Source: Ilex aquifolium
Taxonomy: Eukaryota; Streptophyta; Magnoliopsida; Aquifoliales; Aquifoliaceae
DNA length: 64,000 nt
Direction of reading: 5' to 3'
NCBI GenBank assembly: GCA_951799425.1
Contig: OX637391.1
Coordinates: 19,020,551 to 19,084,550 of the forward strand
Positions 1-64,000 of the stretch are shown piece after piece. The notes under the pieces are model-generated. The model made no database searches. It was not told where the DNA came from and saw only the letters and a list, made by a program, of their open reading frames with translations. A program made the position numbers and the translations under genes. Each line of letters begins with the position of its first letter. Positions within the stretch are counted from its first letter, which is position 1.

Positions 1-123
1 TGCATTCTTGGACAAGGAGGACATGTGATCAATGAGATGAGGAGGAGAACCCGTGCAGACATACGTGTTTATTCCAAGGAAGATAAGCCCAAGTGTGCTT
101 CTGAAGACGAAGAGCTTGTGCAG
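1..123 (+). CDS. KH gene exon a (KH domain, GXXG part)
   Basis: Forty-one codons in frame 1 read CILGQGGHVINEMRRRTRAD and onward, with the GQGG loop that contacts RNA. The exon stops at CAG before a GTGATA donor. Its left edge is the window edge, so the true exon start is unknown. Confidence 0.85.
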
Positions 124-3100
124 GTGATATGTTTGATGCTTGCACTATTGACCCAATTTGTTATATGCACTGGAAAAACCAAGAATTAAGGCTGGGGGGC
201 CAAAGCAAAAGTGGAACATATTTAAATATAGGATTGACCAGTCCACTTTGAAAAATTACATGCTTCTAAGGTAGAAACATAATAATAACTCGAAAATTAA
301 CAACAATTAGAATGCCAAACACAGTTTCCGAAAATTATAAGGGGTTAGGGGGGGGGAGGGGGGGAACATATCACCTCAGTCCTTATAGTTTTGATTGTTT
401 TCCGTGCATATGTGCACTATTTTTTCCCTCAATGGTTTAATCTTTACTATTTCATTTAATCCCTTCTTGACGTCGGATGATACAGGTATCTGGAAACTTT
501 GGTGTTGCTAAAGATGCATTGGCAGAGATTGCATCAAGGCTTAGAACGAGAAGCCTGCGAGATGCAAATGCTGGAGCTGAACCTGCTCCAGTTGGGCCTG
601 TTCCAAGATTTGGTCCTTCAAGAAGCTTATCTGGTGCAAGGCCACCTCCAGCTGGTCCCATTGGAGCCGGCAGCTCTGGTCATTACGAAATTTTAAAGGT
701 ATTTGTATATGTGACTAAGGCTTGGGGTAGAAGTGTCAGCTCGAAGGTCCATGCTTAAGTTTGTGATCATTTAGTTGTTTATGATGGACTTGTTATCGAC
801 TTCCTATAATTTGATGAGCTTAAAGAAAAATGATCTGATAACCTATATATGTCATAATTTCCTTGGGAAAGTGAAAATGCAATTATTGTTCTTGACCTTC
901 CGAAAACATTGACTTTGGCATTGGGCGTTTCCAAATCAGGTCATTCTTGAAATTTTGTAAAATATAATGTTTTATGCTCTTACCTGGTAATGAGACTTTT
1001 TTTCCTGCTATTTATCATGTTCAAGCATAAATACTTAAGTTATACCCTCTCCAACCGCTTAAGCTTTTGGAGTAGATGGTTATTTAACATAGTATAAGAG
1101 CAGAATGTCCTATGTTCTAATCTCGCCGCCATCCTAATTATTAAAAAGATTTTCATGTGCTAGATTCAAAACCTAACCAGCACGTGAGGGGGTGTGTTGA
1201 AGTATAAATAATTTACATTTTATCCAACAGCGTAAGCTTTTGGAGTAGATGGTTGTTTAATATATCGCATGCATCAACTGTACTTTTGTTAACATATTCT
1301 AGTAAACTTTAGGAAAGGGATTTTTTTTATTTTGATTTTCACTTTCCTAGTTGGAAACTTGGACGCTTAACATGAGGCAAGAACTTGGCAACAGAGCACA
1401 TGTAATAATTGGTTGCTGGACATTGTGTCGTGCTTATCGATCTTTCATAATAAACAGCTTAGAGCATCTCCAATAGACTCTCTATTCTTACTCAATTCTC
1501 TATTTTAGAGATCTAACACCTAAAAATTCCTCTGCAATAGGCTCTCTTTTTATACTAGCTAAAACAAAGAATTTAATTTGGGTCTCTATATTTGAAGAGC
1601 CAATTTCACTCTCTATTTTATCATTAATGCATGTGTTAAGTGTAGAAGATTAACATAATATTAGAGAGAAACAGAGAGAGGTTAAAACTTAACCTAGCTC
1701 TCATACATCACTTGTATTTATAGTTAACTCACAGTAATAAGAATTACACATACACCCTCTTACTATTAACAATTTACACATACTACTCTAATACTCTTAA
1801 CACTCCCCCTCAAGCTGGACTATATATATCATGTAATCCAAGCTCGGAACAAATCGCTGTAAGACGTGTACGACTCAATGCTTTGGTAAACATATCTGCA
1901 AGCTGATCTTCAGATTTCACAAATGGAGTTGTAATCTCCCCAGCTACTATCTTGTCCCGAATAAAGTGACAATCAACCTCAATATGTTTGGTTCTCTCGT
2001 GAAACACCGGATTGGCAGCGATATGAATAGCTGCCTGGTTGTCACAGAACAACTGTAAAGGAAGTTGAACTGGAAACCCAATTTCCTGGAGGAAGTGTAG
2101 TAACCAAGTCAACTCACTCGTCGTATGTGCCATTGCCCTATACTCAGCTTCAGCACTGGATCTCGCTACCACGGATTGTTTCTTACTTTTTCATGAGACA
2201 ACGTTATCTCCTAAGAAAGTACAATAACCAGTGGTTGATCTCCGATCAGAAGGAGAGCTAGCCCAATCAGCATCTGAGAAACCTTCCACTCTAAGATGTC
2301 CATTAGCTCGATATAACAATCCAAGTCCAGGAGCTTGTTTGAGATATCGCAGAATACGAGTAACTGCCTCCCAATGTGGTACTCTAGGACACCCCATGAA
2401 CTGACTTACTATACTGACTGCATAAGAAATATCCGATCGAGTAACAGTGAGATAATTGAGCTTCCCAACCAATCTGCGATATCGACCCGGATTCTCAAAC
2501 AGTGCACCATCATCCATCAATAGTTTCTGATTCGGATCCATAGGAACATCAATAGGCCTGCCACCCAGCAAACCTGCTTCCTCTAACATGTCAAGCACAT
2601 ATTTCCTCTGGGATAAACAAATACCTTGTTTAGATCGAGCCACTTCAATACCCAAGAAATACCTGAGTTTTCTCAAATCCTTAGTATGAAATCGATCCTG
2701 CAAAAATACTTTTAACTTGGCAATCCCCTCAGAATCATTTCCAGTAATCACAATATCATTTACATAGACTACCAATAGCACATATCCAGCATCTGTCTGT
2801 CTATGAAACACAGAATGATCTGTCTGACATCGAAGAAGACCAAACTCTAAAACTGCATCTGAAAACTTACCAAACCATGCCCTCGGTGACTGCTTCAAAC
2901 CATACAAAGATTTCTTTAACCGACATACACTCTTACTATACTCCCCCTGAGCAGTAAACCCAGGTGGCTGCTCCATGTATATCTCTTCAACCAAGTCACC
3001 ATGTAAGAAGGCATTCTTGACGTCTAACTGAAACAAGGGCCAATTAAGATTAGCAGCCAAAGAAATCAAGATACGAACAGAGGAAATTTTAGCAACAGGA

Positions 3101-6100
3101 GAGAAAGTCTCCTCATAATCAACACCATAAGTCTGAGTAAAGCCCTTTGCAACAAGCCGGGCTTTGAGACGCTCCACAGAACCATCCGGATGAAACTTAA
3201 CAGTATACACCCAACGACAACCAACAGTTCGTTTACCAGGAGGTAAAAGAACGAGATCCCAAGTCCCATTATGATGTAAGACATCCATCTCATCCTCCAA
3301 CCCGGATCAGATAATGCATCCTGTAAACGCTTAGGAATAGATATAGTAGATAATTGAGTGGTAAAACAAGAGAACACAGGAGACAAGGCATCATATGAAA
3401 CAAAATGAGCAATGGGATGATTAGTAACACACGAACGAGTACCTTTTCGAAGAGCAATAAGTAGAGAGTCTAAATTACCTGATGGACCAGGATCAGCAGA
3501 CGGCAAGGAAGACGGTACGGGCACCTCAGTCGATGGGCGAGGACGGCGAGAGTAGACACGGAGAGGTAAAGTAGATGGCAACACAGTGGGCAGCGGAATA
3601 TCTGAAGTACATGGTGGTACAGGAGATGACCCAAAGTCCAGATCCAAAAGCTGAGAAGGTGCTGAAAAATATGGAACAGATTCCTCAAACGTGACATCGG
3701 CACTAGTAAAGTATCGTCGCAGAGAAGGACTGTAACAACGATACCCCTTCTGTGTGCGGGAATAACCAAGAAATACACATTTGGTAGCTCGAGGGTCAAG
3801 TTTATCAAACCCAGGACCCAAATTGTGAACATAACAGATACAGCCAAAAACCTTAGGTGATAAGGAAAATAAGGGTTTACTAGGAAAAATGACAGAATAT
3901 GGACTTTGTCTATTTAACACAGAGGATGGCATACGGTTAATAAGATGACAAGCAGTAAGAACAACATCACTCCAAAAATATTGGGGAATATTCATCTGGA
4001 ATAACAGGGCACGGGTGACTTCCAACAAATGACAGTTTTTGCGTTCAGCAACACCGTTCTGTGGAGATGTGTAAGCACAAGAAATCTGATGAATAATGCC
4101 AGTTTTACTAAGATAAGCTGAAAAATGATCAGATTCATATTCTCGAGCATTATCAGAACGTAAAATACGGATACGACAATCATACTGAATTTTTATTTCC
4201 TTACGGAATGTCTCAAATATAGAGAATAATTCAGACCGAGCTTTCATCAGAAACAACCAAGTCACACGAGAATAGTCGTCCATAAATGAAACAAAATAAG
4301 GATATTTATTAGATGAAATATTCTTTATTGGACCCCATACATCAGAATGTACCAATTCAAATGGACTAGACACACGATTATGGACTCTAGACTGAAATGA
4401 CACACGGTGATGCTTACTAAGTTGACAAGCTTCACAAGACAAAGACGACACACAACGAAGACCAGGAACTTGACGCTTCAAATTCTGGAGAGAGGGATGT
4501 CCAAGACGACAATGCCACTGAAAGGGGGACAACGAGGTTTGTAGAGCCCGAGTAGGTGAGTCAAAATCAAAGTAATATAAGCCACCAGCTTCATGCCCCG
4601 TACCAATCTTCCTCTTCGTCTTGAGATCCTGAAAGATACAATAGGAATGATAAAAGGTTACAGAACAATTGAGAGAACGAGTAATCTTGCTAATGGAAAG
4701 TAAACTAAAAGGAAATTGAGGGACAAATAAGACAGAAGATAGGGACATATCAGTACTCAAGTGAGTAGTCCCCAAACCTGAAATTTTAGAACAAGTACCA
4801 TTAGCAAGAGTAACACTACGTGTGGAAGTAGCAGACTGATAAGTAGAAAAAACATCAGACGCACCAGTCATGTGATCAGAAGCTCTAGAGTCTATGATCT
4901 AGGGACTGCGAGTGGAGGACAATAAACAAGTGGAAGCAATACCTGACTGGGCAAAAGTAGCAGTGGAGGGAGATGGAACAGCCTGTTGCTGGGATAAAAA
5001 CTGGGCATACTCCTCTCGACCCAGTGTAATAGTAACCGACCCAGTATCTGGTGGAGCTGACCGAGCTATAGAAGCAACAACTGAGGTGTCATCCTGATAG
5101 GAAGCCTGATTAGCAGCACCAGAAAGTTTTCCATGTAAATCCCAACAAAAATCAACAGTGTGCCCTCCACGGCCACAATGAGTACAGGAACGAGGTCTAC
5201 TACGGCCCCCACGACCACCCGTACGACCTCCTGTACGACCTCCTCGACTACCACGACCACCACGACCACCTCGATGACCATCACTGTGGCTACTAGGAAC
5301 AACAAGAGCTGAGCGATCAGTGGGGGTACCATGATGGTTGCCTGAAACAGACAACGTAGCACGCTGTACACGAGAGAACACCTCAAGTAGTGAGGGAAGA
5401 CTAGAGCCACCCAAAATCTGAGAACGAATAGCCTCATATTCGGGTTTCAACCCTACTAGAAACCTAACAACACTCATGTCCTCATGTTGCTTCTTCCAAA
5501 CTGCTGCATCAGTAGTAAACGGATGATAGGTCTTCATCTCCTCACAGACTCCCCGAATCTGAGAGTAATAATCCTCAACACTTAGAGTACTTTGTTCCAG
5601 CAGGAAGTACTCCTGGCACACCTCATAAGCTCGAGTAAAATTACCCGTACCAGAATACATAGTAGCCAAGTGATCCCATATCTCCTTGGCAGTGTCAAGA
5701 TAGAGCAAAGTAGAACTAATACTAGGCTCAATACTATTCAATAGTAAAGAAATGATTTGCGCGTCCTCTTGTTCCCACTGATCATACCCAGGAGTATCTT
5801 CCTTGGGTTTTTTTGTCCACCAGATACTTCTTAAATCCTTTGCCTCGAAGAAAGACTTGAGCGGATCGAGACCATAAAGTATAATTGGTCCCATTGAGTT
5901 TAACAGAGGTCAGAGGACCATTGATAATAGTCGGAGTAGAAGTAGGTGGCAAAAATGGAGTAAGGGACCCAATATCTTGCTTGGGGTCCATTATAGTTCA
6001 ACAAATAGCAACTAAGAAGCTGCTGGATCGCTGAACCGAAGGAAAGGGAGCTGCTGGACCGCTGAACCGGGCTGGAGAACCTGGCTGAAGCACTGAACCG

Positions 6101-9100
6101 GACCGGCTGGGGCTTCTGGACCACTGAACCGGACCTCTGAAGCATTGAACCGGACCTCTGAAGCTGCTGGACCGCTGAACCGGTCTGGAAAACCGGGCTG
6201 GAACACTGAACCGGACCGGCTAGGGCTTCTGGATCACTGAACCGGACCGCTGAACCTTTTGGACCGCTGAACCAGTGTGGAAAACCGGATTAGAACACTA
6301 AACCGGACCGGCTGGAGGTCCTGAATCGGACCGCTGAACTGAACTGAAAATAATTTAAGGTTCGGGCTTGACCCGATCTGATCCAGACCCGACTCCACGG
6401 GTTGGGTCCTTCGTCTTCTTCGATTAGGGTTCCAGGGGAGCCCTCTGGTCTTCGACGGCGCAAGGTAGCACAGCCACACCACCACAGTCGATCGTGACTG
6501 CACCTCGACAACCACACCACCACAGCAACGATTGTAACCCTAGTCTCCGGCTACGCGTCGACCACCACAACGGCACTACACCACAACGACTACACCACCA
6601 CAGCCACAACGGCTGTATCACCACCACCACTGTAGCACAGACGCTAATAACAGCGACTGTATTACCACCACCACTATAGCACAGATACGAACAACACCAC
6701 CACCACCACTGTAGCACAGACGCGAACAACAGCGACTGTATCACCACCACAAATTGAATTAATTTATTCAAAAATATATTTAGGATTTTAAGTGCTCTGA
6801 TACCATGTTAAGTGTAGAAGATTAACATAATATTAGAGAGAAACAGAGAGAGGTTAAAACTTAACCTAGCTCTCATACATCACTTGTATTTATAGTTAAC
6901 TCACAGTAATAAGAATTACACATACACCCTCTTACTATTAACAATTTACACATACTACTCTAATACTCTTAACAGCATGAAAGATGACACCTCTACCTTT
7001 TTCATTAAATGCATTGACTATAGATACTATTCTTCTCTTATGATAGAGAGTCCTATTGGAATTGCTAAAAAAATTTCACTCTGTTTTAACTTTTTATGAA
7101 AGATGCTTTCTATTTTAAAAATATATGCTCTTTAAAATAGAGAACATTATTGGAGATGATCTTACGAAGCCAGTGGAAATTTTAGCAATTGAGATCATTT
7201 TTCTTCCTTTGCTGGACAACGCCAATTAGGTGTGTTTAGCAGGTGCATTGGGCAAATTCCCTTGGTCAAATAAATAGAGGAGTTGAATGGAGTAAATGCT
7301 CGATGCAAAGCTGCAGTCTTTGTACCCACCTCGCATTTAGTTTGACAGTTGAGTTATCAGTTTGAAGTGGCCTGAAAAATAGGCTTTGGACCTCAGGGAA
7401 TAGCAATCCACCGTCATGATAAAAGCTCGAGTGGGAGCAACTTTTGCCATTGGTGCCCCCATATAGAACTTTTGAACCTTGTATCTGAAATAATTTCTTG
7501 AGGGCAACTTGGTCAAACTAAATTGTCCCATTAGAATATGGACACCATGAAAATATTAGTCCTACTTCAGGCAATGAAGAGCTTTAAGCCTTTGGGGCTA
7601 CAGTAATGGGTTCAGTGAAATGTATTTTGGTGGGCGTAATGGCCTGCAACCATCTGAAACTGATTTTAATCCATTTCCAGGATATTTTCTTTTTCTGGTG
7701 CTTGCATTGCACTTGTGATAGTCTACCGTTTTAGGCACTGTTCTCAAAATCTGGCTTGAGAGGGATAAGAATGTTTATGCATATCCCCCAGTGTGGCATA
7801 ATGATTTCATTTCCCTAACTGGCATATGGCAGCATTATGTCATCTATGTGGTATTATGGGATTATTTTTAGGGCTAGGGATGTCTGTCGTTGGAAGCTAT
7901 TGTCTCTCTCTCTCTCTCTCTCTCGTCCTTGGAAGCTATTTGTTACATGTCTGAAACTAACATATGGTTCTGGATTATCCACTGACATTTGTTTTTGATT
8001 TGGATGAAAATGGACTGATATATCACCTGATAGCAGTTTTAAAAAGTTTTATCAAGAATAGACCCAATTATGGTTATTGGGTTATGTATTCGTGCTTGAG
8101 CCTGACCATGAAACTCTGGTTGTTTGGCATGGTTTCTTGAACCAACATTTCATCATGGAGATGGACTAGGAAAACTCCTAAAGATTTAATTCAATATTCC
8201 ACTACACCATGCTGTTGCTATCTCAGCCACAACCACCCTACCATTGCTCTATCCACTGCAGCTGCCACTACCATTGTGTTGAGCAATTTTATCGGGCAAT
8301 TGATGGTTAAAACATTCTCTCTCTGCTGTAGCTGTCGCTGGTTTTTATGAGTTTGCTATCACAGTCTAGATGTGCAGAATAGACATTATGATCCTGAATA
8401 CAGTTGTGTACAGCATTTAATCTACTGTTAGCTTTTGGCAGGACACATCTCCTTGTGAACTACTCATGTTTGGGATATCTTACTGGCTAAAAGTTAATTA
8501 ATGTCAAGATGCATTATTGTGGCCGATAAATATATGTTCTCGATCGAGATAATCATGGAGAAATGCCTTTTGCCGGTACTAAGTTACTGTTATTGCTATT
8601 ATGAAGGGTGGTGGACGTGAATATGAACCTCCAAGTTATCCTGTACCTCCAAGTGCTACTGGGTAATGAGTACTCTATTGCTTATTCTTACTTCAAATTT
8701 CATGTCTTGAATATTGTGACTTGAGTATGATTATCATCTTTCCATGTTCCAGATTCCAAAACATCCGCCATTTCATGGAGTTGAGGATCCCGAATAATGC
8801 TGTAAACTCTGGTATGGTTTCGGGCAGGAACAACATTGGTGAGGTGAGTTTTCTAATGCATTCTAAAGGATTTTTTATGGTGATTAGCAAATATTTATTG
8901 GGTGATTATTCCTCTGGCACTCGATGGTTGTGCCATTAACTTAGCTTTAAAGAAAAAAACATTTTTACCTGGTGATTGAGTTTACCTCCTTCCTGCCTCT
9001 CTGCTGGGTTACATTTCATTCATGGTTGCAGAGAAAATCACACTTCTAAAGATGGGCCACTACTCGCTGATTGTTGAATGGAAAGCATTTAAAAACATTT

Positions 9101-12100
9101 GGGACATGTGGGGGGTTTTTTGGAGCAAGGAATATCACCCCCACTCCCCCTCTCCTTGTGCTAATATTTTCTTTGATTTATTATTATGCTTACATTTGGA
9201 TATCCCAGAAGATTCTTATTCTATCCGGCTTTTTTTGTCAGATTTTCTCTTTGAGTTTCTTCACCAATACTCACCCAACTCCAAATTCTGACGTCTCCTA
9301 TATTTCAATCCTGTATTGGGGTAGGAATGCCAATGGGATTGGGTTGAGACAGGTGATTCTATCTGTGAACCCACCCTACCAAAGAAATCTCTGTTCCCAA
9401 CCATATCCGATCGAGGGATTGGTTCAGCCCAACCCCGATCCCATCCTGCTTGGTCTTACTTTCTCCCGGCCCCTCCAAGAAATTCATTTTTTTGTATTCT
9501 CCACTGAGAAACAAAATTAGACTGGGGTCCTTGTTGCAAAACTTAACAATACTTATTAGAGAAAACTCAGTCTAGACTTCTTATCTATCATTAGATGGAA
9601 ATGCGAAGGACCGTCTAATGATGCTGGAGTTTGGACAATGAATGGTGTATTGGTAAAGGCGAAGGACTTCTCTGTCTGTTTTCATTTTGCCACTGAAAGT
9701 TGAAAGAGAGCATATGATATAGGGGAAAGAAAATAAAAGAAATTAAGTTAAGGGTTAAATAATATTGTCTCCTTGAACTTTGGCTTGGTAAAACCCAGGG
9801 CACTTCAACCTTAGTTTGTCATACTAAACTTCCCTGTCATTGTAGGGAAAGTGAAGATCCTTACAAAGTTGATGGTTATTGCAAAATGTCTTAAATAACC
9901 TCCTTTTTTGGTATTAATTTGCTTTCTAATACCTTTGACACAGAGGTAACGGGGTTACAAAGAAATCACTGATGCTTTATATATCAAACACACACAACCT
10001 GAATTCACAGGAAAAGAGAAGAGAAATTCTTTGAAATATTATTGACATAATTGATTTTGATTAAAACTAGTAGTGCATCAGGGTCAACTTATATGAACGG
10101 CCACAACCTAATGGATTCCAAAACAGACCTAAGTCCCTAGATACATGAAAGTTACCAAAAGAATAAAAACACATGTTGTTTGCAGTTTCAAAAAATTGAC
10201 ATGATTTTAATAGCTAACCATTCTAGAATATTTGTAATTAAATTCTAAGTCTAACGAAATAATAAAATAGAATAAAATAAAATATAAAAATTATTATTCT
10301 CGTCCTGCTTTAGACACTCCTTGGAAAAAAAAAAATCTTCATTGAGTTTCTATTGCTTGAAACAACTTGGTATGTCTACATTTATCTGCATCGACTTTGT
10401 TCTTTAGATAAATCTTCTCCAACACACCCTTGCATAAATCTTTTTTGCCCTCCAGAATTGATTGAATAATTTTCCACTCGTCATTCTTTGACAACCCTTA
10501 TTTGGCCTTAAAAATTTCTTGGCAAACATCTAATAAAGCCAACTCAATATCCACCTCACCTTGAATCATTTTCAACTCCTAAAGATTAGAATTATCAATT
10601 TAAAATTTTGTATCACAACTAGACTTAAATTTTGTTGACAAATCCCAAGTGAACGCCCATTGCCTCGAACTATCATGATGACTGCTGCTATAAAAATTGT
10701 CCTTAATACCTTCTAGAAATCATCAAAATCAAAGTATTGAATGATTCAGAAACACCAACTTCATATAATTAAGACCCTTGTTTGTCTCATTTTCTATCTA
10801 TGAGATTCTTCTATAAAACTTTTGCCTGACATCTCATCACTACTTTTGTCTTCTTCATTGGTTTCATCAAACTCTAATGTATCAGGTTCAACTACAATGA
10901 TTTTCGTTGTTACATCAAAACTTGTGGTATTCTCTTCATGATAACCTTTTAGAGGATCGCCTACATCATCGTCTTTCATGTGTACTTCTTGATAGCTTTT
11001 TAGTTTTTTCTTATTTGAAACTACATAACTTATGAATGTGGGGTTACTTGAATTTTCTTTTTCTCCCTTAAATTTTTTTATCCTAGTACTTCAAAAATTC
11101 ACACTCACAAGGTTTTGATACGAGAGTTGAGTTACAGAATAATCATTAAATAATGGACAAGATTTTGATCCAATATTACGTGGAGTTGATTATTTCAATC
11201 CAAATTTCCTTCGCTTCACAGATTGATATGCACTATAATCTTTACCAACCAATGTAGGAAATCTTTTATATGGACAACTATCAAAACCGGGTAGGTCAAC
11301 CACACAAAAATTTCTAGACTCATAAACACTTCCTCTAAAACAATCATTACCTTCAAACATAAGTGCAACATACTTTTCATCATCATCACCAGAATTTGCA
11401 TCATAAATATGTTGTCATCTAATGGGGACATGATTGACATCTCGAACACACAAGCCCTATTGTTGTTGCGAACCATATTCTAATCTGGATCCTCATTCGT
11501 TGACTGACAAATCAGAACGTAGAAATCACAATAGGCTTGCTGGGTCCCACTCCGAATACAAATACTCGGTGCTCGGAAGAGTCCTTTCCATATGATTACC
11601 GTCAAGGGAAAAATTGTCTCTATTTCATTAATCAACAATCATATCATGTCACTTAGGGCTCTAATACCAATTGACCAAGCGGTAATGGGGACACAAAATT
11701 CACCATTTCTTTATGTATCGAACAATAAATCTACAGAAAAAGGTAGAGAAACTCTCTGAAATATTATTGATAGAATTGATTTGATTAAAACTCATAATAC
11801 ATAGAGATAATTTATAGCAAAACCAAAACCTAATGAATTCCAAAACGGATTCAATCCAAAGTATATGAAAATTACTAAAAAGAATGAAAGCACATGTCGT
11901 TTTGTAGCTTAGAAAAATTGACCAGATTTAAACAGTTAATCACTATAATATTCTTTTAATGTCTAACTCTAACAATATAATAACATGAAATACAATATAA
12001 TATAGAATTTGTTAATCTCGTCGTACTGTACTTCAACCTTCTCTGTGGTCGTTGGCTCTCCTTCCTCTCATGATCTTCAGCACACCCATAGAAATTTCAG

Positions 12101-13681
12101 AAGAACTAAGAAGCACGGACACATATAGGACATACAGATACAATATGATGTTGGACATGCATGCACGACATTTTTTAAAAAAGTAGGATACTGAAACTTT
12201 GGGGACATGTTACAGATAATTGTGTTTTATATAGAAAATGATATGACGTATGCATGTATAGTGATAATGATTTATTATTCATACAAAATTCAATACTTTA
12301 GGACAAATAAATGTTATGTTTAGTCATCTAGTGTGGTTTTTAGATTAAAGCATTATAATAGTCAACAATTCTCAATTTTTTTTGTGTAGACAACATACAG
12401 ACAACACATAATTTAAATGATTGTTTTCATGTTCTCAAATTTTCTTTTTAAAACTCTATTCATTTTTTATTTTTATTATTATATTTCGAGGATAACTTTA
12501 ACATGTGTAATCTTGATAGATATATATTCTTTCATAGTGTAAGATACTTATTAGACAAATATTTGAGCTTTGTTAATCACATATCAACACTAGTAGAGAT
12601 ACAACCTAAAAAAGTATCAGACACGTTTTCGAAATTTAAATTTTATTATTTAAATATGGATCACAGATAAAAAGAATAATCAACACGTGTCCAAGGAATG
12701 TCGATGTTTGACACAAACACGTTACCTTTTTGAGAGTTTTCGTGCTTGATAGCAAAAACACATTGACCAACACAAAATCCAAACCTCAATTTCCCAGGCT
12801 CAAGTTAGTCTTCTCTTCCTCGTTGTTGTTCAATCTTTCTTTCTCTCTTCTATCTCTTCTCATCTATCTTTGTTTATCTTGTTATGCAAGAAATTAGAGA
12901 GAGGAAGTGGTAGGTTTGCGAGTTTTTGCCTATGAAGCATGGATATGGATACGGGATACATGGATGATACGATACAGATATAACCATATGTTAAAATCAA
13001 AAAAATCAGAATACATCTATAATTATATATATTCTAATATTATATGTTATTTAGTGGATATTATTTTAATTGAATTTTTAATAACAAATGTTGTATGTTT
13101 AGATCTGAAAATTAAGGCAATCATTGAATTTAGCCCAATTGACAAGCAACATCACATGGAATAGGTAGTATATATTTGTTGGTTTCCTTGTTAGTTCTGT
13201 ATTTGTGGAATAAGAGTGTTTGTTAACCCAAATTCAGCACTTAAAATGAATGTATTCTGCACTCTTAATTGGTTAAGTGCCTCTTAAAAATAGGTTAAAA
13301 TATTAAGTAGTAGAGCCCTTACTTAATGTTGAATGCTGAAAGTGCTCAACAAGGGTATCTTTTATAATTTTTTCAATATGATAATTCTACCCTGACTTGT
13401 TTCAAGGTCCTATTCAAACTCTAACTGGTATTCTCTTCAAAACCCTCGATCTATCCATCCTAATTCATCGTCTCCATCTCTTTCTTCCTCCTTTCTCTTG
13501 TCTTCTTCAGCTTACCCACACACACAATCACACACAAATTTACACACACAATCACCTACACTGCAACACAAAAAATTACAGAGCTTCGCACACACTGCAA
13601 ATACACAGAATTCAAACACATTGCACACATATTTACACACACTGCAACACAGAAAATTACACAGTTTCACACACACTGCAT

Positions 13682-13735
<54 letters not shown>

Positions 13736-16700
13736 CACACACAATTGTTTATTGATGAATTTAACTTGAATTCTTGATCAAAAAAAAAAACTTGAATTAA
13801 TTTTATTATCATATTTGTTAAATTTAGACTACAATATAGTAATAGCAATTATCATATATGTTATGAATTACTTTTAGTGGTACATCACGGTTGTTTATTA
13901 GATAAATGCATATTTAATTCAAAGTAAAAAATAGAAGGATAAAACTGAAAAACTATTTATTTTTCAGATTTTAGCCCTTTGTACTTATTAAATAATTTGA
14001 TTCAATTCAATACTTAAATTTCAGATTTCAGCCCTTTGTATTTTAAATGAATTTTTAATAACAAATGTTGTGTGTTTAGATCTGAAAATTAAGGCAATCA
14101 TTGAAATTTAGCCCAATTGGCAAGCAACATCACATGGAATAGGTAGTGTATATTTGTTGGTTTCCTGATTAGCTCTGTATTTGTTGAATAAGAGTATTCG
14201 TTAACCCAAATTCAACACTTAAAATGAATGTATTCCGCATTTATTTAATTAAGTTAGTTTGATAATCAAAATTAATATCTCGTAATTTGTTAAGTGCCTC
14301 TTAAAAATAGGCTAAAATATTAAATAGGAGATCTCTTACTTAATGCCGAACGCTGAAAGTGCTCAACAAGAGTATCTTTTATAATATTTTCAATATGATA
14401 ATTCTACCCGGAGTTGTTTCAAGATCCTATTCAAACTCTAACTGGTCTTCTCTCCAAAACCCCCAATCTATCCATCTTAATTCATCGTCTCCATCTCTTT
14501 CTTCTTTCTTCCTCCTTCCTCTTGTCTTCTTCGGCTCACACACAGACACAAAAAATCACACACAAATCTACACACACAATCACCTACACTGCACACACAC
14601 TGCAACACAAAAAATTACAAAGCTTCACACACACCGCACATACACAGAATTCATACACATTGCACACATATTTATACACACTGCAACATAGAAAATTACA
14701 CAGTTTCACACACACTGCATAAACATACACACTGCACACAATTTTGTATTCATGAATTTAACTTGAATTAATTTTATTATCATATTTGTTAAATTTAGAC
14801 TACAATATAGTACTAGCGATTATAATATATGTTATGATTTACTTTTAGTGGTACATCATGGTTTTTTATTAGATAAATGTATATTTAATTTAAAGTAAAG
14901 AATAGAAGGATAAAACTAAAAAAATATTTATTTTCAATACTTAAATTTCAGATTTCAGCCCTTTGTATTTTAAATGAATTTTTAGTAACAAATATTGTGT
15001 TTAGATCTGAAAGTTAAGGCAGTCATTGAAATTTAGCCCAATTGGCAAGCAACATCACATGGAATAGGTAGTGTATATTTGTTGGTTTCTTGATTAGCTC
15101 TTTATTTGTGGAATAAAAGTGTGTTTGTTAACCCAAATTCAACACTTAAAATGAATATATTCTGCACTTATTTAATTAAGTCTGTTTGATAATTAAAATC
15201 AATATCTCTTAATTTGTTAAATGCCTCTTAAAAATAGGCTAAAATATTAAGTAGTAGAGCCCCTACTTAATGCTGAACGCTAAAAGCGCTCAACAAGGGT
15301 ATCTTTTATAATTTTTTCACTATTATAATTCTACCCTGAGTTGTTTCAAGATCCTATTCAAACTCTAACTGGTCTTCTCTCCAAAACCCCCAATCTATCC
15401 TTCCTAATTCATCGTCTTCATCTTTTTCTTTTTTCTTCCTCCTTCCTCTTGTTTTCCTCGGCTTACACACACACACAACGCGCACAATCACATAGATTTA
15501 CACACACAATCACATACACTGCAACACAAAAAGTTACACAACTTCACACACACTGCAAATACACAGATTCAACAACATTGCTTCATATTTACACACATTG
15601 CAACACAGAAAATTACATAGTTTCACACACTGCATGAACATACACACGCTGCACACACACTACACAATTTTTTATTGATGAATTTAAATTGAATTAATTT
15701 TACTATCATATTTGTTAAATTTAGACTACAATATAGTAATAGCGATTATTATATATGTTATGAATTACTTTTAGTGGTACATCATAGTTTTTTATTTGAT
15801 AAATGCATATTTAATTCAAAGTAGAGAATAGAAGGATAAAACTGAAAAATTATTTATTTTTAGATTTTAGCCCTTTGTACTTATCAAATAATTTGATTCA
15901 ATTCAATACTTAAATTTCAGTGGAAGTCAAATAGCTACGAACTAAAAAATTCAATATTCATTACTTAATATTTGTTGGAGTTATTTCCTAGTTTGTTAGG
16001 GTTTAGGGTTTTCCTCCTTATTTTACCCTTATTGTACCTGTATTTTTGACTATATATACGGGGGCTCTACAATTGGTTTGTATCCCTTTCTTTCTTCTAA
16101 ATATTTCAAGTTGGTATCAGAGCATGATTTCGATCCAAAATATATTGTAGCACCACAGTAATTTAGTTGGAGAAAGAATATATTCTTGAATTAGGGTTAC
16201 TGATTTTTTGAGGTTCTAAGGGCTGTGAATAGCGCTGAAGTACTGTTCACGCGATGTGAACAGTGCCGAAGTTACTGTTCACGCGATGTGAACAGTGCCG
16301 AATTTGACTGTTATGGGTATTTGATTTGCAAAATTATTGAGTTGATTTGTGACGAACTTTGGATTGTTTGGCGTTGGCTGTCTCCTCTCTTTTGCTAGTG
16401 TTTCTCGTTGTTTGGTCTTCCTCGCTTGAACTAGTCGTTGCAAGGTAATAAATCCTAATTACTAGGGTTTGTTGATTTTGGCTACTGCTGGTTGAGGCTA
16501 TTGGTTTGGCTTTTCTTCTTCTCTTTGTCTGATTTGGGCTTCTCTCTGTTGGGCTATTAGTTTCTCTTTGTTGGACAACCCCAATCCTTTGGGTTTGTTG
16601 ATTTTGTCTACTTGGCTATTCTTTTGTTAATTTTGGCCGTTGTTGGTCTTGTGCATTGAGGATTCGTCACGTTGTTGGTTTGTTTAATCTGTTTGTTGAG

Positions 16701-18410
16701 TCGGTGATGCTGTTTGCTGGACTGGTCTAATTGTAAGGCAGTCGGTGATGGGTCACTGACCAGCCCACTCATCAGCCCGCTGTCGGGTTGCGTTTTTTGT
16801 TGAGTGGGCTTCGTTCTTCGCACTCTTTGTTGATCTGCTTTTGATGCAGTAGATCATTTTTATATTTTCTGAATTTCTGGGCACCGTGATTTGATTATTT
16901 GGGCACCGTGACCTGATTATTTGGGAGCTTTTTTGGACCTTCTTTATTTGTCGCTATTGGTCGACTGGAGGTATATTTTTCTCCCTTATTTTATCTCTCT
17001 ATTTTGTTTTAGAGATTTCTTCGTTGATCTGCTCTTGATGCAGTAGATCATTTATTTATATTTCTTGGATTTTTGGGCACCGTGACCTGATTATTTAGGA
17101 GCTTTTTTGGACCTTCTTTATTTGTCGCTATTGGTCGACTGGAGGTATATTGTTCTCCTTTATTTTATCTCTCTATTTATTTTAGAGTTGTTTTTCTGGG
17201 CACTGTGATCTAATTATTTGGGAGCTTTCTGGACCTTCTTTATTTGTCGCTATTGGTCGACTGGAGGTATATTGTTCTCCCTTATTTTATCTCTCTATTT
17301 ATTTTAGAGTTGTTTTTCTGTCATGGGTGCCCTAGTATTATTGTTGCTATGAGCACTACTGAGGGATTTGAGACCCCTACTGTTGACACCTCTACCGTTG
17401 AGACCTCTATTGGTACTTCCACCTTTATGTTTGACCAGCGCCGTTAGGGCGCCCCAGACCAGTGCAGACATGGAGATTCTCGTCAGTGTGATTATTGTGG
17501 CCGACCAGGACATCTCAGGGCTACTTGTTAGAAGCTCCATCCGGATCTTAAGCCGTCTCCTTACGGCCGTACTGCTGCTATTTCTGAGATACCACTACCT
17601 ACTACCGTTGTTCCTGTTGCTGCTCCTACTGTTCCTCCTTGGCAGAGTGATATGGATGCTATCACATCCCGATTGGATATATTTATGTCCACTCTGACTT
17701 TTCAGGGTCCGACTTCTGCTACTGCCACCACTACAGGACCTGAGTATCAGGAGGATTATTATCAGGGGACATGAGAGAGATGAATTTGTCTTTATCTGTT
17801 CCTAGCTTGCATACTAGTATTTTACCTAATTTCTTCGAGAGAAGGTTAGCAGTAGTATTGTCACTCCACCATTTGTGGGGATCAGTGATCAGGTTGCAGA
17901 TGTTTTTACCAAACCTGTCACTCTATCCATTCTTTTGGACTCCGTTGTCAAGCTTGGCTTAATTGACATTTTTGCGCCTAGCTTGAGGGGGAGTGTTGGA
18001 GTTATTTCCTAATTTGTTAGGGTTTAGGGTTTTCCTCCTTATTTTACCCTTATTGTACCTGTATTTTTTACTATATATACGGGGGCTCTACAATTGGTTG
18101 TATCCCTTTCTTTCTTCTAAATATTTCAAGTATATTCAACACTCAGTTTTTAGTATTCAACTTTCAATTTTATCAAACAGCCCCTAAGGTAGCCACTTAA
18201 ATCTGGATGGACCCAAGTAAGAGGATTACGTAGGAGAAGAAACAATCGTTGATTTGGTTCATAGATAAAAACAAAATAAATAAAAAATGAATTGTGTTGT
18301 ACAAGTTGATAAGGACTAATCCCACATTTGGGTTGGTATGTTGGCATGTTCAAGGGGAGGACCCATATTATGGTCTTTTCTTCTGCCAAATCTCTTGCTC
18401 TCTCTCTCTA

Positions 18411-18450
<40 letters not shown>

Positions 18451-21400
18451 ATTGAAACAATCTCTCGCTTGCGCCTCTATTTCAAAATCTAGGATTACAA
18501 GAATGGCGGAAACTCCGACGAGTCTGGCCAACAATACCTTCAACTCTATTCTGGATAAGTCTCTCCTCGTGGCTTAGCGCAGTGATGATGCCGGTTGTGC
18601 TTTTGAGAGACATGAATCAAATGTCCATTTTAAGCTTCTTTTTGATAGACAGTAGACACATCGGTAATGTACTTGAAGTCTATGTTTATCTTCATCGATA
18701 TTTTTTTTTTTTGAATTGGATCATCGAGTTTGAAGACCTATATATACATGTATCCATAGACGTATTGCAAACGTATCCTGTGCATTCTCCCCTCCTATAT
18801 TTTATACGTATCTGACAGTCAAAAATAATTATATTTATAATGGGATACGTCTAGGGCGTATCTGATACGTATCAAACCTGTATCCATTTCCGATATGGAT
18901 ACAGTTAAATTGTAATTTGAAATTAGAGTTTAACAAAGAGAGAGAGGAAAGAGAGATTGAGAGAAATATTATGTGTATGACTATGTTTCCCTACACTACT
19001 TATTTATAGTAGAGAAACAATTAGATTAATTACAATATTACCTTATACTCATTAAATACGACTAATGCAAAAAATATGAACTCTTAACACTCTCTCTCAA
19101 GCTAGAGCATAAAGGTAAAAAATGCTCAGCTTGGAACATAAATTACTGAAGGCAGATCAAACTAATGGCTTGGTAAGAATGTCATTTAGTTGATCACTAG
19201 ATTTAATATATGGAGTGATAATCTCCTTACGCATCAAGAGATCTTGAATGAAATGACAGTCCACCTCAACATGTTTGATATGCTCATAAAATACATGATT
19301 ACTTGTAATAAAAATAGCATTTTAGTTGTCACAATGCATCTTTATTGGTGAAGTCACATTAATTCTCATATCACAAAGTAAAGAGCGGACCCATAACATC
19401 TGACATGCTGTATGAGTCATAGCTCGATATTCAGCCTCACCACTAGATCATGCAACCACATTTTTTTTTTTACTATACCAAGTAACAAGATTATCCCTAA
19501 TAAATGTGCAATTGCCAGAAGCAGATCGTCTATCACTATGACTACCTGTCCAATTAGAATCAGAATAACCAGTAACAGTTATGGATGATGATGGACGATA
19601 TAATTATTCTTTTCCCAGAGCTTTTTCAGATGCCAAAGTATGCGACACACAGCCTCCCAATAAGGCTTACGAGGAGCATGCATGGACTGACTAACAATAT
19701 CATGATGTGTAACTGTGAGATAAATTAGCTTACCAACTAACCTCCAATAATGTTCTATATCATCAAAAATTTATTCACTCTCTAGATTTAACTTCACTGT
19801 AGAGGTTATGGGAGTATCAACTGGATGCACACCAAGAGTACTAGTTTTAGATAGTAAATCCAATACATAGTTCCGTTGACATAAACTAATATCTTCTTTT
19901 GACCAAGCAACCTCAATTCCTAGAAAGTATCGAAGAAGACCCAAATTTTTGGTGTGAAATTGTCTCCCTAAATGAACCTTGAAGTGAGCAATACCATTTA
20001 GAGTCATTACCACTAATAATAATATGATCAACATACACAAAAACAATATAATACTCTTATCAAACCAAGCCGGTGGTGTTTTCAAGCCATACAACGCTTT
20101 CTTCAAACGACACACTAATTCTTCTTGATTTTGAACAACATAACCTGTAGGTTGACTTATATATACCTCAACCTGTAGATCTCCGTGTGGAAATATATTA
20201 TTTATATCTAGTTGATACAAAAGCTAATCACAACTTACCGTAATAGAAATAAGAACTCTAATAGAATTAAGACAAGTAACAGGAGAGAAAGTCTCACAAT
20301 AATTCACATTATATGTTTGAGTGTAGCCTTTGGCAACCAGATGTGCCTTTAAACACTCAATTGAATCATCATGATGATATTTCATAGTGTAGACCCAGCG
20401 ACAACTGACAAGGTGCTCACCAAGAGGAAGAGACGTGAGGTTCAAAGTGTGATTTTCATGGAGGGCTTTGATCTCCTCGTTCATAGCCAGTTTCCATCAA
20501 GCAGATGTCAATGTCTATTTCAAGGAGCTTGGAACAACAACAGAAAAAAAGTCTGATGCAAAACAAAAAGATGAGGAAAATCGATGCAAATAGACAAATT
20601 TGGAAATAGGATCTTGGGTAAAAGTGTGAGTACCTGTCCGCAATGCAATGGACAAATCAGAAGATGGTGATCCAATAGATGGCTCAGCAGGAAGAACCTC
20701 GGAAGAATCAGGCATTGGCCGAGGTGTTGGAGAATATGGAATAACCTGTCTGTATGTGGATCGGTGATAAACTTGCGATGAAGGGTTAGGAATTGAAGAG
20801 GAAGAAGATACACATTCGGGTATAAGAGGCAACAAGAGGTCCCCTAACTAGTAGAGATTAATTCAGGGGAAAGATCATGTCCTAACTTAGAAAAGAAGGA
20901 CGAGGACTCAAAAAAGGTAACATCAACACTAACATAATACCGAGGAGAAATAGGATCATAACAACGATAACTTATTTGAGTACGAGAGTATCCTAGAATG
21001 ACACACTTAATTAAATGTGGTGAAAGTTTATCCCACTTTGGATGAAGAAGGTGACCAAATGCAATACAATACAATCAAAGACACGAGGGGTGAGATCGAA
21101 GGGTGATGAATCAGGATAAAACAATTAGAATGAAGATTTGTTAACTATGATGGGTGATGACATCCTATTAATAAGATAAACTATGGTAAGAACAACATTA
21201 ACTCAATAAGGTTTTGGTAAATGCATGTTAAACATGAGGGTCCTAACATCTAATAAGTGACGATGCTTACGTTTTGCAAAATTATTTTGCTGGAATGTAT
21301 TATGGGGACATGTGAGCATTGTCAAAACGAAGCACTTTAATATATTTATCAAAGTGTACCAAGATCTCATTCTAGGTGGTGATAAAGACTTTCGGTAATT

Positions 21401-24400
21401 CAGAACGATCCTTCATAAGAAACAACCAAGTCATACGAGAATAATCATTTACAAAGATCACAAAATAATAAAATCCAAAAATATTTTTTATATTTGCAGG
21501 ACCCCTAATGTCGGAGTGAATAATATCAAAAGGATTAGACTGACGACTTGTACTACTAGCAGGAAAAAAATTACGATGATGCTTGCTAATTGGTAAGCCT
21601 CACATTCTAATACCAAGGAAGGGCTTGAACTAAGAATGACTTGACGAAATTTTTGCAATGAAAGGTGACCCAATTGAAAATGCCACCGAAGTAGAGATAC
21701 GGTAGCACTCAAAACAAGAACTGTTGTGCCATAGTCCAAATAGTAAAGGCTATTATGCTTGATGATGCACAAAATTGACTTTGCACATCGCTAGTCAAGT
21801 AATTTGGAAATTAAGGTAGCAATTAAAGTAAAAAGTGAGAGGATTTATAGTGGTTCGGTCAATACGACCTACGTCCACTTTGGAATGGCAAAGGGTTGCC
21901 GGTATTTTATTGATTCTGGTGAGTAATAAGAACGGAGAGTTACAGATTGGAGAGGAAGAGGAGTTTTATGCTCTGTAGGGTGTGATGCCCCCCAAGTGTT
22001 GGTGGGGCTTACATTTAATAGTCAGTCCTCAACAAAATGGAGCTACTAAGTGGCCATTATTCAGCTACTCTGGTGGGATTTGCGGATTCTCCTCAACGGG
22101 TGTGGCCGTTGAGGAGCTTCCCACAAGACCGGGTCCACGTTGACTGCTTCCAAGGTGGTAGAGAAGGTAAAGGGTCCTGAGTGCTTTCTGGATCTTGTAG
22201 CCAAGCTGAGGTAGTTCCATGATGAACTTAATTGGGCTTGGATCTCATTGGGCCTGCTGGGTCTCCATAAGTTTTAGCCTTTAATTGCAACTGGGCTCCA
22301 GTATGGTTTTTGGGTCTTTTGGGCTTGACCCATCATTTGCCCCCCAATGCCCCGTGTCCTAGAAAACTTGGAGAAGAGGCATTTACTTGAATTTTGAGTT
22401 CTTGGTGGTGTAGACTTCCTCCGTTAGATAACTCTTCCCTTCCAAGATATTATTTTTGCTTCACTGAACACCTCAAGTCTTTGCATTTTTGCTTGGATTT
22501 TTAAGATAGCCCTTGATTTTCAATTTGGGGCTTTTCCCTCTTTTGAAAACCCTAGGCTATAAATATGTACTTTTCTTCTTCATTTGCCCATTTTCTCATA
22601 GAGCTTTTCTTGGAGTGAGAGAGGTGAAACTTTTCTTGAGAATTCTTGGGTTTGAAAATTGCCCACCTTCTTCAACTCCTTCAAGAATGCTTCCTTGACA
22701 ACCTTGAAAACTTTGTGCTTTGGGATTCTTGAGTTTGAGCAAAAAGAGAAGAAACCCATATTGCTTTTGCTGAGAAGCCATAGCCGAATCTCCTTTGAGA
22801 GCAAGCTTCCTTTAGGTTTTCATGGATCAAGAGAATATTGAAGAGGTGAGCCATGGTGGGCGAGTGGGCTGCTTGGGCGCCATAGGCGCTGGTTCGGGTA
22901 GCAGGCTGGGCGCCATAGGCGCTGATCCAGGCGGAAGTGGGCGCGAGGACTGCTTGGGCGCCATGGGTGCTGGCTCGGGCAGCAGCTTGGGCGCCATAGG
23001 CGTTGATCCAGGAGGAGGTAGGCGAGCTGAATGCTTAGGCGCCATGGGCGCTGAGCTGGGCAAGCTGGACAGCGCGCTTCCAGGCGCTATTCTTGCTAAT
23101 TTGGGCGAGAAGAACAGGAGAGGGGACCCTCTGGGCGCCACTTTGGGCAAGATGAACAAGGCAGGCCCTCTGGGCGCCACTTTGGGCGAGAAGACCATGC
23201 CAGGGGACCCTCTGGGCGCCACTTTGAGCGAGCAGACCATTCCAGGCGCCACTCCAGGCGCCACTTTGGGCGAGAAGACCATGACAGGCGTCACTCTGGG
23301 CGTCATTTTGGGCGAGCAGAGGGAGTCGGGTACCTTGCCAAGCGCTGGGCTTCCTCCATTAAGCGATCAGAGAGGGTCAGACACCTCTCCAGGTGCTGGG
23401 CATCCTTCATTAGGCGATCAAAGAGGGTCAGGCACCTCTTCATGTGCTGAACTGAGTGGTGCGGGGTACACAACTCAAGAGGTGAGCGCTCTGGGCACTT
23501 TTCATGGCAAGGATCCTGGCAGTGGTTTGGGTAATCCTTCACGTCTTCGCAGCAAAAAACACAAAGGCAAAGTAATCTGTGACGACGACGGGTCCAAAGT
23601 AAGTACCCTTACTAGCACTTTAATTTTAGATGCCGATATTTCGCGGATTATTTTCATATACCGCATTCCTCCTACTGTATTGTGCCGTCGAGCAGAAAAA
23701 GGCGAGCCCGCTAACGATGACTCCTCTGGTGACATTGTCATTTATGAGGAGATGCTTGAGGTTGGCCTCAGGCTTCCCATCCCTTCTCCCGTTTGTGGCA
23801 TTTTGAACTATTTTTCATTGACGCCCGGGCGGCTGACACCCAATGGTTGGAGGGTTCTACTAGCCTTTCTAGAATTGTGGAGAAAAGTGCATCATGAGGA
23901 TGTCTCTCCTATTGAGTTCCATGCAGCCTATTACTTGAGTGAGACTCCGGCTCCCAACCGAGGTTGGTACTACTTTAATCCGAGGGGAGGCAAGCTAATT
24001 ACTGGGTTGGCTTCCAACTGCCACAGTTGGAAATCTCATTTCATTTTTATCGGTGGAGAGTGGGCTTCGGATGTTGATAGGGCACTGGTACCATCACGAT
24101 GGGTTGCTCCAAAGAAAGTTGGTACGTCCCATATTCTTACTCTTTTCTCACCATATTCCTCGTAAGTTGTGTGCTCACCGTATTCCATGCAGGTTCCCCT
24201 ACACTCTCCCAGGGTTAGGAGTGGAAGCTTGAGGCTGTGCGAGCTCATCCCATACGGGATTTTGGAACTCTCGTGCTCAAAGATGGTGGAGTCGGTGTTT
24301 CCTCTTCGGTTTCTGCTAAGGCTGATGCTCCCTCTTCCAAGTCCAGTGGTTCCACTTTGAAGAGAAAAGGTACGATAATTGTTTTGTGCTTTTCACCTCT

Positions 24401-27400
24401 GTTTAGTGTTTTTCATCTACAACACTTTATTACTTCTGCAGAGATGTATAAGGGGGTGATTGGATCTCGTCTTTCTAGTAGGAGCCCTCCTCCTTCCAAG
24501 GTGGCGAGGAAAGGAGATGCCCCCCAAGTGACTTCTCCAAATGTGTCGACCGAGGTGATATCTCCTCAAACAACCTCTCTGGTGGCTCCTCGGGGGTGCC
24601 CCCATCAAGCGCCTCCTCGGGCGACGACTCTTTTATCTGTTCCCGCTACTCCGGAGACCCCTTTGACTACACTCTCTGCTCCAGGTTCCTCGACTCTTCT
24701 TGTGGGAATTCCACGAGGTGCACCGTTGATCAGCTCCATGCTGGGTAATGCACCAGTCATAAGGGATCGACTTGGGCGGTTTGTGTTTTCCGAAGATTTT
24801 ATCGGGATTAATGCCCTGGGTACGGAAGGAATTGTCCGTAATTTTTTGGAAGGCCTGGGTCAGGTAAGGGTCAGTTGCCTCCCTTTCTCTAGTTCTTTCT
24901 TAAGTTTCTCCTGACTTTTATCTTTCTTCAAGCTTGTACTGCATCCTTGTGTTTACTTTCAAGGACTTATAGTCACCATCAGATGAAGCAAGATCGTGAT
25001 GCTATGCAGAATGAGCTTCTTGCAGCTCGGGTGAGGATTGCTGAGTTTGAAGCTGCTAGAGGGGCTTCTCAGGCTGAGCTTGTGGCATCTTGTGAGAAGG
25101 TGACCGGGCTCGAGGTTGAGCTTAAGGAGGCTCGTGAGAAGATAGCTGATCTTGAGTCTGAGCTTTCGTCGACCCGTGACAGAGACGTGCTCAAAGAGGC
25201 TGAGCTTGTGAAGACCCGCGAGAGGGCCATGCTCAGTGAGGCTGAGCTTGCAAAGACCCGTGAGAGGGCCATGCTCAGAGAGGCTGCCGCGGAGGCAGAG
25301 GTGAAGGCAGCTCATGAGAGAGCTTTGCAGGCTGAGGAGAGGGCTGTCACATCTGAGAGAGATTCGATGAATGGCCTTACAGATGCCTTCATTGATGGTT
25401 ATGATGAGCTCCGAGGGAAGATCTCAGTTGCCTATCCTGATGTTGACGTCTCAGGCTTCATGTCAACTGAGGCGCCTGATAATGGTGATGGAGGCTCTGA
25501 CCAGGCTGAGGATGATGAGGAAGGTGACGAGGAGGAGGATGACGACCATGAGAGTAGCTAGAGTATTGGGGACTTTTGATTTTCTTCTTTTTTTTTTTTT
25601 TTTTAGGAAAGACGGTTCATAACCTTGCTTTTGTACTGGTACTCCTTTGAAATTGAATGAAAAATGTAAAAATCATTTTGGGGTAAAATGTAGAGAATTT
25701 TATTCATTCATTGCAATATTGGTTGGTAACCCCAAAAAAGGTAGAAAATAAAACCAAGTCCCCACTGTTTATTACTTTTGACTCTCTCAAGGTGTCATTG
25801 GTAGTACCTCTTCAAGTGTTCAGCATTCCACGGATGGAATAAGGCCTTCCCTTCAAAGTTCTGGATTTTGTAGGTGCCCGGCCTCACTACTTCTGTTATG
25901 AGGTAAGGTCCTTCCCAATTTGGTCCCAGTTTCCCTTCCCGTGCATCTTTTGTGGCGAGGATCACTTTTTTGAGGACCGGGTCCCCTGGTTGGAAGGAGC
26001 GAGGCTTCACCCTCGAATTGTAGTACTTCGTCATGCGTCTTTTGTACTCCGCGTTGCGGACTATAGCCATCTCCCTTGCCTCCTCCACCAAGTCGAGGTT
26101 GATGCGGAGTCCTTCCTCGTTGGTGATGGGGTTGTGGTGTTGGACCCTTAGAGAGTGTACCCCAATCTCCACAGGGATGACCGCCTCAGTTCCAAAGGCG
26201 AGGGAGAAAGGGGTCTCCCCAGTAGGAGTTCTTGGCGTGGTTCGATAGGCCCACAATACGCCTGGTAGCTCGTCCACCCAAAGACCCTTCGCTCTTTCAA
26301 GCCTTGTCTTTAAGTTGCGTAGCACCATTCTCACCATGACCTCTGCTTGTCCATTTGCTTGCGGGTGTGCTGGGCTAGAGTGAGGTTGTCTTATATGAAG
26401 GTCAGAGCAGAAGGAGTTTAGCAGCTTATTGTCGAATTGCTTGGCGTTATCACTAACAATGGCATGGGGAATCCCGAAGCGACAGACCAAGTTCTTCCAT
26501 ATAAAATCTTTAATCTTTACGTCTGTGATTTTGGCTAAGGGTTCGGCTTCTGCCCACTTGGTGAAATAGTCGACTGCCTTGTTTTGTCCCTTGCTGAGAG
26601 GTAAGGGGCCTAGGATATCGATGCCCCACTTGGAGAAAGGCCACGGACTTGAAATGGTTGTTAGCTCCTCCGGAGGTTGCCTGGACACAGTTGCGAAGCG
26701 TTGACACTTGTCACATTTCTTGGAGAACTCCTGGGCGTCCCTTACCATGGAAGGCCAGAAGTAGCCTTGTCTAAGCGCCTTGTGGGCAAGGGAGCGCCCT
26801 CCAGAGTGGTTCTCACAGATCCCCTTGTGGATCTCTTGCATGGCATATTGAGCTTCCTCTGGTGAGAGGCACCGCAGCAACGGCAAGGAATAGCCTTTCT
26901 TGTACAGGGTGTCTTGCAGGATAGTGAACTTGGAGGCTCTCATCCTCAGCTTCCTGGCTTCTAAAGGATCATCTGGCAGCACACCTTCTTGGAGATATGC
27001 CCTTATTGAGGTCATCTAGTTCGACTCAGCTAATGCACAGTTGACATTTGTGGTCGCCATGTCCAACCTGCTTGGCTCGAACTAGTGACCGATGAATACC
27101 GGTCCTCCTGGTGGGGCCTTCAAGGTTGAAGCGAGCCTCGCAAGTGCATCGGCCGCCATGTTGTCTTCTCTGGGGATGTGGCAGATCTGGAAGTAGTGGA
27201 ACTTTGTGATTAAGCTTTTCACCATACCAAGGTATTCTTGCATTCTGGCTCCTTTTGCTTCAAACTCGCCCTTTACTTGATTAACTACCAGCTGAGAATC
27301 GCTGTAAGTGGTAAGATGTTGGGCTTCCATTTCGGCTGCCAATCTTAATCCAGAGATGAGGGCTTCGTATTCCGCCTCATTATTGGAGGCAAGAAAATGA

Positions 27401-30400
27401 AGCTTTACTGCATACTTGAGAGTGGTGTCGTCTGGGCTGATCAAGACTAGGCCTGCTCCTCCTCCTTCGTTGGTTGAGGAGCCGTCGACGTAGAGTTTCC
27501 AGAGTGATAGAGAAGACCGCTCAGAGGTCTCTGGAGGAGGTAAGGCCATAGGTTGGGCTGCCTGGGTACCAGGCTGGGATTCGGAAGGGGTCTGGGAGCC
27601 TGAGGGAGCTGCCTAGGCGCCAGAGTGAGTCTGGGCGCCCATGGGGGCTTGCTGGACACCAGTCTGGACGCCTGAGGGTGGCTGGGCGCCAGGAGGGTGC
27701 TGGGCGCCGGAGGGAGCTGCCTGGGCGCCTGAGGGTGGCTAGGCGCCCAAGGAGGCTTGCTGGACGTCTGTCTAGGCGCCTGAGGGAGCTTCTTGGGCGC
27801 TAGAAGGGGTCTGCTCCTTTGTTGGTGTAAGCTCGGCAATGAAATCCGCCAACGCTTGTGCTTTGATGGCTGCCCTTGGTTGATACTGGATATTAAACTC
27901 TCCGAGTTCCACTGCCCACTTAAGAAGTCTACCGGATACGTCCGGCTTTCCCAAGATCCTTTTGAGAGGTTGATCTGTGATGACAACTATGTTATGACTC
28001 TGAAAGTAATGCCGCAATCATCTTGCTGTCATGATCAGGGCGAGTGCTAACTTTTCTAGCTCCGAATACCTCATCTCTGCCCCTCGGTATGCCATGCTCA
28101 CGTAATAAATAGGTTTCTGTGTTCCATTATCGTTTCTGACGAGCACTGAGCTTACTACTCATGAGGAAGCAGAAAGGTATAGATGGAGGGCTTCTTCTGG
28201 AGTGGCATGTGACAGAAGGGGGGGTGTAGCCAGGTAGGCTTTGAGCCTTCGGAAGGCCTCCTCTGCCTCAGGTCCCCACTCGAAAGCCTTTCGGAGAATT
28301 TTGAAGAAAGGGAGGCATTTGTCTGCGGACTTGGAGACGAACCTATTAAGTGCTGCGATTCTCCCATTGAGGCGCTGGAGCTCCTTGGTTGAGGAAGGTG
28401 ACTTCATGTCGAGGATGGCCTTGATCTTGTCGGGGTTCGCCTCAATTCCCCTCCGATTGACCATAAACCCAAGAATTTTCCTGACCCCACGCCAAAGGCG
28501 CATTTTTCAGGATTGAGCTTCATATGATAGGACTTCATGACATTGAAAGTTTCTTGGAGGTGACTGATGTGGTCCGTTGCCTTTAGACTTTTCACCAACA
28601 TGTCATCAACGTAGACCTCCATCGTTCGCCAAATCTGGGATTGGAACATTCTATTTACCAGCCGTTGGTAGGTTGCCTCTGCATTCTTCAACCCGAAGGG
28701 CATGACCCTGTAGCAGTAGGTCCCCTTTGGAGTGATGAATGATGTCTTCTCCTGGTCTGGGGGATGCATGTTGATCTGGTTGTATCCAGAATATGCATCC
28801 AAGAATGTGAGTAGTTCATGCCCTGCTGTGGCGTCAATGAGGAGATCAATTCGCGGTAGGGGATAACTGTTTTTTGGGCACGCCTTGTTGAGCTCTGTAA
28901 AGTCAACGCAGAGGCGCTACTTCCCGTTGGTCTTGGTCACCATTACCACATTGGAAAACCATTCAGGATATGTTACTTCTCTGACCGCCCCATTATCTAT
29001 CAGCTTTCCAACCTCTTTGTCCATAGCTTGGGCCCTTTCAGTGGAGGCGCCCCTTAGCTTTTGGCGGACAGGTTTGTGACGAGAGTCGACATTGAGGCGG
29101 TGGGTGGCGACCTCAGGGTCAATTCCCTCAAGGTCTGCATGTGACCATGCAAAAATGTCCATGTTACTTCTGAGAAAGTCTCTTAGTTGGCGAATCAGAT
29201 CTTTAGAGAGAGAAGAGCCAATGTACACCTTCTTGTCTGGGTGTTCCTCATCTAAGGCTACCGGGGTGAGATCCTCGACTGGTTCTCCTCTTTCTATCAT
29301 GGTGTCGTCCCTTGGGTCCAGGACCTCCACTTGCAACGCCTCCTGTGGTTTCCTGGTTTTCATTGAGGAGACATAGCATTCCCTTGCTGCTACCTGGTCT
29401 CCTCTGACCTCTTCGACTCCATTTGGGGTTGGAAATCGGAGGATGAGGTGATAGGTGGAGGGCACCGCTCTTAATGTGTTGAGAGCAGGTCGTCCCAGTA
29501 TGATGTTGTAGGCAGATGGACAGTCGATTACCAGAAAATTGACCATGACCGTAGAGCTTCGGGGTGCAGCGCCGGCAGTGACCGGTAGGGTGATGGACCC
29601 TAGTGGATACACCTTCTCCCCTGAGAACCCAATGAGGGGTGATCTTAGGGGTTGGAGTCTCTCCCTGCCCAGATTGAGCTTGTCATAAGCTTCTGCGAAT
29701 AGGATGTCCGCAGAGCTGCCACTGTCCACTAGGATCCTTCGTACCTGGAAGTTGGCAACAGTCATGGTGAGCACCAGAGGGTCGTCATGGGGGTGCTGGA
29801 TTCCTTCTAAGTCCTTGTCTGAGAAGGAGATGACTTCGTTGTTGCCATGCTTGGGCGCCTTGGGTGGGCGCTCATCATCAAGGTGCCTAGCTTTCCTGGC
29901 ATGAGCCTTCATGGCAGAGAGGGATTCTCCTCCTCCTGCAAGCCCTCCAGAAATGGTGTGAATCTCTCCAATGGGATGTGGATCTTCCTGATTGTGGGGT
30001 GGAGGTGGTGCTTGTCCTCTTCCGGCAACATACTGGCGAAGGTGTCCACGTTGAATGAGGTCCTCAATTTGCCTTTTGATGTCATAACAGTCATCGGTGT
30101 CGTGGCCATGGTCACGATGGAAGCGACAGTACTTGCTTGGGTTCCTGCGGTTTGGGGGAGACTTCATCCTCCCAGGCCACTTTACTGCGGGGTCATCCTG
30201 GATCTGGAACAGGATGTGCCCGACAACGGCGTTGAGGGGAGTGAAGGCTTGTCAGTCCCTCTGAGGAGCAGGACCGAGTCGGTCCTTGACAGGTACCCTC
30301 TTTGTCCTATTGTGTTTGTTACTGGTCTCCTTCTTGTCGTCTCTGTCTCTTTCCTTTCTCTTCTCCCCTGTTCTGGACGACTCACCTCGTCTGGCCCTCG

Positions 30401-33400
30401 TGATGTCCTCTGCGTTCATGTACTTTTGGACTTTGGCTAGTAGCTCTGGCATGCTCCTTGGTGGTCGCTTCATCGCCGAGAATAGGAAGCTTGACGAGCG
30501 GAGGCCTCCCAAGAAAGCAGTCATGGATATCTTGTCATCGGGCTCTTCTACCTGAAGGACCTCCTCGTTAAAACGAGTGAGGTAGCTTCTCAGGCTTTCG
30601 TCCTTGTCTTGCTTTATGCTAAGCAGGTGAGTAACGGGCTTCTGGTGGCGGCGCCCTCCAATGAAGTGCGACACGAAGGACCTGCTCAACTCAGCAAAGG
30701 AGGCAATTGAGGCTGGAGCGAGCTTGGCAAACCACTGTCGAGCGGATCCCTTCAAGGTGGTTGGGAATGCTCTGCACATGATTTCGTCGGGGACACTGTG
30801 CAGCTGCATTAGAGTTTTGTAAGTCTCTAGATGGTCCAGTGGGTCCTTCTTCCCGTCAAAAGTCTCCACTGATGGCATTTTAAACTTTTGAGGGAGGGGG
30901 TAGTTCGCCACGTCCGGCTTGAAAGGCGTGTCAGTTCGCCTAACAAGATAGTTCACAGTCTCAGGTCCTTACGCCTTCATGGCATTGAAGACGTCACCTA
31001 GCTGATTTTGTACTTCTTTGATCTTCTCGTCCCAGTGATTGGGAGCTCCTCTTGAATTGTCGTGAAAGTGGCTCCGATGCCCCATGCTTTGATTTTCACT
31101 CTCATCCTCATGGAAGGGAGGGTCTCCACCGTGAGGAGCAGGAGCTGGAGGAGGAGGAGGTTGGAGTCCCTCATGGGGAGGTCCCCCATGCTGGGCGCCC
31201 AAATGAGCTCCAAAAGTGGCGCCATGATGGGGTGCCTCCATGTAGGGAGCCTCTTGACGCCCAAGGCGTGGAGCTCCTCTCACTTGAGGTCCAGGTTGTG
31301 CTCCTCCCTGCGCAGCAAGCATTAATTGGAGGATCTGTTGGTTCTGGGCCACAAGCTCTTGCATTGTCTCCAACATCTGTTGCGCACTTGGGACAGGATT
31401 GGCCGATGGAGGAGCAACCTCCTCCTCTTGTGGTGGATTGTCTTCATGTTGGTTCATCAATCGGGTAGTGATCGTCATTGATTCACAGTGTTTAAAAATG
31501 AGAATTTTGTCGATTCCCACAGACGGCGCCAAACTGATGATGCACAAAATTGACTTTGCACACCACTAGTCAAGTAATTTGAAAATTAAGGTAGCAATTA
31601 AAGTAAAAAGTGAGAGGATTTATAGTGGTTCGGTCTATACGACCTACGTCCACTTTGGAATGGCAAAGGGTTGCTGGTATTTTATTGATTCCAGTGAGTA
31701 ATGAGAACGGAGAGTTACAGATTGGAGAGGAAGAAGAGTTTTATGCTCTGTAGGGTGTGATGCCCCCAAGTGTTGGTGGGGCTTACATTTAATAGTCAGT
31801 CCTCAACAAAATGGAGCTACTAAGTGGCCATTATTCAGCTACTCTGGTGGGATTTGCGGATTCTCCTCAACGGGTGTGGCCGTTGAGGAGCTTCCCACAA
31901 GACCGGGTCCACGTTGACTGCTTCCAAGGTGGTAGAGAAGGTAAGGGGTCCTGAGTGCTTTCTGGATCTTGTAGCCAAGCTGAGGTAGTTCCATGATGAA
32001 CTTAATTGGGCTTGGATCTCATTGGGCCTGCTGGGTCTCCATAAGTTTTAGCCTTTAATTGCAACTGGGCTCCAGTATGGTTTTTGGGCCTTTTGGGCTT
32101 GACCCATCTATGCTCATGCTCCAAACCAATCACTTTCTTTTTCCTGAGTCCTTGAAAGACATAAGAAGATAAAGAAAGGGTCACTGAACGTTGTAAAGAC
32201 ACGGTTAATTGACTTACAAATAACAAGTTAGAAGGAAAATGAGGAACAAATAAATCAGATGTTAAAGACATGGATTCACTAGGATGGAGGTCACCAGTCC
32301 CACGTACTGGTCAAAATGAACCATAAGCTAATAGAATTCGAGAGTTAGAAGAACAAAAATTCAAAAATAAGGATGAAATACCAGACATGTGAACACTAGT
32401 TCTTGAATCAATAATCTAAGATGGCGAGGCATATTGAGCTGCTACATGTGCAAAATTATCAATAGTGGCCAAACCGGTAGCTGGAGTAGACAAATGGGGA
32501 GAGAAAGAAGACAACTGTTGGATGAGCTGACTAAACTAAAAAGTAAGCTCAGAATGAGATCTAGAGGTGAATGTAATAGGTGCACCAATTGATGGCTGAG
32601 ATACAGGCGGGTTTGAGTCATATGAAACATGATTAGCATAGGCTGGTCTCCCATGTTTATCCCAACGATAATCTTCAGTATGTCTAATGGTTTCACAATA
32701 AGAACACTTCCACTCGAACTTGGAGACAAGAGTAAGCATTGGCAGCAGATGGAAGTGTCTCACTAGCCTGAATTTGATTTTTAAACACACTATACTTAGA
32801 GTTAAGGCTAGACAAGAGCAAAAAATCTTAAAACTCTTCATGTTGTCGGTGAACCTCCAGACTCTCAGTCAGTGGCTGATAAAGCATTACTTCTTCCCAC
32901 AACTCTTTCAAGGTACCATAATGTTTAACAAGTAATTTATTATCTTGCTTGGTATTGAATATACGCACAAAAAGCTCATAAATTTGAGACACATTGTGTG
33001 TGAGTACATCTACTCAAGAAAATCTCATATCTTCTTAGCAGTATCAAGAAGTTGGACATTGGAAGCTACAAATGGTTCATACTTCATACTCAGCCACAAT
33101 CAACTCATCACTAAGGAATTCTCACTCTAACAGTCTTCAGAATTTTTTGAGTCCTTAGAATGAGGACTTTCATTCAAATACTTGACTTTCTTTTTGGCTC
33201 ATAGAAAAACTTTAATCGCATGTGACCAAGAGTAATAATTGCCTTCAGTTAATTTTATTGAAGTAATTTGTCTCACCGAAACATCCATTGAATGAACCTG
33301 TCTAACTTGATCATCGACTGTAGGTGTCTTTACCTCTTTCGAAGTTGCCATAATAAACTCAAATGGAATAAAAATCAGTAGGAGAGCGAGAGGCCAATAT

Positions 33401-36033
33401 TCCACCTATCACCAACACTACACACCAAAAAAAACACCAACTATGCACTCCCAGATTGATCCACTTTGAGCAGAGAAGAAAACAAAAATGAAACAAAGGA
33501 GACAAAACACACCAATTTTGTATTCAGTCAACTATTACCAACACACCAATTAGCAATTTTAGGCCACAAACAAATACTCCCAAGACTGATGCACACATCA
33601 CATATACAAGAACCAAAAAGCTGAAGCACCAGAACAGTGCCAAAACATCGGCACTATGTACTGCCAACTCTGTCCAGCCCCCGTAAACACCAGAAATCCA
33701 CCCAAAAAACTGATGGGTAAGTCAAGAAACCCTCCTAGGATCTTAGTCGACTTTGTCTAAGGTGGATTGATGCATCAGACCAACATGGGTTACTCCCAAC
33801 AGCCAGATCCAAGAAAAACAATGAATTTTCCAGAAAAATATTTGAAAAAGGAAAAGTCAAGCAAGATGGCCTCTGAAAAAATCACCATAAATACTCGGGT
33901 AGGGAGTCGATCCAGACGGTAGGTTTCTGTCATTAGAAACTGCTGACGTAAGCATTTTCCGGCAGCCTCTCTGACGTGTCAACATTAGCATTAACTCCTC
34001 TGTTGACTGGATCTGTTCTTGTGATTAGCAAATAATTGCATTGATACCAAGTTAAATTGTAATTTGAGGTTAGGGTTTAACAGAGAGTAGAATAGAGAAA
34101 GAGGAAAGAGGGATTAAGAGAAATAATGTATGTATGGCTGTATTGCAGGCGGCAGTCTCGCCGACATGTCAACATTAACTCCTCTGTTGACTGGATCTGT
34201 TCTTATAGTTAGCAAATAATTGCATCCATACCAAGGTAAATTGTAATTTGAGGTTAGGGTTTAATAGAGAGAGAGAATAAGAGAGAAAGAGGAAAGAGGG
34301 ATTGAGAGAAATAGTAGAGAAACAATTAGAGTAATTACAATATTACCTTATACTCATTAAATATGACTAATACAAAAAATAAGAACTCTAGCAGATACGA
34401 TAACTATTTCACATATTCATGCTTCATTGGTTTTTGCACGATGCTTTGTATGTATGCTAACCTTCTATGACATCAACATGTAATTTTCTTTTATCACCGA
34501 AGAGGAAAAAAGAGTATAGCTTTCTACCAAGAAGGTAAAGAAAGACCTACACAAATTATAGAGAGATGATTTCCTTATGATCATCAACAGAAATTTTATT
34601 GCAAATAAAAATTCACTACAAGGACGAACAATCCTTAAATAAAAGGCAAAAATGAAATCCAAAAAACCAGAGCCAAATCTGAGTGCTCACAAATAACAAT
34701 TACAAAAGAGAGAGGAAGAAATTTGAGAAAGTGATTTAAATAATTTGGAAATAGACGGAGAAATGATTTAAGTGTGGATTTGCTGGAACATTAGTGGATG
34801 GCTGTGGGTGGTAGTGTAGCGACAATGGGTGCGGTAAAATGTTGAAGGAAAGAAGACAAAAGATTCAAAATATAAAAAAAGTTTTGGGATAACATTTTAC
34901 ACAAAATAAATAAATAAATAAGTGTGACCAAAGAATGTCTTAACAGCATGTGTAGCACGCACTCCGTTATTTCATATGGAAATTGTAAATTTGCAACTTA
35001 GACACAAGTACCAGGGGACTTAATATCACAAATCAAGGGTGTTGAATGTTTTCGGACCTTAGTACAACAGGGTAATTTGTATTTGGCCCTGAAGTTAAAA
35101 AGTTATTTTAGATTAGTAAAGCTACTCTGGCCCAAATAATATGGTTAGCGCTCACACAACAAATTAGAGGGCCCAAAAATATTTTATTGGTTTGTGGATT
35201 TTGCCACATCATTTGGGCTACAATTTTGGTGCCAAATTTGGTCATTTTAGATGCGTCACAACCTTGAACCCAAATGTGGTTTCTATTTTGCTTCCTAAAC
35301 TGCCCTTACCTTGGGTAAAACCCAACCAGGCCCGCCCCAATAGGGATGACATTGCAAAATTTGGTATTTGTTGGCCCAAAGAGAGGTTGTGTGCATACTG
35401 GACGGACTAAAAGTGTGCTGAAGTCATTTTTCTTAATTGAAATTTTTATGTTCATATAACTATGGTATTCCCATCATAAGGGATGATGAACATGTAACAT
35501 TTAATGCAACAGATAACGAAACGCTAACGTTCTGCTCCTGTTGAAATCCTAATGAGCCTTTTATTCTGGCAAAAAATAATTCTCATGAAGTTCCTTTAGC
35601 TTACAAACAAATGGTGGTATAAGTAATGTGTTTACTCACTAAAGACATTTAATTGCATAAGGGTCGCTAAGTCTATTTCCACACAATTCAGATTGCTGGA
35701 ACCAGGGTGAAGCTCCAAGATCATCAGTCTGGTGGTTCTGAAGGTGGTGTTGAAATCCGGGGTTCATCTGAGCATCTGAATACCACCCAGAGCATACTTC
35801 AGACCTATGCTAATACTGGTGGAGAAAACAACAATCCTCAACAAGGATCTTATCAAAACTATAATGCTGAGCAAGGTGCCTATGCAAACATCAACGCTAC
35901 ACAAACCTCTTACCAAATCAACCCTCAGCAAACCTCTTACCAGATCAACCCTCAGCAAACTCCCTACCAAACGTTCAATTCGCAGCAAGCAGCCTACCAG
36001 AACATCAGTGCACAAGGTTATTACCAGTACTAA
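1..36033 (+). CDS. KH-domain RNA-binding protein gene, 3' portion (5 exons visible)
   Basis: The gene encodes a nuclear KH-type RNA-binding protein resembling the plant At4g18375/PEPPER/HEN4 group, which acts in mRNA processing and developmental control. Exons are 1-123, 486-698, 8607-8662, 8753-8843 and 35692-36033. Phases agree at every junction (0, 0, 2, 0) and all introns are GT-AG. The first two exons give a KH domain with a GQGG loop and the EEEL-type end of the previous strand. A Pro/Gly linker follows, then a second KH domain whose core falls on the exon 4/5 junction, and a Gln/Tyr/Asn-rich tail ending GYYQY-stop. The 5' part lies outside the window. Odd points: the last intron is 26.8 kb, the final KH loop looks shortened, and about three residues expected at the exon 4/5 junction are missing. 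Family identity is confident; the exact orthologue is not. Confidence 0.85.
124..485 (+). other. KH gene intron 1
   Basis: A 362-bp GT-AG intron (donor GTGATA, acceptor after GATGATACAG). It includes a G-rich run near 341-364. No gene or transposon was recognised in it. Confidence 0.8.
486..698 (+). CDS. KH gene exon b (end of KH domain plus Pro/Gly linker)
   Basis: Seventy-one codons, phase 0 at both ends. VSGNFGVAKDALAEIASRLR completes the KH fold (the helix after the variable loop). A linker rich in Ala, Pro and Gly follows, containing ARPPPAGPIGAG and ending HYEILK before GTATTTG. The open frame continues past the donor to 758, but that extension has no family similarity and was left out. 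Confidence 0.88.
1018..1262 (+). mobile_element. TRIM (miniature LTR retrotransposon)
   Basis: Two direct repeats of about 70 bp lie at 1018-1089 and 1195-1262 and share GCTTAAGCTTTTGGAGTAGA-like sequence. They start TGTT. Just inside the first repeat is a primer-site-like TAGTATAAGAGCA, and just before the second is a purine tract GTGAGGGGGTG. Flanks TATCA (1013-1017) and TATCG (1263-1267) match at 4 of 5 positions and look like a target duplication. No coding capacity, as is usual for TRIMs. Confidence 0.7.
1634..1802 (-). repeat. 3' LTR of the young copia element
   Basis: 169 bp, TG...CA, preceded by target duplication GCATG and followed internally by the purine tract on the - strand. Identical by eye to the right copy. 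Confidence 0.93.
1810..4871 (-). pseudogene. copia pol region (integrase, reverse transcriptase, RNase H)
   Basis: On the - strand, high to low coordinate, I can recognise several parts. First comes the integrase zinc-binding zone with CEACQLSKHHR and the catalytic core starting VHSDVWGP. Next is the reverse transcriptase with GCRWVYTVK and QLDVKNAFLHG. Last is the copia RNase H tail with SSAEAEYRAMA and the C-terminal ADMFTKAL. This order (integrase before reverse transcriptase) defines Ty1/copia. It belongs to the 1634-6974 element and is a recent fossil. Confidence 0.88.
4899..5991 (-). pseudogene. copia gag region
   Basis: The N-terminal part contains LNGTNYTLWSRSAQVFLRGK, typical of plant copia gag. 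A central helical part has WDHLATMYSGTGN. A Gly/Arg-rich stretch then leads to a zinc knuckle CTHCGRGGHTVDFCWDLHG (C-X2-C-X4-H-X4-C). Such proteins form the virus-like particle and bind element RNA. It precedes the pol region of the same element. Confidence 0.85.
6010..6345 (-). repeat. degenerate CCGG-rich reiterations in copia leader
   Basis: Between the primer site and gag, a motif close to CTGAACCGGACCGGCTGG recurs many times in imperfect copies (for example near 6075, 6130, 6200, 6240 and 6305). It lies in the untranslated leader of the 1634-6974 element. Its GC content is well above that of the surroundings. Confidence 0.75.
6540..6755 (-). repeat. CCACCA/CAGACG reiterations in copia leader
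   Basis: Imperfect repeats built on ACCACCACCACTGTAGCACA and CAACAGCGACTGTA recur several times here. They lie between the CCGG-rich block and the primer site of the copia element. The short reading frames in this block are repeat-driven and were not called. Confidence 0.65.
6806..6974 (-). repeat. 5' LTR of the young copia element
   Basis: 169 bp, matching 1634-1802 base for base as far as I can see. The primer binding site (6791-6805, - strand) abuts it and the target duplication GCATG follows at 6975-6979. Confidence 0.93.
7165..8606 (+). other. unique part of intron 2
   Basis: Apart from a (TC)n microsatellite at 7903-7924 and AT-rich sequence I see no gene, transposon end or long repeat here. 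It leads to the acceptor of the 56-bp exon at 8607. Confidence 0.6.
8607..8662 (+). CDS. KH gene exon c (56-bp linker exon)
   Basis: It encodes GGGREYEPPSYPVPPSAT and two bases of the next codon. It sits between acceptor ATGAAG and donor GTAATG. The Pro/Tyr linker is what the family has between KH domains, and the phase (0 to 2) matches the next exon. Confidence 0.82.
8753..8843 (+). CDS. KH gene exon d (start of the last KH domain)
   Basis: After acceptor TTCCAG the frame gives GFQNIRHFMELRIPNNAVN then SGMVSGRNNIGE before GTGAGT. The MELRIPNNAV strand is typical of the last KH domain of this family. The RNA-binding loop, normally G-X-G-G-X-N-I, reads S-G-R-N-N-I and so seems about two residues short. 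Whether the domain still binds RNA cannot be told from sequence. Confidence 0.8.
8844..9935 (+). other. intron 4 sequence before the first insertion
   Basis: Mostly unique AT-rich DNA with pyrimidine-rich tracts near 9140-9260. The overlapping reading frames at 9022-9520 have no recognisable domain. I see no transposon ends I can defend. Confidence 0.55.
9936..10316 (-). repeat. left LTR of the 9936-12035 element
   Basis: About 381 bp. It shares GAAATATTATTGA and TTGATTAAAACT blocks with the right copy and has flanking ACCTT. Confidence 0.8.
11672..12035 (-). repeat. right LTR of the 9936-12035 element
   Basis: About 364 bp, with the primer-site-like sequence just to its left and ACCTT just to its right. 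It aligns along its whole length with 9936-10316. Confidence 0.8.
12106..12752. mobile_element. small hAT-like element (candidate)
   Basis: The ends are imperfect inverted repeats: CTAAGAAGCACGG at the left and, reversed, CTATCAAGCACG at the right. They resemble the ends of the larger element at 12930-34429. The inner flank is rich in GGACA/GTGTCC-type motifs. The 8-bp flanks CAGAAGAA and CAAAAACA match only at 5 of 8 positions, so the target duplication is not secure. There is no coding capacity. Confidence 0.35.
13071..15920. repeat. three tandem units of about 0.93-0.98 kb
   Basis: Units start at 13071, 14048 and 14975, each opening with TGAATTTTTA(A/G)TAACAAAT and containing the same landmarks in order. 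These are CATCACATGGAATAGGTAG, a CTTAAAATGAAT block, a pyrimidine tract, a CACACA-rich segment, and an AT-rich tail ending AATACTTAAATTTCAG. The third copy stops at 15920. The units lie inside the 12930-34429 hAT-like element. Reading frames of His-Thr repeats in them come from CACACA and are not genes. Confidence 0.85.
13684..13733. repeat. (AC)n microsatellite
   Basis: About 25 uninterrupted AC units in the first of the three tandem units. The matching place in the other two units is short or absent, so it expanded after the duplication. Confidence 0.95.
15973..16108 (+). repeat. 5' LTR of short copia derivative
   Basis: 136 bp, starts TGTTGGAG, contains TATATATACGGGGGCTC (a TATA-like core), ends TTTCA. 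The primer site lies directly downstream (16111-16126). Confidence 0.88.
16242..16296 (+). repeat. two tandem perfect hairpins in the leader
   Basis: ACTGTTCAC-GCGAT-GTGAACAGT occurs at 16242-16264 and again at 16274-16296 (32-bp period). Each has 9-bp perfect arms around a 5-base loop. A decayed third copy may precede them near 16225. They lie about 130 bases after the primer site of the 15973-18128 element. Confidence 0.85.
16876..17315 (+). repeat. about three tandem copies of a ~120-170 bp module
   Basis: The module runs from GGGCACCGTGA through GGACCTTCTTTATTTGTCGC and TGGTCGACTGGAGGTATAT to TTTATCTCTCTATTT. It begins near 16880, 17074 and 17197. A TTGATCTGC-CTTGATGCAGTAGATCA segment is also duplicated (16832, 17025). 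The array lies in the untranslated leader of the short copia derivative. Confidence 0.75.
17994..18128 (+). repeat. 3' LTR of short copia derivative
   Basis: 135 bp, preceded by the polypurine tract AGCTTGAGGGGGAG. It differs from the 5' copy at a handful of positions. Confidence 0.88.
18186..18902. other. right-hand subterminal part of the hAT-like element
   Basis: It contains a (CT)n(AC)n microsatellite (about 18396-18451). A 25-codon open frame beginning MAETPTSLANNTFNS (18503-18577) has no known homologue to me. From about 18740 there are nine copies of GTATC/GATAC in either direction, ending at the GATAC target of the copia insertion. The 18129-18185 piece next to it ends AAACAGCCCCT, like the tip of another small hAT element. 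Confidence 0.55.
18903..19089 (-). repeat. left (3') LTR of old copia
   Basis: 187 bp from AGTTAAATTGTAATTTG to CTCTTAACA, followed internally by the pyrimidine-rich complement of the polypurine tract. Confidence 0.8.
21760..22335 (-). repeat. 3' LTR of gypsy/Tat element
   Basis: 576 bp. On + it begins TGATGATGCACAAAATTGAC and ends GACCCATCA, with target duplication ATGCT to its left. Confidence 0.92.
22558..22565 (+). promoter_or_regulatory. TATA box for the antisense gene
   Basis: TATAAATA lies 257 bp before the ATG at 22822, on the strand opposite to gag-pol and just inside the 3' LTR. A pyrimidine-rich stretch follows, which suits a transcription start near 22590. This is a sequence match only. 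Confidence 0.5.
22822..25561 (+). CDS. antisense accessory gene of the gypsy/Tat element (putative gypsy-type transposon family protein)
   Basis: It is encoded opposite to gag-pol, between integrase and the 3' LTR. The N-terminal ~170 residues are Gly/Ala/Leu repeats (LGAIGAG, PLGATLGEK). The middle has a conserved block with VCGILNYFSLTPGRLTPNGW and FLELWRKV, which I recall from the plant family described as putative gypsy type transposon (Transposase_28-like). The C-terminal ~200 residues (24959-25561) form a long coiled coil with repeated AELAKTRERAML and an acidic tail. Short GT-AG intervals between the parts suggest it is spliced, as antisense Tat genes often are. Function is unknown; whether it is whole cannot be decided here. 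Confidence 0.7.
22855..23320. repeat. GGCGCC-rich minisatellite-like array
   Basis: About ten GGCGCC palindromes sit within 450 bp, in a degenerate context of CTGGGCGCCACTTTGGGCGA and similar. It encodes the Gly/Ala-rich N-terminal repeats of the antisense gene. Similar motifs recur at 27540-27790 and near 31190-31230 in the same element. Confidence 0.8.
25795..30170 (-). pseudogene. gypsy/Tat pol region
   Basis: From high to low coordinate: an aspartic protease zone with VDSGSSADILF near 29.7 kb; a reverse transcriptase zone at about 28.4-29.0 kb with FITPKGTYCYRVMPFGLKNA and YVDDMLV; and a gypsy RNase H zone with AFEWGPEAEEAFRRLK. Next is a second, plant/archaeal-type RNase H at about 27.1-27.5 kb (LYVDGSSTNEGGGAGLVL). 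Then an integrase at about 25.8-27.0 kb has a His/Cys zinc site (CDKCQRFA) and WGIDILGPLPLSKG. The reverse transcriptase-before-integrase order defines Ty3/gypsy. Broken fossil. Confidence 0.88.
27540..27790. repeat. second GGCGCC-rich array, inside pol
   Basis: Seven GGCGCC palindromes in about 180 bp lie between the two RNase H zones. Their flanks (CTGGGCGCCAGGAGGG, CCTGAGGGAGCT) are like those of the 22855-23320 array. The reading frames across it are Pro/Ala-rich (AP and PQAP repeats). Confidence 0.75.
30200..31500 (-). pseudogene. gypsy/Tat gag region
   Basis: A Gln/Pro-rich N-terminal part is followed by a capsid-like zone with ETFDGKKDPLDHLETYKTLM and FPTTLKGSARQWFAKL. A charged Arg/Lys-Glu stretch comes next. 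A zinc-knuckle-like CRFHRDHGHDTDDC occurs just downstream at the start of the pol zone, usual in Tat elements. Confidence 0.83.
31517..31534 (-). other. primer binding site of the gypsy/Tat element
   Basis: On - it reads TTTGGCGCCGTCTGTGGG, abutting the 5' LTR. The TGGCGCC start is common in plant Tat/Athila-type elements. Confidence 0.8.
31535..32109 (-). repeat. 5' LTR of gypsy/Tat element
   Basis: 575 bp, about 2% different from the 21760-22335 copy. It is followed by target duplication ATGCT at 32110-32114, where the old copia resumes. Confidence 0.92.
34050..34393 (-). repeat. right (5') LTR of old copia, with an internal duplication
   Basis: It aligns with 18903-19089 but is longer. 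The LTR start and the adjoining leader (TCCTCTGTTGACTGGATCTG, present near 33990 and again near 34176) are repeated before the rest of the LTR. The last part, to CTCTAGCA, matches the left LTR end. Confidence 0.75.
34438..35691 (+). other. intron 4 sequence after the hAT-like element
   Basis: Unique AT-rich DNA. Around 35110-35270 phrases such as GCCACATCATTTGGGCTACA and TGCCAAATTTGGTCA resemble the Mutator-like MITE at 38099-38281, so a decayed relative may lie here, but I cannot fix its ends. The stretch ends at the acceptor ATTCAG. Confidence 0.5.
35692..36033 (+). CDS. KH gene terminal exon (KH domain end, Gln/Tyr-rich tail)
   Basis: It has 113 codons and a TAA. IAGTRVKLQDHQSGGSEGGV completes the last KH domain, followed by the closing helix with SEHLNTTQSILQTY. 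The tail has about 60 residues of Gln, Tyr, Asn and Ser with near-identical 10-residue repeats (INPQQTSYQ twice, then variants). This is the kind of low-complexity tail that can drive RNA-granule assembly, which is inference here. Phase 0 fits the donor at 8843. Confidence 0.85.
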   Translation: MAGTRVKLQDHQSGGSEGGVEIRGSSEHLNTTQSILQTYANTGGENNNPQQGSYQNYNAEQGAYANINATQTSYQINPQQTSYQINPQQTPYQTFNSQQAAYQNISAQGYYQY

Positions 36034-36300
36034 CACTAGATTTGGCAATTTTGTATCGTTATTTTCTGTAGTCTTTCATTATATGATTATAGTTGATTTT
36101 CAGTTTTTGTATGACTTTGGACGTCTCTTCTTTCTTGTCATGAAGCAGGATTAATGTCTTCTGCATGATGGGGGAACAATAGATTTAGAATTTTCCCAGT
36201 GCAGGACTTTTTAATCTAATTTAATTTTTGAAAAAGGTTATATAGCAAAGAGCAGTAGTTCCCTTGCATCATTGTATGTATTGAAGCAACCATATAGTTG
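36034..36300 (+). other. probable 3' untranslated region of the KH gene
   Basis: T-rich sequence directly after the stop, with no coding continuation. No canonical AATAAA was found at a firm distance, so the end is a guess. Confidence 0.4.
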
Positions 36301-38089
36301 GTTTTGGGTCTGTGTATTCAGAGCAGGTAATTAATTGTGGTATTTCCATGGCAACACGAGCCTTGGAAGAGGATGGTTTTGCATCCTCGGATGATTTCCT
36401 TTATCCATCTTTGCAGATCATCTGTGTCGATTCAGTAGATGGAAGAACATGCAGAGAATTGAGATATTCAAACTGCACAACGGATAGTTTACTTTAGAGA
36501 TTTGATGCAACATCTGCTTTGCTGCTTGAGTTCATCCGATACTGGTTGATTGTTGGTCCCTAAATCTTCTATTTTCTTTCCATATATTGCTATGGTGGCT
36601 CTCAAAGTCTAGGATGAAAATTAGAACCAGTTCACGGTCCGGCTACCTTGGGTTCCTTAGTTCAATATTGGTGCTTAGTTCTAGCAAAATCTGGAATGAA
36701 TTACCCGATTGGTATCAGTCCCACATCTTCATATTGATTTGCTTGTAGCGTTTTAGGATTATCATTCTTAAACTTATACTTCTACTTTTCTAGGGGGAAT
36801 ATAAGTGCGTTTACCACTATCTTTCCGAAATTCACCCAATTCCTTCGAAAAGCATGCTATGGTGTGCGTGCCTATCTGAATCCAATTTTGAGTAAAGTTG
36901 GTACCGCAGAAGCCAGATTTTGTTTATGCATAAGTGGTAATAACGCTGCTATCTATGTGTCTCGAGGAAAGCACTATACCAATATAGCCATTATGGGTGA
37001 CCATATTTTGGGTGCTCTACATAGGACAGAGAAAGTACAGGCATCACCGAGTTTGTCTGCCTACCTTCTCTCGGTTATGTCGGCTATATATACACGTGGT
37101 GTCTTGTTATTGGTTTGTTGTATCGCAAATTTGTCAGTGAAGACGTGGAATCACTGAGACTAAATATTGACTCTGGTTTCTTGACCGTGTGTAACACAGC
37201 ACAACGTTCAACTCGGCATAAGACTTTGGAAGAAACTTTGTGATTTCAAGAGTTTCCTCTTTCCATTGATTGTAATTTCTCATGCACAAGGGAGTAGTGC
37301 TGCTTCCACTTAGCCACTTGAGGTAGATTGTGGTAAGCCTGTTTGAAAACCCATGCTTCTTGCTTTCTCATTTGTCATCCCAATCCCACGTACTCCCATA
37401 AACCATTTTCTGGATATCCACAAGAAGATTTCGTGCGCTATGAAATATAGTGATTTTAATGGAGCAAACTATTAGATCAGCACAGCAAGGAACACCATCT
37501 TTTGTTGGTTGAAGATTTTGGGTGGCCGTAACATTCATTATCTACAATATGTCGAGCTACAATTAGATTTCGACACCATCGACTCGATTCTGTAGGCTAG
37601 GCAATTATGCACACTAGCTTTTTGTGGAAATCTCTCGGTCAATTCATCAATCATCGTTGGGTTAAAACATGGGCTTTGTGCCAAGGTTATTGAAAGGGAA
37701 GCTTATTGCAACTAGATGGTGTGTTTCACACTCTCACAACCCTCTTAATTTTGTATTTTTTATTTCCAGGTCGTAGGTATAAATTATTTAAATTAAATAA
37801 AAAATAAATTTAAAAAGATCATATACATTACTATAAACCAGGGAAAAAAAAAAAGTTGAGATAAAATCAATGGAGTGATATCATTTTCATATGGTTTTCC
37901 ACAGTGGGAAACTCTTTACAACAGTGGCCTTTGACTTCTTGGGTAAAAGAAAGCAATCCTCTCCCAGGTCTTTTTGTAAGTGCAAGCTTGTGGATTATTA
38001 TCCTATATCACATTGTCAAACGCTTGCATTTATTTGAATTATTTTCTCCTTTCTTTTTATGGGGGAACCCACCAGCCACCACGTTCCTT
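36301..38089. other. intergenic, nothing recognised
   Basis: The open frames at 36312-36497 and 36864-37157 show no known domain and no supporting splice or promoter context. AT-rich runs occur near 37780-37860. Confidence 0.5.
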
Positions 38090-38098
38090 TTTCCCCAT

Positions 38099-38281
38099 CA
38101 GTAATGTTATACTGACCAAATTTTGGGACCAAATTTAGAGCCCAAATGATTTGGCAGCTGACTTGGGCTTTTTTATTTGGTGTCATGTCATTTGGGTCCC
38201 AATAAAAACTCCAAATGACATGTTGCCATGTCATTTGGACTCCAAATTTAGTCCCAAAATTTGGTCAGTGTAGCATTACTC
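38099..38281. mobile_element. Mutator-like MITE
   Basis: 183 bp, almost a single inverted repeat. The left arm AGTAATGTTATACTGACC and the reversed right arm AGTAATGCTACACTGACC continue matching for about 50 bp. The 9-bp flanks TTTCCCCAT (38090-38098) and TTTCCACAT (38282-38290) match at 8 of 9, as expected for Mutator-type elements. Confidence 0.75.
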
Positions 38282-38290
38282 TTTCCACAT

Positions 38291-40810
38291 ATCTTGTCAT
38301 GTCAATGACTTATTCCTTTTCAGCCTCGTAAAAGTCAAAACCTTGTGTCAAAAACCAAGCCTTAAGGCCAACGGAGTAGAGCCAAACATGAACTCTGCTA
38401 AATAAGAGTATTTTCGGGTTTTTTTTTTTCATATATATTATTCATAATTTTTTTTTTTAAATGGGGGGAGAGGGAGGGAACTTGAACCCTTGATCTCAAG
38501 AAAGCAAAGCGTTCACAAGATAAGGAGTACCATTTGATCAAAAGTCCATTGATAATTGATCAACATTTTCTTTGGATCCAGAGCTTGTGCTCCATCAATA
38601 GTCTAATGGTCGTATACATTTCTTGTTACGATTTTATCTCGTATACATTAACTTGGAAGAGACTGATCGATAGTAGTCGCTAGGAGATCATAAGTCCATT
38701 AATGATACCAGTGTGATATCCATGATACTATATGGCTTCCAATGCCAAGAGCCCACAAATCCCTGATCTTTTCAACAGCCATCAACATTGGGGTTACAAG
38801 CTTATAATGCCTTTCGGAGGGTTGCTAGGGTCTTCATGATACGACTGTAAAATCCACTAAAATTCATAAGTCTAACATACTAATTTCGGTTGACAAAAAA
38901 AAAAAATACTAATTTTGGAACCTAAGTTGACCGAAAAGCCTTAAAAAAAAAAAAAAAACTAGGTACTGTGTCCATTCATGATTGCAAATACCCACCCACC
39001 ATCTCCCCCACCACCACAAAAACTCCAACCCCTAGTATTCCAAACCTTACGACCACCACTGCCACTGTGGCCCCACCATTGTCCTACCATCATCATCACT
39101 GCACCACCACAACTATTGCCCGGATATTATCCGATGTGTTCCATTACCACCAGCCCTACCTTCGGGATTGCGACAAGAGAGGTCATGGCAGCGAGGCGAC
39201 GATATTGTGATGATAGCAACAATGGTGTGTTTTGATTCTCCTTTTTTATTTCATAGATTAACGGATATCTCAATTCATTGTAAGTCAACCCTCTTTAACT
39301 CTTTATTAAATCAACTTAAAATAAATTAAAACGGAATTACCCTCAATTTGTATTTTATACATTCACAATTGTTTCACCCAACCTGCCCCCATTTGTCACC
39401 AGTGGTCAGCAATGTATGGCATGACACAAATCTATAAATTGTCTGATTTGTACTCCATACCTCATCAACTATTGCTCTTAACCATTATACTTCCTAAGTA
39501 AAACGAGTGGCCTGCTGTATAAAGAGCCTATCCAACCACAAAGTCTGAGGAGAATTTCGACAAGATTGTGAATCTACACGTCAGCACTTGTGATTAATTA
39601 ACTTTAGACCACTAATTTCACATGTAATCCAACACAATCAAGAGCTTTCCAACACAAAATCTATAACAAATCAGTCCTATGGATTGCAAAGATTTTCCTA
39701 GGATCTTTCCTAGCATCAGTCAAGGAAGGCTTAAATAATGTGGGTTAAAATCATAATTTAGTAAAAATTCACCCTGCCATGTTTAACTTGATTCTCAAAA
39801 GGACGTGATTAAATGAAATTTGAATAACACGATAATTTTTATTAAGTTGATTGTCGTAGATAATACCGTATAAAGATAAATCTTGCAAACCCTAAATATC
39901 AAAAGTTGATTTACTTTTATGATGCCCAAATTGCGAAACCGATTTGAAATTACCAAAACTCAAGTCTAGATTAATGCAGAGTTACCAAAATATCCAACAA
40001 TTACAAAGTATATGGAGTAAAAATTAAAAAATCAAGTATAAAAGTTACCAAAAAGTCCTTTTTTTGGACCTAAAAAGTCATTCATGTGATGATGTCAAAT
40101 TTAGTACTACTCGAGACCTAATACAAGATGCTAAGGTGTCGAGGTACGTAAGGTCTTAATAGATTTAATTGTCGTAATTTTATGACAGTTGTATAAAGAT
40201 AATTTACGCAAGGCAGGAATTGAGCATCATCAGTATTGACTGTTGTTTGTGATAGGCTCCGACAAGCCAGAGACAAATTAATGTGGATAAAATAAAAGAT
40301 AGAAACCCTTTTAGTGCTTCTATATTTGTTGTTTGAAGGAAGCAACTGTCGAATATACCTTGACATAGACCCTATATTATCCGTTCATGCGAATCACGAT
40401 GCTAGCAAGAAGTATATCCGCCATTTTATGGATTACTCAACTGGTAAAATCTACAAAATTTGAAAAAAGAAAGAAAGCAATGGGAATCATTATGAGAATC
40501 CACTTTTAAAAGGTATCAATTGGAGCTTACATCATACCTTATGTCACCAAAGTTTCTAAATATTGTGTAAGATGGGACCTTTTTGTTTATAGCTGCACTA
40601 AATTGTGTCACCCTATTTAGGATGAAAATTTTGATAAAAAATATTAATCAACGATACATATAAAGGCCGTCGACAGGAATTAGATAAAGGTGTCCAAAAA
40701 TACAATAAAATTATGTAATGTTGATATTGTGATGTTCACTGAGCAATGCGATCGCGTTAAGTAAACAATGTGAAATTTGATTTTTAAAATTAAAATTTTA
40801 AATTATATTT
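38291..40810. other. intergenic, AT-rich
   Basis: Poly-T/poly-A tracts occur near 38420-38460, 38900 and 38943. A CCACCA-rich patch at 38990-39150 gives Pro/His-rich chance frames. No gene, RNA gene or clear transposon end was found. Confidence 0.5.
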
Positions 40811-40820
40811 TAAATTTAAA

Positions 40821-41127
40821 GGTTTTTCGTACTTTATACCCAGAAAGATTTCAAGTTTTTTACTTTGCACCCTCAAATATTAAATTTTTCACATTGGAGT
40901 TTCAATGCATCAAAAGTATTGTAATATGACATTTCTGTTAGTTTTCGTTATTTTTTTCCTTCAAAAGACAACACATTGATACTGGCGGAAAAACTAACGA
41001 AAAGTTAACAGAATGGTCATATTGTAACACTTTTATTACATTGAGAGTGTAATATGAAAAATTTAATCTTTGAGTGTATAAATTAAAAAAACTTAAAATA
41101 TTTTAGGGTATAAAGTATAATTTGTCC
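40821..41127. mobile_element. Mutator-like MITE with long terminal inverted repeats
   Basis: 307 bp with imperfect inverted arms of about 125 bp. The left has ACTTTATACCC and CTCAAATATTAAATTTTTCA; the reversed right has ACTTTATACCC and CTCAAAGATTAAATTTTTCA. A perfect 10-bp target duplication TAAATTTAAA lies at 40811-40820 and 41128-41137. There is no coding capacity; the arms meet near a short loop around GACAACACATTGA. Confidence 0.82.
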
Positions 41128-41137
41128 TAAATTTAAA

Positions 41138-41983
41138 TAACAAGAAATTTTGAAGCTTGTTTTAAATTTTAATTGAACCTTAATTTCTAAATTTTGGGGT
41201 TCAAGATTTTTGTTTAGTCAACATCATTGTATTAGCTCTACATGATTTGATCCTATATTTAATATGAATAATGAGTATAGTATCATCCATTAAGCAATTG
41301 CCAGCCAATTGAACCGATATTTTCCAAGGACATACAGATGAGTATGAGATATTATCTTACATTTTATCAGCATAAAAGTGTCTTTAAGTGGTTGCGTATT
41401 GAGTTGGAAAACTGGTGTTGGTTAGTACGAAATTAATGTGACATGACACAATACTATATAGTAATTGGAAAAGAAAAGTAATTGTGTCGAGATGGTGGAG
41501 AAGATGCTGGTGATGGTGGTGGAGCATAACATGATTATAATATGCGTATAAGTAATATTATTGAGATTTAATTTATTAATTTAATTTTTTATAATTTTTA
41601 CATTAATTATAAAATTTATTAAATATTGAAACTTGATGTTCATCAAATAGTTTCACTCTATGCATGTTCTTAGCTTATTTTATAAAAAGAATTGATTCTT
41701 GAGGTTCACAAAACAAAGTGTATTAAGGATAAAATTGTGCTGTCTAAATTTATCTACTAAACCTTATATCCTAAATAATATATTAAAATTTTATGTATTG
41801 AACGTTTAGTAGAATTAATAGATCCTACTGATTCAACTACTCACATTAATATAGATTATAAAATTTAATAAATAATTTAATAAACATAACATTGGTAGTG
41901 TAGCATTACTCGGTGTATTAATAACACTTTTTGACTCTCTTCGGCATTTCCAATGAATGAGACCCTTTTTGGAATTGCTCCAT

Positions 41984-42028
<45 letters not shown>

Positions 42029-43042
42029 TACTCTTACTTTATTAGTGTAATTATAATCCACCACCTTTTAGCTACTCAATTGTACTCGTGCAAGAGAAAT
42101 ATTTTAAATTAATGAAAAGGTTAACATCTAATCATTAACATTGGACAACCTTTTTTTGAGCTAGTTGGCGCAAGAAAGTGTCATATTCATGATGGGTTTG
42201 TATGGATGCCACCTTTATTTTTTTTTCCTTAGTAATAGTAAAAGAGAGCGTCTAAAGCGTTCATTGATGGTGAGGTCTCTGAATGTGTCTATTACTCTTT
42301 TCGGGAACGAACTTAATTAAATTAGTATAGCAATCAACCACCGAACATAATATGAATGTATTGCTTATATATATTCTAAATAGTGGGATCATAATAATTG
42401 TACAACATAAAGTTAGGGAGATGCTACCTTACTGAAAATAAAAACAATAGTGTACTGCCATGTATAATTTTTTTGATCAATCTTAATATTTTAGGAGCAA
42501 TTCTAAATTATTATAATTGACCTCAAACCCCCCAAAAAGTATAGCTTAACTCTAAAAAATTATAAACTTTGGTATCATATTTCTTTCTATATTGAAGTCT
42601 CCTAAAATTTAGATACATACTTTTTCTATTAATCAACAAAATTCAAAATCAAAAATTAAATACATTGATAGTTAAGGGATTTATTTAATGAGATCATTCA
42701 GCTTGCTACCCTTAATGCCAAATGTCACCCTCCCCGGCCCTTCTCTCCAACACTCAGCCATCCTTCTTCAAAGATTAGATTTTTAATGAAATTCATGAAT
42801 TCATCGGATTGTAATTTTGAATTCAAATTTGAATTCAGACCATCTTGCTACCCTCATAACCGCAATCAATGATGTCACAATCATTAATTATTGCATTGAA
42901 TTCCTCTAAAGATATAAGATTTGAATTTTTGTTATAAAATTCAATCCAAATTTGACTCATTAAAACATAAAAATAACAGAATATTTGCCATCCTACTTGC
43001 ACTTTAGGTAATGTGGATGTCTGTGCAGGCACACCTCTTTAG
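41138..43042. other. intergenic, AT-rich, with microsatellite
   Basis: It contains a (TG)n(AG)n microsatellite at 41984-42026 and a perfect 18-bp palindrome GAATTCAAATTTGAATTC at about 42819-42836. No gene was seen. Confidence 0.55.
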
Positions 43043-43047
43043 TCCAC

Positions 43048-43841
43048 TGATAAGGATGGGATTTCGGGCATTAGCCGCCATAATCAAAGAGCTCAATGAG
43101 TCCAGGAAACCGCAGCTCACGTATTGGCCCGAATGAAACACCCACAGCCTGTCCATACCAAGAGTAGAATGGACTGAGCCCAAAGGGAAATGCCCAATAG
43201 TACCAGTGGACCTGGATTCTAGCCCAGCCCCGGCCAGCTCAGCCATATGTCATCCGGAGGAGGAAGCTCGACCCAATGCTTGTCTTAAAGCGTCTTCACC
43301 GCGCCACGTGTCCTAAGGACAAGGAGACAATTTCTGACACTCATAACAAACTCGCACTTCCTAATACTAAGTGTATTGGTGCGCATAACCATTCAGAGGC
43401 TGTGGGCATAGTGACATCGCGTGGTAGAGATCATTGCAGGACAAAAAAGGGCCCACAGAATCAACAGAAATGAGAAGGGAGTCGCAAGAAACCCTAGAAG
43501 AGGTGACTTGTATAAATAAAATACTGTTCCACTACAGTGGAGGAGAATCTTCTTCCCTTACTCTATCGAGTCTTCAATACACTTAAACATTGTAAAGATT
43601 CTGAGCCAGCTACACCATTGTAATCTCCACAAGTTGAGCAATATATCCCCAATGAACAAGAGACTCTCTTATATTAAACGTAGCCTAAGTCTCCCGACTA
43701 AGATGAACCACTTACATTGTTCTTTCGTCTTTCCCTCACTGCTCCCATTCATTTTACTGTTTTACACATTTGCTTTGAGTGCTTTCTGGGACAATTGATA
43801 GAGGAAAACTGAACTTGGGCCTCTATTTCAGGACACCATCA
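43048..43841 (+). mobile_element. solo LTR, gypsy type, 794 bp
   Basis: It begins TGATAAGGATGGG, ends ACACCATCA, and is flanked by the perfect target duplication TCCAC (43043-43047, 43842-43846). TATAAATA at 43511-43518 fits an LTR promoter reading +. The TGAT...ATCA ends resemble the Tat-type LTRs elsewhere in the window. No internal region or second LTR is attached, so it is a recombined relic. Confidence 0.72.
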
Positions 43842-43846
43842 TCCAC

Positions 43847-45166
43847 CAATATATTTTCATATTAGAATGATGCTTCTTGTCGCCAATCATACAGCACGCT
43901 TTATCAGCACACCATAGGCAACTAGACCACTCAGTCAAATTGTCAAACACATGGTACCTAAGGATCAGCTGTCTTGTCTCTACTCTCTAATGTTATTAAA
44001 AATTTGTTCTCCTTGCTTTTTCCCATATTAACATTCACCCTTGTCACCACTCATCTTTGTCTAACTTTATTTAAGTCACATAGCAAGGTGATACAGAAAA
44101 AGAGGTCGAATTTAAAGCGTACAAAACTACTCTTCCATCACACCTCTATGTTGGGATTTTGAGTCTACCAATCAGACTCTTTAAGATGAGAATAAAATTG
44201 TCTACTATCATTTTTCTCAGACGATTTTATATGTTATAATATTGTGGGCTAAGTACAACTTTTTTAGTTGATGTTATATAAATAGCTTCCTTCAAGAATG
44301 TGTGTGGCCTACTTTATAGGTGGGAGTAGGAGCATTGCGAACCGGGTACAACTTTTTAATTTAGTTGATGTTACATAAAATAAATTTTTTTAAGAATGCG
44401 TGTAGCATCTAAATTCCTCATGAATAACTTATATGAAAGAGAGAGAAAAAGTAATGACTAAAATGAGAAGAATAAAAAAAAAATAGAGGGAGAGTGGGTA
44501 GTGGGTAGTGGGTAGTGGGTAGTGGGAGGAGTAGAATCCCAAACAAGTGATCCTTCCTTTTGAGGTTAAAAAAGGGGGAAAATTGTTGACCCTACCTTTG
44601 TCAAACACAAGTGGGCTATTTTTCAAATTGAAAGCTGAGCACTTTGTTAAATCAATTGAGTTGGAGCAAGAAAGAGGAATGAGACCATCATTGCAAGTGT
44701 TATGGAGCATCAAAGCAAAAGAGGAAAACCTTTTTACCCATCACTTTGTCTTGTGATTTCTTTAATCTTTTCAGCAGGCGGCCACTTCACTTCAGGCTTA
44801 TCCAACCAAGGGGCCCTTTACTTAAGCATTCATCTCTTTTATATAAAATTTAAATTCTAATCTTTTTCTATTTGTTTCGTTGGGAAAACTCCAATACTCT
44901 AGTTAAAAATTAGCTATAACGCCACTTTGATAGAGGTAAGAGATTAATAAAAAAAAATTATTCAACTTCATTATAAATCACACACTCAACTTGAACTATT
45001 ACACAACACAAATCAATTATTGTAAACATTAGCTCACACATTTTATTTATATTGACTCTAAACATAATTTCGAACAATGGATTAAAATACCAACTATCTC
45101 CAACAGTCTTGTACCCACAAAAAATACTCTTTTTTCCACTTGGAGAATTAACACAATACTGACACT
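43847..45166. other. intergenic, AT-rich
   Basis: It contains a GTGGGTA 7-bp tandem array (44494-44526) and a loosely duplicated ~60-bp block around GTACAACTTTTT (44253-44308, 44347-44406). No gene was recognised. Confidence 0.5.
44494..44526. repeat. GTGGGTA tandem array
   Basis: Nearly five perfect 7-bp units. The unit is not the plant telomere repeat TTTAGGG. Confidence 0.9.
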
Positions 45167-45167
45167 T

Positions 45168-45350
45168 AGGGGTGTTAATCAAGACGAGCTATTCGGTTTC
45201 GGTTCATTTATATGTAAAATAATCAAACTATTCGAACTCGGCTCGAGTTCTAGACAAACCGAGTTTGAACAATTTTTTAGGTTCGTTTAGAAAAATGAGC
45301 TCGGCAGACTCGGGCTCAAACTCGCAAATTTCGACTCGATTAACACCCCT
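45168..45350. mobile_element. MITE with AGGGGTGTTAATC ends
   Basis: 183 bp. The left end AGGGGTGTTAATCAAGACGA and the reversed right end AGGGGTGTTAATCGAGTCGA match at 18 of 20. The interior is rich in TCGAGCT/GAACTCG motifs, as in a common plant MITE type. Flanks match only loosely (ACTGACACT, GCTATCACT), so the target duplication is weak. Confidence 0.65.
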
Positions 45351-46234
45351 GCTATCACTATTGTCATAAAATTGGATATTGAGTACCTCCCAGCACAAAC
45401 CAAATTAAGGTAACTTGTTGTAAAAATAACTCTTTTAAGTTTATTTTCCAACATGTCCTTAAATTTGATTTTATTATTTCAAGTCATTATCTCGCAAAAC
45501 ACTTCATGATTGAGGGCTTCATCAAAACACTGATAACTTCATGAACTTGAGCTCCATATCCTTCAATAGCTATAATCTTCAAAGTCATCTCCATTCCGGT
45601 GTAAAGATAATGATAAATTTTCTCACGTTTGTAAAGTATCCCCATTTTTTGACTTTTTTTTGGCACTTGTGCATTGGTGTTCAATCTTCTTGGACTATGC
45701 AAACTTCTTGAATCTCATATGTGCTAGATCTCTAGGATTAAAGAATACATTCATGCTCATCCAACATGTTTCACTTAAAATATTTTCTAAACCGAGTTGT
45801 AAGTGGCAAAAACAAATACATTAACTTGAATATAGTTGTCTAAAATTTACATAAGATGGCCTTCACTTTCATGCCTCATTAGAAAGCTTTTTGTTTCATG
45901 ATTAGATCATAAGATTCCGTCTCACCATCCTTAACCAGATAAAGATCCTTTATTTCTGCTTCATTCAATATAAATTCTTCAAAAAAAAAATCACTTTTTG
46001 TTAATTTTGTTCACAAACTTATGTCCTTTTTTCTAAATATTTTGGGTAATTTCTTGCATTTCTTTTATTACTTATTCAACTTCATCATATTCTTCCTTTT
46101 CTGTTGCCTCTTGAAAATTTTCTTCAACGTTGATCCTCTCAACTTGTTTGACTTCAATGGGATGATGCTCTTCTCGGTCCTCCATTAATTTATATTCTTT
46201 TTTGTCATATTTTTCTTTTGAAAACTCATCTTGT
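45351..46234. other. AT-rich stretch, possibly element-derived
   Basis: On the - strand around 46060-46210 there is an acidic, Glu/Lys-rich potential peptide with no domain I recognise. I could find no LTR or inverted repeat that bounds it. Confidence 0.35.
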
Positions 46235-46656
46235 TCAAAGCATTAAATCCATAAAAGCTGTAGGAACGTTAGTCAAACCAAAAGGCATCACTGTATACTT
46301 AAAATGATCATACCTAGTGTGAAAAGCGATTTTAGGAATATCCTCCTCTTTTACTCTCAGTTGCTAGTACCTAGTACGAATATCAATCTTAGAGTAGTAT
46401 TTAGAACCCCTCAACTGATTAAATAAATCATCAATCCTAGGTAGATGATATCTATTCTTTACCGTCACCCGATTTAACTTCCTGTAATCCGTACATAGTC
46501 TGAGCGTCTCATCGTGCTTCTTTACAAAGAGGACTGATGCTCTCCAAGGTGAAGTGCTCAAACGAATAAACTCAATAGCCAATAGTTGTTCTAATTGCTT
46601 CCTTAGCCCTTCAACTCCAAAGGTGTCATGCGGTAATGAGCAATGGATATGGGTTC

Positions 46657-47876
46657 TGATTAGCCATGAATATTGCATGATTCTGTTATGAATTATTGGT
46701 TAATTACATTAGGCAAGGCATTAATTGTGTTTAATTGGTTAAGTTTTGGATATTATCTCTTTGTTTTAGTGTTTGTCCAATTTTGCAGGTAAATAGGTTA
46801 AATTGATGATTTGAAGGATAAAGTACTCCAGGAGAAGGGATCTAGAGATCAAGGAGGCAAAAAAAAATAGCAATCTGTCTAATGCGTTCGGATAGTGAAC
46901 AAGGCGTGTTCGGACAGAATTTCCAGTAGCTGCTCAATAATGAGTCAAAAACATGCGTTCGGGCAATCCAAAACACACGTCCGGACAAGATAGACTGAGA
47001 AGGTTAAAAAACAAGGTGCGTCCAGACAGTTGGAAATACGCGTCCGGACGCGATGACGAAATTCGGCCAGTAATTCAAGAATCTTACGTAAATTAGGTTT
47101 TTGCTACCTAAAAGCCTGTATCTTATTCTTTACCTAGCCTCCTCTTTACCTAGTTTTTGTTTATTTTCTCATGGCCGGCTAAAAGCTGCTAAATTAGCAT
47201 ATTTCTTGCGTGTTCCCAACTAAAGCTAAGGGAGAATATTTCAATAAAGCACGGTTTTTGATCCAATGTTTTTAATGCTTGAATTATTCTTTTAATTCAA
47301 TTCTTGTATTCTAATTAAGTTTTTACTTTTTATAGTTTCTTGATTTTTTGTGTCACGTATATCGAATATTTGAGATTCCCTACAAATCAAATAACTAGTT
47401 ATTCCATACTTGAATTAATTAATTAAATTTTTTACAAAATAATTGATTTATTATTTGCAATAAAATAGGGTTTATTTGTTGGAAAACTTGATTTATCTTA
47501 GACTTCGGGCACGGTGAATGCATATAATCTACATATGAATTCCTAGATTTATTCGGATAATTTATTAATTATAACTTTTATGTTTTCAATATTATCACTG
47601 CTAAATATTCCAATTGGAATCACTCCTTAGCTAATACCCAATTGAGTTTGAAAATCAGATCATTAATAAGTACTATGTGGAATTGGAAGGGTATCCTTGA
47701 TGTTTTAGTATGTTAAATTATTGTTTTTCAAACCAATCCTTTACAACAACTTTCAAAGAAATTTTCTTACGTTTCAAAAATTTTCAATTCCCTGAGGTAC
47801 GATCTTGGACTTCCTAAGTCTATTATTACTTTGCGACAACCTATGCATGGATTTATCAATATTTAAGTTGTAGTAA
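46657..47876 (+). mobile_element. solo LTR inserted in the chromovirus-like element (Athila/Tat-like)
   Basis: About 1.2 kb with no coding potential interrupts the gypsy pol remnant, which resumes on both sides. Near its right end is CCCTGAGGTACGATCTTGGA followed by TATTATTACTTTGCGACAAC, like the R/U5 zone of plant Athila/Tat LTRs. Ends are approximate and no clean target duplication was found. Confidence 0.5.
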
Positions 47877-49769
47877 GTTTGGTACCTGAATACAAGTAAA
47901 TAATAAACTCAATCTCTCTATGTGAGGGTAATCCAAGTAGTTCATCCAGAAAGATATCTGAAAAGTCCAATACCACCAATACAAAAGTCAGATTGGGATT
48001 TAACTTGTTCATCTCCCATTAAGTTGGCTAGGAAGCTCAAACTACTCTCCGCCTTTCAAAAATCGGTTACCCGTCGTGGAAAATGGGTGAAAATAATTCC
48101 GCTCATTTGTGAAGCTAAACACTACCCCTCTTGGTAATTTAAATACGACTTGTTTTTGAAAATAATCCATCACCACGTGATAGTCAGACAATAGGTTCAT
48201 CCCAAAAATTATGTCTTACCTTTCCATATTAAGTGTCACCAAATCCATCCTGCTCTCCAATTCAGAGCACACAACCTCTACACACTTCCCGTGTTTTCAA
48301 TCATTTCCCCCCGTAGATTAATCAATACTCAATCCATTTTCTAAATGTTCAAATTTCAAACCCAATATCCTAGCGTATGCAGTGCATATAAAAAAGTAAG
48401 AGACACCAGGGTCAAATAATATAGGTGCCCAAAAATTATAGAGTAGAACAATACATTCCATTATTGCATTGGAAGCATCCTCATCCTGCTAGGTCATAAC
48501 AAAGACCCGACCCTAATTGTTATTGCCAAGTGCTCCACCTCTTGGGTTTTTTTGTTGTTGCTTCTGCGGTGGGAGTTTGTTCGGATTCGGCTATCCCACA
48601 GCCTAAGTATTCTATTGGGATTGCCCACGATTAAGTTATCCATGAGATTGAAGGAATGGGCAATTGCTCCTAATGTGCCCTATACCCCCACACCCACAAC
48701 ATGGTCGTAGATCCACCCATATCCTATCTTAGAAGCCCCCAATTTCTCAAACTGGTTGATTTTTATGCCCAATCGCCTGATCTAGGCGGCGATATGGAGC
48801 TATCCTCTAAACTCCTCCACTGTTGTTGCTAGTCCTAATTGGGCCTCCTCTTGCCAAAGTTTGCCACCATCGAGTCTCCTTCATATCCCTCTCCACTAGT
48901 GCAGCTCGATCCACTCAATCTTTATAATCTTAGATCTTAAGAGCTACAAGTTTCTCCCTAATAGGAGGCCTCAGACCCTGCGCAATCCGTTTGACCCTCC
49001 TGACTTCAGTAGATATGAACTCCATATCATAATGGGATAACTAATCAAATTTGCTTTAATACTCAGCTACAGTCATATTGCCCTGTCGTAGAGCCAAGAA
49101 GTCTGTACTCATTTTATCTTTCACAGATTCTAGGAAATACTTGTCTTGGAATACCTGGCCAAAGCCTTTCTAGGTCATAGCATCCATGTTCCTCATCCTT
49201 TTCACTGAATCCCTCCAGTGATCTGTCTCTCCTTCTAACAGGTAAGTAGTCAAGCCAACTCGGAGATCTGTAGCAATCCCCATACTATCACACTTCTTTT
49301 TTATCATCTGGATCCGCTTGTCTACCTCCATCGAGTGGGAGCTCCCATAAAAGGTAGAGGAGCGTTGTCGAAGAAATTCCTTGATCCTTCGGTCATTTCC
49401 GTTGACCTATCCTTGGGCTAATGGCTGAACAACCCCGTTGTGGTTGTTGTTATTCCCGTTTTGGTTTTGTACCAAGTGGTCAATTCCCTCAAACACTAAT
49501 AGATGTCGATCATGGCATCTTAAGGTGGTGGTGGTTGGTTTTTAGCTAGATTAGTCGGGCGTCCATGTCCTCTTCTACCGTTCATTTTACACATCAAAGT
49601 ATAGTTTAGTTTCCTTAATAAAACTATAAACACCAATTCATGCTTAACTCATAAACATATAACCCCGAAAGATTCAAGCCTAAAGTTTCATCCGACTTAT
49701 AACTAAATCTCTAGTGGATCAACCTACGACTCTCATGTAAAACATAATCCCTAAGCTCTGATACCAAAT

Positions 49770-51696
49770 TAGTAACGCCCCAAAATTCGCAATGGAGACT
49801 TTAACCATCTATGAATCATCCAACCATGATAGCATACTAAAGTTATCATTAAATAATAAAAATCATCCATCAATTAAATAAATAACTAAACCAATATTCC
49901 TAATCAACATAATTGAAATCTTCAAATTACATTCAAACTCAAAGTAATTAATCTCCAATCGTTAACTAAAACAAAATATTCATGACCTGATTAAACCATT
50001 AAGTTTAAAACACAAGACTACATTAAACATCTCTAAGCCACCAAGTTTGGATCTACATTCTGATCTATATCTGCATTCCAATTTACTTGATCACCTAGCC
50101 CGAGGTGTTTCTTAATACCGAAATCTAAAAATAGGTTTATAACGTATGATGAACAATAAGATCAGTAGAAAAATATTCTCAAACCCAACAAGATTTCAAA
50201 ATCAGCAAAAACATGTAAGCCTTAGTTATAAAATAGTATAAATGATTTTAAGATAAAATAGTGATATTTTATGACGATCTTAAGTTTATGGTACAAAACC
50301 GTAAAATTCATGTAAAACTAAAATTAGTTCCCAAGCTATATATCATCATAATTAATATATCTCATATACGTAGGTTGACTACCATGAATCCACATATCGA
50401 GTATATCCTCCCCACACACGCACATACAATCATCAATCCAATCCTCGCAAAGATAAATCATTTTCAAGAAATGCATATACTGACGAATTGACATTGATGT
50501 AACTTCCCCGGGAATAATATACTAAACCTCTACCTCGATTACCACAAGCAAATAGTAAATTCTTGAACCTCACAAGGCACCAAGCAATTACACTACGAGT
50601 GTTAGGAAAACTTCAAAGCCTTCAAGGTAAAAAACTCATCTAAATCCTCTACGATACCCGGTCGACTGCGACCCATGCATGTTCATCACATCCACCTATA
50701 TAAGAGATAATTTTTATAATTGTTTACAAAATCCAACTACAATCAAGAATCATGATTCCACAACTTTTCAAGGGAATACTTCAAGAAAAACATGCAAGAG
50801 ACATTTTCCTTGATCATAACAAAAAACTAGGGTTTTCGAAATAAGAATGAATAAATCTTGGATGTAAATCATATGTTTCTAAGAAAACGCTTCACGTAAT
50901 TGAAAAGAAATCAGAATAGTTGTTTATCTAACATATATTTGGAGATTAATATCAAAAAGCATATAAAATAATAGTCCTGACCTCAATGCATGAATTTGAG
51001 TAAGAATCCCTACCTTAATTTTCGTAGCTCTTGATCCTAACGCGTCTGGTTATGATTTTCATGCATAAATCCTTCAAAATCTGTCCCTTTTTCGTTCTCC
51101 CAACTCTCATTAGCCTTCTAGGGTTGCAAATTGTTGAAAACTAATCTAAAGAACGTACTTATGGTATTTATAGATTCAAAAATTATTCAGTTGATGCGAG
51201 CCTAATTGCTGCTAAATGCGCACTCACGTTCAAACATGAATGGTGTTCGAATGTGCTTCGTTTGAACGTAGCTTACGTTCGAATGTACTCTTCTCCCAGT
51301 ATCTTCTATTTTGTCAGTTATGTCTGTCATAACCAAACTACTGTTGCTAAGCTGCGCTCGAACGTGACATCAATTTTTACTTGAACTTCCAATGCAGTTT
51401 TGACCTAATTATAAGTCGATTTACGAAATTTTTTTTTAAATACACTTTTATAACCTTTGAAGTTTAGTTTTTAATGTCTAAAAATCAGGTCAATCTAATA
51501 ACAAGATAAAAAGTTATGATTTAAATAATACGGCAGTATCTAATTCTTTTTTACGTACTTTATGTCAAAGATGCATCTAAGATTCATAATACTTCTAAAC
51601 TTTTAAGACATCCATATTATCTATTCGTAAGTCATATTTATACATGCAATACATGATAATCTAATACACATTACAATAAATATATGAGGGCTTACA
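49770..51696 (-). repeat. 5' LTR of the chromovirus-like element
   Basis: On - it would start TGTAAGCCCTCATATATTT (51696), have a TATAAATA box near 51170, and end GGGCGTTACTA beside the primer site at 49770. The length, about 1.9 kb, is compatible with the group. The second LTR is not in the window, so the outer end rests on sequence style alone. Confidence 0.5.
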
Positions 51697-52359
51697 AAAA
51701 TCAAGCCCAAATTGTGGATTGTTTACGAATTGATCTGAATTAATTTTGAATCTAATTAATTTGACAAGTTTGGATTAATTTTTTTTAATTTTTGTTAAAA
51801 ATGAGTAACATTATTGTGTATGGTATGAAATTTATGTTATGAAATATTTAATGTTACTGATAACTCATTCAATAAAAACTTATGATTACGCTATTGCCCC
51901 CATCGAGTTAAAATCCTACCCCGAGGTGAAGGAATCAACCTTTTTCGAAGGTGAGATAATCTCACACGCTTCTTTCTATAGAATTCTGTATTGCTCCTCA
52001 AAGTGAATCTTTCTCTTTATGTGTTTCCGCCTCGTTGTATAGAGGGCTTGTAATTGGAGCAAATCGTTTCAAATTATAAAAAATTCCAAACTCGATAACA
52101 GCTTTGCAGCCCATTGGTAACAACCCCAAAAGCAAAATCACAATCAGTGCTTTTCTCATTAAATTAACGTATATTTACTTTAATATTTACAAACAAACAT
52201 CTTCCCAAGACTACCTCTTTACAATAATAATAAAGAAAGAAAGATAAAAAAAAAAAAAAATACTATACTAGTCTTCTTCAAAACTCGATCCGATCAAACT
52301 CCCCATTCGGAAGATAACAAATAAAACAAAACAAAACCCAATATCTCAACCAAAACATT
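51697..52359. other. sequence downstream of CYP735A, including its 3' untranslated region
   Basis: The part nearest the stop codon (about 52150-52359) should be the CYP735A 3' untranslated region, with A-rich tracts near 52240. The rest is AT-rich, with no gene seen. Confidence 0.5.
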
Positions 52360-52782
52360 TCATGGATTCAAGGGCTTCAAGCAAATTTGAACTCCATACT
52401 TGGGCTTTATCGTAAGAACAATTACTGGTGCATGGCGATAGTTCTCTGAAATATTGAAACTAAACTTCGATATCAACATGGCTAGAATGATCTTAGCTTC
52501 CATCAAGGCGAAAGACTGGCCAACACAGTTCCGAGGGCCGGCGGCAAAAGGGAGAAAATGCTTTCCGGGTGAGAATGATTTGGAGGCGAACCGGTCGGGG
52601 TTGAACTCGTTCACATCCTTACCCCATATTTCTTCACTGTGATGAATAGCTAGAACTGGGATCCATATTGATAGACCCTTTGGAATATGAAGGTCACCCA
52701 GCTCGATATCTTCGAACGCCATTCGAGGGAGAACGGAGGCCGGGGGATATAGCCTGAGTGATTCATTGATCACCATGTTCAA
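52360..52782 (-). CDS. CYP735A: CYP735A exon 5 (ExxR to heme loop)
   Basis: It starts LNMVINESLRLYPP after acceptor TTTCTGCAG and ends LKPLNP with TGA. It holds ExxR, FNPDRF and the FxxGxRxCxG heme loop. The frame extends upstream of the acceptor, but that part has no P450 similarity. Confidence 0.93.
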   Translation of the reverse strand: MNMVINESLRLYPPASVLPRMAFEDIELGDLHIPKGLSIWIPVLAIHHSEEIWGKDVNEFNPDRFASKSFSPGKHFLPFAAGPRNCVGQSFALMEAKIILAMLISKFSFNISENYRHAPVIVLTIKPKYGVQICLKPLNP

Positions 52783-55700
52783 CTGCAGAAACCAAGGAAA
52801 AAAACTTTTAGGGAAGTGCAGAGCACGAGACATTGTAAATGTCATATGATATCATATGTTTATAAAATAGTCTGTCCACGTGCAGAAACAAAACTACTTA
52901 CATTTTGCATTATTAGAACACACTATACCTATATGTGTGTGTGAATTATATACATCTTGAACAGTATTTCTGTATACGTGCAAGAATAAAATTGCTTAAG
53001 TATGATCTTTCGAGAACATGTTATTGTGTGTATAGACATACGAAAAATAATCTTTATATATGTGGAGTAAAATTACGTCAAAATTTATATGCTTAATTTG
53101 AACGACTTGCAAAAAGTTCTAGATCTAGGAGAAAATTTCTCTAGATCTAGAGTGCTACTACGCTGTGTGGACATGCTTACAAATGATTCTAACTACTATT
53201 CGTTACAACTAGGCTGCCAAAAGAAACTTCATTTTTTTTTCTCAATTTTATATTAGGAGGCTCAAAAGTTTAGGAGACTACCTCCTCAGAAACAACGACA
53301 AACCAACCAACCATGCATGAGGAGTCAAAAAATAAATTATTTCGTACGAGTTTTCAATGAAAGTATTTATTCATCACGATTTGTTTATATGGTCTAAATT
53401 ATTATCAACAACTTCTTCAAATTTACAAGTGCATGTACAACAAAATGAATGAAAGAAACATGGGTATTGTCCTGTTGCCTACACTGATAGTAGAATCCAA
53501 AGGGTGGGACATCTTGAAAGATACTAATTTTGTGAAATGTTGGTGCAGATGTTTCTTTGACATTGCTTCTTTTACAAAACTAAAACAAGAGCAATGATAT
53601 TTGAACATAATTTATTGACATGATATATTCGTTTAATCAATCACTATCATTGGATTGATAATAGACTTCAATATCAGTTGAAATCTAATCACAATGATAA
53701 GTTAAGTCACTAAATTAAGTATAAATAGTAGTATTAATGTAATGGATCTCGACAATTTTTTTTTATAAAATTACCTTTGTGAATTTCTTTTATATCGTCA
53801 TTTCCAACATACTTTTCTTTGTATCATTAATTTTATGAAAACATGTCAAATCCTTTTTTTTTTTTTTTTAAAGTATAAAGTGTGTTTTCAAAGCTTGTTT
53901 TCATGAATTTCGATTAAAAGTATAACTTGAAAACACACTCTTCTATTGAACAACAATAAATTCGGATTGATTCTTCTACACATAATAATGCATGCAATAT
54001 TTGAAAGGCAATAATTATGATTTTGGGCTTACCAAGGTGAGTTTTGAGAGGTGGTCAACAGAAGGAGCACCACCATTGCAGACTTGATTGACCTCAGACC
54101 TGACTTTGTCTTGCCAAGAGGGATTGCTAGCAAGCAACATCACTGTCCATGTAAGCAAGAGAGCAGTGGTCTCATGCCCAGCAAAGAAGAAGGTTTTACA
54201 TTCATCCATAATCACCTGTAGGTTTAAGCTAAACCCATTGTCTCTCTTCTTCTGCATTTCATTCAACAACATGCCCAGTAAATCATTCCCATATGAACTG
54301 CTTCGGCCTATCTCTACACCTTCCTTTCTGTTCTGTATTATCTCCATTAACAGCTTCTCTACCTCCATCTTCAATGCTTTAATGTCTCTGTTATATTTAC
54401 TGGGTAAAAACCTGTAAAAATATTAATGGAAAACCCCATTAACGTAATATTTCATGGTCTATTATAAACGATAATGATATTCCTTGGAAATGGAGTCATT
54501 ATTCAATTTGAAAAACTAGTTTAATATTTCATTTCCGAACTTAGTTTACAGTAACGGACAAGAAAAAGTTCAAGAGATGGAATTCATTACAGGAAAAAAA
54601 AAAACTTATCCATGTAGAAGGGTTATGGTTAGAAATTCAGTGACACACCCAATCATATTATTTTCCTATTTTCTATACTATGTAGTTTGTTTGAATATCG
54701 TTTTTGTATGTATACATGAAAAATTGTAGAACATGTCTTCGAATATATTGTGCATCCGATCTACCCCAATAGTATTATTCCGAGAACATGTAGTTTACTT
54801 CGGTGAATATCGTTTTTGTAATTGTACGTCAAAAAATATCGAACATGTCTTTAACTATATAGGGTATTCGATATGGGACTCACCGGCTTCCGGGGAAGCA
54901 CAAGTGCCGGCTGGATTGTGCAGAAAGATGCTGTAGAACTGTCAGTAAGTGGAATATTTGCTTTCCTTTCTCGTAGCTGCTATCAAACTCTGTCCGAGAA
55001 ATGATATCAGCAGTGAGACGAGTCATGTGTCCGCCAATCTCAAACTCTGTTTGGCCCAGCTCTACTGCATTTTGTAGTGATTGGAGCATCTGCTTGGTGC
55101 ATTCCACCATGTACCCCGCATAGCTCTATCAAAAAAACCAAAACCATGTCATTTTTACAAATTTTGACACACATATTGGCAGTATATATACAACATTATC
55201 GTTCAATTCATGGGTTCAAGTTGCGGCCTACACGCATATTCCAATGAGGTTGCACACATCTAACACTTCCCAACTCTTACTGACTTGATTGTTATAAACC
55301 AAACTATTTATTATTTGCAGATACATACCCTGAGTTTGTTTCCCATGAATGCTGGTGCCACGATGTGACGCTGATGGTACCAATCGTCACCATTCGCCAT
55401 TAATAAACCTCGACCGATGAAATGTTTGGAGCCTTGTTGTTGTAGCCATGATTTACCAGAAACGGCACTGTGTCTTGATAAAAGCTCTTTAATCAAATCA
55501 GTCTCCGACAAGCACATACGTGGCTCGATTCCATTCCAATATATAAATCTTTTTCCTGCAAAATATATATAGTCGAGGGTCAGTCATAAGGTGATGATAT
55601 TAATTAAAAGGTGTATCATTTTTATTATAAGATCATAAATTTGTACCATATAGTTTAGTCCAGGAGACGAAATGAGGCAGAAGGCGGCCAACGATGTCAT

Positions 55701-55926
55701 GGTTGATGGAGTCCATGTCCTTAGAGGTGGATTTAGCCACCAGGGAGGCCATGTCCAAGATGTTTCCGACAAGAAACCGAGGTTTGGGGCCACGAACTCC
55801 TTGCTTTTCCATGATTTTCTTGATGTGTCTTGGTGTTAGATAGTAACATGAAACAGTTTCATAAGCAACTTTCAACGACAAATACACAAAAATGACTAAT
55901 AAAATCAACAACACCCCCATGGCCAT
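52360..55926 (-). CDS. CYP735A: cytochrome P450, CYP735A-type cytokinin trans-hydroxylase
   Basis: This ER-anchored monooxygenase converts isopentenyladenine-type cytokinins to trans-zeatin types. Five exons (55926-55647, 55555-55329, 55125-54884, 54411-54033, 52782-52360) join in phase to 516 residues; Arabidopsis CYP735A proteins are about 518. The N-terminal anchor is VLLILLVIFVYLSL. Next comes YYLTPRHIKKIMEKQGVRGP, then the I-helix FFFAGHETT, ExxR in NESLRLYPP, FNPDRF, and the heme loop FAAGPRNCVGQ with its Cys ligand. The C-terminus YRHAPVIVLTIKPKYGVQI matches CYP735A closely as I remember it. The gene looks whole, and no key residue is missing. Start MAMG is preferred; an alternative Met lies two codons on. 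Confidence 0.93.
52783..54032 (-). other. CYP735A intron 4
   Basis: A 1,250-bp GT-AG intron, AT-rich, with no transposon end that I can defend. The small frame at 53423-53608 is chance. Confidence 0.85.
54033..54411 (-). CDS. CYP735A: CYP735A exon 4 (I-helix)
   Basis: 379 bp between ATTTTTACAG and GTAAGC. It includes MDECKTFFFAGHETTALLLT, the oxygen-binding I-helix, and ends HLSKLTL in phase 0. Confidence 0.93.
54884..55125 (-). CDS. CYP735A: CYP735A exon 3
   Basis: 242 bp from SYAGYMVECTKQML to RHLCFPGS plus two bases, between TTTGATAG and GTGAGT. The phase-2 end matches exon 4, completing the FPGSRFLPSKYN stretch of the family. Confidence 0.92.
55329..55555 (-). CDS. CYP735A: CYP735A exon 2
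   Basis: 227 bp after acceptor TTTTGCAG. It encodes KRFIYWNGIEPRMCLSETDL then SWLQQQGSKHFIGRGLLMAN and ends at AGG before GTATGT. The WLQQQG-FIGRGLLMANG run is a CYP735A hallmark. Confidence 0.92.
55647..55926 (-). CDS. CYP735A: CYP735A exon 1 (membrane anchor)
   Basis: 280 bp from ATG at 55926 to TATG before GTACAA. It encodes the hydrophobic anchor, the Pro-rich hinge and HFVSWTKLYG. The open frame runs further upstream, but that part lies in the 5' leader, downstream of the TATA box. Confidence 0.92.
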
Positions 55927-56033
55927 GAAAGCAAGTACTGAAAAGGAATACACACAGTCCTCACACAGAGAAACACTGAGAAAGAAAGAGAGGGAGAGAG
56001 GTGTGATTTGGCCAACCCTTGGGAGAAACGCCA

Positions 56034-56043
56034 ATATATATAA
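56034..56043 (-). promoter_or_regulatory. CYP735A TATA box
   Basis: On - this reads TTATATATAT, about 110-115 bp before the ATG, giving a plausible leader of about 80 bases. Sequence match only. Confidence 0.55.
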
Positions 56044-56336
56044 TGGTAGTGCTCAGAGAAGTTGGGGAACCTTGTTGTAAAAAAGACAACATAGTGTATT
56101 CGACCATGAATTGTGGGGGATGGTGAAAAGGGTACTTGAGGCTTCTTGTTACTATGTGCCAAAATTGAAGGTTGGATAAATGGATGAACCTAATTGATGC
56201 TCAAAACTAATTGCATTAAAAGAAGCACAAAATACTTAAATTTTAATTAATTTTGGAGAAACTGCATGTGATTAGACCAACGGAATGAGTGTACTTAATG
56301 TGACCCTGCCTTAGGAGTTTCTTTCTCCGTAAAAAA

Positions 56337-56492
56337 AAGTAATGCTATATAACCCAAAACTGCAACCCAAATTTGCATTCCAAATGAAAGAGGATCATTG
56401 GATCAGTGGGTTCCATTTAAAAAGTTAATGGGACCCATTCATCCAATGGTCCCCCTTCATTTGAGATACAATTTGGGTTACATAGTATTTCC
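56337..56492. mobile_element. Mutator-like MITE, copy 1
   Basis: 156 bp with inverted ends (AATGCTATATAACCCAAA at the left; reversed right AATACTATGTAACCCAAA) and a perfect 9-bp target duplication CGTAAAAAA at 56328-56336 and 56493-56501. The interior has GATCATTGGATCAGTGGG and its near-complement. It lies about 0.3 kb upstream of the CYP735A TATA box. Confidence 0.83.
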
Positions 56493-56527
56493 CGTAAAAA
56501 AACATTGTAGTGAACTAATTTATTTAT

Positions 56528-56686
56528 GAGCAATGCTATGTAATCCAAATTTACCACCCAAATTTGCATCCCAAATGAAGGGGGATCATTGGATCAATTG
56601 GTCTCAGTTAAAAAAATTGATGAGACTCACTCATCCAATGATCCTCCTTCATTTGAGATGCAAATTTGGGTTACATAATATTTTCC
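56528..56686. mobile_element. Mutator-like MITE, copy 2
   Basis: 159 bp, the same family as copy 1, 35 bp away. Left end AATGCTATGTAATCCAAATT; reversed right end AATATTATGTAACCCAAATT. A perfect 9-bp target duplication TTTATTTAT lies at 56519-56527 and 56687-56695. The two copies have different duplications, so they inserted separately rather than by local duplication. Confidence 0.85.
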
Positions 56687-56695
56687 TTTATTTAT

Positions 56696-57490
56696 TTAAT
56701 TCATTGCAACTATTGGATTGACTGTGGCTCCTATCAAACATTGAAACTTGATATTTATCTAATAATTTCAATGAAATTATACCATTAGGTTAACAAATTA
56801 AATTAAAATTTTAAGTTTAAATAGTATTACTCAAAAAAAATATTAAATTAAAAATTTGATTGTAAATTCAAATGGAAAGAAGGGGCTTAGTGGAGCTTAT
56901 TAGATTAATGGGCCCAAGAAGAGAACGTGGCCTTCAGTGTTAGGCAAGAGGGGGGGAATGGCAATACTAATACTAATAGGTTGACCTTTTTAAACTTTGG
57001 AAAGACAAAATTAAGCATACTTGGCAGCTTAATTAATGCCATGGCGTAAAATGACCCGACACAAGTTTTTCATGGCTGTACTCCAAAGTAATAATTTAAT
57101 GGGGCATCATGACACCACTAATCTTCTAAACTAATTTCTTCAATGGCTTGTCATACTAATTTTTTGGGTTACCAAGATATATGTAGGTTTTTTTTTTTTT
57201 TTGGGTTCAGAAAGTATCTAACTTAAGAATGGTTGAAACCTCTGAAATACATAAGGATCGGATTCAGAAATTTAACTGTTAAAGTATATCCTTTGGGTGT
57301 ACTACCACTTGAACTCTAAATGTCAATATACTCTAGCTGATGATGTGATCTAGTAAATTAAAAGGCTTTTCTTTTCTGATTTCCATTTGTGTTTTATTGT
57401 ATTTGGTGATTAGTGGCGATCCTCCCCAATTCTTCTATATCTTTTTACCTTATCATTTGATATATTAAATAAAAATTATAATAGATTATT
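56696..57490. other. intergenic, AT-rich
   Basis: Poly-T at about 57188-57202. No gene, RNA gene or transposon end was recognised. Confidence 0.55.
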
Positions 57491-57515
57491 GGGGGGGGGG
57501 GGGGGGGGGGGGGGG
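57491..57515. repeat. 25-base G homopolymer
   Basis: G25 without interruption, 12 bases before the solo LTR at 57528. Such a run is unstable and its length in the assembly may be wrong. Confidence 0.9.
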
Positions 57516-57527
57516 AATGCATAATTT

Positions 57528-58102
57528 TGATGAGCCCAAATCCAACTGGGCCAAGCCCAATAAGTCAAGTTAACCCATATCAGCTACAAGGCAGCCCAGG
57601 TCCGTTTCACCAATTCGACCCAGTCCAAGATCCAAGGAGCCCATGAAGAAAAGGGCACGTGGGGAAAGATCATCGGGATGAATACACAAGAATTAATTGT
57701 ACTTACCTTTTGTAATTATTCTCCCCGAAGAATTAGTACCCTCACACTCACGGCACCGCCTCACCTCACTGCCTCACCATACCTATAAATTGTAAGCCCT
57801 CTCCACATGAGAGGACACACCTTGGTATCTCATCAAACCTCTCTACACATAGCTTCTCTCTCCTAGCTATTGTACCTTCTCCGGAGCTCTCTCTCTCTTG
57901 CTTTATTTATCAATAAAGAGCCACCGGTCACCGTTGCCGTTTCCGAGGGTGGAGTAGGTTACCCAGACCGAACCACTATATATCTGTGTGTTGACTCAAT
58001 ATTTATATGACTACCATTGATTGCTTTATTTATTGTCCATTAATTACACCTCTTCACATACTCGACTGTTGATCTTGCACGAGACAATTTTTTGCATCAT
58101 CA
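57528..58102 (+). mobile_element. solo LTR, gypsy/Tat-like, 575 bp
   Basis: It begins TGATGAGCCCAAATCC, ends TTTGCATCATCA, and has the perfect target duplication AATTT (57523-57527, 58103-58107). CTATAAATT near 57783 and AATAAAG near 57913 fit LTR promoter and polyadenylation roles. Its length and its TGATG...GCATCATCA ends match the 575-bp LTRs of the 21760-32109 element, so it is a relative. Confidence 0.85.
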
Positions 58103-58339
58103 AATTTATAAAAAAAAAAATTCAAGTGAGTGGTAGTTAATTATTGGGGCGGAAAGCAGTCAATAAATTTTCGAAACTCTGAAAATGGGCTGAAGATCAA
58201 CCCGTTAGCCCAACAGCATACTGAGCCATGGCCCAGTCCATTAGCCTGATGAACAGTCCATGGGCCTTACAGCCCGTTATCGTTTGGAGAAACAAAAGGA
58301 AAGGATGCAGCTGTCCAGTTACTTTGAGAATCATATTGT

Positions 58340-58890
58340 TGATGATTAAAATCAATTAAAAAATGAAATAAAGAGTGTTCAACACATGCAAACACAAAAA
58401 TTAGGTAGTTTGGTTTGGGTGACCTACACCATTGGAAATGAGGATGGTGGCCGGAGAATCTTATTGTTCAAAAGTATAGTGTACTGAGATATGTGTCATG
58501 TCCCCATGTAGGTGGGGTTTACAATTTATAGGGGCGTACAGTATTCATGGCATCCTAGAGCAGGTTTTGATGGAGGCTTCATCGCTGAGAGCCCTGATTA
58601 AGGCGTCACCCTTGTGACAGGAGTGGGTGGCTCCGTGATGTTGGCGTAATGGACGAGGTGGTTGAACTTGCGATGTGTGCCCTATTTCCCTTCCTAAGAT
58701 GAAGATCTCACGTGCGTCACTAGTAGACTGAATTTTCTAAGATGATGGGTTTGGTTCTTGTTGGCTTGTATTTTTGATCTGGACTGGATTACACCTATGA
58801 CTTGGGTCTGGTCTGTATTTTTAAACTGGAACTCTGAGCTGGACCTAATCTATAATTCTAAACTGAGCTTGGTCTGGCCGGGGCCCGTCA
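58340..58890 (-). mobile_element. solo LTR, gypsy/Tat-like, - orientation
   Basis: On + it begins TGATGATTAAAATC and ends GGGCCCGTCA. Flanks ATTGT and ATTGG match at 4 of 5. On - it has TATAAATTGTAAACCCCACC, close to the TATTAAATGTAAGCCCCACC of the 10.35-kb gypsy LTR. It also shares a GACCTACxxC block in the same relative place. 551 bp, no internal region attached. Confidence 0.75.
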
Positions 58891-58895
58891 ATTGG

Positions 58896-61021
58896 CACCT
58901 TTATTTATTAGGGTAAAAAGCTTTATCTATCCATCCTTTCCTTGCTTAAATCTTAGGCCCTCATGTATTTATTGAGAAAAAAACTACTTAGATGGAGTTT
59001 GGAATCTAATTTATAATAATTATGGGATTCAAGGTCGGTGGCTCCATTCAGTATGGAGACTCACTTCTAATCTAATGACTATTTAGTGAACTAAATCCCC
59101 AAATCAAATTCCAAGTAACACTCCTCCTCTAGGTGACCACCAGTGGCATGTACAACAGGAACTACAAATCATGGTATAGCCATATAGGAGACATTATTTC
59201 AGGAACTACAAATCTTGTCTCCAGTCCACGACTATGTTTTTCTCCCTCCTCTCTCTTCCCATCTCTCTCTTTTATATCTTATTTAATTTTTTGTCTCTCT
59301 CCTATCTCTTTCATCCAACTATTTCTTTCTTCTGTCTTCTTTCAATTACTCACCTTTAATTCATATTCTTTCTATTTTATTCTATTTATTCTATCTTTCT
59401 TCTCCACCGCTGCTTTATCTTACTCCCGCTCTTCTATCTCTCCTCCATCATATATAACTAAGGAAATCATTCGTTGTTTGTTGTTATAAAACCGAAGGAT
59501 TCAATAGTCTAGCGCAGATCATACTGACAACATTTGTTGACTTCACCAGTAATGACCATAGTGGATTGATTTTTTTATAGACTCCATTCATCTTCTTATT
59601 CGATTTCTTTAGTTTGTTTACTAATTCATTGCTCTATCTTCATCTAAACCAGAATGACAGTGTATTTGAACAGTGGAACTCATATTTTATACCGAAATGA
59701 CAACAGACTAGAAAGTAAAATTCCTATTTCACTGTATTAGAACTCCTGACCCATAGCCAATTTTACCATCCAAATCCAAGGAAACTAGACATTGACAGTG
59801 AATTTTCATTGTGGAATCGGTCACATTCACAGCACAATCAAGCTTCTCTGCTCATTTGCCATTTTTCTGTGTGTGTGAGCACAGGGCAATTGTACTATCG
59901 TACCCTGAGCCACATTGAAATACCTCCGAGTTTGGCCTATAACAAAAACAGTAATATTATATGCACTGAATTTGTGCATCTCATTGACTCTCACTACTCA
60001 TTTATTGCAAGAAATTTGCCGCAAAAATGTAGTACACAGCATTACTAGGAAAAACAATTTCATACCAAAATGGTTAGTCATATTTGGATTTCCAAAAAAA
60101 AAAAAAAAAAAAAGCTCTGTAGACTGTAGTTTTCCAACCCAAGAACTCATAACTCAAGTTATGCTCTCACAGAAAAAGCTTTTAAAAAGTTTTATTTCTT
60201 GCCTTTTCAGTACATTCTTTTACTCTGGGAAGTATTTTCCCACCTATTTCCATCTTCTCATGGCATATATCAGAAAGCTGCATTTTACTGTATCAGCTCC
60301 TTGTGTATATTAGTTCTACGACTGCCTTTGTTTTGTAAGTTCCCATACACAGTTTACCTAATTCCATTCATTCCCTTCATATTTTCCTCTGCGTACGTCA
60401 CCATATAAGATGACCCAATTAAAGCGCAGACTAAGTTGTCGATGCATTCAGGTATTTCCGAACATTAATAACGAGTTTTAGTACATGTATCAATCATCAA
60501 ACACCCATAAACATTTCAATGCATCAAGCAAATAAAGAGCTCCAGGCATGCTATTTTATATCATTCAGTGAGACCAAAACTAAACAAAGTAATCGTAGAA
60601 ACCTCCCTATGCAAAAGAATAAAATAAGTAAAAAAATATAGCAACATGGGTTTTGTAAGTGGTGATTGGAGACCCAACCATCTGATATAAAAATGAAAAT
60701 GGTTTAATGAAATTAATGTGTTATATTCTATACACTCGTCAACCAAACATGCTCAGTTAAAGAATCATATGTCTTGCAGTTATGATAAAGCAACCCTAGG
60801 ATCACATCTCTCAACTCTACCACATATCAAACAAAAACCAGGTCCATGTAAATGAATTTCTCATAGCCTCAAGGGCTGCAATGTTACACAAGAAAACAAC
60901 AAAGGGTATGATAAATATGTTAGTTTGACGGAACTTTTGCAAGCATATGAGTTGCCTCTTGCACATATATGTCTCCATTGGGGACGAAGTCAAATTAAAA
61001 GCTTCCATGGACTCACAAAAA
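58896..61021. other. intergenic, with ALG6 3' untranslated region at the right
   Basis: Pyrimidine-rich at 59210-59460, and an A21-like run at about 60092-60112. The frames at 59133-59489, 59809-60048 and 59915-60313 come from these tracts. The ALG6 3' untranslated region probably covers the last few hundred bases on -. Confidence 0.5.
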
Positions 61022-61470
61022 CTAATGCTGCTTCTTTTCTTTATCCATTACTGCATAATGCCTTGACAACATCCATTGCTTTGTATTTGCATAAACACTG
61101 ATCAATATGAACTGAGAGAAGCAAAGAAGCATAATCATGGCTTCAAAGAGGTAAGGATACTTCTGTGGAGGATGAATGGTCAAGTACACAATGTGAAGAA
61201 TAAGAGAGCAAAAAACAAGAAAGGCTATCGCAAAAGATTTCGAAGGGGAAGAAGAATGAGAATTTATTGTATCTTGTCTTCCACCATGAGCACAATAAAG
61301 AAGGATGAACAGACCATACACAGCAATGTATGGAAGAATCAGTTTGTCACGGCACAAAAGAGGAAACATAGAGAGCAATGCGTGCTGTGTAAACCACTGG
61401 AAAAGGAAAGGCTCATCCAAAGCCAAAAAGCTTGCTGGCAGAAGCGGCAGCAGAATTGACTTCTCATGTA
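61022..61470 (-). CDS. ALG6: ALG6 last exon
   Basis: 449 bp after acceptor AATTACAG. It begins within Val of VHEKSILLPLLPASFLALDE and ends KEKKQH-TAG. It holds three or four hydrophobic segments, including LPYIAVYGLFILLYC and YLFEAMIMLLCFSQFILI. Confidence 0.9.
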
Positions 61471-63496
61471 CTGTAATTTATAACCACAAGCAGTAACGTA
61501 GAAAATATTTACACAACTAACTAAATAATGGACGATGAACAGCCAAAGGAAAGGAAAAGATGGTCTTACATACCTTGAAATGAGAATAAGTAGAATGACA
61601 AAGCACTGTTTAGCAGCCCATACAAGAAATTTTGGCTGCTTGGAGACCATACTTGCCGAACCATTGAAGGCAGACATGTAGAAATAGTGGCAGCAAGACT
61701 GAGAACCTTCAATGATGGTGTGGTGAACAATCTCTTCCACTTTATGAGGACAGACGTGGTGCACCAAAAATTAGCCACATAATCCTCGTATATACCCCTC
61801 TCAAAGGGAGCTAGACGAGAGAGCACCTGTTATTAAGAAGGAAAGTAAACAAAAAAATCACAATACTTTCCGTCAGGAAATACAACATAAAATTTTGACC
61901 AGCTAAGAATACAACAATTATGTCTGGGATTACTAAAAGCAAAAACCTGTGATAAACAGTAAAACTTAAAATAAAAATGTCTCTTAAAACACCTAAAATT
62001 TTTCTTCTAGCCCTTCCATATTTTCCTTCTCATACACAAAGAGTAGTGATGTTTTGAATGGAGGATTACTCTTTTGTTAGCCTCTTTAATGCCCCCTGCA
62101 AATTAGCTAGACGAGTCCTGTTAAGAATTAAATAATGAAAAAGGGACACTGAAGTGACAACCTAGAAACAAAATTAACCATGAATGCATGTCAGCTCCCT
62201 GAACATGTTAGAAAAAACATGGTCTTCATATCCAATGCAGCAAAAGATACTCAAATGTGTAATTACTAATTACTGCAAAGACAACCAGTATTACATATTC
62301 CCCTGGATTTATCATATACTTACACACAAAGTGTAAGAAAAGTCGTGATATTCTTGTATACAACAAATGTTAAACATATTTTGCCTAATATGAGCAATTC
62401 AAATTTCTGTCTAAATTTTTTTATAGAAAAACGATAGAGAATTGTACTACTTTAAAACATCAGTACATCAAATTCAAGGAAACTCATTAGAAAATTTAGG
62501 TTTTCTTAAGTATCTTCACCCCTGGATGATTTCTTGGATAAGGATGTTTCAATTTCTGGCTTGTAACAACTTCAGTTTGTGAGGCCTATTAGAGTGGCAA
62601 AAACTGTCATGTCGACTACATTTTCCTTTTCTACAAGGAAGCCTTCATCTGTTTTTGAATAGTTCATTGTGACATTTGGTGACCTTCGCCTCAATATAGT
62701 TCTTCTTGTTTACGATATCATATAGTCTTTGCGGATGATTGCAGCCCCTAACACATGGTTGTATCCAATAAAGGCTAAATCTGATAGCATAAATCTTTTC
62801 AAATATTTTAAGTTTTCTTGTGGGACTATGTTTAATGGTAGAATCAGATATTTTCAGTGAGATTGAGTCACGGAGTGAACAGATGGAGTTTTTAAGGCCT
62901 GCCTTGATTGTGGAGGTATTTTTCATGAATTTCATGTCGTCATGCACCTCAACAAAAATGGAGCTAAACTTCCTTTACCTTGCCATTTCTGCTTGAAGCT
63001 TTTTCCACATATGTATATCTTATCAATAGATAGCCCACTCGCGTGCTTAGTCATTACTCTCCACATGAAATTTTATTTGGGTCTCAGTCAGACTATTCTC
63101 ATCTAAAGGATGCATTAAATGAGAATGGTCATTTGATCTCTTATCTCAAGCAATCCTTATGTTAAAAGAATTGAAACAGCAGGGTTTGAGGACATGTCAT
63201 TCAAAAGTTAGACCACTATGTTGGAGCAGGAAAAAGAGTCTCAGCATTATTCGCATAAACATTGACAAGGAAAACCTCAAACGTAAATAAGAAAAAAGAA
63301 ACCATCGAACTGTGGAAGTCATTCTTGTGTTTACCTCAGAAATAGAATGAAATGAATGAATGTACGGCCACCAAACAATCGCAAATGTTCCTAATACCAC
63401 ACATCCCAATTTGAAAACCTCAAAAAGTGGATTCCGGCGCCTTAGGCACCTACCCAAGAGATGGCTGAAAAATGCAGGAGCAAAATATGCGCTCAT
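61022..63496 (-). CDS. ALG6: ALG6-type dolichyl-P-P-Man9GlcNAc2 alpha-1,3-glucosyltransferase, C-terminal half
   Basis: This ER membrane enzyme of N-glycan assembly adds the first glucose to lipid-linked Man9GlcNAc2 from dolichyl-phosphate-glucose. Three terminal exons, 63496-63335, 61826-61574 and 61470-61022, join in phase to 287 residues and a TAG; the full family length is about 510-530. Visible family stretches are MSAYFAPAFFSHLLGRCLRR, VVLGTFAIVWWPYIHS, RLAPFERGIYEDYVANFWC and FYLFSFQVHEKSILLP. Several hydrophobic membrane segments and a C-terminal KEKKQH follow. The Lys-rich end may be an ER-retention-like signal (inference). ALG8 is less likely because it lacks the EDYVANFWC-type motif. 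Upstream exons lie beyond the window. Confidence 0.9.
61574..61826 (-). CDS. ALG6: ALG6 penultimate exon
   Basis: 253 bp from VLSRLAPFERGIYEDY to FYLFSFQ plus one base, between AATAACAG and GTATGT. It contains the best-conserved lumenal motif of the family, here RLAPFERGIYEDYVANFW. Confidence 0.92.
61827..63334 (-). other. ALG6 intron
   Basis: A 1,508-bp GT-AG intron. On - at 62645-62947 there is a 100-codon open frame (CSLRDSISLKISDST, YWIQPCVRGCNHPQRLYDIV) that does not look low-complexity. I do not recognise it. It may be a captured fragment or chance. Confidence 0.75.
63335..63496 (-). CDS. ALG6: ALG6 antepenultimate exon
   Basis: 162 bp, phase 0 at both ends, between TTTATGCAG and GTAAAC. 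It encodes MSAYFAPAFF to HSFHSISE, including the VVLGTFAIVWWPY membrane segment. Confidence 0.9.
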
Positions 63497-64000
63497 CTGC
63501 ATAAAGAGACAAAAGATCCAATGAAAAAGATAAGCCAGAATTTTTCCGTCGACAACGATAACAAAAAAAATTTAAAGTAGTTTCCAATTGAGACATGAGT
63601 GTAATCAGGCAATTTGCTAGTCTTTTTATAAAGAGATATGCACCCAAAAGGGCTGTCTATATGTTTCCAAGTATTGGTCAACCTTCAATATAACTATTAA
63701 AAAACCAATACGTTTCGAACAATGTAAGATCAAAAAGCTCCTCTATCTAATTTCTTTGTTTTCCTTATGGCCCAGGCTCCGGCCACTTTCAGCAACTTTA
63801 TTACTTGTTAAGTAGTACTGCATCTGTTGACTGTCTTTACATCTAAATAACAGAATGACATCTTGTCAGCAACTTTATTACTTGTTAAGTAGTACTGCCT
63901 CTGTTGACTGTATTTACGTCTAAATAACAGAATGACATTGTTCTTCGCCTCACTGTCAATGCATGTTATAAATTCACTAAAATCAAATCAAAAGAAGAAG
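63497..64000 (-). other. ALG6 upstream intron with a 77-bp tandem duplication
   Basis: The next exon (ending in SHKQ or similar) is not found here. Two copies of a 77-bp unit starting CAGCAACTTTATTACTTGTT lie at 63790-63866 and 63867-63941, differing at only a few bases. Confidence 0.7.

Follow-up and report, generated by a model that had tools for sequence, protein, structure and literature searches.

The window is the whole 64,000-bp stretch of Ilex aquifolium DNA analyzed here; it sits in contig C1 of a genome that was searched as 800 Mb in 103 contigs. It was found that its central part carries transposable elements nested in one another between two inverted ends. The features are as follows (positions are those of the window; TSD, target site duplication).

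12922-12929, no strand, left 8-bp TSD GTTTTTGC, read directly outside the left end
12930-13213, plus strand, left end of the hAT element (12930-13014 is 79% identical to the family consensus)
13062-15920, plus strand, three head-to-tail units starting at 13062, 14039 and 14966, 92-93% identical in aligned bases
13214-18184, plus strand, PIF/Harbinger-like (Tourist-type) non-autonomous element, originally about 0.9 kb, with TSD TAA at 13211-13213 and 18185-18187
15973-18131, plus strand, 2.16-kb LTR element with LTRs at 15973-16111 and 17994-18131 and TSD ATATT at 15968-15972 and 18132-18136
18188-18902, plus strand, right part of the hAT element (18730-18902 resembles the right subterminal region of the family, with GATACG-type repeats)
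18903-34393, minus strand, copia element of 5.1 kb without the gypsy element, with TSD GATAC at 18898-18902 and 34394-34398
21760-32109, minus strand, gypsy element within the copia element, with TSD ATGCT at 21755-21759 and 32110-32114
34399-34429, plus strand, final 31 bases of the hAT element, split from the remainder by the copia insertion
34430-34437, no strand, right 8-bp TSD GTTTTTGC, read directly outside the right end

The original prediction was that the inverted ends and an 8-bp duplication of a hAT-like transposon bracket 21.5 kb, and this proved exact to the base: the bracket measures 21,500 bp. The left end reads CTATGAAGCATGGATATG from position 12930, and the right end, whose reverse complement is CAATGAAGCATGAATATG, runs up to 34429; 16 of the 18 bases agree and two differ. 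These are the sole two sites in the window with up to four mismatches to the left end. Seven more sites have five mismatches, one of them inside the bracket at 21401. When the 18-mer was shuffled, 298 of 300 controls had no plus-strand match at three mismatches or fewer. The agreement of the two flanks ends after 8 bases, and the adjoining flanks showed no wider repeat of which the 8-bp match could be a part. Because the 8-mer GTTTTTGC is not rare (four on the plus strand and five on the minus strand of the window, and about 87 per Mb in the DNA fetched from the genome), the duplication alone is weak evidence. Combined with the inverted ends, it is strong evidence. In genome searches, the left flank (12757-12929) had no second match, the right flank (34430-35030) matched a single other place in part (109 bases, 74%), and no empty site for the insertion was seen by these flank searches within this genome. 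The stretch at 12330-12756, left of the insertion, is a numerous repeat whose main matches are 69-79% identical (best 40 of 370 candidates scored).

Do such ends occur elsewhere in this genome? The exact 19-base left end was found at five places. The 17-base end CTATGAAGCAYGGATAY occurs 954 times genome-wide (494 forward and 460 reverse), against 0 occurrences of the reversed pattern used as a control. The window ends are members of a real family in this genome. A 132-base left-end query was searched against the genome, with the best 40 of 162 candidates scored and 30 of the 40, including the window, delivered as loci. I examined 30 loci outside the window (L002 and L004-L032) for end pairing, accepting a pair when its 8-bp TSDs agreed within two mismatches. 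In 28 of them the partner end lies 241-653 bp away, and one more copy measures 3,681 bp, so that 29 of the 30 have both ends and the 8-bp duplication. Thus, the two ends do occur together in other copies, which was the main point on which the original prediction could have failed. Its expectation of copies of 1-4 kb with 8-bp duplications was borne out for the pairing and not for the size, as only the 3,681-bp copy among the 29 falls in that range. The TSD is exact in 23 of the 28 short copies versus 0 of 756 crossed left/right combinations. Agreement within two mismatches, seen in 28 of 28, is the selection rule itself; it is found in 32 of the 756 crossed combinations. As 29 of the 30 loci were picked as best left-end matches, the right-end pairing is independent, while the divergence figures lean to conserved copies. 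In the remaining locus, L012, no partner end was found in the ca. 4.5 kb fetched; its consensus match runs to position 450, and it looks like a truncated copy. The first 100 listed matches to CTATGAAGCAYGGATAY, all on C1, contain 32 facing pairs less than 30 kb apart, every one spanning 460-659 bp, and 36 ends without an exact partner. A literature search with part of the end sequence returned unrelated animal and cell work in the sources seen, which does not mean that the family has never been published. One paper, PMC3517528, concerns a hAT MITE family in Drosophila.

The 3,681-bp copy (L071:52-3732, which is G000:C19:24704201-24707881 and the copy whose one end is L019) has both ends exact and an exact TSD, GTTAGAAC. 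Its two open frames are 535 and 184 residues long, and its domains above the cut-off are DUF659 (E 7e-49) and Dimer_Tnp_hAT (E 1e-14); the transposase link comes from this one copy. No match to the 535-residue frame was found among solved structures. Judging from these domains, this copy is a candidate transposase source for the family, and the bracketed element, which shares its ends, is assigned to the hAT superfamily, as originally proposed. Within the window bracket, no significant hAT transposase was found (best tblastn E 0.33, within the gypsy element). Many other hAT domains were also seen in the genome, with the best 150 of 1,396 candidates scored. Among 28 target sites of the family, 20 carry T as the second base and 23 carry A as the seventh. 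The window TSD shares the T, but its seventh base is G; a match to the family profile that is as good or better is reached by 4% of random 8-mers. An nTnnnnAn target preference is given for hobo and Hermes in passages of PMC3276498, PMC8961557, and PMC10368747. The inverted ends, 17 bp in the family and 18 bp with 16 agreeing in the window, are inside the 5-27 bp stated for hAT elements in a passage of PMC10741241.

The hAT element itself is small. Subtracting the layers from 21,500 bp (15,496 bp for copia, gypsy, and TSD; 2,164 bp for the small LTR element and its TSD; 2,807 bp plus a 3-bp TSD for the Harbinger-like element, tandem copies included) gives a remainder of about 1,030 bp. The original prediction implied a hAT element of 3.9 kb, having read the composition as hAT, copia, and gypsy only and missed the Harbinger-like element, the triplication, and the separate insertion of the small LTR element; 2.81 of the 3.84 kb of non-retrotransposon DNA is Harbinger-like. 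Taking the whole 3.84 kb as hAT was ruled out, as the family met by a search with the tandem unit is another one, also numerous, whose copies begin at the Harbinger-like end. The left 85 bp are 79% identical to the consensus in the window and 83-100% in the 28 copies from which the consensus was built. Eight of the 18 left-end substitutions are CpG losses, with 10 CpGs in the consensus and two in the window, which may reflect methylation decay. The 79% identity and the CpG loss imply that this copy is old or of a divergent subfamily. The family match is limited to about 85 bp on the left and the right subterminal stretch, and the interior is unique; thus, it would be a divergent member. The family consensus aligns with the window right end across the joined copia gap, and GATACG-type repeats number four and 11 in the two window hAT ends versus 0.04 and 0.11 expected from shuffling.

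In genome searches, 13062-13204 had no match apart from its own tandem repeats, and 18208-18700 had no other match. The latter consists of a CT/CA microsatellite followed by ATGGCGGAAACTCCG..., a 5′-UTR-like start with a short open frame. DNA and protein searches of the genome for a second copy of the ATGGCGGAAAC... stretch returned only itself. This segment might be the start of a host gene captured by the non-autonomous hAT element, the parent gene having since been lost or diverged past recognition, although I consider such a capture unlikely.

Inside the left part of the hAT element lies the Harbinger-like element, which has grown through the tandem triplication and a later insertion. When the tandem unit and the sequence to the right of the small LTR element were used as queries, numerous copies were found, which match only within the Harbinger-like limits, give or take some bases. 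According to a passage of PMC10741241, PIF/Harbinger elements duplicate 3 bp, TAA or TTA. Matched right ends are followed by TAA or TTA in 11 of 11 loci (L048-L058); L052 has a second end, with TAG after it. Four of the five both-ended loci outside the L046 array have matching 3-bp flanks (TTA, TAA, and TTA, with ATA in L045), and those of L038 are mismatched; the count leaves out rows of L039, L044, and L046 that pair an internal repeat with a right end, as well as the rows of the L046 array. That array, around G000:C2:43515763-43518187, has Harbinger-like ends in head-to-tail order, separated by few bases or none, and looks like a small tandem array of the MITE. In the window, each of the three tandem units consists of about 150 bp of hAT DNA and the left part of the Harbinger-like element, with 7-8% divergence in aligned bases and 53-143 gap columns. 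The hAT/Harbinger junction is common to all three; thus, the triplication came after the entry of the Harbinger-like element into the hAT element. The window copy shares with PIF/Harbinger (Tourist-like) MITEs the TAA/TTA duplication, the ends GGGTGTGTTTG and CAAACACCACC, and the many copies. It differs from them in being tandemly triplicated along with flanking hAT DNA.

The small LTR element sits in the Harbinger-like tail. Its LTRs (138-139 bp) are identical at 136 of 138 aligned bases with one gap, a divergence of 1.4%. No polymerase frame was found in it, as there is no open frame of at least 120 residues inside. The primer site TGGTATCAGAGC, which I take to be a copia-type marker, adjoins the left LTR, and the element is probably copia-type. 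With the element removed, the Harbinger-like tail aligns at 80-84% identity over at least 160 bases with one or two gaps in six of 20 loci compared (L048, L050, L051, L053, L054, and L057). In most other loci the alignment over the insertion point is less identical, more gapped, or shorter, and L038, L039, L041, and L045 gave no single alignment over it. The figure of about 17.6 kb of copia and gypsy DNA in the original prediction fits once the 2.16 kb of this element is added to the 15.49 kb of the copia-gypsy pair, which does not reach it by itself.

The copia and gypsy elements were as predicted, with the GATAC and ATGCT duplications present at their borders. The copia element retains an RVT_2 remnant at 19771-20220 (E 3.5e-23). 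Its left LTR is about 187 bp and the right one holds an internal duplication; they align with 11 mismatches in 184 aligned bases and 161 gap columns, so their divergence of about 6% is approximate only, because the gaps break the alignment. The right-hand copy at 34043 reads GATACCA-AGTTAAATTG, close to the GATAC-AGTTAAATTG on the left. Counting the left GATAC as part of copia was ruled out, since the hAT consensus requires GATAC there. The gypsy element has gag, RVT_1, RNase H, and integrase domains, and its LTRs of about 575 bp are 98.1% identical (11 mismatches in 574 aligned positions, one gap). There are also plus-strand frames inside this minus-strand element: 22822-24165 matches Transposase_28 (putative gypsy type transposon), and 24947-25561 had no domain match.

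A strict age order of hAT, then copia, then gypsy had been proposed. The nesting supports it, and the entry of copia is dated by it; the arrival of the hAT element at this site is not dated so strictly. The history branches, because LTR elements inserted twice, separately and into different host elements. One branch runs from hAT to the Harbinger-like element to the triplication, and the other from hAT to copia to gypsy; nesting gives no mutual order of the two. The small element is likewise unordered against the triplication by nesting, because it sits in the Harbinger-like tail outside the tandem units, and its 1.4% LTR divergence suggests that it came later. The divergences (7-8% between units, about 6% between copia LTRs, 1.9% between gypsy LTRs, and 1.4% for the small element) agree with the nesting. 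They suggest similar ages for the triplication and the copia insertion, and a recent entry of the gypsy and small elements. All of these ages are relative only, because no rate is available for this genome.

Very probably, the locus began with the cut-and-paste insertion of a non-autonomous hAT element, about 1.03 kb long, which was later filled by the nested layers. Its insertion would have duplicated the 8 bp GTTTTTGC. The family of mostly 0.46-0.66-kb copies was presumably mobilized by transposase from copies like the 3.68-kb one. The window copy would then have ceased moving, with the loss of most CpGs in its left end. Its left part was entered by a Harbinger-like element, after which a segment across the hAT/Harbinger boundary was tandemly triplicated. 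The small LTR element inserted into the Harbinger-like tail. Independently, a copia element entered the hAT element 31 bp from its right end, and the gypsy element then entered the copia element.

Could the two ends be those of two different copies of the same family that flank the segment by chance, with a coincidental 8-bp match? The family is numerous, with its 954 end matches. Among the 100 listed places on C1, two outward-facing pairs of neighboring ends are 6.5 and 24.7 kb apart; thus, neighboring copies at such spacing exist. However, none of the 756 crossed pairs of real elements agreed exactly over 8 bp, and the bracket contains no further end with four mismatches or fewer, only the five-mismatch one at 21401. 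Moreover, the hAT sequence that stops left of copia at 18902 resumes at 34399 with one GATAC, matching the family consensus. Such chance flanking has a very low probability. It is also very improbable, if slightly less so, that the ends are not of hAT type but come from a different superfamily that duplicates 8 bp, such as P elements or Mutator-like elements (here with 8 bp in place of 9). Many hAT elements start CA-type, and the end CTATGAAGC is unlike the usual hAT start; the first bases are CTATG in the family and CAATG at the window right end. P elements duplicate 8 bp too, and their site GTCCGGAC in a passage of PMC3276498 shows the same T2 and A7. Since both hAT and P elements have this preference, it is the transposase that decides between them. 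A hAT dimerization domain and DUF659 are encoded by the 3,681-bp copy, which shares the ends and has an exact TSD, and by these domain matches the non-hAT reading appears largely refuted.

The hAT element might instead have arrived loaded, already carrying the Harbinger-like element or more, so that the nesting order would not be the order of arrival at the locus. The TSD shows just that the bracket came together or was filled later, and the coding copy is 3.7 kb, so a hAT element of 2-4 kb could probably move. On the other hand, hAT elements are typically less than 5 kb according to a passage of PMC10741241, and an arrival with copia and gypsy on board, at more than 16 kb in all, is unlikely. 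No second copy of the hAT interior was found in the genome, although cut-and-paste need not leave one. A loaded arrival is thus assigned a small chance, and filling in place after insertion is the preferred reading.

With a hAT element as its outermost layer, the locus is an ordinary, well-preserved, and unusually readable nested stack, all within known biology. Plants commonly have both nested stacks and hAT MITEs; nested retrotransposon stacks of the maize type were reportedly described by SanMiguel in 1996. As in those plant stacks, LTR elements lie within LTR elements within an older transposon, each layer with its own duplication. Unlike them, this stack has a small DNA transposon on the outside, and one of its layers arose by tandem triplication and not by insertion. 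The family resembles MITEs of the hAT superfamily (Ac/hobo-type) in its short inverted ends, 8-bp duplication, and T2/A7 preference, as well as in its many short copies, the repeats inside the ends, and the hAT domains of a long copy that shares those ends. It differs in that the window copy is 1.03 kb with a single-copy interior, against 0.65 kb for the family and 3.68 kb for the coding copy, and in that the window copy is interrupted and presumably dead. The locus is of value as a relative-dating record of five elements and one tandem triplication, whose order is largely readable from nesting and whose divergences are concordant. In addition, this genome has provided an abundant hAT MITE family and a coding copy that shares its ends.

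Other features of the window lie outside the bracket. On the minus strand, gag, integrase, and RVT_2 frames are found at 2191-5894 within 1634-6974, a segment bounded by a 169-bp direct repeat that is 100% identical (1634-1802 and 6806-6974). This segment is probably another copia element, and the identity of its repeats implies that its insertion is likely very recent. Two more minus-strand frames, 52360-52845 (cytochrome P450) and 61022-61426 (ALG6/ALG8 glycosyltransferase), are probable exons of host genes.
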